Source: Amycolatopsis umgeniensis
GTDB taxonomy: Bacteria; Actinomycetota; Actinomycetes; Mycobacteriales; Pseudonocardiaceae
Assembly (NCBI RefSeq): GCF_014205155.1
Contig: NZ_JACHMX010000001.1
Coordinates: forward strand, 8,122,001-8,186,000
Direction: 5' to 3'
Length of the DNA: 64,000 nt
The notes under the pieces are model-generated. The model did not search any database, was not told the origin of the DNA, and saw only the letters and a list, made by a program, of their open reading frames with translations. Positions 1-64,000 of this stretch are shown piece after piece (positions within the stretch are counted from its first letter, which is position 1; every line of letters starts with the position of its first letter). The position numbers and the translations under genes were made by a program.

Positions 1-821
1 TCGAGTGTGGGCCGCCCGTGGGGGAGGCCGTCCACGGGCAGACCGGTCCAGTTGATCCCCTCGACGATGAGCAGCAGATCGGGATTGGCTTCGGTCAGGA
101 TGCGATCGGCCGCCTGCTGGCTCGCGCGCTGCCAGTCCGTGCCGTTGCCCCAGCCCCAATTGGGATCGTCGAAGACGTTGCGGCGGACCTCGTTGTACAG
201 ATCGGCGCCGACCACGCGCTTGTTCGCGGCGTAGCGGCGGGCCATGAACAGCCAGTCGTCCTGCCATTGCTGCTCGGACTGCGCGGTGTTCCAGCGCTCG
301 TTGCCGTCGAGACCGCAGCACCAGCGCGAGGTCGTGGTGTGATTGTTGAGGATCACCGCGAACCCGCGCGCGGTCAGCCGGGCGACGACACGGTCGTAGA
401 CCTGCAACGGCGTCAGCCCGCGCAGATCCGGATTCGCCGGAAGATCGGGCACAGGGGCGGTGTCATGGATCATCGCGTTGGAGAAGGGGAGCCGGACGCT
501 GTTCAGGCCCAGCCCGGCCAGCCCGTCGATGACGGCGTCGATCGATGCCCTGTCCAGCCCGAGCGGAGTCTGGTAGGCGATCTCACCGGCGTGATGGGTG
601 GCAGGATCGTTCACGTCGCCGGATCCGGTCCACGTACCGCTCGCGCCGTGCCAGTTGGCGGCCTTCAGCTTGAAGCGATCGCCCGTCGCGTCGACGATGT
701 AGCGGCCGCGGGTGCTCAGCGGCGCGGCCCAGGCCGACGGATCCGCTTCGGCACTGGCCGGTGCGGGAACCACGATGCCGAAGGTCACCAGCACGGCGAG
801 CAGCACACTCTTGATCCTCAC
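1..821 (-). CDS. Secreted glycoside hydrolase family 5 (cellulase-like), 3' end outside window
   Basis: Reads leftwards from a GTG at 821 and runs off the window edge, so the C-terminus is missing (about 273 residues visible). The N-terminus is a classic signal peptide: VRIK, a hydrophobic stretch, then a PASA-type cleavage site around residue 25. The mature part opens with GRYIVDATGDRFKLKAANWHG, which resembles the start of GH5 catalytic barrels, and contains SVRLPFSN, NNHTTTSRWCC and DLYNEVR. The NE of the last motif is the expected acid/base Glu of clan GH-A enzymes. Likely role: extracellular hydrolysis of beta-1,4-glucan or a related polysaccharide. The ribosome binding site is weak, so the start rests mainly on the signal peptide. 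No neighbouring gene suggests a special substrate. Family assignment is firm; exact substrate is not. Confidence 0.8.
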   Translation of the reverse strand, partial: MRIKSVLLAVLVTFGIVVPAPASAEADPSAWAAPLSTRGRYIVDATGDRFKLKAANWHGASGTWTGSGDVNDPATHHAGEIAYQTPLGLDRASIDAVIDGLAGLGLNSVRLPFSNAMIHDTAPVPDLPANPDLRGLTPLQVYDRVVARLTARGFAVILNNHTTTSRWCCGLDGNERWNTAQSEQQWQDDWLFMARRYAANKRVVGADLYNEVRRNVFDDPNWGWGNGTDWQRASQQAADRILTEANPDLLLIVEGINWTGLPVDGLPHGRPTL

Positions 822-881
822 TCGCGGAGGCTAGCTATCCGCGAGGCCGGTTGTATACGGACGTTCGGGTAGCTTCCCGTC

Positions 882-1430
882 ATGACCACCGCGCTGATCA
901 TCGGGGACCTCCAGCGAGGCATCACGGGCAACTACCCGTTCGCCAAGCAGGTACTGCCGCCGCTCACGGACCTGCTGCCCCGCGCCCGCGCGGCCGGTGC
1001 GCTCGTCGTGTTCGTCCACTTCGCGCTCCGGGGCAACGGCGCCGACTTGCCGCCGGGCAACGCGCTGTTCGAGTCGTTCCACGAAGCCGGAGACACCTTC
1101 CATGAGGGCTCTGCCGGAACCGAGATCGCTCTGCCGGTCGCTGACGAGGACGTCGTCGTGGTGAAACGCCGGGCCAGCGCGTTCGCCGGGACGGATCTCG
1201 ATCTCGTGCTTCGTGCCCGGGGCGTCGACACCGTCGTGATCGCCGGAGTCGCGACCAGCGCGATGGTGGCCGCGACGGGCTACGACGCGGCGGACCGCGG
1301 CTACCACGTGACCGTGCTGCGCGATGGATGCGCCGACGGCGACACGGCGATCCACGACTTCTTCGTCGACGCGGTGTTCCCCAGCCGGGGATTCGAGGTC
1401 GTGTCCTGTGCGGACTGGGGATCGTCGTGA
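882..1430 (+). CDS. Isochorismatase-fold (cysteine hydrolase superfamily) hydrolase lacking the nucleophilic Cys
   Basis: 182 residues, the usual length for a single-domain isochorismatase-like hydrolase. The first strand TALIIGDLQRG carries the conserved Asp (D9) and VVVKRRASAF the conserved Lys (K95). At the third catalytic position most relatives (nicotinamidase, N-carbamoylsarcosine amidase) have Cys in a G-x-x-T-x-x-C-V context. Here the segment reads GVATSAMVAAT, with Met128 in its place, as in the isochorismatase-like subgroup that does not form a thioester. Substrate cannot be predicted. It stands alone, divergent from the GH5 gene, with about 190 bp to the next convincing gene. Confidence 0.8.
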   Translation: MTTALIIGDLQRGITGNYPFAKQVLPPLTDLLPRARAAGALVVFVHFALRGNGADLPPGNALFESFHEAGDTFHEGSAGTEIALPVADEDVVVVKRRASAFAGTDLDLVLRARGVDTVVIAGVATSAMVAATGYDAADRGYHVTVLRDGCADGDTAIHDFFVDAVFPSRGFEVVSCADWGSS

Positions 1431-1449
1431 TTCCGTCGGTGGTGTCGGC

Positions 1450-1554
1450 ATGACGGAAACATCCGCTGGGATCGAACCCGATCGACGGTTTCGGTTGGAG
1501 ACCTTGCGCGACCTCGTCCAGGTCGCCTGGCGGGAACACGAGGCGCGGAGTTGA
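1450..1554 (+). CDS. Possible small protein of 34 residues
   Basis: An ATG-initiated reading frame with strong actinobacterial third-position GC, encoding a charged peptide (MTETSAGIEP..., ending HEARS). It lies 20 bp after the isochorismatase-like gene and ends 66 bp before the 3' end of the convergent LysR gene. There is no clear ribosome binding site and I do not recognise the sequence. It could be a real small protein or the decayed end of a longer gene. The rest of 1431-1620 contains only a short GC-rich dyad (CCGGC-N9-GCCGG at 1610-1628) at the LysR 3' end. Confidence 0.25.
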   Translation: MTETSAGIEPDRRFRLETLRDLVQVAWREHEARS

Positions 1555-1620
1555 CCTGAGGGGCCCGCGTGACAGGTCCGGTCACGAGACGTATGGGAAA
1601 CACAGGGGGCCGGCGTGCCG

Positions 1621-2529
1621 TCAGCCGGCGTCGGCCAACGCGGTCCGGGCGAGATCGCGCAGCCAGAGGTGCGCGCGGTCGGTGTCGTAGCGCTGGTGCC
1701 AGGACAGGAACACCGCGGCCGGCGGCAGTTCGAGGGGGAGCGGGAACACGGTCAGACCGAGGTCCGCGGCCGCCGAGCGGGCGGCGGATGCGGGCACCGT
1801 GGCGAGAAAGTCCCCGTCACGCACGAAAGTGAACGCAGCAGCCTCGGTGGGCGCGGACGCCACGACGTGCCGGGTGAGTCCGAGCTGGGCGAGAGCCTCG
1901 TCGAGCGTGTTCTCGAGCCTTCCGCGCCGCGAGACGGTGATGTGCTCGGCCGCCGCGTACCGCGCCGCGGTGACGGTTTCGCCGTGGGTGAGTGGGTGTC
2001 CCGGCCGCGCGACGACGACGTGGCGGGCCTCCGTCACCTTCTCCGCGCGGATGTCCGGCGTGGCCGGGCGGCTGGCGTTCGCCTCGAGGTCGACCTCGCC
2101 GCGGCGCAGCCCGGGGGTGTCTATGCTCGATTCCGCGATGAAGCGCAGTCGCACCCCCGGCGCCTGCTCGCGTACCGCCCTGAGCAGGGTGGGGCCCGCG
2201 AGGGCGACCAGGGAATCGTGCCAGCGGAGGGTGAAAGTGCGTTCCAGCGTCGTGAGGTCGAGTTCACGGCACGGCGCCAGTACGCCGCGGACCTCCTGGA
2301 GGAGCCCGTGCACCTGCTGCCGGACCGCGATCGCGTAGGGCGTCGGAGTCATCGTGCGCCCGGTGCGCACCAGGATCTGATCCCCGGTCGTGCGCCGGAT
2401 CCGGCCGAGGCTCCGGCTCATCGCGGGCGCGGTGACGTGCAGGCGCTCGGCGGCCGCGGCCACGCTGCCTTCTTCGAGCAGGGCGTCGAGCGCCGACAGC
2501 AGATTCAGATCCAAGTGCATGAGAGTCAT
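1621..2529 (-). CDS. LysR-family transcriptional regulator
   Basis: 302 residues, normal for LysR. The N-terminal winged helix-turn-helix (about residues 4-64) is visible as LNLLSALDALLEEGSVAAAA...MSRSLGRIRRTTGDQILVRTGRTM, followed by a linker helix and a periplasmic-binding-like effector domain. Two ATGs compete. The one at 2529 is preceded by GGATAAG. The one at 2520 gives the typical LysR opening MHLDLNLL. The gene is divergent from the phosphatase-like/oxidoreductase pair at 2634-4053 and most likely controls it and itself through the intervening 104 bp, which holds an inverted repeat and a palindrome. The inducer cannot be predicted. Confidence 0.88.
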   Translation of the reverse strand: MTLMHLDLNLLSALDALLEEGSVAAAAERLHVTAPAMSRSLGRIRRTTGDQILVRTGRTMTPTPYAIAVRQQVHGLLQEVRGVLAPCRELDLTTLERTFTLRWHDSLVALAGPTLLRAVREQAPGVRLRFIAESSIDTPGLRRGEVDLEANASRPATPDIRAEKVTEARHVVVARPGHPLTHGETVTAARYAAAEHITVSRRGRLENTLDEALAQLGLTRHVVASAPTEAAAFTFVRDGDFLATVPASAARSAAADLGLTVFPLPLELPPAAVFLSWHQRYDTDRAHLWLRDLARTALADAG

Positions 2530-2574
2530 CTTATCCGTGCTTTACATGCACTTGCTGTTAATTGGATGCGCATC
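2512..2574. promoter_or_regulatory. Divergent LysR control region: long-spaced inverted repeat plus palindrome
   Basis: A perfect 10-bp inverted repeat CAAGTGCATG (2512-2521) / CATGCACTTG (2545-2554) is separated by 23 bp. The left arm overlaps the second possible start codon of the LysR gene. Just downstream is the palindrome GATGCGCATC (2565-2574) inside TT-G-GATGCGCATC-T-AA. LysR regulators typically bind one dyad for recognition and a second one near the promoter, which fits this arrangement. A small hairpin, GGGCTG-AA-CAGCCC (2590-2603), lies in the leader of the rightward operon. Confidence 0.5.
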
Positions 2575-2633
2575 TAACTTCGTGAGTGAGGGCTGAACAG
2601 CCCCGAAATCCTTGGTCCAGATGGGAAACCGCC

Positions 2634-3419
2634 ATGTCCGAAACAGATCTCCTCGCCCAGACGGCGATGGCCACCCGCGCGCCAGGCGCGGTCCTGCTCG
2701 AGCGTTTCGGGGAAGTGGTCCGCTACCGGACCCGCGACGAGCTGATGGACGCGCTCGCCGCCAACGACGACGCCGCCCTCGAAGTCCTGCGTCCCCGCCT
2801 CGCGAGCCTGCGCCCGGACGCCCGCTGGGTGGAAGAGGAACTCGACGGCGGGGCCTTGCCTCCCGGCGAGTGGTGGGTCGTCGATCCGGCCGAAGGCAAC
2901 ATCAACCACCTGCACGGCCTGCCGGAATGGGCCGTCACCGCCACTCTCGTGCGCGAGAACCAGCCGGTGCTCACCGCGGTCCACCTGCCCTTGACCGGCG
3001 AGACCTACACCGCGCTCGCGGGTTGCGGAGCCTGGCTCGACGGCGGGCCTCTTCGGGTGTCCGACACCGCGAACCTGGGCTTGAGCCTCGTGGCCACCAG
3101 CCAGGCCAGACCGGACGAGGACGAAGCCGTCGTGAGGCGCGTCGGCTCCTCGATCACCGCGATGCTGCGCGAAGCGCTCGTGGTGCGTACTTCCGTGCCC
3201 GCGACGCTGCACCTGCTGAACGTGGCCGCCGGCCGCGTCGACGCGTTCTGGCAGTTCGAAGGCGCCCGTGCCGACCTGCTGCCCGGGACGCTGCTCGTGA
3301 CCGAGGCCGGCGGCCGGATCTCCGACGTCGAAGGCCGCCCCTGGACTCCGGCGAGCGGGAGTTTCCTGGCCGCCGCGCCCGGTGTGCACGCCGAAGCCGT
3401 CGCCGCGCTCTCCCGCTGA
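2634..3419 (+). CDS. Inositol-monophosphatase-fold protein with altered metal motifs
   Basis: The ATG at 2634 is preceded by GGGAAA; 261 residues, the family's usual size. The fold is recognised from the acidic EEE (67-69), the WWVVDPAEGNINHLHGLPEWAV region and the C-terminal segment ending LLVTEAGG. The signature DP-(I/L)-D-G-T reads DPAEGN (84-89), and the second signature (normally W-D-x-A-A-G) is replaced by FEGARADLLPG. The residues that normally hold Mg2+ are therefore partly changed. It may act on an unusual substrate or have lost phosphatase activity. First gene of a two-gene operon divergent from the LysR gene. Confidence 0.7.
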   Translation: MSETDLLAQTAMATRAPGAVLLERFGEVVRYRTRDELMDALAANDDAALEVLRPRLASLRPDARWVEEELDGGALPPGEWWVVDPAEGNINHLHGLPEWAVTATLVRENQPVLTAVHLPLTGETYTALAGCGAWLDGGPLRVSDTANLGLSLVATSQARPDEDEAVVRRVGSSITAMLREALVVRTSVPATLHLLNVAAGRVDAFWQFEGARADLLPGTLLVTEAGGRISDVEGRPWTPASGSFLAAAPGVHAEAVAALSR

Positions 3420-3456
3420 ACGTCCACACCCGACAAGGAACCGGAGAGAAAGAGCC

Positions 3457-4053
3457 ATGACCACGATCGCCGTACTCGGAAAAGGTCGCGTCGGCGGCAA
3501 TCTCGCCGTCGCTCTCACCAAGGCGGGACACGAGGTGTGCGCGGCGGACAGTTCGCCGGGCGCCGCGGCCGAAGCCGCCCGCCAGGCGCGGATCGTCATC
3601 AACGCCACGCCGGGCGCGGGTTCGGTCGAGCGGCTGGCCGCCCTGCGGGAGCAACTGCGGGGCAAGATCCTCGTCGATGTCTCCAACGCCACCGCCGACG
3701 GACCGGACGGGCTGCCCGCCGGCTTGCTCTACCCCGGTTCGAGTCTCGCGGAGCACCTTCAAGACGCGCTTCCCGACACCAGCGTCGTCAAGAGTCTCAA
3801 CACGATGCTGTATCCGGTGATGACCGCGCCCGCCTCGCTGACCCAGCCGCCCACCGCTTTCCTTTCCGGCCAGGACCCACAGGCCAAACAAGCCGTCCAT
3901 CAGCTTCTCGCCGACCTCGGCTGGCGTCCGGAATGGATCACCGACCTCGGCGGAATCGAAACCGCGCGAGCCGCCGAGGCCGCGATCCTGTTCGTCCCGC
4001 ATGTCATCCGGGCCGCCGGTTTCACGCCTTTCGCCATCTCGGTGGTCCGATGA
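3457..4053 (+). CDS. NAD(P)-binding oxidoreductase of the F420-dependent NADP reductase type
   Basis: 198 residues from the ATG at 3457, preceded by GGAGAG. The Rossmann motif is at the N-terminus: TIAVLGKGRVGGNLAVAL (about residues 3-20). The body (VINATPGAGSV, LVDVSNATAD, VVKSLNTM, GIETARAAEA) matches the NADPH-dependent reductase / F420:NADP oxidoreductase family (PF03807 type). It lies 37 bp after the phosphatase-like gene and is probably co-transcribed under the divergent LysR regulator. Whether it uses F420 cannot be told from the sequence. Confidence 0.75.
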   Translation: MTTIAVLGKGRVGGNLAVALTKAGHEVCAADSSPGAAAEAARQARIVINATPGAGSVERLAALREQLRGKILVDVSNATADGPDGLPAGLLYPGSSLAEHLQDALPDTSVVKSLNTMLYPVMTAPASLTQPPTAFLSGQDPQAKQAVHQLLADLGWRPEWITDLGGIETARAAEAAILFVPHVIRAAGFTPFAISVVR

Positions 4054-4169
4054 CGACAGTTCCCCATTGACTTGAATTGCGTTTCGGAATTCCCGCGCGT
4101 TCTCTTCGCGCCCACGGTGGTACCTTCGACCCAGGAATCGGCATAGTGGCCGTGAGGGGACAGGTACAG

Positions 4170-5549
4170 ATGGAGCGCCGGCAGCAGGCGGTACATCGGA
4201 CGATTGTCATAGTGGATGTCGAGGCGTTCACGGATTCGCGCAGGACGACGCCGCATCAACTCGTTGTCCGCGAAGCCTTGTACAGCGCCTTGTCCCAGGG
4301 TTTCGAGGTGGCGGGTGCGCCGTGGTCGGACTGTCATCACGAAGACCGGGGCGACGGGGTTTTCGTGCTCGCACCGGCGCATATTCCGAAGGCGCCATTC
4401 ATCGAGCTGCTTCCGAATGCGCTGGCGGCGAGACTGACGCTGCACAACGCCGCGCATCCGGCCGAACAACGGATCAGGTTGCGTATGGCGTTGCACGCCG
4501 GAGAAATAGTCTATGACGATCATGGTGCGACTGCGAAATCGGTCAATTTCACGTTCCGCTTGCTCGAGGCGGCCTCGCTGAGAACCGCGCTCGCCCGATC
4601 CGAGGGCGTGCTCGCGGTGATCGTGTCGAAGTGGTTCTTCGACGAAGTGGTGCGCAACAGCGAAGAGATCGATCCTGCCACGTTCCGGCCGGCCCGTGTC
4701 CAGGTGAAGGACACGTCGGCGATCGGCTGGATCTGGCTGCCGGACCATCAGTATCCGGCCGACCTCACGTATCTCGCGTCTTCGCGCGGCCGCGCCGAGC
4801 CGGAAGTGCGGCAGTTGCCCGCGGCGCCGCGGTCGTTCACCGGCCGCGCGGACGAGCTGGCCGTCCTCACCTCGGTACTGGAAGACGCGGCGGAAGAAGC
4901 CAGGACGATCGTGATCTCCGCGATCTTCGGCACCGGTGGGGTCGGCAAGACCTGGCTCGCCCTGCACTGGGCGTACCAGCATCTCGACCTCTTCCCGGAC
5001 GGTCAGCTCTTCGTCGACCTTCGAGGGTTCGCGCCGGAGGGGCAGCCCCTGTCGCCGAGCGTCGTGGTGCAAGGCTTTCTGGACACGTTCGGCGTCGACC
5101 CCGCGAGGGTGCCCGCCGAACTGGAGGCGCAGTCCGCGTTGTACCGGAGCATCCTGGCGGACAAGAGGCTGTTGATCGTGCTGGATAACGCCCGCGACAC
5201 CAAACAAGTGATCCCGCTGCTGCCCGCCAGTCCCGGCTGCACGGTGGTGATCACCAGCCGTGACAGGCTGGCGGGCCTCGTCACCGCCCACGGTGCCCGC
5301 CCGATCCCCGTGGACGTCTTTTCCGACTCCGAGGCGCGGGAGATGCTCGCCACGCGACTGGGTGCTGGCAGGCTGAACGCCGAACCCGGCGCTGTCGACG
5401 AGCTCCTGTCCTGCTGCGGTGGATTCCCCTTGGCGCTGAGCATCGTCGCAGGCCGCGCTGAGGCACACCGAGACTTCCCCACTCGTGGTCGTCATCGAGG
5501 CTGTGCAACTGCTCCACGAAGAGCTCGGCTGTTGTCTGTTCCGCCCTGA
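4170..5549 (+). CDS. Class III nucleotide-cyclase-like domain fused to NB-ARC ATPase, 3'-truncated
   Basis: The start at 4170 is chosen by alignment with the paralogues at 13402-16041 and 51365-52084 (A-V-H-R-T at residues 7-11). Residues 1-200 are a class III cyclase-like domain: metal Asp in IVDVEAF (D16) and in RGDG (D62), then MALHAGEIVYDDHG and SVNFTFRL with the Asn/Arg pair typical of active cyclases. Residues about 235-430 are an NB-ARC/AP-ATPase with Walker A GTGGVGKT and the RNBS-like VVITSRDRL. The frame stays family-like to LSIVAGRAEAHRDFP (nt about 5480), then becomes a nonsense tail antisense to the next gene. The full-length paralogue continues for some 400 more residues (winged helix, TPR). 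The 3' half has been lost, so function is probably impaired. Confidence 0.75.
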   Translation: MERRQQAVHRTIVIVDVEAFTDSRRTTPHQLVVREALYSALSQGFEVAGAPWSDCHHEDRGDGVFVLAPAHIPKAPFIELLPNALAARLTLHNAAHPAEQRIRLRMALHAGEIVYDDHGATAKSVNFTFRLLEAASLRTALARSEGVLAVIVSKWFFDEVVRNSEEIDPATFRPARVQVKDTSAIGWIWLPDHQYPADLTYLASSRGRAEPEVRQLPAAPRSFTGRADELAVLTSVLEDAAEEARTIVISAIFGTGGVGKTWLALHWAYQHLDLFPDGQLFVDLRGFAPEGQPLSPSVVVQGFLDTFGVDPARVPAELEAQSALYRSILADKRLLIVLDNARDTKQVIPLLPASPGCTVVITSRDRLAGLVTAHGARPIPVDVFSDSEAREMLATRLGAGRLNAEPGAVDELLSCCGGFPLALSIVAGRAEAHRDFPTRGRHRGCATAPRRARLLSVPP

Positions 5550-7023
5550 CGTGAGCTGTCGTGAAGTCTTCGGAACTCATGGACACGGCGAAAAGATAGG
5601 CGCGCAGCCAAGAGTGGCCTGCTGCGGACGCCGCGGCGACCGCGATGTCGTTCACCCACTGCGGATCTGCGCTGCACCACCGGGTGTTCTCCCGATTGCG
5701 GAGGACGTGCTCTACGAAAAGTGCGATGTCGACAGTGTCGAAGAAATCAGGACTGTCGAGGTCCACGTGCGGCCCGTTGAAGCCAGGCGGTGTGGTGCTG
5801 CTCGCCAGCACCAACCGAATGTTGCTGAGCGCCGACAACGGCATCAGAAGTTCCGCGTAGAGTGCGGCCTCGTCCGCGCTCGCGTCGATGGAGTCGAAGC
5901 AGATGTTCAGCTTGGCTGAGCGGGCCTCCAGCGCGTCGAGGAGCCCGCGTACGTCATCCCACTGTGTTCCAGTGTTCAGGTGCGAGGCCAGTTTGTGGAT
6001 GACGACGTCGACGGTCATTCCGCGTACGTCCAACAGCAGGTCGATACAGTTGATGGGCGCAACTGCGGGCGCTGGCGCAACTGCCGGTAGTGAGTCGCCT
6101 TGTGAAGAGGTGTGGATCCAGTCGAGTACCACCGACTTGCCGGCTCCCGCCGTTCCGGTCAGTGCCAGGGCTCCGGTCCCATTGTCATCGACGAGGTGGG
6201 CGATCACCGCGTCTACCGCTCGCCGGCGGCCGCAGAAAGCCCATCCGCTCGTGCCGTTGGCTTCTCGCGGTCGGCGGATTCTCCGGGGGAGGTACCAGGC
6301 ATTGAGAAAGGCTTGGGTCCCTGATCGGGGAGGGATGATTTCCGGTCGCGGTGGTTGTCCCTCGTCCCCCTGCAGCGTCATCATTCGGTCGACGAGCGCT
6401 TTGGAGAGCACTTCGATCGAAAGAAACTTTTCGGTTTCGCCGCCTCGCGCGGTACGGACCGCACCTGCGAACGAGTCAGCGAAGTGGAGCTGGTGGGCGC
6501 TGCGAAGGCGGTCGATGGAGCTGAACGCAGTGAACACTGGCATAGCTTCACCGCTGGAGCGCGCTCGGGCTTGGAGCTCGTCGAAACGCGCCACCGCCAG
6601 CCCAGACTGGCAGGTATCGAGGAGGATGACCACCTCCCGTGGGCGTCGTTCTACCCCTTTGAGCAAGGTGAAGAGCTCGTTTATCGACAAGTGGGTATGG
6701 ACTTCGCCTTCCTCGCTGTCGTGGGCTGCGAGGACGAGCTCACCCTCACTCAGTTCTCTTGCGTGCCCGGAGTAGTAGACGATCAGTAGGTCCGGAACTT
6801 GCTCGCCGTCGCCTCGCAGAGCGTGCTCGAAATTGCGTCGAACCTCGTCCACCGTGGGGTTCAAGCAGGAACCCGGGTGGATGGTGCAGGCAGCCGATTC
6901 CACCAGTACGGCCTTCATCATCCGCAGTTCATCCGGCACGCGCTGTAGCGTGCGATAGCCGGCCTCGAACGTGCTTGTTCCCATGACCAACGCCGTCCTC
7001 AAGGCGTAGTCGGTTCGAGTCAC
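5281..7023 (-). CDS. Caspase-family peptidase fused to P-loop ATPase, 3'-truncated
   Basis: A GTG start at 7023 overlaps the stop of the upstream hydrolase (GTGA), indicating translational coupling. Residues 1-240 are a caspase p20-like domain with the His/Cys dyad visible as VYYSGHA (H87) and ILLDTCQSG (C138). Residues about 262-510 form a P-loop ATPase with Walker A GTAGAGKS (290-297) and SAKLNICFDSID as the likely Walker B region. Authentic sequence ends about residue 514 (HSLDDDHEW, nt about 5481). The remaining ~65 codons are antisense to the truncated cyclase gene and look meaningless. Caspase-STAND proteins in bacteria are predicted suicide/immune effectors. Base composition is visibly less GC-rich than in the flanking genes, suggesting horizontal transfer. 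Confidence 0.75.
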   Translation of the reverse strand: MTRTDYALRTALVMGTSTFEAGYRTLQRVPDELRMMKAVLVESAACTIHPGSCLNPTVDEVRRNFEHALRGDGEQVPDLLIVYYSGHARELSEGELVLAAHDSEEGEVHTHLSINELFTLLKGVERRPREVVILLDTCQSGLAVARFDELQARARSSGEAMPVFTAFSSIDRLRSAHQLHFADSFAGAVRTARGGETEKFLSIEVLSKALVDRMMTLQGDEGQPPRPEIIPPRSGTQAFLNAWYLPRRIRRPREANGTSGWAFCGRRRAVDAVIAHLVDDNGTGALALTGTAGAGKSVVLDWIHTSSQGDSLPAVAPAPAVAPINCIDLLLDVRGMTVDVVIHKLASHLNTGTQWDDVRGLLDALEARSAKLNICFDSIDASADEAALYAELLMPLSALSNIRLVLASSTTPPGFNGPHVDLDSPDFFDTVDIALFVEHVLRNRENTRWCSADPQWVNDIAVAAASAAGHSWLRAYLFAVSMSSEDFTTAHVRAEQTTAELFVEQLHSLDDDHEWGSLGVPQRGLRRCSAPRGIHRSRTGARRQRRVRRSACQHPVAWRASPAPRSRKRRPRGSGGHRGR

Positions 7024-7901
7024 GATTTGTCCTCGTGGGAAAGCGCTTGATCCACAGCTTCGGCGAGTTCGGCTGTGGTGATGTACCGCAGCACCGAGTG
7101 ACTGCCGAGGACGTATCGCTGCGGGTTGAAGACGGGCGTGTTGACGACAAGCTGGTCCTCCACGATGTCCCCGAAGGCCGGTTTGAGCTCCTTCACCAGA
7201 GCTATCGGGTCGTCGCTGGCAGCTACGTTGACCCAGCGGCGAACTTTGGGCGTCGAGTCGCCTTCAGCTGCAGACGGCCTGGGAACCAGGCGTTCCTGAA
7301 CTGCTTTGAGACCGAGAGGTGAGCCGAGCGTGACGAACGTTTCGATGTTCCAGTCCGGATGATCGCCGCACAGCGCTTCGTAGGCGACAACGGACCCGAG
7401 CGAGTGGGCGATGACGACGCGGGTGTCCGGCGTGACGACTCGGGCAAACCGCTGTTGTGCGCAACCACGCACAGAGTCTTCAGGGTCGAGGTAGCGACGA
7501 ACCTGCCGCAGCAACCAGAGCACGAGTCGGGCAGGCGGACGCCCGAGACGTTCCGACTTCTCCAGCCTGCGGAGGGCTGATTGCATCAATCCTTTGCCAT
7601 CCGGCGCCAGCGTGCTGACACCTGCGGCGAGCGTCTGCAGCAGCTCGACCTCTAATGGATCAGTGAGGTCCTGCACCTTCAAGTTCGGTATCTGCGCGAG
7701 CTCATCTCGATTGTCGGATCCCTTGCTGTTCTGGCTGCGATAGCAGTTGCCGTAAAATACCGTAGAGATGGCTTCTGACGAGGGGACAGGGAGGCAGGCG
7801 TCCGACATGCTGTCGTGCAGTGCCTTATACCAATCGCTGTACCCGGTTTCGCGGTGTTTAAATTGGTATCCTATTCCGTGACACATCACGATCTGAGACA
7901 T
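7020..7901 (-). CDS. Alpha/beta hydrolase (lipase-like) coupled to the caspase gene
   Basis: ATG at 7901 with GAGGA five bases upstream; 293 residues. VVIAHSLGSVV (Ser167) is the nucleophile elbow, FVTLGSPLGL follows as in lipases and PGAP1-like hydrolases, and GSHSVLRYI near the C-terminus probably supplies the catalytic His. The N-terminal IVMCHGIGYQF is the oxyanion-hole strand. Its stop overlaps the start of the caspase/ATPase gene, so the two form an operon. Hydrolase plus caspase-ATPase pairs look like effector modules of bacterial conflict systems; here the downstream partner is truncated. Codon use is less GC-biased than in neighbours. Confidence 0.75.
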   Translation of the reverse strand: MSQIVMCHGIGYQFKHRETGYSDWYKALHDSMSDACLPVPSSEAISTVFYGNCYRSQNSKGSDNRDELAQIPNLKVQDLTDPLEVELLQTLAAGVSTLAPDGKGLMQSALRRLEKSERLGRPPARLVLWLLRQVRRYLDPEDSVRGCAQQRFARVVTPDTRVVIAHSLGSVVAYEALCGDHPDWNIETFVTLGSPLGLKAVQERLVPRPSAAEGDSTPKVRRWVNVAASDDPIALVKELKPAFGDIVEDQLVVNTPVFNPQRYVLGSHSVLRYITTAELAEAVDQALSHEDKS

Positions 7902-8350
7902 TTGTTCCTCGTCAGCATGGATTTGTCTGCACGGGCAGACGGAACGGTATCCCGCCCACGCTCGCCCGCTGCGGCTGTCAGCCAATAGGTCGACCCGAGA
8001 GGCAGGTCTGTTACGCCTGCCTGGCGGTGGCCTGAAGGTCGACGGGGCGAGCGCGCGTCGCCCTCAACGGATGCGGACCGGCGAGTGAAGAGTCTCGAAC
8101 GTGACGAGCTGTGTCTGCTAACGTGCGACGGGTTGCGGCACGCCGCGCCACTGTGGCTCGAGGGAAGGTCAAGTTGCGGCGGGCAGGAAGGACCAGGTGA
8201 CCCGGGCATCGGTCGGCCCGTGGCTGGTCTACTGCCAAGGTTCACTTAGAATGCGGCGTCTACGGTCGACGGCGTCGACCGTAGACAACGGCAAAACTGC
8301 GCCCAGTTCATCGCTGGCACGGCCGATGTCGAGTTTCGCAGCCCGGTCCG
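7902..8350. other. Intergenic region upstream of the hydrolase-caspase operon
   Basis: About 450 bp without a convincing gene; short frames on either strand have no family resemblance or good ribosome binding site. The region must hold the promoter for the leftward operon starting at 7901. Its one striking element is the perfect inverted repeat at 8258-8286, annotated separately. Confidence 0.4.
8258..8286. repeat. Perfect 13-bp inverted repeat with 3-nt centre
   Basis: GTCTACGGTCGAC (8258-8270), GGC, GTCGACCGTAGAC (8274-8286). No T-run follows on either strand, so it is not a canonical intrinsic terminator. It lies between the IS5-type remnant and the hydrolase-caspase operon. It could be an operator, a recombinase or plasmid-type site, or the end of a mobile element. 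Confidence 0.6.
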
Positions 8351-9729
8351 GGGCGGCTCAAGCAATTCCGTGCCATCGCCACCCGCTTCGACAAATGCCG
8401 CCACCTCATATCTGGGCCTGATCGATCTGGCCAGTCTGTCCTCTGGCTTTGAGGACAGGCCTTAGCGCGTCCTGAAGCCAGCCAATCCGCGATGTCGTCG
8501 ATGACGGCGGGGTCGACGTGGTGCGGTTTCTCGTAGTCGGCCGGTGTCGACGGTCCGGTGCCGGGGAAGAAGAGGTGGTCGTCGTCGGCGTGGACGTGGA
8601 TCGTGACATCCGGGCGAGAGGAAAGGCCCGCCTGCCAGCGTGACAGGTCGTCCTCGACGGTCACCTGGTAGTCGCGACCGCCTTGGAGGATGAGCATGGG
8701 CCTGTCCAGCGCCGCCGCCGTCGCGACGGGGTCGTAGTCGCGGAGATCGAGCCAGTACGAAGCGGAAAAGCCGAAGGGCAGGTCTGCGGCCGGCGTGCCG
8801 GGGGAGAGGCCGGGGCTGTCGACGTTCGCCGCCTGGCGGGCGAACAGGTCTACGGCGTCTTGGCCGAGCAGTCCCGGAGCCACGGTCGCGAGGTGGCGGG
8901 CGACCCGGATCGCGGCGTGGTGCATCGGCTGGGTATCGCCCGCCAGGATGAGCAGACCCGCGACGGAGGGCTCGGCGGCGGCGACCCGTGGCGCGACCTT
9001 ACCGCCCATGCTGTGGCCGAGGACGAAGACCCGAGCGTCGTCCACAGTGGACTCTTGGCGCAGCAGGCGGACGGCGGCCGCGGCATGCGGCACGTACTCG
9101 TCGGACATCGTGAAGCCGGGGGTGCTCGTCGCTTCGGGCCGGGTGTGGGTGATCTTGTCGAACCGCAGCGTCGCCACGCCTCGGCAGGCGAGACCCCAGG
9201 CCAGATCCTTGAGCGGCTTGTTCGGCCCGCTGGTCTCGTCGCGGTCGAAAGGGCCGCCCCCGGGGAGCAGGACCACGCCCGGCCGGCTGCCGGGACCCGA
9301 CGGCACGGTCAAGGTTCCCGCCACGGCCGACGATCCGGCGTCGATCGTGACGTCGTGTTCGGTGAACGCGGCCGGATCCGCGTAGGGCGGAGGCGTCCAC
9401 GCCGTGCTCGTCGCGGGCGCGAGCTGCAGACCCTGCAGCAGGCCGCCTTCGTCGATCGACATGAGCACCGTGAGGTCGCCGCGCTCGCAGTGCACGGGAA
9501 CGCCGATTCGGACGAGGCCGGCGCCGGCGGGTTCGGTGTCCGGATCCCCGATTCCGGTGACGGGTCCGCGTTCGCCGAGCTTCGCCGTCCACGCGGCTTC
9601 GAGTGCGCCGGCCGGGACGGCCGCTCGCAACGGTGGCGCGAAAAGTGCCACGACCTCGTCGAAGTGTTCCTCGCGCAGCATTTCGACGATCGTCCTCGCG
9701 GTGGTGACGAGCGTGGGCCCCAGTTCCAT
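8308..9729 (-). CDS. Alpha/beta hydrolase with N-terminal DUF3887-like domain; C-terminus run on into IS remnant
   Basis: ATG at 9729 preceded by AAAGG; 473 codons. Residues 1-105 resemble the DUF3887/NTF2-like domain often found before esterase domains. Residues about 120-425 form the hydrolase: VVLLPGGGPFDRDE (oxyanion loop), VLGHSMGGKV (Ser240), a GGRDYQ Asp strand and ADDDHLFF supplying His. Homology should end near VIDDIADWL (nt about 8490). The last ~55 codons run antisense through the IS5-type remnant, so the native stop was lost. A short hairpin, CTGTCCTC-N7-GAGGACAG (8436-8458), lies in this tail. Divergent from the ArsR-like regulator at 9786, which probably represses it. Confidence 0.75.
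   Translation of the reverse strand: MELGPTLVTTARTIVEMLREEHFDEVVALFAPPLRAAVPAGALEAAWTAKLGERGPVTGIGDPDTEPAGAGLVRIGVPVHCERGDLTVLMSIDEGGLLQGLQLAPATSTAWTPPPYADPAAFTEHDVTIDAGSSAVAGTLTVPSGPGSRPGVVLLPGGGPFDRDETSGPNKPLKDLAWGLACRGVATLRFDKITHTRPEATSTPGFTMSDEYVPHAAAAVRLLRQESTVDDARVFVLGHSMGGKVAPRVAAAEPSVAGLLILAGDTQPMHHAAIRVARHLATVAPGLLGQDAVDLFARQAANVDSPGLSPGTPAADLPFGFSASYWLDLRDYDPVATAAALDRPMLILQGGRDYQVTVEDDLSRWQAGLSSRPDVTIHVHADDDHLFFPGTGPSTPADYEKPHHVDPAVIDDIADWLASGRAKACPQSQRTDWPDRSGPDMRWRHLSKRVAMARNCLSRPGPGCETRHRPCQR
8351..8454 (+). pseudogene. IS5-family transposase C-terminal remnant, frameshifted
   Basis: In the plus strand one frame reads RLKQFRAIATRFDK (8354-8395). After a one-base shift it continues AATSYLGLIDLASL (about 8398-8440). 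Together these match the conserved C-terminal end of IS5-type DDE transposases (LKQFR-x-(I/V)-ATR(Y/F)DK ... YL-x-LI-x-LAS). Nothing of the catalytic core is left and the frame is broken, so it is inactive. It lies antisense to the run-on tail of the hydrolase gene ending at 8308 and marks the right edge of the 5480-8450 accessory segment. Confidence 0.55.
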
Positions 9730-9733
9730 CTCA

Positions 9734-9764
9734 GCTACCTTTCTCATGTTTTGCGAAAGGTAGC
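9734..9764. promoter_or_regulatory. Palindromic operator between hydrolase and ArsR-like regulator
   Basis: GCTACCTTTC (9734-9743) and GAAAGGTAGC (9755-9764) form a perfect 10-bp inverted repeat with an 11-bp centre; the centre extends the symmetry to TACCTTTCTCA / TGCGAAAGGTA with one mismatch. It begins 5 bp from the hydrolase start and ends 21 bp before the regulator start, an ideal place for ArsR-type repression of both genes. Confidence 0.6.
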
Positions 9765-9785
9765 ACATCGTGAGATCGTTGCGGG

Positions 9786-10346
9786 GTGAACGCGTGGGAA
9801 CTCCTGGCACATCCGGTTCGCTTGCGCATCGTGCACGCGATGCGCGGGGGGCGGGTGCTCACGACCGCGCAGCTCTGCGCGCGCGTCCCCGACGCCTCGA
9901 AGGCGATGGTCTACCGGCATGTCGACCTGCTCGAAACGGGTGGCGTCCTGGAAGTGGCGGAGGAACGCCGGGTGCGAGGCGCTGTCGAGCGCGGTTACCG
10001 GCTCCGTCAGGATCGCGCGGCCATCGATCCCGGAGACATCGCCTCGGCGACCACCGAAGACTTCAAACGGAGTTTCGCCACCGCGCTGGCCGCCCTGGTG
10101 GCCGAGTTCAACGCCTACCTGGAGCGGGACGACGTCGATCCGATCGCGGATCTGGTCGGCTACCGCCAGCACGCCGTTTGGCTCTCTCGCGAGGAACTCC
10201 TCGAGTTGATCGGCGCGATGCAGAAGGCCATCGTGCCCGTCCTGGCCAACGAACCCGGGCCGGATCGCGCTCAATACCTGCTCAGCCCGATCCATTTCCC
10301 GATCGCGGAGGCGCACGACGATCCCGGGCCGGAGCACGGCGGATAG
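9786..10346 (+). CDS. ArsR-like winged-helix transcriptional regulator
   Basis: GTG start at 9786; 186 residues. Residues 1-75 form a winged helix: WELLAHPVRLRIVHAM, TTAQLCARVPDASKAMVYRHVDLLETGGVLEV and a basic wing RRVRGAVERGYRL. The C-terminal helical half (about 80-175) resembles the ligand/dimer part of actinobacterial HTH proteins of this type. There are no clustered Cys or His residues for metal sensing, so it probably senses an organic compound. Divergent from the alpha/beta hydrolase across a 56-bp gap holding the palindrome at 9734-9764, the likely operator. Confidence 0.8.
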   Translation: MNAWELLAHPVRLRIVHAMRGGRVLTTAQLCARVPDASKAMVYRHVDLLETGGVLEVAEERRVRGAVERGYRLRQDRAAIDPGDIASATTEDFKRSFATALAALVAEFNAYLERDDVDPIADLVGYRQHAVWLSREELLELIGAMQKAIVPVLANEPGPDRAQYLLSPIHFPIAEAHDDPGPEHGG

Positions 10347-10347
10347 C

Positions 10348-10378
10348 GGGGGCCCGCGCCCTGGCGGACGGGGCCCCC
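10348..10378. terminator. GC-rich hairpin between convergent genes
   Basis: GGGGGCCC (10348-10355) pairs perfectly with GGGCCCCC (10371-10378). It starts 2 bp after the ArsR-like stop codon and lies 26 bp from the end of the opposing secreted-protein gene. Actinobacterial terminators often lack the U-run, so a bidirectional terminator is likely. Confidence 0.55.
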
Positions 10379-10403
10379 ACCGGTCTTCGCGATTGTGCGC
10401 CGT

Positions 10404-10955
10404 TCAGCAGGAAACCCGGGAAACGGGGCTGAAGAACGTCCGGTCGATCATCTTCGGCTCGCCGGTCTTGAAGACGACCACCACGCGCAGCGCGGTGTAG
10501 AGGTTGCCGCTGGCACACGGCCGCTTGATCTGCTCGCCGCCGCCCAGCGTCCCGAAATTGAACTGGTCGACGGTGTTGCCCAGCGGAGCGCTTTCGTTCA
10601 CCCGGAAGATGGCGACGAAGCCGGCGATACCCGTGACTTCCTGATCGCAGCTGACCGAATAGTCGGCGGCGACCTCGGAGGTGCCGGCCTTGACCGGAGA
10701 CGAGTAGTTCACCGTGCAGGTCGTGGCCGCGACGCCCGCCGTGCCCTGGGCGCTCTTCGCGATCCTTTGGGATATCAACTGCTTCGTGGCGCCGGACCCG
10801 AGGGCCGCACGGCTGTCCGCCTTCAGGACGGCGTCGGTGTCGACACGCGGCACCGATGCCGAAGCGGTGCCGGCCGTGAGCACGGCCATCGCGAGTATTG
10901 CTCCCAGTAGGGCCAGGATGTGTCTGAACATCCTGGTGGGCTGACTCTTTTTCAT
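10404..10955 (-). CDS. Small secreted protein of unknown function
   Basis: ATG at 10955 with a strong GGGAGG eight bases upstream; 183 residues. A signal peptide is clear: MKKSQPTRMFR, a hydrophobic core LALLGAILAMAVLTAG, then TASAS with cleavage about residue 34. The mature part has four Cys (TTCTV, VSCDQ, RPCAS and the C-terminal VSC), enough for two disulfides. I do not recognise the family. It is transcribed towards the ArsR-like gene and ends at the shared hairpin; no operon partners. Confidence 0.7.
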   Translation of the reverse strand: MKKSQPTRMFRHILALLGAILAMAVLTAGTASASVPRVDTDAVLKADSRAALGSGATKQLISQRIAKSAQGTAGVAATTCTVNYSSPVKAGTSEVAADYSVSCDQEVTGIAGFVAIFRVNESAPLGNTVDQFNFGTLGGGEQIKRPCASGNLYTALRVVVVFKTGEPKMIDRTFFSPVSRVSC

Positions 10956-11151
10956 GTAGCTGCCTCCCTCGTTTTCACCTTCACGGCGATCCTGCCGTCC
11001 TGCGAACGACCGTGTCGTCGTCACATCTCACGAATCGCCGACGGCGGCGGCACGGTGATTTGTCACAGGTCACGAATGCCGATCTTCGTGGTCCAGTCAG
11101 TGCTCGAACGTGCTCGGCCCCAACCATGCGATCGGATCAACCTACGTCGAT

Positions 11152-11167
11152 GTGTAGTGCACTACAC
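11152..11167. promoter_or_regulatory. 16-bp perfect palindrome in front of the Crp-type gene
   Basis: GTGTAGTGCACTACAC is fully self-complementary and lies 8 bp before the ATG at 11176. Crp/Fnr regulators bind such dyads, so the position suggests autoregulation, probably repression because it sits close to the start codon. The palindrome differs from the E. coli CRP consensus. Confidence 0.6.
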
Positions 11168-11175
11168 TCAGGCTC

Positions 11176-11844
11176 ATGGCGCAGAACACGTCTCTTCATG
11201 TGACCGACTTCCTCACCGCGCAGCAGCGCGTTGAGCTGGAAGGTCTCGCTGACGAGGTGACCTACCCGCCCGAACACACGATCTTCTGGGAGGGCGAACC
11301 TTCTCTCGCGGTGCTGATCATCCAGTCCGGCAACGTGAAGGTGACCCGGCAAGGCGCGGACGGCACGGAGATCATCTTCGCCATCCGCGGGGCGGACGAG
11401 GTGATGGGTGAGGAAGGCGTGCTGATGGACGAGGCACGTTCGGCCACGGTCAGCACGATCACCACGGTGTCCGGGCTGATCCTGCGCGCGGACGAACTGC
11501 TGCGGTTCGTCCGCGAACAGGACCTCTGGCCCGCGATGTACCGGGCGACCGTCCGCCGCCGTCGTCAGCTGGAGGAGCGGCTGATGCTGGCCCGGCTGGA
11601 CGTTCGCAGCAGGCTGGCGCGGTGGTTGCTGGAGCTGGCCACCGAGGTGGGTGAAGACACCGAGGCGGGCTGGGTGATCGAGTCGACGTTGTCACAACAA
11701 GACCTCGCCGCCCGAATCGGCGCTTCCCGCGATGGCGTGGCGATCGAGCTGCGGAAGTTGCGGGAGCGGGGACTCGTCACCACCGGGCGGCGGCGGATCG
11801 TCCTGCACGACCTGGCCGCGCTGCGAGCGATCGTGGCCGGCTGA
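11176..11844 (+). CDS. Crp/Fnr-family transcriptional regulator
   Basis: 222 residues. Residues about 10-120 form a cyclic-nucleotide-binding-like beta-roll (HTIFWEGEPSLAVLIIQSGNVKVTRQGADGTEIIFAIRG), followed by the long dimerisation helix (RRRRQLEERLMLARLDVRSRLARWLLEL) and a C-terminal HTH (LSQQDLAARIGASRDGVAIELRKLRERGLV). No Cys cluster for an FeS centre is present. Whether the roll binds a cyclic nucleotide cannot be read directly, but a class III cyclase-like gene lies two genes downstream on the opposite strand. First gene of a three-gene operon with the MazG-like and glycosyltransferase genes. Confidence 0.88.
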   Translation: MAQNTSLHVTDFLTAQQRVELEGLADEVTYPPEHTIFWEGEPSLAVLIIQSGNVKVTRQGADGTEIIFAIRGADEVMGEEGVLMDEARSATVSTITTVSGLILRADELLRFVREQDLWPAMYRATVRRRRQLEERLMLARLDVRSRLARWLLELATEVGEDTEAGWVIESTLSQQDLAARIGASRDGVAIELRKLRERGLVTTGRRRIVLHDLAALRAIVAG

Positions 11845-11862
11845 CGGAGAGGAAACCGAAGG

Positions 11863-12195
11863 GTGACGAATTTGGCCGAGGATCTGGGGCCCTTCCAGGA
11901 TTTCTGGAACGCCTGGAACGAAGTGCACGACGAGATTCGCGGCAAGGACTTCGAGCACTTTCCCCGCGCGGTGGAGATCCAGTTCGAGGAAATGCGCGAA
12001 CACCTCGACAACGGTGACCGTCGAGCGGCCGCGCGCGAAGTGACGGACGTGATCAGCATCGCCCTCAACACCATGCGCTGGCTGGGCTACGGGCCTGCGG
12101 AAATAGCTCAGATCGCTCGTGATCGGGCCGGGGAACGGATGCGTGGCCAAACCCCGTCGATCCTCGAGAAGTACCAACGCGAATACGACATCTGA
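11863..12195 (+). CDS. MazG-like (all-alpha NTP pyrophosphohydrolase-like) small protein
   Basis: 110 residues from a GTG at 11863, 18 bp after the Crp-type gene. The sequence is helical and acidic. The segment REVTDVISIALNTMRWLGYGP followed by RAGERMRGQTPSILEKYQREY resembles actinobacterial MazG-like proteins. The EExxE-type metal motif is less clear here than in canonical MazG, so pyrophosphatase activity is an inference. Its position between a Crp-type regulator and a glycosyltransferase suggests a small conserved operon. Confidence 0.55.
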   Translation: MTNLAEDLGPFQDFWNAWNEVHDEIRGKDFEHFPRAVEIQFEEMREHLDNGDRRAAAREVTDVISIALNTMRWLGYGPAEIAQIARDRAGERMRGQTPSILEKYQREYDI

Positions 12196-12221
12196 CGTCG
12201 CGGGCGGCGCAGGAGGAACTC

Positions 12222-13457
12222 ATGTCGAGCACGTCGTTCCGGGCCGGTGGCTGGAATCCGGCACGCACCGAGCCCCCGTCCGTGCTGCTGATCAGCGACG
12301 AGTGGTCACCGACACGCGGTGGGATCTCCCAGTTCAACAGGCGCCTGGCGATCACGTTCGCGGCAGAGGGCTACCGGACCGCCTGCTTGGTCAAGGCTGT
12401 GTCGGCGATGGAGCGTGCCGACGCGGACGAGCACGACGTCCGGCTGTTCACCGCACCCGCGACGCCCGACGGACCGGCGCTGTCCGTCCCGTCTTCGGAG
12501 GTGATCGCCTGGCGCCCGGACGTGGTGATCGGACACGACGTCGTCAGCGGATCGGTCGCCTGGACGTACACCGAGTACTACGTCCCGGCCGCGGCGCTGG
12601 TGCACGTCATGCACACGTCTCCGTCGCAGAACGAGTCCTACAAACCGTACCCGGACCAGGCCCGGCGGACCTCCGATCACGAGCGGCGGATGCGGGAGAT
12701 CGCCGCCGACGCCGCCGTTGTCGCCGCCGTGGGGCCGCTGCTGCGCAACCGTGCGGAGGCGATCCTGGGCAGTGGCGACGTGCTGCAACTCGACCCGGGC
12801 ATCGACATCCCCGACGATCCGCGCTGGCTGCGCCGAAGCCCGCCGTCCAACTCGATCGTGCTCATGGTGTGCCGCACCAAGCACATCGAGCCGAAGGGTT
12901 TGGACATCGCGGCGAGTGCCATCGCCGGAATGCGGTTCCCGCATCATCAACCGCCCCCGGAACTACGGATTCGCGGCGCGCACGGCGAACGTTGTGACTC
13001 ACTCAAAAACGACCTGGTCACCCGGTTCGGTATCGCCCGCGACCGGATCGATGTGCGCGAATACGACGCGGCTCCCGCCGCCATCGCACACGACCTCGGC
13101 CATGCGGCGCTGTTCCTCATGCCGTCGCGGGCCGAGGGTTTCGGTCTCGCGGCCCTGGAAGCGATCGGTCTCGGCACCCCGGTGCTCATCAGCAGCCGCA
13201 GCGGACTCGCGCAGATGCTACGCGACAACTGTCCCGAGTTCGCCGAGCCGATGATCGTCCCCGTCGTGGACAATCTGGAGCAGGACATCCGTGCCTGGCG
13301 GGACGCCATCGAGCGCAAGATGGACAACCTGGACGGCGCGTTCGACTACGCGCGCGAGATGCAGCGTCGTCTCGCCGTCCGGTTCAGCTGGAGCGCGACG
13401 GTCAGCACGTTGGTGTCTCGCCTGCCGGTGCCCGCGTACCGTCGGCCGAAGCCATGA
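12222..13457 (+). CDS. GT-B glycosyltransferase, family 4-like
   Basis: ATG at 12222 preceded by an ideal AGGAGG; 411 residues. The N-terminal domain has the group 1 signature SDEWSPTRGGISQFNRRLA. The C-terminal nucleotide-sugar domain has CRTKHIEPKGLDIA and the E-x7-E region SRAEGFGLAALEAIGLGTPVL (about residues 300-325), typical of retaining GT4 enzymes. Acceptor and donor are unknown. It completes the Crp - MazG-like - GT operon. Its 3' end overlaps the convergent cyclase/NB-ARC gene by 56 bp, an unusually long antisense overlap. Confidence 0.82.
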   Translation: MSSTSFRAGGWNPARTEPPSVLLISDEWSPTRGGISQFNRRLAITFAAEGYRTACLVKAVSAMERADADEHDVRLFTAPATPDGPALSVPSSEVIAWRPDVVIGHDVVSGSVAWTYTEYYVPAAALVHVMHTSPSQNESYKPYPDQARRTSDHERRMREIAADAAVVAAVGPLLRNRAEAILGSGDVLQLDPGIDIPDDPRWLRRSPPSNSIVLMVCRTKHIEPKGLDIAASAIAGMRFPHHQPPPELRIRGAHGERCDSLKNDLVTRFGIARDRIDVREYDAAPAAIAHDLGHAALFLMPSRAEGFGLAALEAIGLGTPVLISSRSGLAQMLRDNCPEFAEPMIVPVVDNLEQDIRAWRDAIERKMDNLDGAFDYAREMQRRLAVRFSWSATVSTLVSRLPVPAYRRPKP

Positions 13458-16041
13458 GCGTCCTGAGCCGGACCTCGACGCGCTCGGCGGCCGGATGCCG
13501 GATTTCCCGGTACGTCGCGAGCGCTTCGCGCAGCGACCTTTCGCGATCATCGTCGTCCGGATACACCTCGGCGAGCTTCTCCGCCGAGACGGCGCGCCAG
13601 TACCGGTCGCCGAGCCGCCGGTCGAGCGAATGGGAACGCCGGTAGTACTCGACAGCCTCGGCGGGGCGGTCCAGGGCACGTTCGATGTCGCCCAGAACGA
13701 TCAGGACGTAGGCCTGCCCCTCGACGTGCCCGATCGCTGTGTACAGCTCGAACGCCCGGGTACCGAGCGGGCGCGCTTCGTCGTCGCGATGCACCGCGGC
13801 AAGCTGGCCTGCCATCGCCGCCAAGGCGTCGGCGTGACCGAGCCGATCATGGCGGCCTCGAATCAGCTCCCACGCCCTTTCCGCGTGTTTCAGCGCTTCG
13901 ACGTGACAGCTCCGAGCGCTGAGGACCCTCACGCAGGCCAAGTGGGTCTTGAATTCGCTGATCTCGTCGCCGAGTTCCTCGCACAGTTCCGCGGCCCTGC
14001 TCAGCAGCCGGACGGCTTCGTCCAACTCGCCGAGGCGTGCGACGGCTGTCGCCAGGTTGCGGCTGCTCGTGGCTTCGCCGAGCCGGTCATCCGTTCGGAT
14101 CGTCGCGGCCAGCGCGGCGCGATGGACGGCGGCCCGCTCGGACCACCGGCCCGTGCGGCGGAGGAATGTGGTGCACGCCCAGGCCAGCCGCCAGGCGTGA
14201 CCGGTCAGGTCGTGGTCGGCCGCGAATCCGACAAGAGTCAGGAGCGTGGGGTGCTCGAGAGTGAACCAGTCCATGGCGTCGTCGACGTCGCCGATCTCGG
14301 CTTGGTCGAGCGGAGGTCTCCCGACGAGCGCGTCACGACCGTAACGATGAGGCAGGATGTGTCGTTCGGCCAGGAGCGCCGTATCCAGATAATGCGCCAC
14401 GAGCCGGGCCGCCGCGGCGGCCCGCTCCGGATCGGCCGCGGCCAGCTCCGTGGCATAGGCACGCAGCAAGTCGTGCAGGCGAAACCGCCCCGGCCGGTAT
14501 TCGGTCAGAAGGTGGGCGCTGGTCAGCTTGCGAAGTGCGGCAGGCGCGTTGTCGTCGGCCAGCGCCCGGCAGGCGGCGAGGCCGATGTCTGCGCCGGGGT
14601 GCATGCCGAGAAGACGAAACAGGCGTGCGGCCGTAGGGGGCAGTTCGGAGTACGACCAGGAGAAGACCGCCCGCAGGTTCAGGTCCGGCTCCCCGAGGTC
14701 CAGCGCGTCCAACCGGTGGCGCTCGTCGCGCAGTTCCCCGAGCAGCTCTCGCAGGGACAGCGGGGACTGGTTCGCCGCACGTGCGGCGGCCACGCTCAAC
14801 GCCAGTGGCAGGTGCGCGCACAGACGTACGAGCTCCGCGGCGGATCCGGGATCCTCCTCGAGACGGGTACGGTCGATCCGCTCGGCGATCAACGCGAGCG
14901 CGTCCGCGTCGGACAGTACGTCGAGCGCGATTCGGTGGGCACCCTCCCGCACCAGCAAACCGTCCAGCCGGTTTCGGCTCGTGACCACGGCGACGGAGAT
15001 CGGGCTCGCGGGCAGCAACGGGCGTACGTGATCGCTCGATCGCGCGTTGTCGAGGACCACGAGCATGCGGCGCTCGGCGAGCATGCTGCGGTACAGCGCG
15101 GACTTGGCGTCGCGCCCGGCCGGAATCGCCTGGGGGTGCACTCCGAGCGTCTGGAGGAAACCGTCCAGCACCTGGCTGGTGTCCAAGGGATCCTGCTCGT
15201 CGAATCCACGGAGGTTGACGTGCAGTTCGCCGTCCGGGAACCGGTCGCGCACCTGATGTGCCCAAGTCATCGCCAGCGCGGTCTTCCCGATACCGGCGGT
15301 GCCGTCGATCGCGGCGATGACGGCCCCCGCCCGCGGCTGGGTCAGCAGTTCGGTCAGCTGCGCGAGTTCGGTGTCGCGCCCGACGAACTGCCGGGTGCTC
15401 GGGGGGAGCTGGTGGGGTGCGGGCAAGCGGGCCATCGGCGGTGGCTCGTCCACGAGCGAGAGCTTTCCGTCCACGAGCCGTACCCAAGCGGTGGTGTCGG
15501 TTTCCTTGGCGGTGACATGGACTCGGCGGTAGGTGTCCCGCTCGGCTGTCGCGCTGTGCCAGATCACCTCGTCGAAGAACCACGCGGACGTGATCATGCT
15601 CAGCAGCCCGCCGGACCGGGCATGTGCCGCCGTGAACACGGGCGCGTCGAGGAGCCGGAACGCGAGGTTCACCGCGCGGCCCACCACTCCGTGGTCGTCG
15701 TAGTGGATTTCCCCGGCGTGCAGTGCGAGCCGCAGGCGGATGTGTTCCTCGGGTGGATGTCCGGCGTTGTGCTCCCGTAGTGCGCCGACGAGCGGTGTCG
15801 GCAGTTTCTCGACGAGCGTGCCCTTCGCCACCGTGGGCGGCAGGATCACCATCACCCCGTCGCCGCGGTCCTCGTGGTCGCATTCGGTCCACGGGACTTC
15901 GGATTCCGCAAAGGCCCGCTCCAAGACGCCGTACAGTCCGCGTCGCACCGTGAGCTGATGCAGATTCGTGCGCCGCCGGTCCCCGAAGGCGGACACGTCC
16001 ACGACAAGCACTGTCCGGTGCACAGCCGCGGGGAAAGCCAC
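13402..16041 (-). CDS. Class III nucleotide-cyclase-like domain - NB-ARC ATPase - TPR protein (full length)
   Basis: 879 residues from a GTG at 16041 with GGAA just upstream. Residues 1-200: cyclase-like domain with metal Asp residues in VVDVSAFGD (D15) and RGDG, LALHAGEIHYDDHG, and RAVNLAFRL carrying the catalytic Asn/Arg pair. Residues about 230-480: NB-ARC ATPase with FVGRDTELAQL, Walker A GTAGIGKT, LVVLDNARSSDHV as Walker B and VVTSRNRLDGL. A winged-helix spacer follows (LRAVFSWSYSELPPTAARLFRLLG), then tetratricopeptide-type helices from about 600 to 860. The architecture resembles AfsR without the SARP domain, but with a cyclase in front. It converges on and overlaps the glycosyltransferase gene. 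Likely a sensor switching nucleotide signalling; this is inference. Confidence 0.82.
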   Translation of the reverse strand: MAFPAAVHRTVLVVDVSAFGDRRRTNLHQLTVRRGLYGVLERAFAESEVPWTECDHEDRGDGVMVILPPTVAKGTLVEKLPTPLVGALREHNAGHPPEEHIRLRLALHAGEIHYDDHGVVGRAVNLAFRLLDAPVFTAAHARSGGLLSMITSAWFFDEVIWHSATAERDTYRRVHVTAKETDTTAWVRLVDGKLSLVDEPPPMARLPAPHQLPPSTRQFVGRDTELAQLTELLTQPRAGAVIAAIDGTAGIGKTALAMTWAHQVRDRFPDGELHVNLRGFDEQDPLDTSQVLDGFLQTLGVHPQAIPAGRDAKSALYRSMLAERRMLVVLDNARSSDHVRPLLPASPISVAVVTSRNRLDGLLVREGAHRIALDVLSDADALALIAERIDRTRLEEDPGSAAELVRLCAHLPLALSVAAARAANQSPLSLRELLGELRDERHRLDALDLGEPDLNLRAVFSWSYSELPPTAARLFRLLGMHPGADIGLAACRALADDNAPAALRKLTSAHLLTEYRPGRFRLHDLLRAYATELAAADPERAAAAARLVAHYLDTALLAERHILPHRYGRDALVGRPPLDQAEIGDVDDAMDWFTLEHPTLLTLVGFAADHDLTGHAWRLAWACTTFLRRTGRWSERAAVHRAALAATIRTDDRLGEATSSRNLATAVARLGELDEAVRLLSRAAELCEELGDEISEFKTHLACVRVLSARSCHVEALKHAERAWELIRGRHDRLGHADALAAMAGQLAAVHRDDEARPLGTRAFELYTAIGHVEGQAYVLIVLGDIERALDRPAEAVEYYRRSHSLDRRLGDRYWRAVSAEKLAEVYPDDDDRERSLREALATYREIRHPAAERVEVRLRTLMASADGTRAPAGETPTC

Positions 16042-16227
16042 GTTTCCATCAAGCCAGTTCGGGAAGTCGTCTGCAAGGAAGAACGGGCATCGGGTTTTGG
16101 TGATCCTTTCCGGCGAAGTCCGCCGATCAATTGCGGTGTTGGCGTCGAGATTCGATTCGCAACCGTTGCGCGTCTGGTGTATCGTCTTGAATCGCTTGTG
16201 CTTCGAAAAAGACCCATCTGTGAACGA
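16042..16227. promoter_or_regulatory. Upstream region of the cyclase/NB-ARC gene
   Basis: The leftward gene starts at 16041. The AT-richer stretch around 16120-16215 must contain its promoter, but I cannot fix -35/-10 boxes by eye. No coding potential is seen. With 16228-16453 it makes a 412-bp gap between divergent genes. Confidence 0.3.
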
Positions 16228-16355
16228 GGGTGACGTGCCGTTCGGTCACCCTGCGGGCCCGGCCACCCTCCCCCTCGTGCCGGGTCCGTGAGCCCGGCGG
16301 CGCCCCGGTGGCCCCGGCCCCTCCCGGTCGAGCCGAGGCGCCGCCGGGTACTCAC
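16228..16355 (+). ncRNA. Structured GC-rich leader upstream of the MerR-type gene
   Basis: Two strong stems are visible. GGGTGAC (16228-16234) pairs with GTCACCC (16245-16251). GTGAG plus CCCGGCGGCGCC (16288-16304) pairs with GGCGCCGCCGGG-TA-CTCAC (16337-16355), 17 pairs with a 2-nt bulge around an inner GC-rich loop. They could form a 5' leader structure about 100 nt before the MerR-type start, or an attenuator/terminator. It does not show a cobalamin-riboswitch B12 box that I can recognise. Confidence 0.35.
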
Positions 16356-16453
16356 TTTCGCGTTCCGGCCGCCCGGACATCGCGCCATCTCGTAAGCTGA
16401 TCACGGTGTACACCCGCGCCGGGGAGGACCACGCCTGAATTCGTGAGGTGTTG

Positions 16454-17326
16454 ATGGACGTCGACGAGATGAGTGCCGCGGGTTCGTGGACTCCCGGAAT
16501 GGTGGCCGGGGAACTGGGGATTTCGCCGGTGACCCTGCGCACCTGGGCGTCCCGGTACGGCGTCGGCCCTTCGTTGCGGGCGGACGGGCGCCATCGCCGC
16601 TATTCCGACGCCGACGTCCGCAGGCTCCAGCACATGCGGCGCCTGATCGACCGCGGTATCCGCGCGAGGGAAGCGGCCGCCGCCGTTTTTTCCGGTGTGG
16701 ACGAGGCGCTCCCCGATGTTTCCCGGGATCGGCGCGTCGGTGAACTCGAGCAGGCTTCGGAAGGTCTCGAATTCTCCGCGATCGCGGCCCTGCTGGACGA
16801 AACACTCGACGCCATGGGTGCGGCGAGGATGTGGACCGAAGTGCTTTTGCCGGTGCTGCGCAATCTCGACAGGCGCTGGCTCCGGGGCGACGTGTGTTTC
16901 GAATCCGAATGGGCGCTCACCACCGAGGTGTCTTTCGCGCTCCAGCGTTATGTCTCCCGGTTCACCGGTACTCGGCCGGATCGGACGGTGCTCATCGCGT
17001 GCTGCCCCGAGGAGCGTCACAGCCTGCCCGTCGAAGTCCTGCGCGCGTCGATGGCGGAGGTCGGTATCCCGGCCGTCTACCTCGGCCACATGGTGCCGGC
17101 GGAGACCACGGCCGGGATGGTCGACAGGCTCGAACCGGTGCTCGTCGTGCTGTGGTCGATGTCCCCGTCGACCGTCGACCTCTTGCTGTGCAGGCGTCTG
17201 CAGCGCCGGGGTTTCGCCGTCGCGGTCGCCGGCCCCGGCTGGGAGGGGCTCAACGTTCGCGGTGCTCCCTGGGTCAATGACCTGGCCAGCGCGCTGGACC
17301 TCACCGCGGAACGGTCGAAGGCCTGA
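16454..17326 (+). CDS. MerR-family regulator with B12-binding-like sensor domains (CarH/LitR type)
   Basis: 290 residues from the ATG at 16454 (GAGG five bases upstream). Residues about 11-80 are a MerR winged helix (WTPGMVAGELGISPVTLRTW, then GRHRRYSDADVRRLQHM). The rest follows the CarH/LitR layout: a helical B12-cap-like domain (MWTEVLLPVLRNLDRRWLRGDV, FESEWALTTEVSFAL) and a Rossmann-like B12-binding domain with CCPEERHSLPVEVL. The cap motif E-x-H reads TEVSF, so cobalamin binding could be altered. It precedes the FeS-type photolyase by 94 bp on the same strand. Family members are light or B12 sensors, so photolyase induction by light is a reasonable guess. Confidence 0.8.
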   Translation: MDVDEMSAAGSWTPGMVAGELGISPVTLRTWASRYGVGPSLRADGRHRRYSDADVRRLQHMRRLIDRGIRAREAAAAVFSGVDEALPDVSRDRRVGELEQASEGLEFSAIAALLDETLDAMGAARMWTEVLLPVLRNLDRRWLRGDVCFESEWALTTEVSFALQRYVSRFTGTRPDRTVLIACCPEERHSLPVEVLRASMAEVGIPAVYLGHMVPAETTAGMVDRLEPVLVVLWSMSPSTVDLLLCRRLQRRGFAVAVAGPGWEGLNVRGAPWVNDLASALDLTAERSKA

Positions 17327-17420
17327 GCTTCTCCACCCGATGGTGGTTCGTATCCGCGCTGAAGGCAGGCGTCATCGGCGATAGGGTTGGATCGATCGTG
17401 AATCGATTCCTGGAGGCAGC

Positions 17421-18917
17421 GTGACCGGCCCCGAACCGTTGTGGCTGTTCGGCGATCAGCTGGGACCACATTTCCACGGCACGGCCGAAAATCGGGATCG
17501 TGAGGTGGTGCTGATCCGCTCGGCCGCGGCTTTCGCGCGCCGCCCGTTCCATCGGCAGAAGATCCACTTGGTCGAAGCGGGGATCCGGCGGCTCGCCGCG
17601 GATCTCGGCGACCGGGCCCGGATCATCGACGCACCGACCTATTCGGACGGCTTGCGCCGATTCGGACGGCCTGTCGTGGTGCACGAGCCCGGCTCGCGCG
17701 CCGCGGAGGCGCTCGTGGGACGGCTGCGGGATCAAGGCTTGGTCACGGACGTGCTGCCGACACCGGGATTCGTACGGTCCAAAAAGGACTTCGCGACTTG
17801 GGCGGAGGGCCGCTCGCGGTTCGTGATGGAGGATTTCTACCGTGACCAGCGCCGCCGGTTCGGCGTCCTGCTCGAACCGGACGGCGATCCGGTGGGCGGG
17901 AAGTGGAACTTCGACCACGACAACCGGCGGCCGCCGCCGGGCCGATCGACGTTACCCGTTCCCGCACCCTACTTCCCGTCCGAGGACGAGGTGGACGAGC
18001 AGGTGCGCGCTGATCTCGACAGGGCGGAACGGGACGGCGAGATCCATCCTGTCGGTGTCGACGGTCCACGTCGTTTCGCCGTCAGCCAAGCCGAAGCAGA
18101 ACAGGCGCTGGACCGGTTCCTGGACCATCGGCTGGCCACTTTCGGCCCCCATCAGGACGCCATGCTCAGCGCGGACTGGGCGATGTCGCACGCTTTGCTG
18201 TCGGTGCCGCTGAACCTCGGCCTGCTCGATCCGCTCGACGTCATCCGCCGCGCCGAGGAACGGCATCGGTCCGGCACCGCGCCGCTGGCGAGTGTCGAAG
18301 GTTTCGTCCGGCAGATCCTCGGCTGGCGGGAATGGATCTGGCACCTCTACTGGCGTCTGGGGCCGGACTACCTGAAGAAGAACGAACTCCGCGCCCACCG
18401 GAAACTGCCGCGATGGTGGCGGGAACTCGACGCGGACTCCGTCGAGGCGGCTTGTCTCCGCACCGTGCTCGCCGGTGTGCGGGATCGCGGCTACGCCCAC
18501 CACATCGAGCGGCTCATGGTGCTCGGTAACCACGCCCTGCAGCGTGGTTACGACCCGGCCGAGCTCACGGCCTGGTTCGCCACCGCGTTCGTCGACGGTT
18601 TCCCCTGGGTCATGCCGGCGAACGTGGTCGGTATGAGTCAATACGCCGACGGGGGAATCGTGGGCACCAAGCCTTACGCGGCGGGTGGCGCCTACATCCA
18701 CCGCATGAGCGACCACTGTGGCGGGTGCGCTTACGACCCGAAGAAACGAGTGGGCGCCGACGCCTGCCCGTTCACCGCCGGTTATTGGGCGTTCCTCGAT
18801 CGCAACGCCGATCGGCTGCGGGGCAATCCGCGGATGCGCCGGCCGCTCAACGGTCTCGGCAGGCTGGCCGACCTTCCCGAGGTCGTGGCCCGGGAAAACC
18901 GGCGAGATCGATTCTGA
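17421..18917 (+). CDS. FeS-type bacterial cryptochrome/(6-4) photolyase (FeS-BCP, PhrB/CryB-like)
   Basis: 498 residues, GTG start with GGAGG six bases upstream. The N-terminal antenna domain starts LWLFGDQLGPHF and contains KIHLVEAGIRRLA, typical of the deoxyribodipyrimidine photolyase-related family. The C-terminal FAD domain has FVRQILGWREWIWHLYW, HHIERLMVLGNHALQRGYDP and WVMPANVVGMSQYADGG. Four Cys (345, 433, 436, 449) have spacing 88-3-13, matching what I recall for the [4Fe-4S] ligands of Agrobacterium PhrB. Predicted role: repair of (6-4) photoproducts or light sensing with FAD and an FeS cluster. Placement next to a CarH-like regulator supports light control. Confidence 0.9.
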   Translation: MTGPEPLWLFGDQLGPHFHGTAENRDREVVLIRSAAAFARRPFHRQKIHLVEAGIRRLAADLGDRARIIDAPTYSDGLRRFGRPVVVHEPGSRAAEALVGRLRDQGLVTDVLPTPGFVRSKKDFATWAEGRSRFVMEDFYRDQRRRFGVLLEPDGDPVGGKWNFDHDNRRPPPGRSTLPVPAPYFPSEDEVDEQVRADLDRAERDGEIHPVGVDGPRRFAVSQAEAEQALDRFLDHRLATFGPHQDAMLSADWAMSHALLSVPLNLGLLDPLDVIRRAEERHRSGTAPLASVEGFVRQILGWREWIWHLYWRLGPDYLKKNELRAHRKLPRWWRELDADSVEAACLRTVLAGVRDRGYAHHIERLMVLGNHALQRGYDPAELTAWFATAFVDGFPWVMPANVVGMSQYADGGIVGTKPYAAGGAYIHRMSDHCGGCAYDPKKRVGADACPFTAGYWAFLDRNADRLRGNPRMRRPLNGLGRLADLPEVVARENRRDRF

Positions 18918-18936
18918 CCGGCGAAGCGACGGAAGG

Positions 18937-19416
18937 TCAGCCGGCGAGTACCTGTTCGCGCAGGATGTCGGCGTGTCCGCAATGGTGGGCCAGCTCCCGC
19001 AGAACCTGCAGGTACACCCAGTGGAGGGTGCGCGGTCCGGTCCGGTGGCCGGTCACGACGGTGTCCAGCGGCAGGCCCGCGACCGTCCTCCTGGCCGTGG
19101 CGCAGGCTTCGCGGTGTGCTGCCGTGATCGAGGCGACGGTGTCTTCGCCGGAGAGCGCGAAGGATTCGTCCGGATTCCGTACCAGGCCGAGCTCCTGGCG
19201 GGACATTCCGCCGACGCACTCCTCGAACCACACCCGCTGCATCCACGTGACGTGCTTGAGCAGTCCGAGCAGCGTCGTCGCCGACGGGACGAGACGACGG
19301 CGGGCCTGCTCCTCGGTGAGACCTTCGAGTGTCGCCTCGATGGCGTCGCGATATTCCTCGATGAAGGCCTCGAGTTGGGTGCGGTCGTCGTCCAGCGGTA
19401 CCGCGAACGAACTCAT
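18937..19416 (-). CDS. DinB-fold protein (DUF664 type)
   Basis: 159 residues, a normal DinB four-helix-bundle length. LLGLLKHVTWMQRVWFEE holds the first metal-type His and ELAHHCGHADILREQVLAG the C-terminal H-x3-H pair, the pattern of metal-binding DinB/YfiT-like proteins. Actinobacterial relatives include mycothiol-dependent enzymes; no substrate can be named. Convergent with the photolyase gene (19-bp gap), and its own promoter faces the repeat element at 19461. Confidence 0.78.
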   Translation of the reverse strand: MSSFAVPLDDDRTQLEAFIEEYRDAIEATLEGLTEEQARRRLVPSATTLLGLLKHVTWMQRVWFEECVGGMSRQELGLVRNPDESFALSGEDTVASITAAHREACATARRTVAGLPLDTVVTGHRTGPRTLHWVYLQVLRELAHHCGHADILREQVLAG

Positions 19417-19460
19417 CGAAGCCTCCTGGTCCTGGTTTCACGCCATTATGTCGCGACGGG

Positions 19461-19537
19461 CTGAAGGGAACCTTCCCCGCATGCGATGACGGGAAAGCTC
19501 CCTTCACCGCGTCACATGCGGGGAAAGTCCCCTTCAG
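19461..19537. repeat. Imperfect long inverted repeat of actinobacterial intergenic type
   Basis: Arms at 19461-19483 and 19515-19537 (23 bp each) match at 21 positions: each begins or ends with CTGAAGGG ... CCCCGCATG. The right arm overlaps the last 4 bp of the GntR gene. Such hairpin-forming repeats recur in intergenic spaces of this window in different sequence families. Confidence 0.6.
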
Positions 19538-20217
19538 CGTCCGAGCAGGCGAGCGCTCTCCTCGGCGCGGCGCAAGGCTGCCAGCAAGGCGGCCCGTCCT
19601 CCTTCGTCGATGTCCTCGGTCAGGGCGTCGGCGGCGGTTTCCCCGCCCAGCCGGAGTTTCTCGACCAGTTCGCGATGGACGGCGGCGAGGCGCCCGGCGT
19701 CGAAATCCGGCCGGACGAAGGTGAGCAGCAACCTGATCTCGTCCTCGCAGCGCCGGAAAGCGTCCAGCAGATGCCGGTTGCCCGCCGCCGCGACGATCGC
19801 GCGGTGGATGGCGCCGTGCACCCCGGTCAGCTCGCGCCAGGACGGGGCGGGCGACCGCGCGGCGAGCTCCTCCAGGCGTTCCACCTCGGCGAGCACGGGG
19901 CTCAGGTCCGCGCCCCTGTCCAGCGCCATGCGCAGCGCACCGAGTTCGAGCACCTTGCGGTAGTCGAAGACCTCGTCGATGCGCCGCCTGCTCAACGCGG
20001 CGACGACCGCGCCCCGGTGGCGTTCGTGGGCCACCAGCCCGCGTTCGGTGAGCAGCTGGAGTGCCGACCGGATCGTGTGCCTGCCGACGTCGAAACGTTC
20101 GGCCAGGACCTCTTCACGGAAGCGGGTGCCGACCGGGTGGACGCCTTCGAGCAACTCGCCGCGCAGGGCCGCGGCGATCCGCTCAGGGGCGGCCTGACCA
20201 CGGTTCAGGCTCGCCAT
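19534..20217 (-). CDS. GntR-family regulator, FadR/FCD subfamily
   Basis: ATG at 20217 with AAGGAG upstream; 227 residues. N-terminal winged helix (ERIAAALRGELLEGVHPVGT, RFDVGRHTIRSALQLLTERGLV, about residues 10-75). The all-helical FCD domain contains VFDYRKVLELGAL, the ELTGVHGAIHRAIV metal/ligand region and VHRELVEKL. Divergent from the alpha/beta hydrolase at 20283, with a TTGT-N3-ACAA operator between them, so it most likely represses that hydrolase in the absence of a small acid effector. Confidence 0.88.
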   Translation of the reverse strand: MASLNRGQAAPERIAAALRGELLEGVHPVGTRFREEVLAERFDVGRHTIRSALQLLTERGLVAHERHRGAVVAALSRRRIDEVFDYRKVLELGALRMALDRGADLSPVLAEVERLEELAARSPAPSWRELTGVHGAIHRAIVAAAGNRHLLDAFRRCEDEIRLLLTFVRPDFDAGRLAAVHRELVEKLRLGGETAADALTEDIDEGGRAALLAALRRAEESARLLGR

Positions 20218-20247
20218 GGCACTCCTTGCGTCACAGATTCCGGTAAG

Positions 20248-20260
20248 ATTGTGCAACAAT
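20248..20260. promoter_or_regulatory. FadR-type GntR operator
   Basis: ATTGT-GCA-ACAAT, a perfect dyad with the TTGT/ACAA half-sites usual for FCD-type GntR regulators, located 22 bp before the hydrolase start and 30 bp from the GntR start. Confidence 0.6.
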
Positions 20261-20282
20261 ATCTGAGAGGCGAGGAGCGCTG

Positions 20283-21077
20283 ATGGAGTTCGACGGGGTC
20301 CGCGTCCATGGCGAGTCCGGGCAGCCGGTGCTGCTGTTGCCCGGCGGGGCCGAGGCCTGCGACGGGTTCTTTCCCGGTCTGGTCGAAGGTCTCGTCGCCG
20401 ATCCCGGCTGCCGGGTGATCGTGCACGACCGGCCGGGAACCGGCGCTTCGGCGGACGACGGCGCGCTGGCGGAAGCCGCGTCCCATCTGAGCGCGCTCAT
20501 CGATCGCTTGGGCCTCGGCCCGGTCGTGGTCGTCGGCCAGAGTCTCGGTGGCGCCGTGGCGGTGCTGCTCGCCCGCGAACACCCCGAGCAGGTCGCCGGC
20601 CTGGTCCTGCTCGACCCGACACCCATCGACGATCCCCGGACCTGCGCCGGTCTGGAGCGCGCGATGGGCGTGCTCGGCTCGATCTCGACAGTTCCCGTGC
20701 TGCGTAGCGTCTTTCCCCGCGTCGTCCACGCCGCCGTCGTCCGATCCGCGCGACGTCAGGAACTCCGGCCGGACTGTGAGGCCGCGTTCGTGCGGACGGG
20801 GGATCTCGACGCGCCGATGCTGGCCAAGGCGGTCCGCGGCATCACGGCGCTGGCGAAGGGCGTGCGAGGGGCGGATCTGCCCCGGCTGCCGTCCGTGGTC
20901 GTCACCGCGGACCGCAAACCGGACAGCGCGATGCGGCGTTCCCACGAGCGCCTCGCCGCCGCTTTCGGCGGGCGGGTCGAATGCTGGCCTGGGGCGACGC
21001 ACAGCGTCCACCTCGACCATCCCGACGAGACCCTGGCGACGGTGCGCGACTTGGTCGCTCGGGTGGGTCGTGAGTGA
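20283..21077 (+). CDS. Alpha/beta hydrolase
   Basis: 264 residues with GAGGAG upstream of the ATG. Oxyanion strand VLLLPGGAEA, nucleophile elbow VVVGQSLGGAVAV (Ser87), LVLLDPTPIDDP after it, and the C-terminal catalytic His in GATHSVHLDHPD. It resembles small haloperoxidase-like/esterase hydrolases; the substrate is unknown. Probably controlled by the divergent GntR regulator. Confidence 0.82.
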   Translation: MEFDGVRVHGESGQPVLLLPGGAEACDGFFPGLVEGLVADPGCRVIVHDRPGTGASADDGALAEAASHLSALIDRLGLGPVVVVGQSLGGAVAVLLAREHPEQVAGLVLLDPTPIDDPRTCAGLERAMGVLGSISTVPVLRSVFPRVVHAAVVRSARRQELRPDCEAAFVRTGDLDAPMLAKAVRGITALAKGVRGADLPRLPSVVVTADRKPDSAMRRSHERLAAAFGGRVECWPGATHSVHLDHPDETLATVRDLVARVGRE

Positions 21078-21133
21078 TGAGTCAGGTCAGAACACGACTT
21101 GCCACCCCGACCCACACCTCACCGCCACCCTCA

Positions 21134-21188
21134 TGTCGCGAAAGCCACTTTCAGGACATCAGGCGTCCCGAAAGTGGCTTTCGCGACA
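21134..21188. repeat. Hairpin-forming inverted repeat at the left edge of the NRPS cluster
   Basis: TGTCGCGAAAGCCACTTTC (21134-21152) and its exact complement at 21170-21188 (19-bp arms), with four further pairs inside the 17-nt centre. It lies between convergent genes (hydrolase and PCP), so it may act as a bidirectional terminator. A partial copy (TGTCGCGAAAGCC) also occurs at 61797 inside the end of the GNAT gene. Confidence 0.65.
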
Positions 21189-21434
21189 CCCGAAGCCGAC
21201 ACGCAAGCGGATAACCCGAAACGTTTTCCCGCGACGCCCGAGCACGGGTCACGCCCCATAGCCGGCCGTCGTCGGTAGCGCACTACTCGCGGGTGTTGTC
21301 CGATGTGGATGGCCGCCTCGCGTACTTCACCGAGTCGAGCAGGACGTGGGTCAGCAGGCTTTGGCTGAACAGGGTTTCGGGGTCGGCCGGGCCGCGCGGT
21401 CGGTCGCACGAACCGGATCACCTCTCGCGAGACG
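21189..21434. other. Intergenic region with no recognised feature
   Basis: About 250 bp between the hairpin and the PCP gene. Reading frames are open by composition but show no family resemblance. I see no promoter, RNA gene or element that I would name. Confidence 0.35.
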
Positions 21435-21671
21435 CTAGGCCGCGTCTGAGCTGAGGACGGCCGCCAGGTCCGTCGGTGACGGGTATGCGAAGACGAGGGC
21501 GACCGAGACCTCGATCCCGAGAGCGTCCTGCAGGCCGGCGGTGATCTGGAAGGCGGCCAGTGAGTCCCCGTTGGCTTCGAAGAAGTCGCTTTCGGCGTCC
21601 AAGGTGTTGTCGCCCAAGGAATCGCGGTACAGCGAAACGATCAGCTCCGGCAGGTCCTGGGTCGTGGTCAT
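21435..21671 (-). CDS. Standalone peptidyl carrier protein
   Basis: 78 residues with FFEANGDSLAAF, where Ser37 is the phosphopantetheine attachment site, in a four-helix carrier fold of normal length. Its start overlaps the stop of the adenylation gene by 4 bp (ATGA), so the two are translationally coupled and probably work as a pair: the A protein loads an amino acid onto this carrier, for delivery to NRPS-1 or for modification while tethered (for example by the hydroxylase at 29477). Last gene of the leftward operon 30475-21435. Confidence 0.88.
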   Translation of the reverse strand: MTTTQDLPELIVSLYRDSLGDNTLDAESDFFEANGDSLAAFQITAGLQDALGIEVSVALVFAYPSPTDLAAVLSSDAA

Positions 21672-23161
21672 CGTGGTCCGTTCTCGTTTCGGGTCAGCAT
21701 GGTCCGGTCGGTCTTGCCGCTGTGGGTGGTGGGAAGGCTGGCGATGCGGGCGAAGCGGCGCGGCATCATGTACGGCGGCAGGGATTCGGCGAGGTGCGCG
21801 CGCAGCGCGGCGTCCGATACGTCGGCCAGTTCGCCCACGACATGGGCGGTGAGGCCGATCCGGCCGCGTTCGTCCTCGGCCGCGGTGAGGACGGCGCCGG
21901 TCACGGCGGGATGGGACAGCAGCGCGCCTTCGATCTCGGCCGGATCCACGCGGTAGCCGCGGATCTTGAGCTGACGATCGACTCTGCCCAAGTACACCAG
22001 GTTGCCGTCGGGGTGACGGCGCGCCAGGTCGCCGGTGCGGTACAGCCGCGCTCCCGGCGGGCCGAACGGGTCCGGGACGAACCGTTCGGCGGTCAGGCCG
22101 GGACGTCCGCCGTAGCCGCGTGCGACGCCGACGCCGCCGATGTGGACCTCACCGGTGGCCCCATCGGGTACGGGGCGGCGATCCGGGCCGAGCAGCCATA
22201 CCGAAACCCCGTCGATCGGCGCGCCGATCAGGTCGGCCGCCGTCACCGGCTCTTCGGGCACGGGGTACCGGGTCGAGGTCATGGTGCACTCGGTCGGTCC
22301 GTACTGGTTGACCAGTTCGCCCGGCAGCAGACGCCGTCCGCCGGAGACGAGGAACGGCAACAGCGATTCCCCGCTCGAGACGATCAGCTCGATCGACCGC
22401 AGCGCCGCCGTGGCGGCTTCGTGCCCGGTGAGGAAACCGAGGAACGACGGGGTGACGCTGAGCAGCGCGGTGACGCCGAAGTCGCGCACGGTGCCGGCGA
22501 ACTCGTCCGGACGCAGCAGTTTGGCGCGGGGCACGAGCACGACGCAGCCACCGGCGACGAGTGGCGCGAACGCGTCGCGGATCGACGCGTCGTAGCCGAT
22601 CGGGGCCACCTGAAGTGCGACTGTCCCCGGCCCGAGTCCGTTGTCCGCGGCGATCGCGCGCAGGTACGACCGCAGCCCGCCGTGTTCGATCAGGACGGCG
22701 TTCGGGGCGCCGGTCGACCCTGACGTATGGCTGACGTAGGCGAGCGCGCGTGGCGTGACCTCGGGCAAGCGTGCCACCGCACCGGTCTGCGCGGTCTGGT
22801 CGATCGGGATGACCGGACCCGTGATGGGCAGTGTGAGCCGCTTGGCGAGCCCCGTCGTCGTCAGCAGCATCCGCGCGCCGCCGGTGCGGCACATGGCGTC
22901 GAGGCGAGCGGGCGGCAGGTCGGCGTCGAGCGCGAGGAACGCGCCGCCCGCCCGTGCGACGGCGGCCATCGCGATCACGGCGTCCACGCCGCGTTCGACG
23001 GCGACGGCACAGACCTGCTCCGGCCCCAAGCCGTTGGCTGCCAGCACTCGGGCGAGCCGCTGGATCCGGTCGGTCAGCTCCCCGTAGCTCAGCGATTCGT
23101 CGAGGGTGCGGATCGCGACGGCTTCAGGGGGATGCGCGCAGACGTCGTCGACGAAGCTCAT
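21668..23161 (-). CDS. Standalone NRPS adenylation enzyme
   Basis: 497 residues, one complete A domain: A3 YVSHTSGSTGAPNAV, A5 NQYGPTE, A7 YRTGDLARRHPDG, A8 GRVDRQLKIRGYRVDP, and A10 SGKTDR with the catalytic Lys. Two departures stand out: the A3 loop has Asn where K-G normally follows Pro, and A4 reads YDASIRDA. The specificity residues read by eye are D-A-R-S-V-S-Q-M-T. The Asp at the first position implies an alpha-amino acid, but I know no match for the code. Start and stop overlap the neighbouring genes by 4 bp. Together with the PCP it supplies a fifth building block in addition to the four of the two modular NRPSs. Confidence 0.88.
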   Translation of the reverse strand: MSFVDDVCAHPPEAVAIRTLDESLSYGELTDRIQRLARVLAANGLGPEQVCAVAVERGVDAVIAMAAVARAGGAFLALDADLPPARLDAMCRTGGARMLLTTTGLAKRLTLPITGPVIPIDQTAQTGAVARLPEVTPRALAYVSHTSGSTGAPNAVLIEHGGLRSYLRAIAADNGLGPGTVALQVAPIGYDASIRDAFAPLVAGGCVVLVPRAKLLRPDEFAGTVRDFGVTALLSVTPSFLGFLTGHEAATAALRSIELIVSSGESLLPFLVSGGRRLLPGELVNQYGPTECTMTSTRYPVPEEPVTAADLIGAPIDGVSVWLLGPDRRPVPDGATGEVHIGGVGVARGYGGRPGLTAERFVPDPFGPPGARLYRTGDLARRHPDGNLVYLGRVDRQLKIRGYRVDPAEIEGALLSHPAVTGAVLTAAEDERGRIGLTAHVVGELADVSDAALRAHLAESLPPYMMPRRFARIASLPTTHSGKTDRTMLTRNENGPR

Positions 23162-26100
23162 GTCGCCTCACTGGCCAGCAGCCGTGCCACCTCGGCGTCG
23201 GAGAGCCCGGTGATCTCGTCTTCGACAGCCTGCGTCACCGCTTGTGCCAGCTCGGCGACCGTGGTGGCCTCGAACAGGCGACGCAAGGGGAGCTCCACGG
23301 CGAACGCCCGCCGCAGCTGGGCGAGTACCCGGGTGGCCAGCAGCGAATGCCCGCCCAACGCGAAGAAGTCGTCCGTCACGCCGACCCGGTCCACCCCGAG
23401 CACCTCGCGCCAGATGTCGGTGATGAGCTGCTCGGCCGGGTCGCGGGGCGCCTCGGCCGGTCCGATGTCGGACGCGGTCAGATCCGCCGAGGGCAAGGCC
23501 TTGCGGTCGACCTTTCCGCTCGTCGTCATCGGCAGGGCGGCGAGTTTCGCCCAGCGTGCCGGGACCATGTACTCGGGCAGCAGCGCCCGCAGGTGTTCGC
23601 GCAACGCGTCGGCGCCTGGCTCACCGACCACGTAGGCGGCCAGCAGCGGGTCGCCCGACGGGCCCGCCGTGGTGACCACCACGGCCGCGTCGACGTCCAC
23701 GTGCCGCAGGAGGGCCGCCTCGATTTCGCCGAGTTCGATGCGCAATCCGCGGATCTTGATCTGGTGGTCGATCCGCCCGAGGAACTCGATCGCCCCGTCC
23801 TGGCGATATCGGACCAGGTCTCCGGTGCGGTACAGCCGTGAACCAGGCGGGCCGAACGGATCGGGGACGAACCGCTCGGCGGTGAGCGCGGCGCGGTGGT
23901 GATACCCGCGGGCCAGGCGCACCCCGCCGAGGCACAGTTCGCCGGGCACGCCGGTCGGCACCGGGCGGAGATCGGCGTCCACGATGTAGGCGCGGGTGCC
24001 CGCCACCGGCCGTCCGATCGGCATCGCGGCGCCGCCCTGCTGCCCGTCGAGGTCACCGGCCACCGGGTACAGCAGCGAACAGATGGTCGCCTCGGTCGGC
24101 CCGTAGCTGCACAGGAACCGCCCAGGGTGGCCGGTCGCCGCCCACTGTCGCGCGTCGTCGACCGTGACCACGTCGGCGCCCACGTTCATCAACCGCAGTC
24201 CCGCCAGCAGATCCGGTCCGTAGCGCATCGCCTCGCGGTAGAACGCGGGCGCGGTGTCGATGATCGTCACCCCGTACTCGGCCAGCCGTGCCGGAAGCTC
24301 GGCCGGGGTCCAGGACTCCGGGTCGCTCACCACGATCGTCGCGCCGGTGAGCAGCGTGGCGCCGATCTGGTCCATGGCCACGTCGAAGGTCAGCGCGGAC
24401 AGCAGGACCACGCGGTCTTCGGAGCCGATGGTGTAGGCGTCCGCGATCACCCGGCAGTGGTGGGCGTACGACCGGTGCTCGATCATGACGCCCTTGGGCC
24501 GCCCGGTCGAACCGGAGGTGTAGATGAGGTACGCCAGAGCGCGCGGATCCGGCCGGGGTACCGGATTGTCTTCCTCGGCGGGCCAATCCGCCGAGTCGCC
24601 GTCGACGGTCACCACCTCGCGGTCACCGAACCGGCCCGCGAACTCGGGGGAGGTCACCACCATCCGGGCACCGGCGTCGGTGAGCATGAAGTCGAGCCGT
24701 TCGGCGGGATGCCGCGGGTCGAACGGGGCGTACACGCCACCGGACTTGAGTACGCCCAGCAGGACCACCACCGCGTCGAGCGAGCGCTCCAGGCACACTC
24801 CGACGACGGTCTCCGGCCCGGTCCCGCGTGCTCGCAGCAGCCGCGCGAACCGGTTGGCCCGTGCGTTCAGTTCGGCATAGGTCAGCTGTCGCTCGCCGGA
24901 GACCACGGCCACCGCGCCGGGCCGCAGCGCCGCCTGCCGCTCGACCAGTTCGGAAACGCCCATCCGGTGCTCGTCGACGGGATCCAGCGCCGCCAGCCGA
25001 CCTCGATCAGGGTCGGGCCAGTCGGTCAGCAGCCGCCGTCGCTCGTCTTCACCGAGTATGTCCAGCTCGGCCAGCCCGCGGTCCGGATCGGCGCCGATAC
25101 TCGCCAGCAGGCTCAGGTAATGCCCGGCCATTCGCTCGACGGTCGCCCGGTCGAACAGGCTGGTCGCGTACTCGAAGACGCACCGCAGCTCGCCGCCGTC
25201 CCGTTGCTGGACGGACACGACGAGGTCGAATTTGGCCACCGGGGCACCGGAGGCGATCCGCCCGACGGTGGTGCCGCACAGGGTGTCCGGGCGGTTCTCC
25301 AGGTGCTCCAGCTCGAACATGATCTGGAACAGCGGGTTGCGGGACAGATCCCGATCCGGCTGCAACGCGTCGACGAGGTGCTCGAACGGCACGTCCTGGT
25401 GGGCGAACGCGTCGGTGCAGTCGCGGCGCACCCGGTCGAGCAGTTCGATGAAGGTCGGCTCGCCGTCCAGATCGGCGCGCAGGACCAAGGTGTTGGTGAA
25501 GAGTCCCAGCAGTTCCTCGGTTTCCTGCCGGGTCCGGCCCGCCACCGGGGTGCCGACCGAGACGTCGGTGCGGCCGGTGTAGCGGCCGAGCAGCACCTGG
25601 AACGCGGCCAGCAGGGTCATGAACGGCGTGGCGCCCTGTCGGGTGGCGAGTTCGGTCACCGCCTTGGCCACCGGCACCGGGACGGTGACCGCCACCGTGT
25701 CCCCGCGCGGATCGCGCTGGGCCGGACGAGGCCGGTCGGTGGTCAGCTCGACCGGGGTGAGCCCGGCCAGCCGGTCGCGCCAGTACCGGAGCTGCCCCTC
25801 TCTGTCCTGAGTGGACTGTGCGGAGCGTTGCCAGGCGGCGAAGTCCGCGTACTGGATCGGCAGCGGGCCGTCGTGGGCGGCGTTCAGATCGCGGAACAGG
25901 ATGTCCATCGACCACGCGTCGAAGGCGATGTGGTGCAGGGTCAGCGCGACCAGATGCTCGTCCGCGTCCACCCGGATCACGGTGACCCGCAGCGGATGCT
26001 CGCGCCCGAGGTCGAACGGCCTGCCGGACACCTGGTCCATCAGCTCGTGAGCCTCCGTCGGCCTGCCGGTCAGGTCGACCAGGCGGAACGCCACCGGTCC

Positions 26101-29100
26101 CGGCGGATCGACGACCTGCACGGGCTCGCCGCCCTGATCGACGTAGCGGGTGCGCAGCACTTCGTGCCGTGCGGCGAGCCGATCCACCGCGCGCTGGAAC
26201 GCGTCGACGGAAAGCGGGCCGGAAAGCCGCAGTGCCAACGGGATGAGGTACTCGACGCTGCCCGGGTCGAGCTGGTCGAGGAACCACATCCGCTGCTGGG
26301 CGAACGACAGCGGCAGCCCACCGTCCCGGGCGACCGGCCGGATCGCGGCGACGGCGGCGCCGGTGGTGCCCGCGTCGAGCCGGGCGGCGAGACGCTCGAC
26401 GGTCCGGTCGTCGAACAGTTCGCCGACGGTCAGCTCGCCCCCGAACTCGCGCCGGAGCTTCAGCACGAGCCGGATGGCCAGCAGGGAGTGCCCGCCGAGG
26501 CCGAAGAAATCGGCGCGCACATCGACGTGGTCCACGCCGAGCATCTCGGCCATGGCGGCGGCGACGAACCGTTCGGTCGGGGTGCTCGGTGCCGTGTGAT
26601 CGTCCGATGTGGACTCTTCGCTCGACGGCGTGGGCAACGCGGCGCGGTCGAGTTTGCCGTTGGGGCCCAGCGGGAGCGCGTCGAGGAGGTGGATGGCCGG
26701 GGGGATCATGGGCGACGGCAGCCGGGTGGACAGGTGCTCGCTCAGCTCGGCCGGAGTGGTTCCGTTGGCGGACACGGCATAGGCGACGAGGGTGGTGTCC
26801 CCGGCCGGTGCCCGGTGGGGGACGACGGCGGCCGCCGTCACGTCCGGATGCGAGCACAGGGCGGCCTCGATCTCGGCGGGCTCGATCCGCACGCCGTTGA
26901 TCTTGACCTGGTGATCGACGCGGCCGGCGTACTCCAGCGTGCCGTCGTCCCGCCAGCGGGCCAGATCGCCGGTGCGGTACCAGCGTTCGCCGGGAATCGA
27001 GGGGTACGGATGCGGGGTGAACTGGCGGGCCGTCTGGTCCGGGCGGTCGGCGTAGCCACGGGCGAGACCGACGCCGCTGACGCACAGTTCACCCGGCACG
27101 CCGATCGGCACGAGCCTGTCCGCGGCGTCGACGACGAACACCCGCGTGTTGGACAGCGGCGTGCCGATGGGCACGGTGCCCGCCCGCTCGTCGCGGCGGT
27201 AGCGCCCCGCGGTCACGTCGATGGCGCACTCGGTGGGGCCGTAGGTGTTGTCGACCGCCACGTCGAGCAGCGCGGTCAGCCGTTGGCACAGCGAGACCGG
27301 CAGCGCCTCGCCCGCCGAGCAGACCAGGCGAAGCGAGGTGCACCCGGCGAACCCGGGTTCGTCGAGCAGCAGGCGCAGGACCGACGGCACGAGTTGCAGG
27401 ACCGTGGCGCCGTGCCGGGTGATCGACGCGGCCATCGCGGTGGGGTCGCGATGCGCGCCGGGCGGCGCCATGACCAGGGTGGCGCCCGCGACGAACGGGG
27501 CCAGCAGCTCCCACATCGAGGCGTCGAAGCCGATCGTGGTCTTCTGCAGGACCCGATCGGCGGCCGTGAGCTGGTGGCGAACCGACCACAAGACCCGGTT
27601 GCGGATGCCGCCGTGCGTGACGGCGACACCCTTGGGCGTTCCTGTCGAACCGGAGGTGTGCACGACGTAGGCGATCTGCGCGCCGTGGATGGCCGGATGT
27701 TCGGTGAGGGGGATGGTGTCCCGACGCTCGTCCAGATCGATCCGGGTGAGGGTTTCCGGCAGCCGGACGTCCACTCCCGCGTGGGACAGCACCAGCGTGA
27801 TGCCGGTGTCGGCGACGACGTGGCGCAGGCGTTCGGCCGGGTGGTCCGGCGGCAACGGCACGTAGGTGGCGCCGGCGGTGAGGATCGCCAGCAGCGCGAC
27901 GGCCAGATCGGTGCCGCGGTCCATGGCGACGCCGACGGGTGTCTCCGTGCCGACGCCTCGCTGACGTAGGTGGCCGGCGAGGGCCTCGACACGGGCGGCG
28001 AGTTCGCCGTAGCTCAGTTCGTCCACATCGGACAGTACGGCCACGGACCGTGGAGAGCGTGCTGCCTGTGCGAAGAACAGCTCAGGCAGGGACTGCCCGG
28101 TTTCCTCGGTGGTCGAGGTACCGAAGGAGCGAAGCCGGTCCTGTTCGGATTCGGCGGCCAGTTCGAGCGAATGGGCCGGATCCTCCGGCGCTGCGGCGAT
28201 CTCTTCGAGCAGCCGCACGTAGTTGGCCGCCATCCGCTCGATCCGGATCCGGTCGAACAGGCTGGTCGGGTAGATGAGCTGGCCGTGCACCGAGCCGTCG
28301 GCGAACTGCGCCAGGTGCAGCGACAGGTCGAAGGCCGAACTGGCCCACAGTGGCGGGCACAGCGTCACGTCGAGGCCGGGCAGCCGATAAGGTTGGCGGC
28401 GGGCGTCGTACCACGCGATACCGGCCTGGAACACCGGGTTCCGCGACGGATCCCGCTCCGGCTCCAGCTGGGCGATGACCTGGTCGAACGGCACGTCCTG
28501 ATGTGCGTACGCCTCGAGCGCCGTCTTCCTCGCCTGCCCTAGCAACTCCACAAAGGACGGTTCGCCGGACAGATCGCCCCGCAGCACCACCGTGTTGAGG
28601 AACATGCCGATCAGCGGCAGCTCGTCCGGACGCCTGGTGGAGACGGAGACGCCGACAGCGACGTCGTCCTGGCGCGAATAGCGAGCGAGCAGCAGCTGAT
28701 ACGCGGCCAGATACACCATGAACGGCGTCGCGCGGTGGGTCCGGCCCAGTTCGCGCAGCCTGTCGGCGAGATCCGGCGGTACGACGAGGTCGACGCAGTC
28801 GCCGTCGGCCACCCATTTCGACGGCCTGGCGCGATCGGTGGGCAGTTCGAGCGGAGTGATCCCGGCGAGCCGGTCCGCCCAATACGAGAGTCCGCCGGTG
28901 GTGGTCCCTTGTTCTCGACGGCGCAGGGCTTCGTGGTGCTGGAGAGCCGGTGCCGGCAGCGTCGCCGATCCGTAGAACACGTCGAGCTCCCTGGCGAGCA
29001 CACTCCAGGACAAGCCGTCGAAAGCGATGTGGTGGACGGCGATCAGCAGGACGGCCTCGTCGCCGGCCGATCGGACCAGTGTGAGCCGCCACGGAGGTTC

Positions 29101-29454
29101 CGTGCGCAGGTCGATCGGGGTGCGCAGATCGCGCAGCCGGAGTTCCCGCAGGCTCGTCTCGCGTTCCGACGGCGACAGTCCCGTGATGTCCACAATGGAC
29201 AGTTTGACGGGTGCCGGATCGGTGATGATCTGCACCGCCGCGCCGTCCACCGTGTCGAACCGGGACCGCAGAACCGCGTGCCGCGCCGAAATCTCCGTCA
29301 GTGCCGCTGTCAGCGCCCCGACGTCGAGGGCGCCTCGCAAGCGCAATGTCGCCGACAGCAGGTGCTCGATGGCCGCGTTCGAACGCAGCTCGTCGATGAA
29401 CCACAGCTGTTCCTGCGACGGCGACAGCGGGTGGACGTCACCGCTTTCCACCAT
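23158..29454 (-). CDS. Bimodular NRPS (C-A-T-C-A-T)
   Basis: 2098 residues; ATG at 29454 with AAAGG upstream. C1 (about 8-430) has HHIAFDG. A1 (about 465-950; HTSGSTGTPKG, YGPTE) has specificity residues D-A-W-Q-C-A-T-I-D by eye. T1 Ser is 990 (GGHSL). C2 (about 1050-1470) has HHIAFDA, Ala replacing the usual Gly. A2 (about 1490-1985) reads D-V-D-D-M-V-S-I-C. T2 Ser is 2037. There is no epimerase, methyltransferase or thioesterase domain, so the chain must pass on to NRPS-2. Because it opens with a C domain, an upstream donor is needed, most simply the standalone A/PCP pair. The A1 code shares 6 of 9 positions with the known Gln code DAWQFGLID, which is interesting because beta-ureidoalanine is isosteric with Gln. 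Product activated is unproven. Confidence 0.92.
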   Translation of the reverse strand: MVESGDVHPLSPSQEQLWFIDELRSNAAIEHLLSATLRLRGALDVGALTAALTEISARHAVLRSRFDTVDGAAVQIITDPAPVKLSIVDITGLSPSERETSLRELRLRDLRTPIDLRTEPPWRLTLVRSAGDEAVLLIAVHHIAFDGLSWSVLARELDVFYGSATLPAPALQHHEALRRREQGTTTGGLSYWADRLAGITPLELPTDRARPSKWVADGDCVDLVVPPDLADRLRELGRTHRATPFMVYLAAYQLLLARYSRQDDVAVGVSVSTRRPDELPLIGMFLNTVVLRGDLSGEPSFVELLGQARKTALEAYAHQDVPFDQVIAQLEPERDPSRNPVFQAGIAWYDARRQPYRLPGLDVTLCPPLWASSAFDLSLHLAQFADGSVHGQLIYPTSLFDRIRIERMAANYVRLLEEIAAAPEDPAHSLELAAESEQDRLRSFGTSTTEETGQSLPELFFAQAARSPRSVAVLSDVDELSYGELAARVEALAGHLRQRGVGTETPVGVAMDRGTDLAVALLAILTAGATYVPLPPDHPAERLRHVVADTGITLVLSHAGVDVRLPETLTRIDLDERRDTIPLTEHPAIHGAQIAYVVHTSGSTGTPKGVAVTHGGIRNRVLWSVRHQLTAADRVLQKTTIGFDASMWELLAPFVAGATLVMAPPGAHRDPTAMAASITRHGATVLQLVPSVLRLLLDEPGFAGCTSLRLVCSAGEALPVSLCQRLTALLDVAVDNTYGPTECAIDVTAGRYRRDERAGTVPIGTPLSNTRVFVVDAADRLVPIGVPGELCVSGVGLARGYADRPDQTARQFTPHPYPSIPGERWYRTGDLARWRDDGTLEYAGRVDHQVKINGVRIEPAEIEAALCSHPDVTAAAVVPHRAPAGDTTLVAYAVSANGTTPAELSEHLSTRLPSPMIPPAIHLLDALPLGPNGKLDRAALPTPSSEESTSDDHTAPSTPTERFVAAAMAEMLGVDHVDVRADFFGLGGHSLLAIRLVLKLRREFGGELTVGELFDDRTVERLAARLDAGTTGAAVAAIRPVARDGGLPLSFAQQRMWFLDQLDPGSVEYLIPLALRLSGPLSVDAFQRAVDRLAARHEVLRTRYVDQGGEPVQVVDPPGPVAFRLVDLTGRPTEAHELMDQVSGRPFDLGREHPLRVTVIRVDADEHLVALTLHHIAFDAWSMDILFRDLNAAHDGPLPIQYADFAAWQRSAQSTQDREGQLRYWRDRLAGLTPVELTTDRPRPAQRDPRGDTVAVTVPVPVAKAVTELATRQGATPFMTLLAAFQVLLGRYTGRTDVSVGTPVAGRTRQETEELLGLFTNTLVLRADLDGEPTFIELLDRVRRDCTDAFAHQDVPFEHLVDALQPDRDLSRNPLFQIMFELEHLENRPDTLCGTTVGRIASGAPVAKFDLVVSVQQRDGGELRCVFEYATSLFDRATVERMAGHYLSLLASIGADPDRGLAELDILGEDERRRLLTDWPDPDRGRLAALDPVDEHRMGVSELVERQAALRPGAVAVVSGERQLTYAELNARANRFARLLRARGTGPETVVGVCLERSLDAVVVLLGVLKSGGVYAPFDPRHPAERLDFMLTDAGARMVVTSPEFAGRFGDREVVTVDGDSADWPAEEDNPVPRPDPRALAYLIYTSGSTGRPKGVMIEHRSYAHHCRVIADAYTIGSEDRVVLLSALTFDVAMDQIGATLLTGATIVVSDPESWTPAELPARLAEYGVTIIDTAPAFYREAMRYGPDLLAGLRLMNVGADVVTVDDARQWAATGHPGRFLCSYGPTEATICSLLYPVAGDLDGQQGGAAMPIGRPVAGTRAYIVDADLRPVPTGVPGELCLGGVRLARGYHHRAALTAERFVPDPFGPPGSRLYRTGDLVRYRQDGAIEFLGRIDHQIKIRGLRIELGEIEAALLRHVDVDAAVVVTTAGPSGDPLLAAYVVGEPGADALREHLRALLPEYMVPARWAKLAALPMTTSGKVDRKALPSADLTASDIGPAEAPRDPAEQLITDIWREVLGVDRVGVTDDFFALGGHSLLATRVLAQLRRAFAVELPLRRLFEATTVAELAQAVTQAVEDEITGLSDAEVARLLASEAT

Positions 29455-29476
29455 GGCCAGCCTTTCGTGTCCGGTA

Positions 29477-30475
29477 CTACTGACCGTTTTCGCCGGTCGA
29501 CGGCTCGGCCATGGCCACGGCGATCTTCCTGGGACCGGTGAACGGTTCCCGGCCGTGAGAGGAAAGCATGTTGTCGACCATCAGCACGTCGCCGAGCTGC
29601 CAGTCGAAACGCCGGGACGCCGCGCGGTAGCGATCCCGCAGATGGGCGACGACCTCGTCGGGAATGGTGCCGCCGTCGCCGTAGTAGGTGTTGGTCGGCA
29701 GGTCTTCCTCGGAGAGCATCGCGCGCAGCCCCGCGCAGACGTCTTCGGCCAGCGTGGTCACGTGGAAGAACGTGAGGTGGTTGAACCACACGGCCTCGCC
29801 GGTGACGGGGTGGTTGTGCACGGCCCGGCGTCGGGCTGTGGTGCGCAGCCCGTTCCCGTCGAGCCATTCGGTCTCGACACCGTTGCGCGCGCAGTAGACC
29901 GTGACCTCGTCGCGATCAGTGGTGTTGAACGTGTGCTGCCACGGGAGTCCGAACGAGTCGGTGAAGTTGCGTACGACCATCCAGCCCCTGGCCTCGAACT
30001 CCGCCCGCACCTCGGGATCGATCGACGCGAGGATCCGCCGGGTGTCGGCGAGCGGCGTGGCACCGAGGGTGGTGGGCGGCTGGACGCAGTAGAAGAACAG
30101 GCTCAGCGGCCAGGCGGCCTGATACGAGTTCTCGTTGTGCAGGAAGATCTCCTCGGCCTCCGGATAGTCGGTCGAGGTGTACACCTGCCCCTTGATCGTG
30201 CTGCGGGGCGAGGACCGCTCGTGGTAGGTCAGCGGCGTGCCCGCCAACGTGCGGACGCAGGCGTCGAAGCCGTCCACGTCGTCGATGTCGAACCCGCGCA
30301 GCAGCACGGCGCCGTGCTCGAGCAGCCGTTCTCGGATCAGGGGGCGGCTTGCCGCGAGGGAGGCGGTGTCTTTCGCCTCGGCCTGGCCGGGAGTCACCAC
30401 GTAGGGCAAGGCCCGCTCCTGGCCGGAAGACTCGTTTGTCGCGGAGATGGACGGTCCAGCGGTCATGTCCGCCAT
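29477..30475 (-). CDS. TauD/TfdA-family Fe(II)/2-oxoglutarate oxygenase, SyrP-like hydroxylase
   Basis: 332 residues from the ATG at 30475 (GGGGAA upstream). The facial triad is visible as H113-N-E115 (FLHNENSYQAAWP) and H307 (MLSSHGRE); R316 in GPRKI is the likely 2-oxoglutarate contact. The motif HNENSYQ and the region VQPPTTLGATPLADTRRIL are typical of the SyrP subgroup, whose characterised members beta-hydroxylate Asp, Asn or Glu residues, usually while attached to a carrier protein. First gene of the leftward NRPS operon (22 bp before NRPS-1). A beta-hydroxylated residue at the end of the peptide would suit ring formation by the Cys thioesterase of NRPS-2; that link is inference. Confidence 0.85.
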   Translation of the reverse strand: MADMTAGPSISATNESSGQERALPYVVTPGQAEAKDTASLAASRPLIRERLLEHGAVLLRGFDIDDVDGFDACVRTLAGTPLTYHERSSPRSTIKGQVYTSTDYPEAEEIFLHNENSYQAAWPLSLFFYCVQPPTTLGATPLADTRRILASIDPEVRAEFEARGWMVVRNFTDSFGLPWQHTFNTTDRDEVTVYCARNGVETEWLDGNGLRTTARRRAVHNHPVTGEAVWFNHLTFFHVTTLAEDVCAGLRAMLSEEDLPTNTYYGDGGTIPDEVVAHLRDRYRAASRRFDWQLGDVLMVDNMLSSHGREPFTGPRKIAVAMAEPSTGENGQ

Positions 30476-30643
30476 CGTGTCCGTTCCCCGGGGTGCCCAG
30501 AAGAGAATGACGGGTAACGCGGTGGGCACCGGCCATGCCGGAGGTTCTGCGTGTTCTTCTCTGCAACCGCACGCGCCCTCGCGGGCAGGCTCGACCTGCC
30601 GGCGACCCGACTGCCGGGTCGACAGTGACTTCCAGGAGACGCC

Positions 30644-30859
30644 ATGCCCGAGGAGCAGACCGACCAGCGCGCGTACTTGGTCGTGGTCAACGACGAGGAG
30701 CAGTACTCGATCTGGCCCGCCGACCGGGACTTGCCCGCCGGCTGGCACGCCGAGGGCAAACGCGGTGGCCGCGAGGAATGCCTCGCCCACATCGGCGAGG
30801 TGTGGACCGACATGCGGCCACTCAGCCTGCGCCGGCAACTGGACAAGACAGCCGGCTGA
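30644..30859 (+). CDS. MbtH-like protein
   Basis: 71 residues with AGGAG six bases before the ATG. The family signature is complete: [14 protein letters not shown], then L-x2-I-x2[10 protein letters not shown]. MbtH proteins bind and activate adenylation domains. It starts 168 bp from the oppositely oriented hydroxylase gene, so the gap must contain divergent promoters for both cluster arms, and it is followed after 14 bp by the SbnA-like gene. Confidence 0.95.
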
Positions 30860-30873
30860 GCCGGCCGAGACCG

Positions 30874-31881
30874 ATGGACCTGACTGAGGACGGACCGGCG
30901 GGCGTGCTGGCCACGATCGGCGCGACACCGCTGATCGAACTGACCAAGCTCTACCCCTCCGCGGGATTCCGGTTGTTCGCCAAACTGGAGGGCCACAACC
31001 CCGGGGGGAGCAGCAAAGACCGCGCGGCACTGTCCATGCTGGCCGGTGAAGTCCGTGCCGGACGACTCGTCCCGGGGCGCTCGGTGGTGGTCGAGTCCAG
31101 CTCGGGCAACCTGGGCATCGGGATGGCCCAGGTGTGCCGGTACTTCGGCATCCGCTTCATCTGCGTGGTGGATCCCCGTGCCAGCAAACAGAATCTCGCG
31201 ATCATGCGCGCGCTGGGCGCCGAGGTCGAAATGATCGAGGACGTCGATCCGGTCACCGGTGACTACTTGCCGGTCCGCATCCGCCGCATCCGCGAGCTGA
31301 CCGAGTGCCTCGACCACGCCTACTGGCCGGATCAGTACTCGAATCCGGGGAACCCGTTGGCGCACCACACCACCATGCGCGAGATCGTCGAGCAGGTGCC
31401 GGGCGGGCTGGACTTCCTGTTCTGCGCCACCAGTTCCTGCGGGACGTTGCGCGGCTGCGCGGAGTACGCGCGGGCCAACGACCTGCCGGTGACGATCGTG
31501 GCGGTGGACGCCGCCGGAAGCGCCATCTTCGCCGACGCCCCCGGCCCCCGGCTGATTCCGGGGCACGGCGCCGCGGTCCGTCCCGCTCACCACGCGAACG
31601 ACCTGGCCGACTTCGTCGTGCACGTCGCCGACGTGGACAGCGTGCGCGGCTGCCGCCGTCTCGCCGCGCGCGAGGCCATCCTCGCGGGCGGCTCGTCGGG
31701 CGCGGTGGTCGCGGCCGTGGACAGCCTGCGCGACCGGGTGCCGCCCGGCGCCACCTGCGCGATCGTCCTGCCCGACCGGGGCGAGCGGTACCTCGACACG
31801 ATCTACAACGACGCCTGGGTCACGACCCACTTCGGCGAGGTGCCTGCCGAAGGGCTGGCGCGGGTCCTGGTCGAAGGCTGA
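30874..31881 (+). CDS. sbnA: SbnA-like PLP enzyme (2,3-diaminopropionate biosynthesis)
   Basis: 335 residues from the ATG at 30874. Fold type II PLP enzyme of the cysteine synthase group: GATPLIELTKLYP, the Schiff-base Lys in HNPGGSSKDR (K48), SSSGNLGIGMA as phosphate/substrate loop, and GGSSGA near the C-terminus. The pattern GSSKDR and the C-terminal extension fit SbnA/VioB, which condense O-phospho-L-serine with glutamate to N-(1-amino-1-carboxyethyl)-glutamate. The second step is supplied by the SbnB-like dehydrogenase at 50182, so the cluster encodes both steps of a diaminopropionate pathway. Co-transcribed with mbtH. Confidence 0.85.
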   Translation: MDLTEDGPAGVLATIGATPLIELTKLYPSAGFRLFAKLEGHNPGGSSKDRAALSMLAGEVRAGRLVPGRSVVVESSSGNLGIGMAQVCRYFGIRFICVVDPRASKQNLAIMRALGAEVEMIEDVDPVTGDYLPVRIRRIRELTECLDHAYWPDQYSNPGNPLAHHTTMREIVEQVPGGLDFLFCATSSCGTLRGCAEYARANDLPVTIVAVDAAGSAIFADAPGPRLIPGHGAAVRPAHHANDLADFVVHVADVDSVRGCRRLAAREAILAGGSSGAVVAAVDSLRDRVPPGATCAIVLPDRGERYLDTIYNDAWVTTHFGEVPAEGLARVLVEG

Positions 31882-31906
31882 GGGAAGCGCCTGGGCCGTC
31901 GCGAGG

Positions 31907-31980
31907 GTGATCAGGCACGTAACTCACGTGATCAGAGACGTAACTCGCGTGATCAGAGACGTAACTCGCGAGTTACGTCT
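31907..31980. repeat. Three tandem 21-bp units ending in a 24-bp perfect palindrome
   Basis: Units GTGATCAG-(A/G)-(G/C)... at 31907-31927, 31928-31948 and 31949-31969 are nearly identical. The third merges into a perfect palindrome (31957-31980), AGACGTAACTCG followed by its complement. A further diverged inverted copy (TGATCACGCGAG) follows at 32002-32013. It sits between the convergent SbnA-like and MFS genes and may terminate both. Confidence 0.65.
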
Positions 31981-32054
31981 TCAATCACGCGTGATGCGGG
32001 TCTGATCACGCGAGTGCGGTGCAGCGTCACCCGGCCGACCCGCCCTCCGCGGTG

Positions 32055-33299
32055 TCATTTCGCCGGGGCGGGCGCCTCGAGTTCCGCCAGGTCCGGTGCG
32101 GACCGGACGGCGGGGCTGATCACGGTCGTCAGTGCCAGCGCGCCCATCCACAGCGTGAGCAGCCACACCGTCGAGGTGGCGCCGACCCAGCCCAGCAGGT
32201 AGCCACCGATCAGCGACCCGAGCGGGACGGCCCCGAAGGCGATCATGCCCGCGGCGGCGAGCACCCGGCCTTGGAGGTGGTCCGGGGTGATCGCGAGCTG
32301 GTAGGCCGAGATCCCCACGTTCCACAGTGGACCGACGAAGGCCATCGCGCCGAACACCGCGCCGAGCAGGAGCGGATGGTCCACCACGACCAGCAACGGG
32401 ACCAGCAGGAGCCAGACCCAGTTCGCCCCGATCACGACCGTCTTGAGCGAAAGCCGTCTCGCCGCCGCGGGAGCGACCAGCGAGCCGAGGACGCCGCCGA
32501 CAGCGATGATGCCGAGCATGAAACCGACGGTCGCCGGTGAGGCACCGTGGTTGTCGGCGATCACGATCACGACCAGGAACAGCGCCTGGAACAACAGGTT
32601 GCTGCCGGCGATCAGGAGGGTGGTCGCACGGAGGAACGGTTGCCGCCACAGCCAAACGGCGCCCTCGGTGAACTCCGCGGCACGGGGGCGCTTGCTCGCG
32701 GTGTCCCGCTGGACCTGGAAGTCCTTGCGGATCAACCCGAGCGTCAGCACCGAGACCGCGTAACTGACGATGTCGAACACGAACGGTACCGCGCGGCCGA
32801 AGCCGAACAGGATCCCGCCGAGGGGTTTGCCGAGCATGGCCGCACCCCGGCGGCGGGCTTCGTTGCGTGCCAGGGCCAACGGGAGCTGGGACGCGTCCAC
32901 CACGTTGGGTACGGCGGCCGCGGCGGCCAAGCGGTAGCACACCGCGAAGGTGCCTTCGAGGAAGCCGACCACGAGGATGTGCGGCAGGGTCAGCCGCCCG
33001 AACAGCAGGGCCACCACCAAAGTGCCCAGCACGAGGGCGCACAGGAGATCGCAGTAGATCATCATCCGCTTGCGATCGCACCGGTCGACCAGCGCGCCCG
33101 CGGGGAGCTGGAACAGCAGCTGCGGCAGCAGCGACACGAACCCGGTGAGACCGGCGTCGGTCGCCGAGCCGGTCAACGCGAGCACCAGCAACGGGTAGGC
33201 CACATTGGACACGTTCGAGCCCAGGATCGACACCGCCGATCCGGCCCACAGCAGAACGAAGTCACGGTTTCGATACAGCGGGGGCACGGGGGCGCTCAT
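32055..33299 (-). CDS. Major facilitator superfamily exporter
   Basis: 414 residues from the ATG at 33299. About 12 hydrophobic segments; starts YRNRDFVLLWAGSAVSILGSNVSNVAYPLLVLAL and has the loop 2-3 motif GALVDRCDRKRMM, typical of the enterobactin-exporter-like MFS_3 group common in actinobacterial peptide clusters. Likely exports the peptide product or confers self-resistance. Divergent from NRPS-2, with about 180 bp of shared promoter region. Confidence 0.85.
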   Translation of the reverse strand: MSAPVPPLYRNRDFVLLWAGSAVSILGSNVSNVAYPLLVLALTGSATDAGLTGFVSLLPQLLFQLPAGALVDRCDRKRMMIYCDLLCALVLGTLVVALLFGRLTLPHILVVGFLEGTFAVCYRLAAAAAVPNVVDASQLPLALARNEARRRGAAMLGKPLGGILFGFGRAVPFVFDIVSYAVSVLTLGLIRKDFQVQRDTASKRPRAAEFTEGAVWLWRQPFLRATTLLIAGSNLLFQALFLVVIVIADNHGASPATVGFMLGIIAVGGVLGSLVAPAAARRLSLKTVVIGANWVWLLLVPLLVVVDHPLLLGAVFGAMAFVGPLWNVGISAYQLAITPDHLQGRVLAAAGMIAFGAVPLGSLIGGYLLGWVGATSTVWLLTLWMGALALTTVISPAVRSAPDLAELEAPAPAK

Positions 33300-33478
33300 G
33301 GTCCCGATGCTCCGTGGGCGTGGGCATCCGCGCACAGAGAAGGATCGGCACTCCGGCGTCCGCCCCGCTGCGTGAACGGGCACCACCTTCACCCTGACGG
33401 CCGCTCGCGGACGCCGGGCATCCTCGACCGATCATCCCTGGCTCCCGGTCTTTTGGTGGCAGGACAGGAAGGCGGACC

Positions 33479-36400
33479 ATGGACACCCGAGACAACCCCC
33501 GTGCCGAGCTGGTGCGGCGACGGCTGCGAGGTTCCGGCAACGTGGAGGCGTCCGGCGGGATCGTCCCGGTGCCCCGGGACCGGCCCTTGCCACTTTCGTT
33601 CGCGCAGCGCGGGTTGTGGTTGCTCGACCAGACCCGGCCGGGTGGCGCCGACTACCTGATGCCGGTCCGCCTGCGGCTGCGGGGCGAGGTGGACGTACCG
33701 GCGCTGCGCCGGGCGCTGGACGAGATCGTGGCCAGGCACGAGGTGCTGCGCACCCGGTACCCGGACGGTGGCTCCGGCGGCGAGCCCGTTCAGGTCATCG
33801 ACGAGCCGGGTCCGGTGCCCTTCGAGCGGCTCGACCTCGGCGACCGGCCGGAGTCGCTCGCCGAGGTGCTGGCCGACGCCGGGGCCCGTCCGCTCGACCT
33901 GGCCGAGGAGTGGCCGCTCCGGGCGCTGCTGGTCCGGCTGTCCGATGTGGACCACGTGCTCCTCCTCTCCGTGCACCACATCGCTTCGGACGGTTGGTCG
34001 GAGACGATCCTGCTGTCCGAATTGGACGGTCTGTACGGGGCGTTCAGCGCGGGCCTCCCGTCGCCGCTCGGTCCGCTCCCGCTGCAGTACGGGGACTTCG
34101 CCGCGTGGCAGCGGGGCCGGCTCGACGCCGGTCGTCTCACCGAGAAGGTCGAGTACTGGCGCAAGCAACTCGACGGGATCGTCCCGCTCGAATTACCGAC
34201 CGATCGGCCCCGGGGGCCGGTCCGCGACAGCGCGGGCGCGACCGTGCCGGTCACCGTGCCCGGCCCGCTGGCCGAGACCCTGACCCGCCTGGGCCGGGAA
34301 CACGGCGCGACGCCGTACATGGTGCTGCTGGCGGCCTTCCAGTTGCTGCTCAGCCGCTATTCCAGGCAGACCGACGTGGTCGTGGGAAGTCCTGTCGCCG
34401 GACGCGAACAGGATCGGACCGAGGGCCTGCTGGGCATGTTCGTCAACATGATCGCGCAGCGCGCCGACCTGTCCGCCGATCCGTCCTTTGTGGACTTCCT
34501 GTCGAGTGTGCGGGCGACCGCACTGGACGCCTACACCCATCAGGACACGCCCTTCGACCTGGTGGTCGACGAGCTCGCGGGGGAGCGCGACCCGTCCCGC
34601 ACCCCGCTGTTCCAGGTGGTGTTCCAACTCGGCGACGACGACGGGCCGCAGCGCCTGCCCGGTCTCGGTGCCGAGCTGGAGTCTCCGGGCTGGGACGTGG
34701 CGAAATTCGATCTGGACCTCACCCTCGCCACCCGCCCGGACGGTTCGATCACCGGCAGACTGGGGTACGCCACCGCCCTGTTCGACGCCGCGACCGCACA
34801 CCGGATGTCCGGTCATTACGTGCGCCTGCTGGAAAGCATCGCCGCCGACCCGGGCGGCAGGGTCGCCGGGCTCGCCATACTGGCCGACGAGGAACGCGAG
34901 CGGTTGCTTGCGGCCGGGAACGGCCCGGACCTGACCTTCCCCGCCGAGGAAAGCCTGCCCGAGGTCTTCGCGGCACAGCTCGCCCGCACACCGGACGCGG
35001 TCGCCGTGACCTGTGCGGGTGAGCGGCTGACCTATGCCGAACTCGACGCGCGGGCCAACCGCCTCGCCCACCGCCTCCGCTCGCACGGCGCGGCACCGGG
35101 AAAGCTGGTCGGCGTCTGCCTCGACCGGGGCCTCGACCTCGTGGTGGCACTCCTGGGTGTGCTCAAATCCGGCGCGGGTTACGTACCGCTCGACCCCGCT
35201 CAGCCCGCCGAGCGGCTGGCCATGATGCGCGCCGACGCCGAGGTCGGCACAGTGGTCAGCCGCGGCGAACTGGCCGGATGGCTGACGGGCGAGCCGGTGA
35301 CGGCCGTGCTGCTCGACCAGGACGGCTCCGACTGGCCGGAAACCGATCCGGCACCCTTGGCGGGACCGGGCGACGTGGCGTACGTGATCTACACGTCCGG
35401 ATCCACCGGACGGCCGAAAGGCGTCCCGGTCACGCACGCGAACGTGCTGCGGCTGCTGCGGTCCAGCGCGGCCGAGTTCGCGTTCGGACCGTCGGACGTC
35501 TGGACCCTGTTCCACTCCTACGCCTTCGACTTCTCGGTGTGGGAACTGTGGGGCGCGCTGCTGCACGGCGGGCGGGTCGTCGTCGTGCCGTTCGCGATTT
35601 CCCGTTCCCCATGGGACTTCCTCGAGCTGCTGAGCACCGAGGGGGTCACCGTGCTCAACCAGACGCCGTCGGCGTTCCGGCGGCTGATCGACGCGGTCGC
35701 CGAGGCGGAGACCTCGCCCGAATCGCTGGCGCTGCGTGTCGTGGTGCTCGGTGGCGAGGCCCTCGACGTGGCCGACGTGGCGCCGTGGTTCGCCCGCTTC
35801 GGCGACGAACGGCCCGCCGTGGTCAACATGTACGGGATCACCGAGACGACCGTGCACGTCACCTACCGCAGGGTGCGTGCCGAGGACACCGCCTCGGGCC
35901 CGCGCAGCCCCCTCGGCAGGCCGTTGCCCGACCTGCGCGTCTACCTGCTCGACGGCAACCTCGACCCGGTGCCGGTCGGCGTGCCCGGTGAGCTCTACGT
36001 CTCCGGGCCGGGGCTCGCCCTCGGCTACCTCGGCCGCCCGGAGCTGACCGCGGACCGGTTCGGCCCCGATCCGTACGCCCCGCGTCCCGGCGCCAGGATG
36101 TACCGGACCGGCGACCTCGCCCGCCGCACCGTCGACGGTGAGCTGGAGTTCGCGGGCCGGGCCGACGACCAGGTCAAGATCCGCGGCCACCGGATCGAGC
36201 CGGGCGAGATCGGGGCGGCGCTGGCCGGACACGCGGCCGTCTCCCGCGCCCTGGTGCTCGCGCGACGGCGCCCGGGGGAGTGGGAACACCGCCTCGTCGC
36301 CTACGCCGTCCCCGTCGCGGGCCGCCGGCTGGACGCGGCGGACCTGCGCGACCACCTCACCCGTCTGCTGCCTGCCTACATGGTGCCCGCGGCGTTCGTG

Positions 36401-39400
36401 CCGCTGGACCGGTTCCCGGTGACAGCCAACGGGAAGATCGACAAAACCGCGTTGCCGGAGCCCGCCGCGGGCCACGTGACGCCCGCCGGTTCGGTCGCTC
36501 CCCGCGACCCCGGGGAGCGGGCCATGGCCGAGGTGTGGGGGACGGCCCTCGGCGTCGGATCGGTCGGGGTGCACGACAACTTCTTCGCGCTGGGCGGCGA
36601 CTCCATCCGGGCCATCCAGGTGGTGGGCGTGCTGCGCAAACGAGGTCTTCCGGTGACCGTGCAGGATCTGCTGCTGCATCAGACGGTCGAGAGCCTGACC
36701 CGGTTCGCCGGGACGGCGGGCGGAGCCGTCGAGGACCGGCGGGTCGCCCCGTTCGAGCTGGTCGTCGAGGCCGACCGGGCGAAACTGCCGGACGACCTCG
36801 CCGACGCCTACCCGATGTCCATGGGCCAGACGGCGATGGTCTACGAGATGGTGGCGGACAAGGACGTCAGCCTCTACCACAACATCACGCTGTTCCCGAT
36901 CCTCGACGACGCCCCGTTCTCGCTGTCGGCGCTGCGGGAAGCGGCGGCGCTCCTGGTGCGGCGGCACGAGATCCTGCGCACCGCCTTCGACTTGACCACC
37001 TATCGCGAGCCCATGCAGCTCGTGCGCCGGACCGCCCCGATGGAGGTCGGTTACGACGACCTGCGCGAGGACACCGAACAGCGGGCGGACGAGGTGCTGG
37101 GGGAGTTCGTCGCCGAAACCCGTCGCCGGCCGCTCGACGTCACGAAGGCGCCACTGGTGCGTTTCCACGTGCACCAGACCGCGGAGCGCAAATGGACGCT
37201 GTCGTTCATCGAGTGCCACGCCGTCCTCGACGGATGGAGTCACCACTCCCTGCTCGAGGAGCTGCTGGACACCTATCGCAGTCTTCGGGACGGGCACACG
37301 CCGACGTTCCCCGAGCAGGCGCCGGTGCGCTTCGCCGACTTCATCGCCCACGAGAAGCGCTCGATCGAGTCCACTGTGGACCAGGAGTTCTGGCGCGACC
37401 GGCTGGATCGCCACGATCCGGTCAGCCTGCCGCCGAGTTGGGCGGCGGCACCGAGCGCGGACGGCCTTCCCCACCAGGTCAGCGTGCGGTACGCCGATCT
37501 GGAGCCCCGATTGCGCGCGCTGGCCGCCGTGGCGGGCGCTTCGCTGAAGACCGTGCTGTTCGCCGCGCATCTCAAGGTGTTGAGCACGATCAGCGGGTCG
37601 AACCGGTTCCACACCGGCCTGGTGCACAACGGCAGGCTCGAGGAGCCCGGCGGTGAACTGGCCAGGGGGATGCACCTCAACCCGCTGCCGGTGTGCGTCG
37701 ACCTGACCGCGAAGACCTGGACCGGGCTCGTCCGGCAGGTGTTCGCCGAGGAGGTGGCGGTCTGGCCGCACCGGCGGTTCCCGATCGGCGAGCTGCAGCG
37801 GCGCTGGGGCGGAGGACGGCCGCTGGTCGACATCTCGTTCGCCTACCTGGACTTCCACGTCTTCGACACCCAGCGGGTGGAGACGGCGAAGATCGTGGAC
37901 GAGAGCTACAACGGGTTCGGTGTGGACGTGTGGAGCTTCCCGGGTGTCCTGCACTTCCGGGCACAGGCCGACCGGATCGCCCCGGCCCACGCGCCCGAGC
38001 TCGCCTCGATGTACCGGCGGGTACTGGAAGCCATGGCGGCCGATCCGGACGGTGACGTCCGCGGTGCCGCGCTCGCCCCTGCCGAGACGGAACGGCTGCT
38101 TTCGTTCGCGGACGGCCCGGTCGCCGAGTACCCGGACGAGTGCGTGCACGAGTTGTTCGAACGCCAGGTCGCCCGCACCCCGGACGCGACAGCGCTGCGG
38201 TGCGCGGACGGGACCACGGTCACCTACGCGGATCTCAACCTCCGCGCGAACAGGCTCGCCCATCATCTGCGCGAGCTCGGAGCCGGCCGGGAGACGGTGG
38301 TCGGCGTGCTGCTGAGCCGAGGCCCGGAGCTGGTGACAGCGCTGCTCGCGGTGCTCAAATCCGGTGCGGCCTATCTGCCGCTCGACCCGGGTCATCCGGC
38401 GAAACGGCTGGCCACGGTACTGGCCGAGGCGGACGCGACCACGGTCGTCACCGAGTCCGCCCTGGCGGACCGGGTGCCCGGCACCACGGCGGTCCTGGTC
38501 GGTGATCCGGCCATCGCCACCCGGCCGGACGGCGACCTCGGCCGGATCGCGACGCCGGGGACGCTCGCCTACGTCATCTACACGTCCGGTTCGACGGGCA
38601 CCCCGAAGGGGGTCATGGTCGAGCATCGCAACCTGGTCAACTACCTGTCCTGGCGCGCCGAATCCGCCGTCGACGGCGGTTCCCCGTTGTACTCGTCGAT
38701 GGCGTTCGACCTGCCGGTCACCTCCCTGTTCTCGGCGCTGCTGTCCGGCAGGCCGGTCACCCTCACCCCCGATGACGGCACGCCGGCGATCGAGGCGCTG
38801 GTCGCGACGCTGACCCAGGGCGGGTTCGGACTCGTCAAGCTCACCCCGTCGCATCTGGTGGCACTGAGCCAGATGCTGCCCGCCGAGGCGCTCCCCGGCG
38901 CGGCCGCCCGGCTCGTCGTGGGCGGCGAGGAACTGACCAGGGACATGCTCGCCACGTGGATCCAGCACGCCCCGGACACGGTGGTGGACAACGAATACGG
39001 GCCGACGGAAGCCACCGTGGGCTGCGCCTCGTACGTGAGCGCGGCCGGTGAGCTCGAGGCGGGGCCGGTGCCGATCGGCCGTCCGGCGGCCAACACCGTG
39101 CTGCGCGTGCTGGACGCCGACTTCGAACCGGTCCCGATCGGTGTGCTCGGCGAGCTGTACATCGGCGGCGCGCAGCTGGCCCGGGGTTACCGCGGCCGTC
39201 CCGACCTCACGGCGGACCGGTTCGTGCCCGACCCGTACACCGTCGGCAGGCGTCTGTACCGCACCGGCGATCTGGCCCGGTATCGGCCCGACGGTGTGCT
39301 GGAGTTCGCGGGCCGGGTGGACGACCAGGTGAAGATCCGCGGCTACCGGGTCGAACCGGGTGAGGTGGAAGCGGTGCTGCGCGCGCATGCCGAACTGCGT

Positions 39401-40747
39401 GACGTGGCCGTCCGCGCCCGCCGGACCGCCCGGGGCGACCAGGAACTCGTCGCCTATCTGGTGCCGGCACACGACGGGCTGGATCCGGCCGGACTGCCCG
39501 GGCTGCTGGCCGGTGCCGTGCCCGAGTACCTGATCCCGTCCGCGTGGGTGGTGCTGGACGAGCTGCCCACCACCCCCAGCGGCAAACTCGACACCAAGGC
39601 CCTGCCCGAACCGACGGCCACCGCCCGTACCGCGATGGCCCCGCGCACCGCGGTGGAGAACATCATCGCCACCGCGCTGGCCAAGGGGCTCGGCATCGAC
39701 CAGGTGGGCGTGGACGTCCCGTTCAGCGACCTGGGCCTGCACTCGCTGCTCATCATCCGCGTGCTGGTCGAGCTCCGCGAAGAACACGGCCTGCCGGTGG
39801 AGTTGCGCGACTTCTACGAGCACCGGACGGTGATCGACCTCGCCGCGGCCGTCGACCCGGCCAGCAAGGGCGGCTTCCGGCCCACCGAGGCGGCGGAAAT
39901 GGAATCCGCCGCGGCCTGGGCGCGCGAGGCCGTCGTGTGGCTGCGCCGCACCGGCTCGAAGCCGCCGCTGTTCTGCATGTACCCCGGTGGCGGCCTCTGG
40001 TACATCCGGCTGGCCGAGCACATCAGCGCCGACCGTCCGGTGGCCGCACTCGAATGGCCCGGCCTGCACCGCGACACGCCCTCGCCGCAGAGCATCGCGA
40101 GTGTGGCCGCGCTGTTCGTGGACCAGATCCGCGCGGTGTACCCGCAGGGCCCCTACCACCTGCTCGGCTGGTGCGGCGGCGGGCTGGTCACCGGCGAGAT
40201 GGCCCGCATCCTGCACCGCGACGGCGACCGTCTCACGCTGATGCTGCTCGACCCGGCGCAGGACTTCTACAAGCGGGAGAACATGTGGGAGGAGACAGCC
40301 ATGTTCAACCGCGGCGAGAACCTCCTCGAACAGCTCAACGACACCACGGATCCCGACGAGCTCGCCGAGATCCACCGGCAGTTCGCGGAGGTGCTCGACT
40401 ACATCATCGACGAGGGCACCAAAGAACCCCCGATCCCGGGAGACCCGTTCTGGCCGCGCCGGATCCGGGTGTGGCGAGAGCTGACCCAGGCGATGCTCGG
40501 CTACCGCCAGCGTCCCTACCCCGGCCGGACCAACCTGCTGGTGGGCGACGAACTGGCCGACGGCCTGCACGAGACCAACTTCGGGCAGAGCTACGCGCAG
40601 TACCGGGATCGCTGGGTCAAGCTGGCCCCGGGTGGGCTCAAGATCCACCGGGTCGGCGGCGACCACATGGGCGTGCTGCGCCCGCCGCACGTGGCGAATC
40701 TGGCCGAGTTGCTCACCACGCTGATGAAGGCCACGGAGGAGGCGTGA
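33479..40747 (+). CDS. Bimodular NRPS with Cys thioesterase (C-A-T-C-A-T-TE)
   Basis: 2422 residues, GGAAGG before the ATG. C1 has HHIASDG (about 166). A1 (YTSGSTGRPKG; AFDFSVWELWG; YGITET) gives D-F-W-N-V-G-M-V-H, one residue from the Thr code DFWNIGMVH. T1 Ser is 1042. C2 (about 1080-1520) reads ECHAVLDGWS, with Cys replacing the first His of HHxxxDG. A2 gives D-L-T-K-V-G-E-V-G, one residue from the Asn code DLTKLGEVG. T2 Ser is 2089. The type I TE has GWCGGG with Cys2232 in place of the nucleophilic Ser, an Asp in LMLLDPAQD and His in GGDHMGV. Cys-TEs are known from obafluorin (beta-lactone) and sulfazecin (beta-lactam) synthetases. It accepts the chain from NRPS-1 and releases it; ring type is inference. 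The amidase gene overlaps its stop. Confidence 0.93.
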   Translation: MDTRDNPRAELVRRRLRGSGNVEASGGIVPVPRDRPLPLSFAQRGLWLLDQTRPGGADYLMPVRLRLRGEVDVPALRRALDEIVARHEVLRTRYPDGGSGGEPVQVIDEPGPVPFERLDLGDRPESLAEVLADAGARPLDLAEEWPLRALLVRLSDVDHVLLLSVHHIASDGWSETILLSELDGLYGAFSAGLPSPLGPLPLQYGDFAAWQRGRLDAGRLTEKVEYWRKQLDGIVPLELPTDRPRGPVRDSAGATVPVTVPGPLAETLTRLGREHGATPYMVLLAAFQLLLSRYSRQTDVVVGSPVAGREQDRTEGLLGMFVNMIAQRADLSADPSFVDFLSSVRATALDAYTHQDTPFDLVVDELAGERDPSRTPLFQVVFQLGDDDGPQRLPGLGAELESPGWDVAKFDLDLTLATRPDGSITGRLGYATALFDAATAHRMSGHYVRLLESIAADPGGRVAGLAILADEERERLLAAGNGPDLTFPAEESLPEVFAAQLARTPDAVAVTCAGERLTYAELDARANRLAHRLRSHGAAPGKLVGVCLDRGLDLVVALLGVLKSGAGYVPLDPAQPAERLAMMRADAEVGTVVSRGELAGWLTGEPVTAVLLDQDGSDWPETDPAPLAGPGDVAYVIYTSGSTGRPKGVPVTHANVLRLLRSSAAEFAFGPSDVWTLFHSYAFDFSVWELWGALLHGGRVVVVPFAISRSPWDFLELLSTEGVTVLNQTPSAFRRLIDAVAEAETSPESLALRVVVLGGEALDVADVAPWFARFGDERPAVVNMYGITETTVHVTYRRVRAEDTASGPRSPLGRPLPDLRVYLLDGNLDPVPVGVPGELYVSGPGLALGYLGRPELTADRFGPDPYAPRPGARMYRTGDLARRTVDGELEFAGRADDQVKIRGHRIEPGEIGAALAGHAAVSRALVLARRRPGEWEHRLVAYAVPVAGRRLDAADLRDHLTRLLPAYMVPAAFVPLDRFPVTANGKIDKTALPEPAAGHVTPAGSVAPRDPGERAMAEVWGTALGVGSVGVHDNFFALGGDSIRAIQVVGVLRKRGLPVTVQDLLLHQTVESLTRFAGTAGGAVEDRRVAPFELVVEADRAKLPDDLADAYPMSMGQTAMVYEMVADKDVSLYHNITLFPILDDAPFSLSALREAAALLVRRHEILRTAFDLTTYREPMQLVRRTAPMEVGYDDLREDTEQRADEVLGEFVAETRRRPLDVTKAPLVRFHVHQTAERKWTLSFIECHAVLDGWSHHSLLEELLDTYRSLRDGHTPTFPEQAPVRFADFIAHEKRSIESTVDQEFWRDRLDRHDPVSLPPSWAAAPSADGLPHQVSVRYADLEPRLRALAAVAGASLKTVLFAAHLKVLSTISGSNRFHTGLVHNGRLEEPGGELARGMHLNPLPVCVDLTAKTWTGLVRQVFAEEVAVWPHRRFPIGELQRRWGGGRPLVDISFAYLDFHVFDTQRVETAKIVDESYNGFGVDVWSFPGVLHFRAQADRIAPAHAPELASMYRRVLEAMAADPDGDVRGAALAPAETERLLSFADGPVAEYPDECVHELFERQVARTPDATALRCADGTTVTYADLNLRANRLAHHLRELGAGRETVVGVLLSRGPELVTALLAVLKSGAAYLPLDPGHPAKRLATVLAEADATTVVTESALADRVPGTTAVLVGDPAIATRPDGDLGRIATPGTLAYVIYTSGSTGTPKGVMVEHRNLVNYLSWRAESAVDGGSPLYSSMAFDLPVTSLFSALLSGRPVTLTPDDGTPAIEALVATLTQGGFGLVKLTPSHLVALSQMLPAEALPGAAARLVVGGEELTRDMLATWIQHAPDTVVDNEYGPTEATVGCASYVSAAGELEAGPVPIGRPAANTVLRVLDADFEPVPIGVLGELYIGGAQLARGYRGRPDLTADRFVPDPYTVGRRLYRTGDLARYRPDGVLEFAGRVDDQVKIRGYRVEPGEVEAVLRAHAELRDVAVRARRTARGDQELVAYLVPAHDGLDPAGLPGLLAGAVPEYLIPSAWVVLDELPTTPSGKLDTKALPEPTATARTAMAPRTAVENIIATALAKGLGIDQVGVDVPFSDLGLHSLLIIRVLVELREEHGLPVELRDFYEHRTVIDLAAAVDPASKGGFRPTEAAEMESAAAWAREAVVWLRRTGSKPPLFCMYPGGGLWYIRLAEHISADRPVAALEWPGLHRDTPSPQSIASVAALFVDQIRAVYPQGPYHLLGWCGGGLVTGEMARILHRDGDRLTLMLLDPAQDFYKRENMWEETAMFNRGENLLEQLNDTTDPDELAEIHRQFAEVLDYIIDEGTKEPPIPGDPFWPRRIRVWRELTQAMLGYRQRPYPGRTNLLVGDELADGLHETNFGQSYAQYRDRWVKLAPGGLKIHRVGGDHMGVLRPPHVANLAELLTTLMKATEEA

Positions 40748-42255
40748 CGCCGGTGTCGAGCAGTCCCACGATCGCGGGAATCGACCTCGAACGGGCGACG
40801 ATCCCGGACCTGCAACGGGCGATGGACTCCGGCCGGCTGACCTCCGTGGAGCTGACGGAGTTCTACCTGGACCGCATCCGCCTGCTCGACCCCCGGTTGA
40901 ACTCGGTCATCACGACCAACCCGGACGCGTCGCGGCTCGCGGAGGAGAGCGACGACCGCCGGAAGGCTCGCCGGATGCTCGGCCTCATGGACGGTATCCC
41001 GGTGCTGCTCAAGGACAACATCGACACCGCGGACAAGCAGCCGACCACGGCGGGCTCGTTCGCGCTGGCCGGGTCGCGTCCGGCCGCCGACGCCCCGCTG
41101 GTCAAGCGGCTCCGCGAGGCCGGGGCGGTGATCCTCGGCAAGACGAACCTGTCGGAGTGGGCGAACTTCCGCGACCGGCGCTCGTCGAGCGGCTGGAGCG
41201 CCGTCGGCGGGCAGACCGGCAATCCGTACGTACTCGACCGCAACGCCTGCGGCTCGTCGAGTGGGTCCGGCGCGGCGATCGCCGCGCACCTGGCGACGGT
41301 CGCGGTCGGCACGGAAACCAACGGCTCGATCGTCAGTGCGGCGGGCGCCACCGGGGTCGTCGGCGTCAAACCGAGCATCGGGTTGGTGAGCCGAAGCGGT
41401 GTGGTGCCGATCTCGGGGGTGCAGGACACCGCGGGCCCGATGGCGCGCACCGTGACGGACGCGGCCATCCTCCTCGGTGTGCTGAACGGTCCGGACAGCG
41501 GCGACCCGACCACCGCGGACAGCCCGGCCCGGCCGGACTACCTGCGCTTCCTGGAGCCCGACGCGGTACTGGGCAAGCGGATCGGCGTATGGGATCCCAC
41601 CGGCGGGACCAGTCCGGACACGGTGGCGGTGTTCGCCCGCGCCGTCGACCGGCTGGAGTCCTTGGGCGCGACCCCGGTCGAGGTGACGATCCCCGGACTG
41701 GACGTGGTGGGCCGCACCGAGTTGCCGTCGATGCTGCACGAGTTCAAACACGGCATCAACGAGTACCTGGCGGCGACCCCCGGCGACCATCCGGCGGATC
41801 TGGCGGGGCTGATCGAGTTCAACAAGGCCAACGCGGACGTCGAGATGGGTTTCTTCGGACAGGAGCTGTTCGAGGAGGCCCAGGCCACGAGCGGCGACCT
41901 GACCGAACCGGCGTACCTGAGCCTGCGCGCGGAGGCGACGGGAGCGGCGCGGCGAGGGCTGGACGACACGCTCCGGACACACCGGCTGGACGCGATCGTG
42001 GCGCCGACGAACGCGCCGGCGTGGAAGACCACGCTCGGCAGGGGAGACGACTATCTGTTCGGTTCCTCCACCCCCTCCGCGGTGTCCGGCTACACGAACA
42101 TCACCGTTCCCATGGCGTTCGTCGGCTCGCTGCCCGTCGGCCTGTCGATCATGGCGGGCCGGTACAGCGAGCCGACGGTACTGGCGCTGGCGTACGCGTT
42201 CGAGCAGGCCACCCGCGCCCGCCGTCCACCGGAGTTCCTGTCCGCCGTCAGATGA
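40744..42255 (+). CDS. Amidase-signature family hydrolase
   Basis: 503 residues; GTG at 40744 overlaps the NRPS-2 stop (GTGA) with GGAGGAG just upstream. Amidase signature elements are in order: the catalytic Lys in VLLKDNIDT (about residue 95), GKTNLSEWANFR, NACGSSSGSGAA (cis-Ser) and ETNGSIVSAA (nucleophile Ser), followed by GVVGVKPS. It is coupled to the synthetase, so it probably acts on the peptide: removal of a protecting acyl or aminoacyl group, hydrolysis of a carboxamide, or self-protection. No signal peptide, so cytoplasmic. Confidence 0.88.
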   Translation: MTPVSSSPTIAGIDLERATIPDLQRAMDSGRLTSVELTEFYLDRIRLLDPRLNSVITTNPDASRLAEESDDRRKARRMLGLMDGIPVLLKDNIDTADKQPTTAGSFALAGSRPAADAPLVKRLREAGAVILGKTNLSEWANFRDRRSSSGWSAVGGQTGNPYVLDRNACGSSSGSGAAIAAHLATVAVGTETNGSIVSAAGATGVVGVKPSIGLVSRSGVVPISGVQDTAGPMARTVTDAAILLGVLNGPDSGDPTTADSPARPDYLRFLEPDAVLGKRIGVWDPTGGTSPDTVAVFARAVDRLESLGATPVEVTIPGLDVVGRTELPSMLHEFKHGINEYLAATPGDHPADLAGLIEFNKANADVEMGFFGQELFEEAQATSGDLTEPAYLSLRAEATGAARRGLDDTLRTHRLDAIVAPTNAPAWKTTLGRGDDYLFGSSTPSAVSGYTNITVPMAFVGSLPVGLSIMAGRYSEPTVLALAYAFEQATRARRPPEFLSAVR

Positions 42256-42835
42256 GCCCGGCGCGGACAGCGTGCGCGACCGCGTGGGCACGGTTGCGTA
42301 CCTGGAGCCGCGCCATCAGCTCGTAGATGACGTTCTTCACGGTGTGTTCGGAGCAGGACAGCTCGCGGGCGATGTCGGCGTTGCCGTGTCCATCCGCCAC
42401 CAGGGTGAGCACGGTGAGCTGGCGCTCGGTGAGAGGGGCGACCAGATGGACGCCGACCGGCATGGACAACTCGGCGCCACCGCTGAGCAAACGGACCAGT
42501 ACCCCGTACGGCACCCGGCTTTCCCCGTGTACGGCCGAATGCACGGCGGCGCCGAACTGATCCGGCGTCGCTTCGGGGGTCTGGAGGAGGATCCGCGCGC
42601 CCGCCCGGACGGCGCGCAGTACACCGGACGGGTTGAGCGTGTCCGCGGCGACGATCAACCGATGGCCCTTCGGGCGAAGTGTGGCGGGACAGGTGGACAA
42701 CGCCTCGTCGATCGTGCTGCCCGCGGCCACCACGGTGTCCGCCGCGGCCGCGACGAGGATCCCCGCCTGTCTCAGCTTCGCGACCACGGCTTCCCGGACC
42801 GCGGCGCCCGCCGCGTATACCTGCACACTGATCAC
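42248..42835 (-). CDS. LuxR-type HTH regulator (second of a pair)
   Basis: 195 residues, GTG start overlapping the stop of the upstream regulator (GTGA). C-terminal LuxR HTH: LTERQLTVLTLVADGHGNADIARELSCSEHTVKNVIYELMARL. The N-terminal ~110 residues have receiver-like length but lack a recognisable phosphoacceptor Asp, so this may be an orphan pseudo-receiver. It overlaps the end of the amidase gene by 8 bp on the opposite strand. Likely cluster-situated control. Confidence 0.82.
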   Translation of the reverse strand: MISVQVYAAGAAVREAVVAKLRQAGILVAAAADTVVAAGSTIDEALSTCPATLRPKGHRLIVAADTLNPSGVLRAVRAGARILLQTPEATPDQFGAAVHSAVHGESRVPYGVLVRLLSGGAELSMPVGVHLVAPLTERQLTVLTLVADGHGNADIARELSCSEHTVKNVIYELMARLQVRNRAHAVAHAVRAGLI

Positions 42836-43452
42836 AGCAACCTGGCCCTGAGCGCGTAGGCGACGGCGTGCGCGCGGTTACGCAGCCGGAATCGCTGGGT
42901 GATGTCGTGCACGACGGCGGTCACCGTACGCGCCGAATAGGACAGCCGCCGGGCGATCTCGTCGGTCTCGTAGCCCTCGGCGACCAGGCGCAGTACCGCG
43001 TGCTCGCGTTCGCTGAGTCCCGCGCGCGCCCACGCCTGCGGCGCGACCGGCGTCTGGGTTTCCATCCCCTGCTCGAGAACCCTGTCGATCAGGTCCGGTG
43101 GCATGGTGCAGTCGCCGACGACGGCGGCGAGCACCGCGCGGGAGAGCCGGTTCGCGCTGGCCTCCCTGCGGCGCATCAGGCCGTGGGCGCCCGCCGCGAT
43201 CGCGTGCAGCGCGTCGGCGGGCGTCAGTTCGGTGGCCAGCAGGACGACCTCGGGCCGGTGTGCCTGGTTGCGGATGGTGTTCACGACGTCGAGCACCTTC
43301 TCGTCGACGAGGTCGACGACCACGACCGTGGCGTCCGCTTCCTCGTCACTCGTCACCACGGTGAGCTCCGGGCTGCCGTTGAGTGTGCAGCCGATGCCCG
43401 CCTCGAGTACCGGATCGGCCGCGTCCACACTGACCCTTGCGGGCTCTCCCAT
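42832..43452 (-). CDS. LuxR-type HTH regulator (first of a pair)
   Basis: 206 residues; GGAGAAGG before the ATG. The N-terminal domain is receiver-like (TVVVVDLVDEKVLDV, EVVLLATELTPADALHAIAAGAHGLM) and the C-terminal HTH is LSEREHAVLRLVAEGYETDEIARRLSYSARTVTAVVHDI. It forms a coupled operon with the following LuxR-type gene and is divergent from the carbamoyltransferase operon across 256 bp. No sensor kinase gene is in the window. Confidence 0.82.
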   Translation of the reverse strand: MGEPARVSVDAADPVLEAGIGCTLNGSPELTVVTSDEEADATVVVVDLVDEKVLDVVNTIRNQAHRPEVVLLATELTPADALHAIAAGAHGLMRRREASANRLSRAVLAAVVGDCTMPPDLIDRVLEQGMETQTPVAPQAWARAGLSEREHAVLRLVAEGYETDEIARRLSYSARTVTAVVHDITQRFRLRNRAHAVAYALRARLL

Positions 43453-43708
43453 GCCTTCTCCCCTTCCCCATCCAACCGCCGTCCAGTCTCATCGGGAATC
43501 CGGCGGTTGTCTTCCTCGCTAAGCATGAAATCGAGAACTTTTGCTGCGGTCTTTTGCTCACTTCGCGTGAATTTCACCGTAGCCACGGCACCGTTCGCCG
43601 CCGCAGGGACAAACGCGCAGCCGGTGCCCGCACGGATCCTGCCGCTCTTTCCCTGCCGTCCCAGCACCTTCGGCACCAGTCTGAGGCGAGCACACCTCGG
43701 AGGTTGCC
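43453..43708. promoter_or_regulatory. Divergent control region with 9-bp inverted repeat
   Basis: This 256-bp gap separates the LuxR pair from the carbamoyltransferase operon. CAACCGCCG (43473-43481) and CGGCGGTTG (43501-43509) form a perfect inverted repeat with a 19-bp spacer. A relatively AT-rich stretch around 43525-43575 is the best place for promoters. The dyad may be the binding site of the LuxR-type regulators. Confidence 0.4.
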
Positions 43709-44668
43709 ATGACCGGCCCGGCGCGCCGCCACCTGATTTCCCTCGATGACCTCGATGACGCCGACCTGCATTGGATCGTCGGACGCGGAATCGAGCACAC
43801 GCTCGGCCGCCGAACAGACGAGCGGCCGTTGCGAGATTTGGTTGCCGGTATTTTGTTCCGCAAAACCTCGACCAGAACGCGGACCTCGTTCTCCGCCGGG
43901 GCACTCCGGCTCGGCGCCCGGCTGATCACCTACGGTCCCGGCGACCTCCAGGAGAACACCGGCGAGACCATTGAGGACACCGCGGCCGTGCTGTCGGGGA
44001 TGCTCGACGTGCTCGTGGTGCGGACGGCCGGCGGCGAGGCCGAGCTCCGCGCCTACGCCGTGAACCGGCGGATGGCCGTGATCAACGCGATGTGCGCCGA
44101 GGAACACCCCACCCAGGCGCTCGCCGACCTCACCACGCTCACACAGCGGTTCGGCCGGATCGACGGGTTGCGCGTGCTCTACGTCGGTGAAGGCAACAAC
44201 ACCGCGTCGGCGTTGGCCCTGGCGCTGTCCCGGTACCCCGACACGGAGCTGTACCTGCGCACGCCGCCGGACTACGGCCTTGACCAACGGTTCCTCGACC
44301 GGGCGGCGCTCAACGCCAAGCGCAGCGGTGCGCTGGTGGAGGAGCGCCACGACATGGACGACCTGCCGCCCGTCGACGTGGTCTATACCACACGGTGGCA
44401 GACCACGGGAACGGTCAAACACACCGAAGACTGGCGAGAGGTGTTCGCCCCGTTCCAGGTCGACACCGCGGTGATGGCCGAGACCGGCGCCAAGGTGTTC
44501 CTGCACGACCTGCCCGCGCACCGCGGCGAGGAGGTCACGGCGGAGGTGCTCGATGGACCGTCGAGCCTCGCGTTCCAGCTGGCCGAGAACAAATACCACA
44601 GTGCCCGTGCCGTACTCGAATGGTGCGCGGGCGCCGAAACCCGGGGAGATCCGGTGAGCCATGGCTGA
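43709..44668 (+). CDS. Carbamoyltransferase of the OTCase family with altered acceptor motifs
   Basis: 319 residues with GGAGG before the ATG. Carbamoyl-phosphate motifs are intact: STRTR (54-58) and HPTQ (133-136). Both ornithine-binding signatures differ: the usual D-x3-SMG reads TTRWQTTG (227-234) and HCLP reads HDLP (266-269). It is therefore unlikely to be housekeeping OTCase. With the SbnA/SbnB diaminopropionate enzymes in the same cluster, the attractive acceptor is the beta-amino group of diaminopropionate, giving beta-ureidoalanine as in zwittermicin and the ureido group of viomycin-type peptides. First gene of a five-gene operon; its stop overlaps the next start by 8 bp. Confidence 0.85.
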   Translation: MTGPARRHLISLDDLDDADLHWIVGRGIEHTLGRRTDERPLRDLVAGILFRKTSTRTRTSFSAGALRLGARLITYGPGDLQENTGETIEDTAAVLSGMLDVLVVRTAGGEAELRAYAVNRRMAVINAMCAEEHPTQALADLTTLTQRFGRIDGLRVLYVGEGNNTASALALALSRYPDTELYLRTPPDYGLDQRFLDRAALNAKRSGALVEERHDMDDLPPVDVVYTTRWQTTGTVKHTEDWREVFAPFQVDTAVMAETGAKVFLHDLPAHRGEEVTAEVLDGPSSLAFQLAENKYHSARAVLEWCAGAETRGDPVSHG

Positions 44669-46955
44669 CGAAGTCCTGCTGTCGGAAGGCGAATGGCGGC
44701 TGTGGAACGAGTTCGCCTTGCGCGGCCCCGGATTTCCCGCCGCCGGAGTGCTGAGGCTGGCACCGCTCGGACTCGCCGAGGCGGCTGACGGGGTCGACGG
44801 GCTCACCGGTCCCGAGTGGCTCGCGTTCGAGGAGCGGTTCGCCGACGCGATGGTGAACAACGTCAAGGAACTGCAGGAGATCGCCGCGTTGCCCGCCTTC
44901 CGGGCCGCGGTGGCGTGGCAGAACCCGGCCCTGGTGCAGCGGGGGATCGGCTTGTTCCTGGCGTGGGATCCCTCGGCGGAAGGGCGCACCAGCAAACGGC
45001 GTGAACGTGAAGAGCTCGTCGCGCACTACTGGCAACGGTTCTGCGTGAAGAACGACACCATCGGCTTCTTCGGCCCGGTGGGCTGGGGCCGGTGGGACGA
45101 GTCGGTCGAGGGTGTCACCGTCGAGCCTGGTTCCGGTCTGGTCGCCGAGTCGAACATCTATTTCTCGAGCTGGGCCGTCGACGCGGTCGCCCGCACGATC
45201 GGCGTGGATCCCCGGCTGCGGGCCTGGATCGCGCCGCGCCGGGTGTCCTTCGTCCGGGTCACCGGAGACCTGGCGGGGATGCCCGGACGCCTACCCCAGC
45301 GGCTCGAGCCACTCGAACGGGAGATTCTCGTGCGCTGCGACGGTATCCGCCGTCCGGCGGAGCTGGCGGCGGCTCTCGGCGGCGAGGTGGCCGAAGACGC
45401 CGTCGTGTCCATCTTGGACGAACTGGTGCGGCGACGGCTGATCGTGTGGCGGCTGGAGGTGCCGACCTGCGCTCATCCCGAGCAGTACCTGCGAACCGTG
45501 CTCGACCGGGTTGCGGACCCCGAGCTGCGGCGGGACGCGTTGTCCAAAGTGGAGGTGCTCGAGCGCGGCCGCGACCGGATCCAGGCGGCCGGTGTCGACG
45601 CCGACGCCCTGTCCGCGGCGTTCACCCAGCTGGAAAGCGAGTTCGAGACGCTGACCCAGGTCGCGGCGCAACGTGCCAAGGGCAAGCGGACCGCGCCGTG
45701 CCGGGCGCTGATCTACGCCGACTGCCGCCGGTCCGCCACGGTCCGGATCGGCGCCGCGATCCGCGACGAGCTGACCCCGCTGGGCCTGTGCCTCACTTCC
45801 GCCCGCTGGCTGACGGGCCGGTTCGCGGAGGTCGTCGGACGACGTGTCCGGCAGGCTTACGAGCGTCTGCGTGACCGGGACGGGAGCGCGGACCTCGCGT
45901 CGCTGTGGATGGAGTGCCTACCCGCCCCGCACGGCGAGTCGATCGCCGACATCGACCGGATCCAGGCCGAGCTACGGGAACGCTGGGCCCGGATCCTGGA
46001 CGTCCCCGAAGGAGCCCGCCGCGTGCGACTGTCCAGTGTGGACATCGCGGACCGGGTGCGGGAGGAGTTCGCGGAGACCGGCCCGAGCTGGCCGCAGGCC
46101 CGGTACGTCAGCCCGGACGTGATGGTCGTCGCGGACGACGCGGCCGAGGTGGCACGCGGGAACTTCGAGCTGGTCCTCGGCGAACTGCACGTCGCGATGA
46201 ACACGGCGAGCACGTCGCTGTGGGTGATGCAGCATCCGGACGCCGGACGGCTGCTCGCCGAGACCTCGACGGACTTCCCCGGACCGCGCCTGCTGCCGAT
46301 GCTGCCCAAGGAACAGCCGCCGCGATGGTCGGCGCGCAGCCGGATCTCGTTGGACCGGCCGGAGGACTACTACGTGGCCTTGGTGGACCACACTGTCGAC
46401 CCGGAGCGGGAGCGGACGGTGCTGAGCGCCGACGTCCTGGTCGAAGAACGGGGTGACGGGCTGGTGGCCGTGTTGCCCGACGGCGCGGAGTTCGACGTGC
46501 TCGACGTGTTCAGCAACGCGATGACCAACCGGGTCATGGACCGGTTCGCCCTGCGTCCGGTCGCCGACCATTCGCCGCGGGTGACGGTGGATCGGTTGGT
46601 GGTGGCGCGGGAGTCGTGGTCGATTCCGGTGGGGGATTTGGGTTTTGTGTCGGAGAAGTCGGAGGCGCGGCGGTTTGTGTCGGGTCGTCGGTGGCGTGAT
46701 TCGTTGGGTTTGCCGCGTTTTGTGTTTGTGGTGTCGCCGGGGGAGCCTCGTCCGTTCTATGTGGACTTTGATGCTCCGGTGTATGTGAATATTTTCGCGA
46801 AGGCGGTGCGGCGGTTGGCGCGTCAGGATCCGGGTGGTCGTGTGGTGATCACGGAGATGTTGCCGTCGCCGGAGCAGGTGTGGCTGACCGACGACGTGGG
46901 TAATCGCTACACGTCGGAACTACGTTTCGTCGCGGTCGACCAGTCCGTCCGATGA
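44661..46955 (+). CDS. Lantibiotic-dehydratase (LanB) family protein 1
   Basis: 764 residues. It matches the N-terminal, glutamyl-transferring part of LanB dehydratases (Lant_dehydr_N type): YWQRFCVKNDTIGFFGP (about 118-134), VRLSSVDIADRV, FPGPRLLPMLPKE, SLDRPEDYYVALVDH, RPFYVDFDAPVYVNIF and a C-terminal ITEMLPSPEQVWL. The separate elimination domain (SpaB_C type) is absent. Known LanB proteins use aminoacyl-tRNA to modify ribosomal peptides, and no precursor peptide gene is visible here. In this operon it may act on the nonribosomal peptide or its building block: dehydration of the predicted Thr, or tRNA-dependent amide formation. Residues about 636-737 are encoded by a 305-bp stretch identical to that in the second copy. 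Confidence 0.82.
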   Translation: MADEVLLSEGEWRLWNEFALRGPGFPAAGVLRLAPLGLAEAADGVDGLTGPEWLAFEERFADAMVNNVKELQEIAALPAFRAAVAWQNPALVQRGIGLFLAWDPSAEGRTSKRREREELVAHYWQRFCVKNDTIGFFGPVGWGRWDESVEGVTVEPGSGLVAESNIYFSSWAVDAVARTIGVDPRLRAWIAPRRVSFVRVTGDLAGMPGRLPQRLEPLEREILVRCDGIRRPAELAAALGGEVAEDAVVSILDELVRRRLIVWRLEVPTCAHPEQYLRTVLDRVADPELRRDALSKVEVLERGRDRIQAAGVDADALSAAFTQLESEFETLTQVAAQRAKGKRTAPCRALIYADCRRSATVRIGAAIRDELTPLGLCLTSARWLTGRFAEVVGRRVRQAYERLRDRDGSADLASLWMECLPAPHGESIADIDRIQAELRERWARILDVPEGARRVRLSSVDIADRVREEFAETGPSWPQARYVSPDVMVVADDAAEVARGNFELVLGELHVAMNTASTSLWVMQHPDAGRLLAETSTDFPGPRLLPMLPKEQPPRWSARSRISLDRPEDYYVALVDHTVDPERERTVLSADVLVEERGDGLVAVLPDGAEFDVLDVFSNAMTNRVMDRFALRPVADHSPRVTVDRLVVARESWSIPVGDLGFVSEKSEARRFVSGRRWRDSLGLPRFVFVVSPGEPRPFYVDFDAPVYVNIFAKAVRRLARQDPGGRVVITEMLPSPEQVWLTDDVGNRYTSELRFVAVDQSVR
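46566..46870 (+). repeat. 305-bp direct repeat, copy 1 (inside LanB-like gene 1)
   Basis: Identical by eye to 49738-50042, offset 3172 bp. Codon use differs sharply from the rest of both genes: TTT, TAT, AAT, ATT, GGT, CGT and TTG are used freely, where flanks use G/C-ending codons. This suggests a foreign segment spread by recent gene conversion. Confidence 0.85.
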
Positions 46956-47881
46956 TCGTCAGGGCGCCCCGGCTCGGCGCGGCCGACGTGCTGGCGGCGG
47001 CGCGGCGGACCGCCGGCCGGATCCGGCGCACACCGCTGCTTTCACTGGAAGGCCTGCCGCGGATCCTGCTCAAGGCCGAGCATCTGCAGCACGGCGGCTC
47101 GTTCAAGACACGCGGCGCGGCGAACGCGATGCTCGACCTGTCCGCCGCCCACGTGGTGGCAGGCTCGTCGGGCAACCACGGGATCGCGGTCGCGCGGCTC
47201 GGCGCGGAACTGGGCGTGGGGGTGACGATCGTCGTCGCGGGTGGTGCGCGGGCCGACAAGGCCGCCGCCATCGAGAGGCTCGGCGCCCAGGTGGTCGAGG
47301 TGCCCGGTGGGGTGGCCCAACGGGACCAGTACGCGCGCGACCTCGCCCTCCGCACCGGCGCGGTGTTCGTCCCCTCCTCGGACCACCGGCTGGTGGTCGC
47401 CGGCGCGGGTACCGCGGGGCTGGAGGTCTTCGACGCGATACCGGATCTCGACGCGATCTTCGTGCCGACCGGTGGCGGCGGCCTGCTGGCGGGCGTGTGT
47501 CTGGCCGCCGAGGGAATGCTCAGGGCACCACGGATCATCGGCGTCGAACCGGTGGCGGCACGGCGTTACGCCCTCTCGCTGGCGGCCGGATGCCCTGTCG
47601 AGGTGCCCCCTTCCGACACGGTGGCCGACGGGCTGCGTGGCCAGCGTCCGGGCGCCATCCCGTTCCCGATCATCCAGCGCCGGGTCGACGAGATGATCGA
47701 GGTCACCGACGAGGCGATCCTGGCGGCGACGGAACTGTTGCACCGCAACGGCATCGAGGCGGAACCGAGCGGAAGCGTCGCGCTCGCCGGAGCCTTGCGG
47801 ACCCGGTTCGCCGGCCGGGCCGTCGCCATCGTGTCCGGCGGGAACACACCCCGGCGCTTCCGCGTCGCCGATCCCCGATAG
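46952..47881 (+). CDS. Threonine/serine dehydratase-like PLP enzyme (fold type II)
   Basis: 309 residues; ATG overlaps the LanB-1 stop (ATGA). Schiff-base Lys in HGGSFKTRGA (K52), phosphate loop GSSGNHGIAVA, and the PTGGGGLLAG loop; ends with IVSGGN, as in serine/threonine dehydratases and serine racemases. No ACT domain, so it is the short, unregulated type. Being between the two LanB-like genes, it may produce a keto/dehydro building block or D-Ser/D-Thr rather than serve isoleucine biosynthesis. Distinct from the SbnA-like enzyme at 30874. Confidence 0.83.
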   Translation: MIVRAPRLGAADVLAAARRTAGRIRRTPLLSLEGLPRILLKAEHLQHGGSFKTRGAANAMLDLSAAHVVAGSSGNHGIAVARLGAELGVGVTIVVAGGARADKAAAIERLGAQVVEVPGGVAQRDQYARDLALRTGAVFVPSSDHRLVVAGAGTAGLEVFDAIPDLDAIFVPTGGGGLLAGVCLAAEGMLRAPRIIGVEPVAARRYALSLAAGCPVEVPPSDTVADGLRGQRPGAIPFPIIQRRVDEMIEVTDEAILAATELLHRNGIEAEPSGSVALAGALRTRFAGRAVAIVSGGNTPRRFRVADPR

Positions 47882-47901
47882 CCGCGAGGAGCGTTACCGA
47901 C

Positions 47902-50121
47902 ATGTTGTGGTTGAGCGAAAAGTGGCGGCTCTGGGACCAGTTCGCGGTCCGTGGCGCCGGTTTCCCCGCGTCGGGCGTGCTGCGCTTGGCGCCGGAAGGA
48001 CTGGCCGCGGCCGCGGACCAGTTCGACGGGGAGGTGTTCGACAAGCAGTTCGACGCCTCGGCCGTGGAAACAGCCGTCGAACTCCAGGCGATCGCCTCCA
48101 CACCGGGGTTTCGGGCCGCCGTCGAGTGGCAGAACTCCACGATCTGGCGGACCGGTGTCGAGTCCTTCCTGGCGTGGGAGCCGTCGGTGGCCGGCCGGAC
48201 GAGCAAACCGCGGCAGCGCGAGGAGCTGGTGGCGCAGTACTGGCAACGGTTCTGCGTGAAGAACGACACGATCGGCTTCTTCGGCCCGGTGGGGTGGGGG
48301 CGGTGGGACGAGTCGGTCACCGGCGTCCGGGTGGAGCCCGGCTCCGGGCTGGTCATGGCTTCGAACGTCTACTTCGCCAGCTGGGCCGTCGACGCGGTGG
48401 CCCGCACGATCAGCGCCGATCCGCGATCGCGGAACTGGGTGGCGCCGCGCCGGGTGCCGTTCGTGCGGATCTCCGACGGATTCGCGCATCTCCCCAGCCG
48501 AGCGCCGCAAGAGATCCCGCCGGCCCTCCTCCGGGTGCTCGGACAGTGCGACGGAGTCCGCACGGCGCAGGCGATCCAGGAGGACTTGGGCCCCGGCATC
48601 GACGTGGCCGCCGCGTTGACGGACCTGGTGCTGCGCCGATGGATCGTCTGGCGGCTGGACATCCCGGCGAGCGCGCATCCCGAGCGGCGGCTTCGGGGAT
48701 GGCTGGAGTCCGTCGGTGACACCGAGTTCCGGGAGCATTGGCTAGCCAGGCTGGACGAGCTGGAACGCGGTCGCGATCGTGTCAGCGTGGCGACGCCGGT
48801 GGGGCTGCCGGACGAACTGAGCGCGTTGGAGACCGAGTTCACGACCTTGACGGGAACGGCGGCCACCCGCGCCAAAGGCACGAACACCGCCCCCTGCCGC
48901 GGGCTGGTCTACTCCGATTCCGTCCGCGCGGCGCGGGCCCGGCTCGGCACCGACGTACTGGCCGAGCTCACCCCGCTCGACCTCCTGCTGACCAGCGCGA
49001 CCTGGCTGACCTCCAGGCTCGCCGACGCGGTGCTGGGTCACGCCCGGCGGGTCCACGCCGACCTCGCGGCCGCCGGACCGGTCGACCTCGCCGCGTTCTG
49101 GTTCGCGTGCATGCCGATCCTGCACGGCTCGGCGGTGGCCGACGCCGCGGCGCTCCGCCAGGAGCTGTCCGCCCGATGGGCGCGAATCCTCGAAGTCCCC
49201 GAAGGAGCCCGCCGCGTGCGACTGTCCAGTGTGGACATCGCGGACCGGGTGCGGGACGAATTCGGCGAGCCGTCCCCCGGCTGGGGCATGGCCCGCTACC
49301 TCAGCCCGGACGTGTTCGTCATCCCGGGCGACGACGGCGGGCTGGTGCTCGGCGAACTGCACATCGCGTCGAACACGCTCGGCGCCTCGCTGTTCGTCAA
49401 CCAGCATCCGGCGCGCGGCGAACTGCTCGCCGAGACCGCGGCCGACTTCCCGGGCCCGCGCCTCCTGCCGATGCTGCCCAAGGAGCACCGATCCCGCCTG
49501 TCCGCCCGGATCCGCTATTCCCTCGACCGGCCGGAGGACTACTACGTGGCCTTGGTGGACCACACGGTCGACCCGAAACGGGGGCGGACCGCGCTGAGCG
49601 CCGACGTCCGGGTGGAGGCGCGCGGTGACCGGCTGGTGGCCGCGCTTCCCGACGGCGCGGAGTTCGACGTGCTCGACGTGTTCGGTCACGTGCTGACCAC
49701 GTTGGCGATGGACCTCTTCCGGATCATGCCGGACGCGGACCATTCGCCGCGGGTGACGGTGGATCGGTTGGTGGTGGCGCGGGAGTCGTGGTCGATTCCG
49801 GTGGGGGATTTGGGTTTTGTGTCGGAGAAGTCGGAGGCGCGGCGGTTTGTGTCGGGTCGTCGGTGGCGTGATTCGTTGGGTTTGCCGCGTTTTGTGTTTG
49901 TGGTGTCGCCGGGGGAGCCTCGTCCGTTCTATGTGGACTTTGATGCTCCGGTGTATGTGAATATTTTCGCGAAGGCGGTGCGGCGGTTGGCGCGTCAGGA
50001 TCCGGGTGGTCGTGTGGTGATCACGGAGATGTTGCCGTCGCCAGAGCAAGCGTGGTTGACCGACGATGCCGGGAATCGTTACACCTCCGAACTGCGCTTC
50101 GTCGCCGTGCACGGCGGATAG
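47902..50121 (+). CDS. Lantibiotic-dehydratase (LanB) family protein 2
   Basis: 739 residues, 20 bp after the dehydratase-like gene, with GAGGA upstream. Same architecture as LanB-1: YWQRFCVKNDTIGFFGP, VRLSSVDIADRV, FPGPRLLPMLPKE, SLDRPEDYYVALVDH and the same C-terminal block. It is a tandem paralogue rather than the missing elimination half. Divergent and near-identical blocks alternate between the two genes (62 bp identical at 46002-46063/49195-49256; 305 bp at 46566/49738), pointing to gene conversion. The pair may form a heterodimer or use different aminoacyl-tRNAs. Function on an NRPS-derived substrate is inference. Confidence 0.82.
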   Translation: MLWLSEKWRLWDQFAVRGAGFPASGVLRLAPEGLAAAADQFDGEVFDKQFDASAVETAVELQAIASTPGFRAAVEWQNSTIWRTGVESFLAWEPSVAGRTSKPRQREELVAQYWQRFCVKNDTIGFFGPVGWGRWDESVTGVRVEPGSGLVMASNVYFASWAVDAVARTISADPRSRNWVAPRRVPFVRISDGFAHLPSRAPQEIPPALLRVLGQCDGVRTAQAIQEDLGPGIDVAAALTDLVLRRWIVWRLDIPASAHPERRLRGWLESVGDTEFREHWLARLDELERGRDRVSVATPVGLPDELSALETEFTTLTGTAATRAKGTNTAPCRGLVYSDSVRAARARLGTDVLAELTPLDLLLTSATWLTSRLADAVLGHARRVHADLAAAGPVDLAAFWFACMPILHGSAVADAAALRQELSARWARILEVPEGARRVRLSSVDIADRVRDEFGEPSPGWGMARYLSPDVFVIPGDDGGLVLGELHIASNTLGASLFVNQHPARGELLAETAADFPGPRLLPMLPKEHRSRLSARIRYSLDRPEDYYVALVDHTVDPKRGRTALSADVRVEARGDRLVAALPDGAEFDVLDVFGHVLTTLAMDLFRIMPDADHSPRVTVDRLVVARESWSIPVGDLGFVSEKSEARRFVSGRRWRDSLGLPRFVFVVSPGEPRPFYVDFDAPVYVNIFAKAVRRLARQDPGGRVVITEMLPSPEQAWLTDDAGNRYTSELRFVAVHGG
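49738..50042 (+). repeat. 305-bp direct repeat, copy 2 (inside LanB-like gene 2)
   Basis: Second copy of the element at 46566-46870, in the same reading frame and at the equivalent protein position. Identity ends abruptly at both sides: ATGCCGGACGCG before, and AGAGCAAGCG versus GGAGCAGGTG after. Confidence 0.85.
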
Positions 50122-50181
50122 CCGGTTTGTCTGCGCGTTCTTCCCTGCGAAAGGCGAGCGCCGTCCGTCAGGCTGGGTGGC

Positions 50182-51180
50182 ATGCTGATCCTGTCCCATG
50201 GTGACGTTCGGCGGGTCCTCGACGGTGCGGAGCACGATGTGCTGGCCGCGGTGCGGGCCGCGTACGTCCTGCACGCCCAAGGCCGGACGGCCGTGCCACA
50301 TTCGGTTTTCCTGCGATTCCCCGGCGATGAACGCAATCGGATCATCGCGCTGCCCGCCTATCTCGACAGCCCCGAGGCGGCGGTCGCCGGGGTGAAGTGG
50401 GTGTCGTCCTTCCCCGGCAACGTGAACTCCGCGCTGGACCGGGCGTCGGCGGCGATCATCCTCAACTCGATGCGCACCGGCCACCCCGAGGTGCTCATCG
50501 AAGGAGCGACCATCTCGGCGCGGCGCACCGCGGCGAGCGCCGCTGTCGCCGCCGCGACCCTCGGCACCACCGGCTCCGGGGTGACGCTCGTCGGAAGCGG
50601 CGTGATCAACTTCGAGGTCCTGGCATTCCTCCGGGCCGTGGACGCCGGGCTGGACTCGGTCACCGTATTCGACCTCGACCAGGATCGGGCCGGTGCCTTC
50701 GCGAGCCGGTGCGCCGCGCGGTGGCCGGACATGAAGGTCGACGTCGCCGCGAGGATCGAGGACGCCCTCGCCGCACATCCGCTGGTGAGCCTGGCGACCA
50801 GCGCCACCGTCCCGCATATGGACGGGTCGCACTGTCAGCCGGGAGCGTTGATCCTGCACCTGTCCCTGCGCGACCTCACGCCGGAGACCATCCTCGACGG
50901 CGTCAACATCGTCGACGACGCCGACCACGTCTGCCGGGCCGCGACGTCACCGCATCTCGCGGAGCAGCAGGTCGGCCATCGCGACTTCATCTCGAGCTCG
51001 CTCGGCGAGCTCTTGCTCGCCGGTGGGCGGCACGAGCGGAGCGCGGACGCTCTCACCATCTTTTCGCCCTTCGGCCTCGGTGCGCTGGACCTCGCCGTCG
51101 CGGACCTCGTGCACCGGCGCGCCCTTGAGCTCGGCCTCGGTACCCGCATTCCGGGGTTCCTCGGCAACGTGTCGGCCTGA
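50182..51180 (+). CDS. sbnB: SbnB-like dehydrogenase (2,3-diaminopropionate biosynthesis; ornithine cyclodeaminase family)
   Basis: 332 residues. Ornithine cyclodeaminase/mu-crystallin fold: GVKWVSSFPGN, LIEGATISARRTAASAAVAA, the Rossmann loop LVGSGVINFEVL, and LATSATVPHMDG. The wording VKWVSSFPGN and FSPFGLGALDLAVA fits SbnB rather than true ornithine cyclodeaminase. SbnB oxidises the SbnA product to 2,3-diaminopropionate and 2-oxoglutarate using NAD+. It closes the rightward operon; an exceptionally strong hairpin starts 8 bp after its stop, which I take as the right end of the cluster. Confidence 0.85.
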   Translation: MLILSHGDVRRVLDGAEHDVLAAVRAAYVLHAQGRTAVPHSVFLRFPGDERNRIIALPAYLDSPEAAVAGVKWVSSFPGNVNSALDRASAAIILNSMRTGHPEVLIEGATISARRTAASAAVAAATLGTTGSGVTLVGSGVINFEVLAFLRAVDAGLDSVTVFDLDQDRAGAFASRCAARWPDMKVDVAARIEDALAAHPLVSLATSATVPHMDGSHCQPGALILHLSLRDLTPETILDGVNIVDDADHVCRAATSPHLAEQQVGHRDFISSSLGELLLAGGRHERSADALTIFSPFGLGALDLAVADLVHRRALELGLGTRIPGFLGNVSA

Positions 51181-51187
51181 CCGCGGA

Positions 51188-51246
51188 GTGTCCGTGAAGG
51201 CCTCCTTCCCTACGCTCAAGGTAGGGAAGGAGGCCTTCACGGACAC
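51188..51246. terminator. Long perfect hairpin at the right end of the cluster
   Basis: Two 26-bp arms (51188-51213 and 51221-51246) are exact complements around the 7-nt loop GCTCAAG; the arms contain GTGAAGGCCTCCTTCC and its complement. It begins 8 bp after the SbnB stop, and no U-run follows. Its sequence type (GTCCGTGAAGGCC...) is reminiscent of intergenic hairpins in Amycolatopsis, so it may also be a dispersed repeat. Confidence 0.65.
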
Positions 51247-51364
51247 CCCGTACCCCGAGGCACCCCTCACGACCTCGCCCCTGATGAAGCGGTAGCAGAA
51301 GCCCCGCGCGATCAATGCGTCAATTGACACAAGCCCCGTCGAAACTTCTTGCTAGTCATGATTC

Positions 51365-52084
51365 ATGAGAACGCGATCAGCCGTGCATCGGACCGTGCTG
51401 GCGGTGGATGTGCAGGGGTTCGGCGATCAGCGCCGGACCACGCCGCATCAGCTCGTGGTCCGGGACGGCATGTACCGCGCGGTGGAGAACGCTTTCGGCG
51501 CCGCGGGTATGTCGTGGGCGGAGTGCCACCGCGAGGATCGCGGCGACGGTCTCGTCGTGCTGGCTCCCGCGCAGGCACCCAAGTCTTCGTTCGTCGAGCT
51601 GTTTCCCCACGCGGTCGCCGCGGAGCTGCGCGCGCACAACGCGACGCGGCGGGCGGAGCAGCAGATCCGGTTGCGCCTCGCGTTGCACGCCGGGGAGGTG
51701 GTCTTCGACGACCACGGGGTCACCGGCGCGGCGGTCAATCTGACCTTCCGGTTGCTGGACGCGCCCGTGCTGAAGGAGGCGCTGGCGGAGTCGCCGGGTG
51801 TGCTGGCGATGGTGACGTCGGGGTGGTTCTTCGAAGAGGTCGTGCGCAACAGTCCGGTCGCGGATCAGACGGCCTTCCGACGGGTTCGGGTGGCGGTGAA
51901 GGAGACCGCGACGGTGGCGTGGATCAGCCGTCCTGACCACCCCTATCCCGCTTCTCCGGAAGCTCCCTCGCCGAAGCAGGAGGAACCCGGCCAGACGGGG
52001 GCGACGGTCACGATGACCGCGACCTCGTCGGACAGCGGCAGGGTGTATCAGGCCGCACGGGACCAGCAGATCACCGAGGCATGA
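51365..52084 (+). CDS. Standalone class III nucleotide-cyclase-like protein coupled to a STAND gene
   Basis: 239 residues. Cyclase hallmarks: D15 in AVDVQGFGD, D61 in REDRGDG, LALHAGEVVFDDHG, and AAVNLTFRL with N125/R129. These match the two metal Asp residues and the transition-state Asn/Arg of active class III cyclases; purine/pyrimidine specificity cannot be read. The C-terminal tail ends GRVYQAARDQQI, a motif echoed at the start of the next protein. The stop overlaps the following ATG (ATGA), so both are translated together. A promoter-like TTGACA lies at 51324. Likely the signal-producing half of a cyclase-STAND defence unit; comparable in principle to Pycsar cyclases, but the partner differs. 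Confidence 0.78.
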   Translation: MRTRSAVHRTVLAVDVQGFGDQRRTTPHQLVVRDGMYRAVENAFGAAGMSWAECHREDRGDGLVVLAPAQAPKSSFVELFPHAVAAELRAHNATRRAEQQIRLRLALHAGEVVFDDHGVTGAAVNLTFRLLDAPVLKEALAESPGVLAMVTSGWFFEEVVRNSPVADQTAFRRVRVAVKETATVAWISRPDHPYPASPEAPSPKQEEPGQTGATVTMTATSSDSGRVYQAARDQQITEA

Positions 52085-55000
52085 TGCGTCCCGGCGACGA
52101 GGGCGAGGGAATTCACCTGGAGGCCCATGCCTCCGGTGACGCCCATATCCACCAAGCCGGCCGCGATCAGCATGTCCATTACGCCGACGGGGTGCACGGA
52201 CGCCGCCGGGCCACCGCGGGGCGGCTCGTGCGGGAGTGCCCGTACCCGGGGTTGGCCGCGTTCGGGCCGGAGCAGGCCGGGTGGTTCTTCGGACGGGACG
52301 GCCTGGTCGCCGAACTCATCGCACATCTGGACGAGCGCCTGCCCACCGGTGGCGTGCAGATCGTGGTGGCGCCGTCGGGGGCCGGGAAGTCCTCCTTGCT
52401 GCGGGCCGGTCTGGTGCCCGCGCTCGACCGCGCCGCCCTGCCCGGCTCCGACGGCTGGCCGAAGCAGGCGCTCACCCCCACCGCGGAACCCTTGCGGGAA
52501 CTGACCGCCGTCGATCGGGAGCAGGGCTCCCCGCGGGTCGTGGTGGTGGACCAGTTCGAGGAACTCTTCACGTTGTGCACCGACGACGAGCAACGGCACG
52601 CGTTCATCGACCGGCTCCTCGAGATCGGTGAGAACGGTGGCCTGGTCGTCATCGGGGTCCGCGCGGACTTCTATCCCGCCTGCGCCGACCATCCCCGGCT
52701 GAGGGCCGCGTTGCAGGACGCGCCGCTGGTGGTCGGGCCGATGTCGGAAGAGGAGTTGCGCGAGGCGATCCTGTTTCCCGCCAAGGCCGTCGAGCTCGAC
52801 ATCGAACCCGGGCTGGTCGAGGTGCTGCTGCGCGATCTGGGTGTCACGGCCAAGTCCGGCACCTCGGGATACGAGGCAGGACGGTTGCCGTTGCTGGCGC
52901 ACGCGTTGCGGGTCAGCTGGCAGCAGCGAAGCGGCACCACGCTCACCGTGCAGGGGTACCAGGACACCGGCGGCATCCGCAACGCCGTCGCCACCACCGC
53001 CGACCGGGTGTTCACCGGGCTGGACGAGGCCGGGCGAAAGGCGGCGCGCTCGGTGTTCCTCCGCCTGATCAAGATCGGGGACGGGACCGAGGACACCCGC
53101 AGACGTGTCCCGATCGCCGAGTTGACGAACGCCGCGGCGATCGTGGAGGCCTTCAGCCAGGCCCGGCTGCTCACCCGGCGGCAGGACGACGTCGAGATCA
53201 CCCATGAGACCTTGCTGCACAGCTGGCCACGGCTGCGGGCGTGGATCAACGACGACCGCGCCGGACGGCTGACCCAGCAGAACCTGGAGGAAGCCGCGAC
53301 CGCCTGGGACCGCGCCGATCGCGATTCGTCGTTGTTGTTCTGGGGCAGCCGTCTCGAGATCGCGCAAACGTGGGCCGAAAACGCTCCGGCAGGTGAGCTG
53401 AGCCAGGTCGGCGAGACCTTCCTGGCGGCCTGCGGACGAGCGCGCCGCCGGGCCGCGCGGCGACGTACGAGACTCATCGCCGTCCTCACGGTGCTCACCG
53501 TGGTCGCTTCCACGGCCGCGCTGCTCTTCTTGAGGCAGCAGAGTGAGGCCGTGCACCAGCGCGACCTCGCCATCTACAACAGGGTCCTTACCGAGGCGGA
53601 TCAGCTCCGTGGCACCGACGTGTCGTTGTCGGCGCAACTGGATCTGGTCGCCCACCGGCTGCGGCCCGGCGAGGAGACCGCCACGCGACTGGTCACCGCG
53701 GCGAACATGCCGTTGTCCACCCCGCTGGCGGGCCATACGGACGTGGTCACCGCCGTGGCGTTCAGTCCCGACGGGCGCATCCTGATCACCGCGAGCATGG
53801 ACGAACACCTGCGCGTGTGGAACGTGTCCGACGCCACCCGGCCGGTCCTGCTGGGGCAGGCCGCCGATTCCGGGAGCCGGGTCCACGCCATGGCGTTCAG
53901 CCCGGACGGACGCACGGTGGCCACCGGCAGCATGAGCGGGGCGGTGCGGTTGTGGAACGTCGCCGACCCCGCGCGTCCGGTGGAACTGGGCGGCTACCTG
54001 AAGGACCGAGACGGCTTCAGGGGGCAGGTGGGCACCATCGACGCGGTGGCCTTCAGCCCGGACGGTCATACGCTGGCCGCGGCCAGCGAACAAGGAACGG
54101 TGCAGTTGTGGAATGTCTCCGATCCTGCCCGGCGCGAGTCACCGAGCGAGGTCTTCGGTCACCACAAGTCCGTCAAAACGGTGGCGTTCAGCTCGGATGG
54201 GCGCACCCTCGCCACCGGTGGCGACGACTTCACGGTGCGCTTGTGGAACATCGCTGATTTCGGCAAGCCCGCGCCGCTGGGCGAAGCCTTGAAAGAGCAC
54301 CGCGACACCGTCAACGCGGTGGCGTTCAGCCCGGACGGGCGCACGCTCGCCAGCGGCAGCGACGATTCCACCCTTCGCCTGTGGGACGTTTCCGATCCCG
54401 CGTCGCCCGCGAGCCTCGGCGGCTCCGCGAACGGCCATCTCGGCTCCGCGGTGAGCTCGGTCAAGGCGGTGGCCTTCAGCCGGGACGGGCGCACGGTGGC
54501 CACCGGCAGCGCCGATTCCACGACCCGGCTGTGGAACGTCTCCGATCCCGCACAGCCCAAGGGACTCGGCGAACCACTGAGGGGGCACACCGGCGCCGTC
54601 GACGCGGTCGCGTTCAGTCCCGATGGGCGGACCTTGGCCACCGGCAGCCTCGACCAGTCCGTCAGGCTGTGGAACATCCCGGGCTCCACGTTGACCGGTG
54701 GCACGAGCGCCATCTACTCGGTCGCGTTCAGCCCGGACGGGCGCACCCTGGCCACCGGGGAGGGCGATTCCGTCGTACGGCTGTGGGACGTCTCGAACCC
54801 CCTCCGACCCGCGTCCGTGGGACCGCCGCTGACCGGCGCGACGAAAGCCGTCGTCTCGGTGGCGTTCAGCCGGGACGGGCGCACGCTGGCCAGTGGCAGC
54901 ACCGATTCCACGGTGCGGTTGTGGAACGTCGCGGATCCGGCGCGACCCGTCTCCCTCGGCGAGCCGCTGAAGGCGCACACAGGCGCCGTCAATTCGGTGG

Positions 55001-55749
55001 CGTTCAGTCCGGACAAGCGGACCTTGGCCACCGGCGGCAGCGATTCCACGGTGCGGCTCTGGGACATCTCGGACGTGGGCAAACCACAGGCCCTCGCGTA
55101 CCCGCTGACCACTCATACTTCCGAGACCGTCCTGACCGGACGTACCGACGCGATCTTCTCGGTGGCGTTCAGCCCGGACGGGCGCACACTGGCCACCGGC
55201 AGCAGCGACTTCACCGCGACACTGTGGGACGTCTCGGATCGGACCCGGCCGGTGCAGGGCGCGCCCTTGACCGGGCACACCCAGCCGATCTACTCGGTGG
55301 CGTTCAGCCCGGACGGTCAGAGAGTGGCCACCGGCAGCGCCGATTCGACGGTGCGCCTGTGGAACATCTCCGACCCCGCGAGATCGAGCAGGCTGCCGAC
55401 CGACCACGCCGGCACCGTTTCTTCCGTGGCGTTCGCCAGAGACGGCCGCACGTTGGCCACCGGCAGTACCGATTCCACCGTGCGACTGTGGAACATCTCG
55501 GATCCGGCGCGGCCCCTCTCCTTGGGACGCCCGCTGGGCGGTCACACCGACGCCGTTGTCTCCGTGGCCTTCAGTCCCGATGGGAACACCTTGGCCAGCG
55601 GCGGCGCCGACTTGTCGGTCCGGCTGACCGGGCTGAACGTGGACCGCGACATCGACCGGATCTGCGCCGTCACCGGCGCCACGCTCACCAGCAAGGAATG
55701 GGAACGCTATGTCGGCGGCGACGTTCCCTTCGCCCCGCCCTGTGGATGA
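52081..55749 (+). CDS. nSTAND NTPase with transmembrane helix and 14 WD40 repeats
   Basis: 1222 residues. Residues 20-38 carry HQAGRDQHV, matching the tail motif of the preceding cyclase-like protein. The NTPase (about 55-440) has the nSTAND1 opening CPYPGLAAFGPEQAGWFFGR, Walker A APSGAGKSS (about 97-105) and Walker B VVVVDQFEELF. One transmembrane helix lies at about 463-483. From about 545 to 1200 there are 14 WD40 repeats of the form VAFSPDGRTLATGS-x-DSTVRLW, enough for two seven-bladed propellers that would sense a ligand or protein. Repeats are very similar at DNA level, so copy number may vary between strains. Coupled to the cyclase gene and followed after 10 bp by another WD40 gene. 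Confidence 0.88.
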   Translation: MMRPGDEGEGIHLEAHASGDAHIHQAGRDQHVHYADGVHGRRRATAGRLVRECPYPGLAAFGPEQAGWFFGRDGLVAELIAHLDERLPTGGVQIVVAPSGAGKSSLLRAGLVPALDRAALPGSDGWPKQALTPTAEPLRELTAVDREQGSPRVVVVDQFEELFTLCTDDEQRHAFIDRLLEIGENGGLVVIGVRADFYPACADHPRLRAALQDAPLVVGPMSEEELREAILFPAKAVELDIEPGLVEVLLRDLGVTAKSGTSGYEAGRLPLLAHALRVSWQQRSGTTLTVQGYQDTGGIRNAVATTADRVFTGLDEAGRKAARSVFLRLIKIGDGTEDTRRRVPIAELTNAAAIVEAFSQARLLTRRQDDVEITHETLLHSWPRLRAWINDDRAGRLTQQNLEEAATAWDRADRDSSLLFWGSRLEIAQTWAENAPAGELSQVGETFLAACGRARRRAARRRTRLIAVLTVLTVVASTAALLFLRQQSEAVHQRDLAIYNRVLTEADQLRGTDVSLSAQLDLVAHRLRPGEETATRLVTAANMPLSTPLAGHTDVVTAVAFSPDGRILITASMDEHLRVWNVSDATRPVLLGQAADSGSRVHAMAFSPDGRTVATGSMSGAVRLWNVADPARPVELGGYLKDRDGFRGQVGTIDAVAFSPDGHTLAAASEQGTVQLWNVSDPARRESPSEVFGHHKSVKTVAFSSDGRTLATGGDDFTVRLWNIADFGKPAPLGEALKEHRDTVNAVAFSPDGRTLASGSDDSTLRLWDVSDPASPASLGGSANGHLGSAVSSVKAVAFSRDGRTVATGSADSTTRLWNVSDPAQPKGLGEPLRGHTGAVDAVAFSPDGRTLATGSLDQSVRLWNIPGSTLTGGTSAIYSVAFSPDGRTLATGEGDSVVRLWDVSNPLRPASVGPPLTGATKAVVSVAFSRDGRTLASGSTDSTVRLWNVADPARPVSLGEPLKAHTGAVNSVAFSPDKRTLATGGSDSTVRLWDISDVGKPQALAYPLTTHTSETVLTGRTDAIFSVAFSPDGRTLATGSSDFTATLWDVSDRTRPVQGAPLTGHTQPIYSVAFSPDGQRVATGSADSTVRLWNISDPARSSRLPTDHAGTVSSVAFARDGRTLATGSTDSTVRLWNISDPARPLSLGRPLGGHTDAVVSVAFSPDGNTLASGGADLSVRLTGLNVDRDIDRICAVTGATLTSKEWERYVGGDVPFAPPCG

Positions 55750-55759
55750 GGAGAGCGTC

Positions 55760-56776
55760 ATGAAGAAATCCGTTCTCATCGGCGCCCTCGCCGGAGCGAT
55801 CGTGGTGGTCGGAGGTGTGATCTGGGCGGTGCAACCTCCTTCGGACGACAGCGCCGCCGCAGTGAGTTTGGCGGTAGAACTGACCGCCCAGGCCGACGTC
55901 TACGACGTGGCTTTCAGCCCGGACGGCCGAAACCTGGCGGTCTCCAGCAGAGACGGCACCGTGCGACTGTGGGACACCGGCACCCGACAAGAGTCCGGCA
56001 GGCCCATCACCGGGGTTAGCCGCGAAAACAGCCCGCTGCCGCTCGCGTTCAGTCCGGACGGCCGCACGCTCGCCACCGGCGGCTCCGACGTACGACTGTG
56101 GGACGTGGCCAGTCGTCAGCCACTCGGCCCGCTCTCCGATCCCGAGGCCGTGGTGCCGCAGCCCGTGCTGGCGCTGGCGTTCAGCCCGGACGGGCGCACC
56201 CTGGCGACCGGCGGCCTCGGCGAAACCCGGCTCTGGGACGTGAGCAGCCACCAGCAACGCGGCAAACCCTTCGGCCGGGGCATGTTCGACCTGGCGTTCA
56301 GCCCGGACAGCAGCACACTGGCCACCGCGGGCCACCAAGGCGCGTCGCTGTGGAACGTGGTCGATCAACAGCGGATCGGCGAAACCTTCGCGCAAGGCGA
56401 CTGGATTTCCGGGGTGGCCTTCGCCCCCGATGGTCGAGTGCTGGCAGTCGCAGGCGGAGTCGCCGTCGACAACGGGGTGCGGCTGTTGGATCCGGTCAGC
56501 CGCAAGCAGATCGGCAAACCCTTCGGACACGGGATCGCCGGAGTGGCCTTCAGCCCGGACGGTCGGACTCTGGCCACCGTCGGTGGCAGCGCGAGCGACA
56601 GCGGCCACGACGAATCGGCCCGGTTATGGGACGTGGCCAGCCAGGAGCAGATCGGCGCGCCGCTCGAGCACGGCGTGCTCAGGGTGGCCTACAGCTCTGA
56701 CGGACGTCACCTCGCTGTGGCCAGCGGCGGCCCGTCCGCACGATTGTGGGGTCTCGCGGGCACGGGACAGAGGTAA
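55760..56776 (+). CDS. Membrane-anchored seven-repeat WD40 protein
   Basis: 338 residues from the ATG at 55760 (GAGGAG upstream). MKKSVLIGALAGAIVVVGGVIWAV is an N-terminal membrane anchor or signal sequence. The rest is seven WD40 repeats (for example VAFSPDGRNLAVSSRDG, LAFSPDGRTLATGG), one propeller, without an enzymatic domain. It lies 10 bp after the STAND-WD40 gene and 27 bp before the NACHT gene. It may be an accessory sensor or a competitor for the same ligand as the STAND propellers; this is inference. Confidence 0.82.
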   Translation: MKKSVLIGALAGAIVVVGGVIWAVQPPSDDSAAAVSLAVELTAQADVYDVAFSPDGRNLAVSSRDGTVRLWDTGTRQESGRPITGVSRENSPLPLAFSPDGRTLATGGSDVRLWDVASRQPLGPLSDPEAVVPQPVLALAFSPDGRTLATGGLGETRLWDVSSHQQRGKPFGRGMFDLAFSPDSSTLATAGHQGASLWNVVDQQRIGETFAQGDWISGVAFAPDGRVLAVAGGVAVDNGVRLLDPVSRKQIGKPFGHGIAGVAFSPDGRTLATVGGSASDSGHDESARLWDVASQEQIGAPLEHGVLRVAYSSDGRHLAVASGGPSARLWGLAGTGQR

Positions 56777-56803
56777 ACTCTTCGCTTCTCTGCCGGCTAC
56801 GAG

Positions 56804-59671
56804 ATGAGGGGTTTCTTGCCAGCGCTGGAGTCTCTTGCCACGAAGATCATCGAAAAGTCTCTCACCGCGGTCTTGTCCCAGCTGGGCAAGCGATTGCGCG
56901 GCAGGCGGCTCAAGGCCACCAAGGAAGTCGTCCGGCAACTTGCGGCCTACGACTTCGCCGGCCAGCTCCGCCTGACAGCGGTGTTGCCGGAACTCTCGGC
57001 CGGTTTCTCGCTGGAGCAGGTGAAGACCTGCCTCGGTGGCCCCGTTTTCGAAGGCCTGCTGCACGAACTCGTCGCGGCTCGTCTCATGGGGATGCCGTCG
57101 GCCACCGTGAACCGTGTCCGGGAGAACATGCGGATCGCGCTGCGCCTGGAGTTCCCGCGGGCGGATCCCGAGCAGGTCATGGCCTTCGGCATCGACCTTT
57201 TCGAAGAGCTGGACAGGGTCGTTCAGGCCCTGGTCGCGAAGATCGGCGGTACCGACTCGCGGGAATTGGCCGAACTCCGTGAGAGCGCGACGGTTCTGCT
57301 CCACTCCAGCGAGGACAGCATCAAACGCCACAACTCCTATCTGAAGGGGCTGCCGGAAGCGGCGGAGGCGCTGGAGTGGGAGTCCACGTATCGACGGCAG
57401 GCCCGCGCCGCGCACGGCTACATCGAGCCGCCGGACTTCGAGCGGAAACGCAAGGTACCCATCGCGGACCTGTTCGTGTCCCCGCAGGTCGTCGCGCGTG
57501 AGGAGAGCGGCACCAGCCCGGTTCACGACGTGGAGACCTTGGCCGACGCGATCGACCGGACGGTACTGCTGGGCGACCCGGGCGGGGGAAAGTCGACCGC
57601 CTGCAACGTGATCACCTGGCTCGCCGAGGACCTGGTCCCGTTCGTGGTCGTCCTCCGGAGCTTCGTCGACGACAAGCAGTCCGTGGTCGACCACATCGAG
57701 TCCAGGCTGTCGGCGCACTACCAGTGCCCCGCTCCTTCACACGTGGTCGAAGGCTTGATGTTGTCCGGGCAGGCCTTGGTCATCTTCGACGGCCTGGACG
57801 AATTGATCGACACGTCCAAACGTCGTCTGATCACCGAACGCGTGGAACTGTTCTGCACGCGGTATCCGCTGGCGAAAGTGCTCGTCACGTCCCGGCGCGT
57901 CGGCTATGAGGAAGCGGCGCTGGACCCGAACGTGTTCGAGGTCCACGAGCTGGCCGAGTTCTCCGACAAGGATGTCAAGACCTACGTGACCAAGTGGTTC
58001 ATGCAGGTCGACGGTGCGGGTGAGGACAAGGCCCGCGCACTCGCGTCGTCGTTCACCGAGGAAGTCGAGGCCGTCCCGGATCTGCGCTGCAACCCGTTGA
58101 TGCTCTCGCTGATGTGCATCATCTATCGCGGTCAGAACTGGATACCCCGCAACCGGCCGGAAATGTACGAGCACTGTGCGAAACTGTTGTTCGAGAAATG
58201 GGACAGCAGCCGCAAGATCTATGTCGAGCTCGCGGCGAGCGACCATGTGGACGGGGCGATCAAACAGCTCGCCTACTGGATGTTCACCGATCCGGAAGCG
58301 GCACAGGGAGTCCGGGAAAGGGAGCTGGCTCGCGAAGCCGTGGACTACCTCGAACCCGCGTTCAGCTCGCGGCCGGAGGCCGTACGTGCCGCGAAACAGT
58401 TCATCGAGTTCTGCCGCGGGCGGGGCTGGGTGCTCACCGAAGTGGGTACCACAGCGGATGGAGAGGCCCTTTTCGCCTTCACCCATCGGACTTTCATGGA
58501 GTACTTCGCCGCCTTCGAACTGACCCGGCTGCATGACGGGCCGGAGAAGGTCGCGAAGGCGATCCTTCCGCACGTGGCGGCCGCGGAGTGGGAGATCGTC
58601 GCCGAACTGGCGGTGCAGATCTCCGAAAGGAACTCGCGGGACGGGGCCGCACGCATCCTTCGGACCCTGTTGTCCGACAAGCGGTACAGCGCGGTCGCGT
58701 CTCGGTACAACATCGCCCGGTTCGCCATGCGTTGCCTGGGTTTCGTCCACGTGCCTGTTGCGCTGGCCGAGGAGATCGGACGGTCGTTCGCCGAGTCTCT
58801 GCTCCGGTTCGGTGCGGCCGAAAAAAGGATCGACTCGTCTCACCCCACCGTTCTTCTCAAGCTCCAGCAGCCAGTCGAGACGGAGATCCTGGGCGTGCTG
58901 AGAGCCACGATGGCCGGCGGCGACAGCGGTCTACGCGGTATCGCCGCCGAGGTGATCGTACAGTTGCCGGAGGTCATGAGTGAGAGCAAGGGCGGCTATG
59001 CCGACAACTACGCACGATGGCGAAAACACCGCGACACCCTGTTCGTTGAGTTGCGCGCGGAGATCCTCAGTGTCCGGACGGAGGAAATCTGGGTCGCCGC
59101 GTGGCGGCACGGGCTGATCTCGTTGGAGCAGTTGCTCGTCGAAGGGCCGAACGAGGACCGCTATCCCTTGAGCGTGTTGTTTCGAGGGGTGACTTTCGAG
59201 TGGGTCGGTGGTGGCTGGGGGGACTGGGGCTCGTTCATCCCCAGCCGCCTCCTCCAAGCCGGCGCCGACCTGGTACCCGACTTCCCGGTGACGCGAGGAG
59301 AACTCGATTGGCTCGGCGGATTCATCGACAGCCTCGGCTCGCCTCCCTGGGTGGTGCGGCCCGGGTACTCGGGCACAATGCCCGGCGTCCGTGGCGGCGA
59401 CTTCCAGGTACGGAAACTCGCCACAGACCAAGGATGGACCCTCTTCAGGCTGGTGCTCATCGGCATCGAAGCCGATAGCACGGGAGCGCCGGTGCCCCCG
59501 GATGTCGGGTCGCGCAGGTACTACGACGTCGTGGACGCTCTGGCCTTGCGTCGATGGGACGGTATAGGCCTACCTTCGTGGCTGTCCCAGGCCATCGAAG
59601 ACCTGCCCCCGGAACGGCGGGACCTGGTCAACGCCTGGCTCGACCGACAGGTCCACTTCGTCGCGGAATGA
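56804..59671 (+). CDS. NACHT-domain STAND protein (bacterial NLR-like)
   Basis: 955 residues. N-terminal helical region (1-240) without a recognised effector; NACHT NTPase from about 245 with Walker A LLGDPGGGKST (about 256-264), Walker B LVIFDGLDEL (about 325-334), sensor KVLVTSRRVGY, and the C-terminal NACHT feature FTHRTFMEYFAAFEL. The C-terminal ~350 residues are helical and probably act as the sensor. The architecture resembles bacterial NACHT proteins shown to act against phages. It is the fourth co-directional gene of the island beginning at 51365. No toxic domain is evident, so the effector activity is unknown. Confidence 0.85.
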   Translation: MRGFLPALESLATKIIEKSLTAVLSQLGKRLRGRRLKATKEVVRQLAAYDFAGQLRLTAVLPELSAGFSLEQVKTCLGGPVFEGLLHELVAARLMGMPSATVNRVRENMRIALRLEFPRADPEQVMAFGIDLFEELDRVVQALVAKIGGTDSRELAELRESATVLLHSSEDSIKRHNSYLKGLPEAAEALEWESTYRRQARAAHGYIEPPDFERKRKVPIADLFVSPQVVAREESGTSPVHDVETLADAIDRTVLLGDPGGGKSTACNVITWLAEDLVPFVVVLRSFVDDKQSVVDHIESRLSAHYQCPAPSHVVEGLMLSGQALVIFDGLDELIDTSKRRLITERVELFCTRYPLAKVLVTSRRVGYEEAALDPNVFEVHELAEFSDKDVKTYVTKWFMQVDGAGEDKARALASSFTEEVEAVPDLRCNPLMLSLMCIIYRGQNWIPRNRPEMYEHCAKLLFEKWDSSRKIYVELAASDHVDGAIKQLAYWMFTDPEAAQGVRERELAREAVDYLEPAFSSRPEAVRAAKQFIEFCRGRGWVLTEVGTTADGEALFAFTHRTFMEYFAAFELTRLHDGPEKVAKAILPHVAAAEWEIVAELAVQISERNSRDGAARILRTLLSDKRYSAVASRYNIARFAMRCLGFVHVPVALAEEIGRSFAESLLRFGAAEKRIDSSHPTVLLKLQQPVETEILGVLRATMAGGDSGLRGIAAEVIVQLPEVMSESKGGYADNYARWRKHRDTLFVELRAEILSVRTEEIWVAAWRHGLISLEQLLVEGPNEDRYPLSVLFRGVTFEWVGGGWGDWGSFIPSRLLQAGADLVPDFPVTRGELDWLGGFIDSLGSPPWVVRPGYSGTMPGVRGGDFQVRKLATDQGWTLFRLVLIGIEADSTGAPVPPDVGSRRYYDVVDALALRRWDGIGLPSWLSQAIEDLPPERRDLVNAWLDRQVHFVAE

Positions 59672-59863
59672 CTTGGGCCCGGAGAGCGACGGTGAACACT
59701 ACTGCTTCTGGGAATCGGTCTGGCCTCTCAGAAGAAACGGGCGAAGGCGCTCTTCCGTCATCACCCTCCCTCTCAGGGCTACCACTAGCGAGGAGTGATC
59801 GAGCATGGTCGCCGATTCACCCGTCAGTGGTGAATGTGCCGGTTGTGTTGTTGCTTAAAATTA
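59672..59863. promoter_or_regulatory. Leader and promoter region of the HNH gene
   Basis: No coding signal is seen. An AT-rich segment (TTGTTGCTTAAAATTACG, about 59847-59864) directly precedes the SOS box and is the likely -10 region. Confidence 0.35.
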
Positions 59864-59877
59864 CGAACACCTGTTCG
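59864..59877. promoter_or_regulatory. LexA (SOS) box
   Basis: CGAAC-ACCT-GTTCG matches the actinobacterial LexA consensus (T)CGAAC-N4-GTTCG(A) except the outer base on the left. It lies 24 bp before the GTG start of the DUF222-HNH gene, just after an AT-rich promoter-like stretch. DUF222/13E12-type genes in mycobacteria are known SOS targets. Confidence 0.75.
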
Positions 59878-59901
59878 ATGGTTTTGCGGTATTGTTGTGG
59901 G

Positions 59902-61161
59902 GTGTCCGAGACGTTTCTCCCTGAACTGCCGCAGGAGCTGTGGCGTGCTGGCAAGCTGGAGCTTGCTCATGGCGTGCTGCAGTTCCTGCAGCTGATGCGG
60001 ATCGCCTCCGCCGGGTTGGGGCGGTATCTGGCGGAGGTCGAGTCCCGGGGCGCGAAAGACCTCTACGGCTACGGTTCCACGGCGGCGTGGTTCGCTGATG
60101 TGGCCGGGTTGTCGCGGGGTGAGGCCGGTCCGATCGTGAGTCAGGCGATCGCGCTGAACCCGACCCGAGCGTTGGACGGCACCGAGGTTCCGGCGATGGC
60201 GCCCGCGACCGGTGCGGCTGCCGCCGAGGGCGCTATCGGGAGTGAACGGATCAAGCAGATCCTGGACATTCTGGCCCGGATTCCGTCGGGCACCTCGGTC
60301 GAGGATCGGGAGTGCGCGGAGAAGACCCTCGCTGATCTGGCGCGGGACGCGGGTCCTCGGCAGGTGTCGAAGCTCGGGGACAACCTGCTGGCCTGGCTCG
60401 ACCCTGATGGGAACGAACCCAAAGACCCGGAACCGAAGCAGCCCTGTCGTGAAGTCACGCTGGAACGGCGCAAGGACGGGTTCTGGACACTGAACGGCCT
60501 CCTCGACGACGAACTCGGTGCCCGCACCGCCGCAGCCCTCGAGGCCTACGCGGCACCACCCCCGATCGACGAATCCGGCCAAGCGGATCTGCGCACCAAA
60601 GCCGAGCGTCAAGGTGATGCGTGGGCCGAACTCCTGGACTTGGCGGTCGCGTGTCCTGATCAGCCTGGGACCAACGGCTACCGGACTCTGATCCACGTGA
60701 CCATCGGGCTCGAGGAACTCAAGACCGGGCTCGGCACCGCCTGCGTGGACTTCATCGGAAAGATGACCGCCCGCGAGGCACGGATGGCCGCGTGCGATTG
60801 CCTGATGTTGCCGGTCGTGCTCAGTGCGGCTGGTGAGCCGTTGGATGTGGGGCGGTTGAAGCGGTTCGTCACCCCCGCCCAGCGCCGAGCCCTCAACATC
60901 CGCGACCGAGGCTGCGCCTTCCCCAGCTGTCACCGCAGACCGAGGAACTGTCACGCCCACCACATTGATCACTGGGCAGACGGCGGCCCCACCGACCTCC
61001 GCAACCTCGTCCTGCTCTGCGGGTTCCACCACCGCCTGATCCACCACGGCGACTGGCAAGTCCGGATGGCAGCCGATGGGTTACCGGAGTTCATCCCACC
61101 CCAGTACCTGGACCCGCTACAACGAGCCCGGCGCAACACACTCCACCGCGCCCACGCATGA
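59902..61161 (+). CDS. DUF222-HNH endonuclease-like protein (13E12 repeat family)
   Basis: 419 residues from a GTG at 59902; an ATG at 59878 overlaps the SOS box and is less likely. The N-terminal DUF222 region (ELAHGVLQFLQLMRIASAGLGRYL, YGSTAAWFADVAGLSRGEAG) leads into a C-terminal HNH nuclease: RDRGCAFPSCHRRPRNCHAHHIDHWADGG, then NLVLLCGFHHRLIHHG, with zinc-type Cys and the HNH His residues. This is the abundant actinobacterial 13E12 family, DNA-damage induced in mycobacteria. Whether it is a mobile nuclease or a repair protein is unknown. It follows the STAND island on the same strand and precedes a tandem repeat. Confidence 0.88.
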   Translation: MSETFLPELPQELWRAGKLELAHGVLQFLQLMRIASAGLGRYLAEVESRGAKDLYGYGSTAAWFADVAGLSRGEAGPIVSQAIALNPTRALDGTEVPAMAPATGAAAAEGAIGSERIKQILDILARIPSGTSVEDRECAEKTLADLARDAGPRQVSKLGDNLLAWLDPDGNEPKDPEPKQPCREVTLERRKDGFWTLNGLLDDELGARTAAALEAYAAPPPIDESGQADLRTKAERQGDAWAELLDLAVACPDQPGTNGYRTLIHVTIGLEELKTGLGTACVDFIGKMTAREARMAACDCLMLPVVLSAAGEPLDVGRLKRFVTPAQRRALNIRDRGCAFPSCHRRPRNCHAHHIDHWADGGPTDLRNLVLLCGFHHRLIHHGDWQVRMAADGLPEFIPPQYLDPLQRARRNTLHRAHA

Positions 61162-61208
61162 TCCGAGGAGCCCGCCACCACCCCCGCCGGCGACGGGCCC
61201 CTCGGCAT

Positions 61209-61770
61209 GCCCACACCACCCGAGAGCAGACCTGCCGGTCACGACCTCCGGCCGGCAATCGGGCGAGGAAGATGCACTCGACGTCGGCAATCCTTCCCGC
61301 TCAACCACGCCGGAAGCCAGCACGAACCTCGCAAGGTCACCCGGACAGGACCCGACCTGGCGGACAAGCAGTTAGCGGTCCGCGAACCGGAGGAGCTTGC
61401 CCACACCACCCGAGAGCAGACCTGCCGGTCACAACCTCCGGCCAACGACCGGCAAGGAAGATGCACTCAACGTCCGCAATCCTTCCCACTTAACCACGCC
61501 GGAAACCAGCAAGATCCCCGCAAGGTCACCCAGGCAAGACCCGGCCCAACGGACAAGCGGATAGCGATCCGCGAACCCGAGGAGCATGCCCACGCCACCC
61601 GAGAGCAGACCTGCCGGTCACGACCTCCGGCCGACAAACCGGCGAGGAAGATGCACTCAACGTCCGCGATCCTCCCCGCTCAACCACCCCAGAAACCAGC
61701 ACGAACCCCGCAAGGTCACCCAGGCAAGACCCGACCTAACGAACAACCAAATACCGGTCCGCCAGAACCC
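61209..61770. repeat. Three tandem ~190-bp repeats downstream of the HNH gene
   Basis: Copies start at 61209, 61399 and 61588 (periods 190 and 189), each beginning GCCCAC(A/G)CCACCCGAGAG and containing CTGCCGGTCAC, GCAAGGTCACC and AAGATGCACTC. A unit length that is not a fixed multiple of 3 argues against coding, although the region is open in several frames. No gene is supported in 61162-61780. The repeat could be an HNH-associated array, a structured RNA array or satellite DNA. Confidence 0.75.
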
Positions 61771-61780
61771 GACTCACCAC

Positions 61781-62314
61781 TCACAACCACCCGGATGTCG
61801 CGAAAGCCGATTCTCCCCGCCCGATTCTCCGATAGAAGCACACCCGATCCTGACCAGGACCGTCGTAGTCGCTGTGCAAGGAAAGACCGTCCACCACTCG
61901 ATCCCCGGCTTCGAGGGTGAACCCCATGGCGCGGTGAAAGGCAATGGATCCGGCGTTCCCCGGCGAAGTGATCGCCCGGACCTCCGTGCGGCCCGCCTCG
62001 GCGGCGCGCTGGAAGAAGGTCGTGTACAGACGGCGAGCTGCGCCTTGCCCGCGAAGCGTCGGGTCCACTCCCACGAAATGGACGTACGCCTCGGTCTCGT
62101 TGTCGGCGGAGTAGAAGCCGACGAGGAAAGCCCTGATGCCGGATTCGTCCTCCAGGACCAGGCTCGTGCCGGAGAAGAACTGCAAGAACAGTTTGGGGAG
62201 CAGGAGGGAGAGTTCGCGGGCCTGTTCGGGAGTACGCGAGTCGCCCCACCACTGGTGCACGCATTCGACGATCGTGGCGTGGTCGGAGACGCGGGCTCGG
62301 CGCGGGTCGGGCAT
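61781..62314 (-). CDS. GNAT-family N-acetyltransferase
   Basis: ATG at 62314 with AGAGGA upstream; 177 residues. GNAT fold: N-terminal RRARVSDHATIVECVHQWW, then VHFVGVDPTLRGQGAARRLYTTFF, where RGQGA is the acetyl-CoA pyrophosphate loop (motif A), and SIAFHRAMGFTLE (motif B). The substrate is unknown. The C-terminal residues AFATSGWL are encoded by sequence resembling the TGTCGCGAAAGCC hairpin repeat at 21134, suggesting an insertion has remodelled the end of the gene. Confidence 0.85.
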   Translation of the reverse strand: MPDPRRARVSDHATIVECVHQWWGDSRTPEQARELSLLLPKLFLQFFSGTSLVLEDESGIRAFLVGFYSADNETEAYVHFVGVDPTLRGQGAARRLYTTFFQRAAEAGRTEVRAITSPGNAGSIAFHRAMGFTLEAGDRVVDGLSLHSDYDGPGQDRVCFYRRIGRGESAFATSGWL

Positions 62315-62376
62315 GAGGTTCCTCTCGGGGATGATCTTGTCGCACAGGGGATCACAGCCGGATCTTTTCCGCGACA

Positions 62377-63123
62377 ATGGCCGGCATGGAGGCAGTTGAG
62401 GTCGTCGTCGCGCACCATGAGTGCGCGACTCTGCGTGTCGGAGATCTGTTCCTGAAGATCGACGCCGATCAGACGCGCACTGACGTCGAGGTCGAGGCGA
62501 TGGCCCTGGCGCCGATCCCGACGCCGGAGGTCCTGTGGCGGAAACCGCCCGTGCTCGCGCTGGCCGTCCTTCCGGGCAGAGCGCTCGGCCGCCTTGGCGA
62601 GCCGTCCACCGCGTCGTCGGCTGCGTGGGCCGCGGCGGGGGCCGCGGTACGGAAGGTGCACGACGCGCCGTTGCCTCCGTGGCCGGGCCGGAGCCCTGAT
62701 GATTTCGCGGCGCGGCTCGATGCCGAATGCGAGTGGCTCATCACCACCGGTGTCCTCCCCGCCGACCTGGTCACGCGCAACCGCCGGATCGCCGAGGCCG
62801 CGCTCCGGCCGTGGAAACCAGTGTTCATCCACGGTGATCTGCAGATCGCCCACGTCTTCGCCGACGGAGACGAGATCACCGGCGTGCTCGATTGGACCGA
62901 GGCCGCTCGAGGTGATGCCTTGTTCGACCTCGCCACCTTGACGCTCGGGCACGAAGAACACCTCGGCGACGTCATCGCGGGCTACGGTACCGACGTCGAC
63001 CTCGACGTGATCCGCGCGTGGTGGTCGATACGCAGTCTGCTGGGGATCCGCTGGCTGGTCGAGCACGGCTTCGACCCGGCCTCACCGGGGTGCGAAATCG
63101 ACGTCCTGAAGTCCGGAATGTGA
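62377..63123 (+). CDS. Aminoglycoside phosphotransferase-fold (APH) kinase-like protein
   Basis: 248 residues (ATG 62377; an alternative at 62386). The catalytic loop reads FIHGDLQIAHVF: H152 and D154 are present but the usual Asn of HxDxxxxN is His159. The metal Asp is in GVLDWTEAARGD. The N-lobe Lys is probably in LFLKIDA. Such short APH-like proteins phosphorylate small molecules; antibiotic resistance should not be assumed. Divergent from the GNAT gene, with 62 bp between starts. Confidence 0.8.
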   Translation: MAGMEAVEVVVAHHECATLRVGDLFLKIDADQTRTDVEVEAMALAPIPTPEVLWRKPPVLALAVLPGRALGRLGEPSTASSAAWAAAGAAVRKVHDAPLPPWPGRSPDDFAARLDAECEWLITTGVLPADLVTRNRRIAEAALRPWKPVFIHGDLQIAHVFADGDEITGVLDWTEAARGDALFDLATLTLGHEEHLGDVIAGYGTDVDLDVIRAWWSIRSLLGIRWLVEHGFDPASPGCEIDVLKSGM

Positions 63124-63143
63124 AGCCGGAGAACGACGCCTGG

Positions 63144-63167
63144 ATATATCAATCCATATTGATGTAT
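63144..63167. promoter_or_regulatory. ArsR-type operator
   Basis: ATATATCAAT-CCAT-ATTGATGTAT, a 24-bp dyad with one mismatch and the ATCAA/TTGAT half-sites typical of ArsR/SmtB repressors, ending 10 bp before the GTG of the ArsR/phosphatase fusion. It probably overlaps that promoter. Confidence 0.75.
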
Positions 63168-63177
63168 CGTCCGGCTG

Positions 63178-63933
63178 GTGGAGATCGCCGGACCGTCGGA
63201 GCCGCCGCCGTTCGTGCGGCTGGCGAGTGATCCGCTGCGCTGGCGCTTGCTGCGCGAGCTGGCACACGGCGACCGCCGGGTGCGGGAGTTGGTGGAGATC
63301 GTCGGGCAGCCGCAGAACCTGGTGTCCTACCACTTGCGCAAGTTGCGGGCCGCGGAGCTGGTCACAGCCCGGCGGAGCAGCTTCGACGGCCGAGACACCT
63401 ACTACCACCTCGATTTGAAGCAGTGCGCGGACTCCCTGGCCGAGGCGGGAAGCGCACTGCACCCTGGCCTCGTGCCGAACCGGGTGGACGCGACGCGGAC
63501 AGCGTCCCGGCCCAAGGTGCTGTTCTTGTGTACCGGCAACAGCGGCCGGTCGCCGATGGCCGAGGCGTTGCTACGGCATCGAGCCGGTGGGTCGGTGGAC
63601 GTGTCCAGCGCGGGAAGCCGGCCGAAACCGTTGCATCCCGATGCCGTGCGGGCCCTCGCCGAGCGCGGCATCTCGCTGGAGCACGAACCGGTCCATGTGG
63701 ACAGCCTTCGGCGCAGGCGTTTTCACTGGGTGATCAGCCTGTGCGACCGTGTCCGCGAGGTCCGCCCGGAATTCCCCGGGCATCCGCGCGTCGTCCACTG
63801 GAGCCTGCCGGACCCGGCCGGGGAAGCCAGTGAAGCGGGGGAGACCTGTCCGGCGTTCCGTCGTCTCGCCGTCGAGCTGGACAGCCGGATCGGGTTCCTG
63901 ACCTCCCGAATCGATGAGGTGAGAAAGGCATGA
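63178..63933 (+). CDS. ArsR-type repressor fused to low-molecular-weight protein tyrosine phosphatase/arsenate reductase
   Basis: 251 residues, GTG start at 63178. Residues 8-85: ArsR winged helix (RLASDPLRWRLLRELAHGDRRVRELVEIVGQPQNLVSYHLRKL). No CxC metal site is evident in the HTH part; C83 lies just after it. Residues 112-250: LMW-PTP/ArsC fold with P-loop LCTGNSGRSP (C118, R124) and the general acid Asp in SLPDPAG. Fusions of this type are found in actinobacterial arsenic-type operons. The regulator probably binds the dyad at 63144. The following gene starts in an ATGA overlap. Confidence 0.85.
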   Translation: MEIAGPSEPPPFVRLASDPLRWRLLRELAHGDRRVRELVEIVGQPQNLVSYHLRKLRAAELVTARRSSFDGRDTYYHLDLKQCADSLAEAGSALHPGLVPNRVDATRTASRPKVLFLCTGNSGRSPMAEALLRHRAGGSVDVSSAGSRPKPLHPDAVRALAERGISLEHEPVHVDSLRRRRFHWVISLCDRVREVRPEFPGHPRVVHWSLPDPAGEASEAGETCPAFRRLAVELDSRIGFLTSRIDEVRKA

Positions 63934-64000
63934 CTTCGGAATCGGTGGAGTTCCACACCGGGCTGGGCGTCCGGTTCCGCGGCGATGTCGCCACCGGGCC
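63930..64000 (+). CDS. Start of a gene coupled to the ArsR/phosphatase fusion, cut by the window end
   Basis: The ATG at 63930 overlaps the preceding stop (ATGA). Only 23 residues are visible (MTSESVEFHTGLG...), too few to name a family. It is probably part of the same ArsR-controlled operon. Confidence 0.55.
   Translation, partial: MTSESVEFHTGLGVRFRGDVATG

Follow-up and report, generated by a model that had tools for sequence, protein, structure and literature searches.

The gene cluster was located on the one-contig genome (9.23 Mb) of Amycolatopsis umgeniensis and was analysed within a stretch of 64,000 nucleotides, referred to here as the window. The features of the locus are listed in Table 1. 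The genes named in the first-pass annotation, which had described a hybrid cluster of NRPS genes, a 2,3-diaminopropionate (Dap) pathway, a carbamoyltransferase and two LanB-like proteins, were all recovered using Pfam and NCBIfam profiles. The MbtH-like gene, the amidase and the two regulators had gone unnamed there. The set is not unique to this genome, since Amycolatopsis coloradensis, A. azurea and A. decaplanina share the covered part of the locus at 80-93% identity.

Table 1. Positions in the window, strands and supporting evidence for the features of the cluster.
Feature	Position	Strand	Evidence
Left-arm boundary hairpin	21134..21188	.	24-nt arms 21134-21157/21165-21188, 96% complementary
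Free-standing PCP	21435..21671	-	PF00550 2.7e-12
Stand-alone A domain, code DARSVSQMT	21668..23161	-	PF00501 1.7e-63
NRPS1, C-A-T-C-A-T, codes DAWQCATID then DVDDNGSIC	23158..29454	-	domain search and code reading
TauD/clavaminate-synthase-like oxygenase	29477..30475	-	PF02668 2.5e-43
MbtH-like protein	30644..30859	+	PF03621 5.1e-23
SbnA-type PALP enzyme, first step to Dap	30874..31881	+	TIGR03945
MFS exporter	32055..33299	-	PF07690/PF05977
NRPS2, C-A(Thr code)-T-C*-A(Asn code)-T-TE(Cys)	33479..40747	+	domain search and code reading
Amidase	40744..42255	+	PF01425 1.5e-91
Two LuxR-type regulators	42248-42835, 42832-43452	-	PF00196 1.7e-16 and 7.6e-13
OTCase-like carbamoyltransferase (OTC), motifs TRWQTTG and HDLP	43709..44668	+	Pfam and motif reading
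LanB1, PEARL-type LanB-like protein (by sequence)	44661..46955	+	PF04738 only
PLP enzyme (PALP), serine racemase/threonine dehydratase family	46952..47881	+	PF00291 3.7e-70
LanB2, PEARL-type LanB-like protein (by sequence)	47902..50121	+	PF04738 only, 1.6e-35; own clade; residue set
SbnB-type enzyme, second step to Dap	50182..51180	+	TIGR03944
Right-arm boundary hairpin	51184..51250	.	30-nt arms 51184-51213/51221-51250, 97% complementary

The minus-strand arm consists of the oxygenase, NRPS1, the stand-alone A domain and the PCP, the last two lying at the end of the NRPS1 operon, with the MbtH-like and SbnA genes on the plus strand. After SbnA follow the exporter, NRPS2 with the amidase and the two minus-strand regulators; the genes for carbamoyltransferase, LanB1, PLP enzyme, LanB2 and SbnB then form an operon on the plus strand. 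The tight overlaps reported earlier within each arm were found at six junctions; they measured 4 bases (-4) at PCP/A, A/NRPS1, NRPS2/amidase, regulator/regulator and LanB1/PALP, and 8 bases (-8) at OTC/LanB1. Gaps of 20 and 60 bases separate PALP from LanB2 and LanB2 from SbnB. The cluster is bracketed by two hairpins, as had been proposed for positions 21134 and 51188. On folding, the stretches with most of the left and right hairpins gave z values of -4.6 and -7.0, each better than all 200 shuffles, and neither hairpin was among the results of a scan for T-run terminators. The solved structures nearest to the oxygenase were 1y0z and 9yut (clavaminate-synthase-like and TauD-like protein).

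The NRPS set comprises four modules, a stand-alone A domain and a free PCP. The NRPS2 thioesterase is of the Cys type and reads GWCGGG at its active site. To our knowledge, no code matches that of the stand-alone A domain. The DAWQ code of the first NRPS1 module resembles a glutamine code; as beta-ureidoalanine is shaped like glutamine but carries an NH in its chain, we infer that the first module takes it. The acidic pocket of the second module would correspondingly receive Dap. These two assignments, and those of the remaining A codes to Thr, Asn and Ser, follow code tables and are presumptive. The four core modules were collinear in the order DAWQ, acidic, Ser and last in five relatives (loci L004, L006, L061, L054 and L015), in line with NRPS1 working before NRPS2 in the window.

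The second C domain of NRPS2 (C*, at about 36830-38110) was nearest among solved structures to McyA (8jbr, 1.2e-59) and AmbE (7r9x, 1.2e-39). The motif published for CmodAA condensation domains is [K/R]SVLLAAH, and FclJ and Zmn17, which conjugate side chains, have Cys for the first His of the core motif (PMC11342130, section 8). C* of the window carries KTVLFAAH and ECHAVLDG; a motif of the CmodAA type and the DG of HHxxxDG are present, and Cys replaces the first His as in FclJ and Zmn17. The A domain upstream of C* was of Thr or Ser type in 8/8 readable sequences. By motif and nearest structures, C* is a modifying (CmodAA-type) condensation domain. The core motifs of the four C domains in the window read AVHHIAFDG, TLHHIAFDA, SVHHIASDG and IECHAVLDG, and the ureido-forming signature EHHxxHDG was absent from all four.

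Both enzymes of Dap formation scored above their NCBIfam cut-offs: 401.2 bits against 349.95 for the SbnA-type enzyme (TIGR03945), in the left part of the cluster, and 383.3 bits against 326.9 for the SbnB-type enzyme (TIGR03944), in the right operon. According to the review PMC4581275, the Dap carbamoyltransferases of the viomycin and zwittermicin pathways are marked by (T/S)RWQTTG in the 240s loop and by HDLP; ornithine carbamoyltransferases have DxxxSMG and, in most cases, Cys in HxLP, and the Dab enzyme (TRWQSMG) is less clearly separable from the Dap carbamoyltransferase. Among the 13 orthologues compared, the window's own included, TRWQTTG was present in 12 and HDLP in all. Because the OTCase-like protein has both published motifs, Dap and beta-ureidoalanine are well supported by sequence as precursors, and the Dap/ureidoalanine chemistry proposed in the first-pass annotation is supported.

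LanB1 and LanB2 matched TbtB, MibB and NisB in fold (the LanB glutamylation fold), and in the tRNA-site helix they share a Y-x-x-R motif with canonical LanBs. The elimination domain PF14028, fused or split, was not found in the genome by a profile search in which the controls worked. The residues of LanB1 and LanB2 were compared with those of tandem LanBs presumed to be PEARLs (peptide aminoacyl-tRNA ligases) and with published residue lists for PEARLs. The PEARL ATP-site residues, namely a D/E, ExH, ExR and an N-terminal Arg, were found in LanB1 as R21, D486, E508, H510, E753 and R755, and in the same columns of LanB2. In a wide alignment D486, H510 and R755 were conserved in 20/20 sequences of the present kind and in 0/12 canonical LanBs; in a smaller alignment one of four canonical LanBs (L097) had the D and E508, without H510 or R755. 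In PEARLs the counterparts of these three residues serve carboxylate phosphorylation. Both proteins look like PEARL-type enzymes on this residue evidence. Judged by the missing PF14028 together with the residue set, they are not class I lantibiotic dehydratases. The solved structure nearest to the PLP enzyme was a serine racemase, 5cvc.

The pair of LanB-like proteins had earlier been taken to imply a missing ribosomal precursor. This is not supported, as PEARL-type LanB proteins without a precursor have been published in NRPS clusters, such as SnaE of the threopeptin pathway, and about two thousand NRPS/PKS clusters have PEARL-type LanB genes (PMC11212132); the proteins here carry the PEARL residues. 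A search for PLALA-like tails, the only carrier-peptide tails covered, found no frame in the window ending in one.

Relatives were collected by a scan of named genomes with the LanB alignment, in which the best 80 of 127 relatives were kept, giving 65 distinct loci, and gene order was read by tblastn of the window proteins against these loci. A five-gene cassette, LanB1 - stand-alone A - PLP enzyme - PCP - LanB2, was found to recur in Streptomyces, Salinispora, Saccharothrix, Actinokineospora, Crossiella, Kutzneria and others. Both LanB types were present at 47 of the 65 loci from these best 80 relatives, and at 44 of the 47 the A, PLP and PCP genes lay between them in cassette order. The other three were the loci of the Amycolatopsis relatives named above, in which, as in the window, the A domain and PCP lie outside the LanB operon. 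Fifteen of the 18 loci without both LanBs had less than 3.7 kb of sequence on the partner's side. At the remaining three (L053, L055 and L059), 10 kb were available and held LanB2 only, with no match to the PLP enzyme; LanB2 stays with an A domain and a PCP at L055 and L059, where the A codes differ from that of the cassette. Within the limits set on length and identity, 55 stand-alone A sequences were read, and 52 carried the code DARS-[V/A/C]-SQMT.

With labels assigned by best match to the window's LanB1 or LanB2, and with midpoint rooting, the LanB tree resolved into two clades of 58 and 56 sequences (support 0.84 and 1.0). The duplication accordingly looks old, with the paralogues kept apart since. 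A LanB was fused behind a C-A-T module in two genomes of the genus, and a fusion of LanB with an A domain occurred in one public protein. Among 80 Amycolatopsis genomes, that of A. umgeniensis included, a LanB1 match was found in 18 and the LanB pair in eight. Judged by this conservation, the cassette probably makes a shared first building block of peptides.

Thirteen regions were compared, namely the window and 12 from public genomes, with overlapping stretches joined. NRPS modules lay near the cassette in all 13 (one only in L018, two in S. griseofuscus). A carbamoyltransferase was present in nine, and the core modules were readable in eight of these. In all eight, a DAWQ-type code was accompanied by an acidic pocket (code DVDD or D[VL]DE), by a module of Ser or Thr type (doubtful for the Kutzneria code DVFSVAMVH), by a C domain in which Cys replaces the first His and which has the K..L...H motif, and by a thioesterase of the Cys type. 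L018, the ninth, showed none of the four core modules and one further module only. DAWQ-type and acidic-pocket codes were found in none of the four regions without carbamoyltransferase. DADNIGAVT and DAEEVG-type codes were read in three of those four, while coverage of S. griseofuscus, the fourth, was limited to two modules; all four had a Ser thioesterase and a Cys-variant C domain lacking the K..L...H motif. The association of the carbamoyltransferase with the two codes (8/8 vs 0/4) gave a one-sided Fisher value of 0.002, uncorrected for kinship. SbnA, SbnB and the oxygenase were found in 8/9, 6/9 and 7/9 of the carbamoyltransferase-positive regions and in 0/4 of the others; in Kutzneria neither SbnA nor SbnB occurred within 55 kb. 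An extra A domain lay nearby in seven of the nine (DPLQLGL-type in six, Asn-type in Crossiella) and was absent from the window. Since relatives vary in this respect, the number of residues is not constant within the family. The cassette is kept in both families, with and without carbamoyltransferase, although their tails differ; this suggests that the functionally important part of the products is the shared starter.

It is fairly probable from these sequence comparisons that the locus is one NRPS cluster for a peptide of about five residues, with a constant starter made on the PCP with the assistance of tRNA and followed by a variable tail. The stand-alone A domain would charge the free PCP with an invariant amino acid X, the PLP enzyme would supply or alter an amino acid, and the two PEARL-type enzymes would couple one or two amino acids, using aminoacyl-tRNA and ATP, to a free carboxylate of the unit. 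NRPS1 begins with a C domain and so needs an outside donor; this domain would receive the finished unit. NRPS1 would then add beta-ureidoalanine and Dap, and NRPS2 would add Thr, dehydrated or conjugated by the modifying C domain, followed by Asn, before release by the Cys-type thioesterase. As guesses at the accessory roles, the oxygenase may hydroxylate one residue, the MFS protein may export the product and the amidase may trim or mature it. Action of the PEARLs on the PCP-bound unit is the least-supported step; we infer it from gene order, fusions and co-conservation, and the loci holding LanB2, A and PCP also favour it. More tentatively, the PCP may do the work of a ribosomal carrier peptide, with an acidic amino acid tethered to it through the alpha-carboxyl and extended at the side-chain carboxylate with amino acids from tRNA by the two PEARLs; this would yield a branched or isopeptide starter common to many actinobacterial peptides.

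The PEARLs may also act off the assembly line, as in the SnaE precedent. In its full form, which we regard as rather unlikely, this explanation has the LanB pair working on the carboxylate of a released or late peptide, with the A, PCP and PLP proteins giving an ordinary starter. SnaE, the sole worked-out PEARL of an NRPS cluster that we found, acts on or off the assembly line on a free carboxylate of the peptide, which chain reversal has exposed (PMC11212132), and a hydrolysing thioesterase would leave such a carboxylate. However, the lack of EHHxxHDG in all four C domains of the window leaves no chain reversal to account for off-line action, and both the retention of LanB2 with A and PCP at L055 and L059 in the absence of LanB1 and the PLP enzyme, and the LanB fusions to a C-A-T module or an A domain elsewhere argue for work on the carrier.

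It is improbable that LanB1 and LanB2 instead transfer glutamate from Glu-tRNA to the hydroxyl group of a Ser or Thr bound to a PCP, with elimination by the PLP enzyme to a dehydroamino acid or keto form. The LanB-like fold, the Y-x-x-R motif shared with canonical LanBs, the beta-elimination performed in the family of the PLP enzyme and the lack of PF14028 in the genome are consistent with such a route, but D486, H510 and R755, absent from the canonical LanBs of the wide alignment, point to carboxylate phosphorylation, and a modifying C domain is already available for Thr. That an NRPS cluster merely adjoins an unrelated LanB/carbamoyltransferase operon, as the division of the arms by divergent or convergent genes and regulators might suggest, is extremely improbable given NRPS modules near the cassette in every region compared, the placement of SbnA and SbnB, of one pathway, in different arms, and the LanB pair in eight of 80 genomes of the genus; the single cluster first proposed is supported, and independence of the LanB/OTC arm is contradicted by its recurring co-location in relatives.

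What is new here is the comparative recurrence of the five-gene cassette, PEARLs in NRPS clusters being already known. As first suggested, no described pathway with this gene set was found; the literature search covered titles and the starts of abstracts and is weak evidence. Only one worked-out case of a PEARL in an NRPS cluster was found, and the cassette offers a small, defined protein set for asking what PEARLs do on an assembly line. If the tRNA-extended starter is real, amino acids activated as for the ribosome would enter an NRPS product through it. The two PEARL paralogues have remained distinct across a broad set of genera.

The sna cluster of Stackebrandtia nassauensis (threopeptin) shares with the window a LanB-like protein in an NRPS cluster without precursor, an MbtH-like protein and amide bond formation of the PEARL type, which for the window is predicted. 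It differs in combining A-T-C-A-T and PKS with a single LanB and a ureido-forming C domain, whereas the window has two LanB paralogues, a stand-alone A domain, a PCP and a PLP enzyme, and no ureido C-domain motif. Assignment of the window to the sna/threopeptin type was rejected, as the domain search did not match A-T-C-A-T, PKS and one LanB. The pearlin PEARLs (TglB, AmmB, BhaB) have the same residue set by published residue lists and likewise lack an elimination domain, but the peptide that they extend is a ribosomal carrier; in the window no frame with a PLALA-like tail was found, and a PCP stands in its place. Viomycin and zwittermicin supply resembles that of the window in the (T/S)RWQTTG and HDLP carbamoyltransferase and the Dap precursor, although the NRPS of those clusters differs, and we know of no LanB pair in them. 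C* shares the K..VL..AH motif and a Ser or Thr donor with AmbE, McyA, fabclavine FclJ and zeamine Zmn17; McyA and AmbE are its nearest solved structures, and the Cys for the first His is as reported for FclJ and Zmn17.

The 3' parts of the paralogous LanB1 and LanB2 genes (46557-46856 and 49729-50028, respectively) were found to be 99% identical across 300 nt, and identity was 100% in 60-nt windows with starts from 46571 to 46811. The remaining repeated blocks showed 74-79% identity; the pair looks as if it had recently undergone gene conversion.

At the Streptomyces griseofuscus loci (L040, L069 and L070), the cassette of LanB1, stand-alone adenylation (A) protein, PLP enzyme, PCP and LanB2 adjoined genes for a phosphopantetheinyl transferase, a UbiA-type prenyltransferase, an AMP-ligase and an amine oxidase, with NRPS modules lying farther away than these neighbors. 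Three reduced loci (L053, L055 and L059) kept LanB2 and PCP, the A gene also being present in L055 and L059, while neither LanB1 nor the PLP enzyme was located within 10 kb. The A codes of L055 and L059 were altered, the forms read being DGRSLSHIT and DARSLAHIT.

Two genomes of the same genus as the window each encoded a C-A-T-LanB protein of approximately 1,900 residues (loci L128 and L130; see table), so built that the assembly-line module itself includes a LanB domain. The PEARL residue set was present in the L128 protein, the sole fusion protein aligned. Tandem arrays at L155 and L156, in one Saccharothrix and one Salinispora genome, comprised several small LanB genes that show the PEARL pattern; these arrays are presumed to be pearlin clusters, and a simple tail search of them gave no precursor.

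Coordinates of fusion proteins (locus positions) and of proteins flanking the cluster (window positions)
Feature	Location
C-A-T-LanB single protein	L128:4634-10381
C-A-T-LanB single protein	L130:2231-7942
nSTAND1-WD40 protein	52081-55749
WD40 protein	55709-56776
NACHT protein	56804-59671

The region adjoining the cluster at 51365-59671 encoded nSTAND1-WD40, WD40 and NACHT proteins, for which PADLOC profiles returned repeat-type matches, a single weak mad8 match and nothing else. On the opposite flank, at 12222-16041, a "GT4-conflict" glycosyltransferase (PF20706, 3.4e-110) adjoined an NB-ARC/TPR protein, and this gene pair is possibly a conflict or defense system. Within the cluster, the genes for SbnA and the exporter, which converge, are separated by nested inverted repeats (31898-32039) in which a GTAACTCGCGTGATCAGAGAC-type unit recurs; the stretch 31885-31995 folded better than every shuffle (z -3.8).
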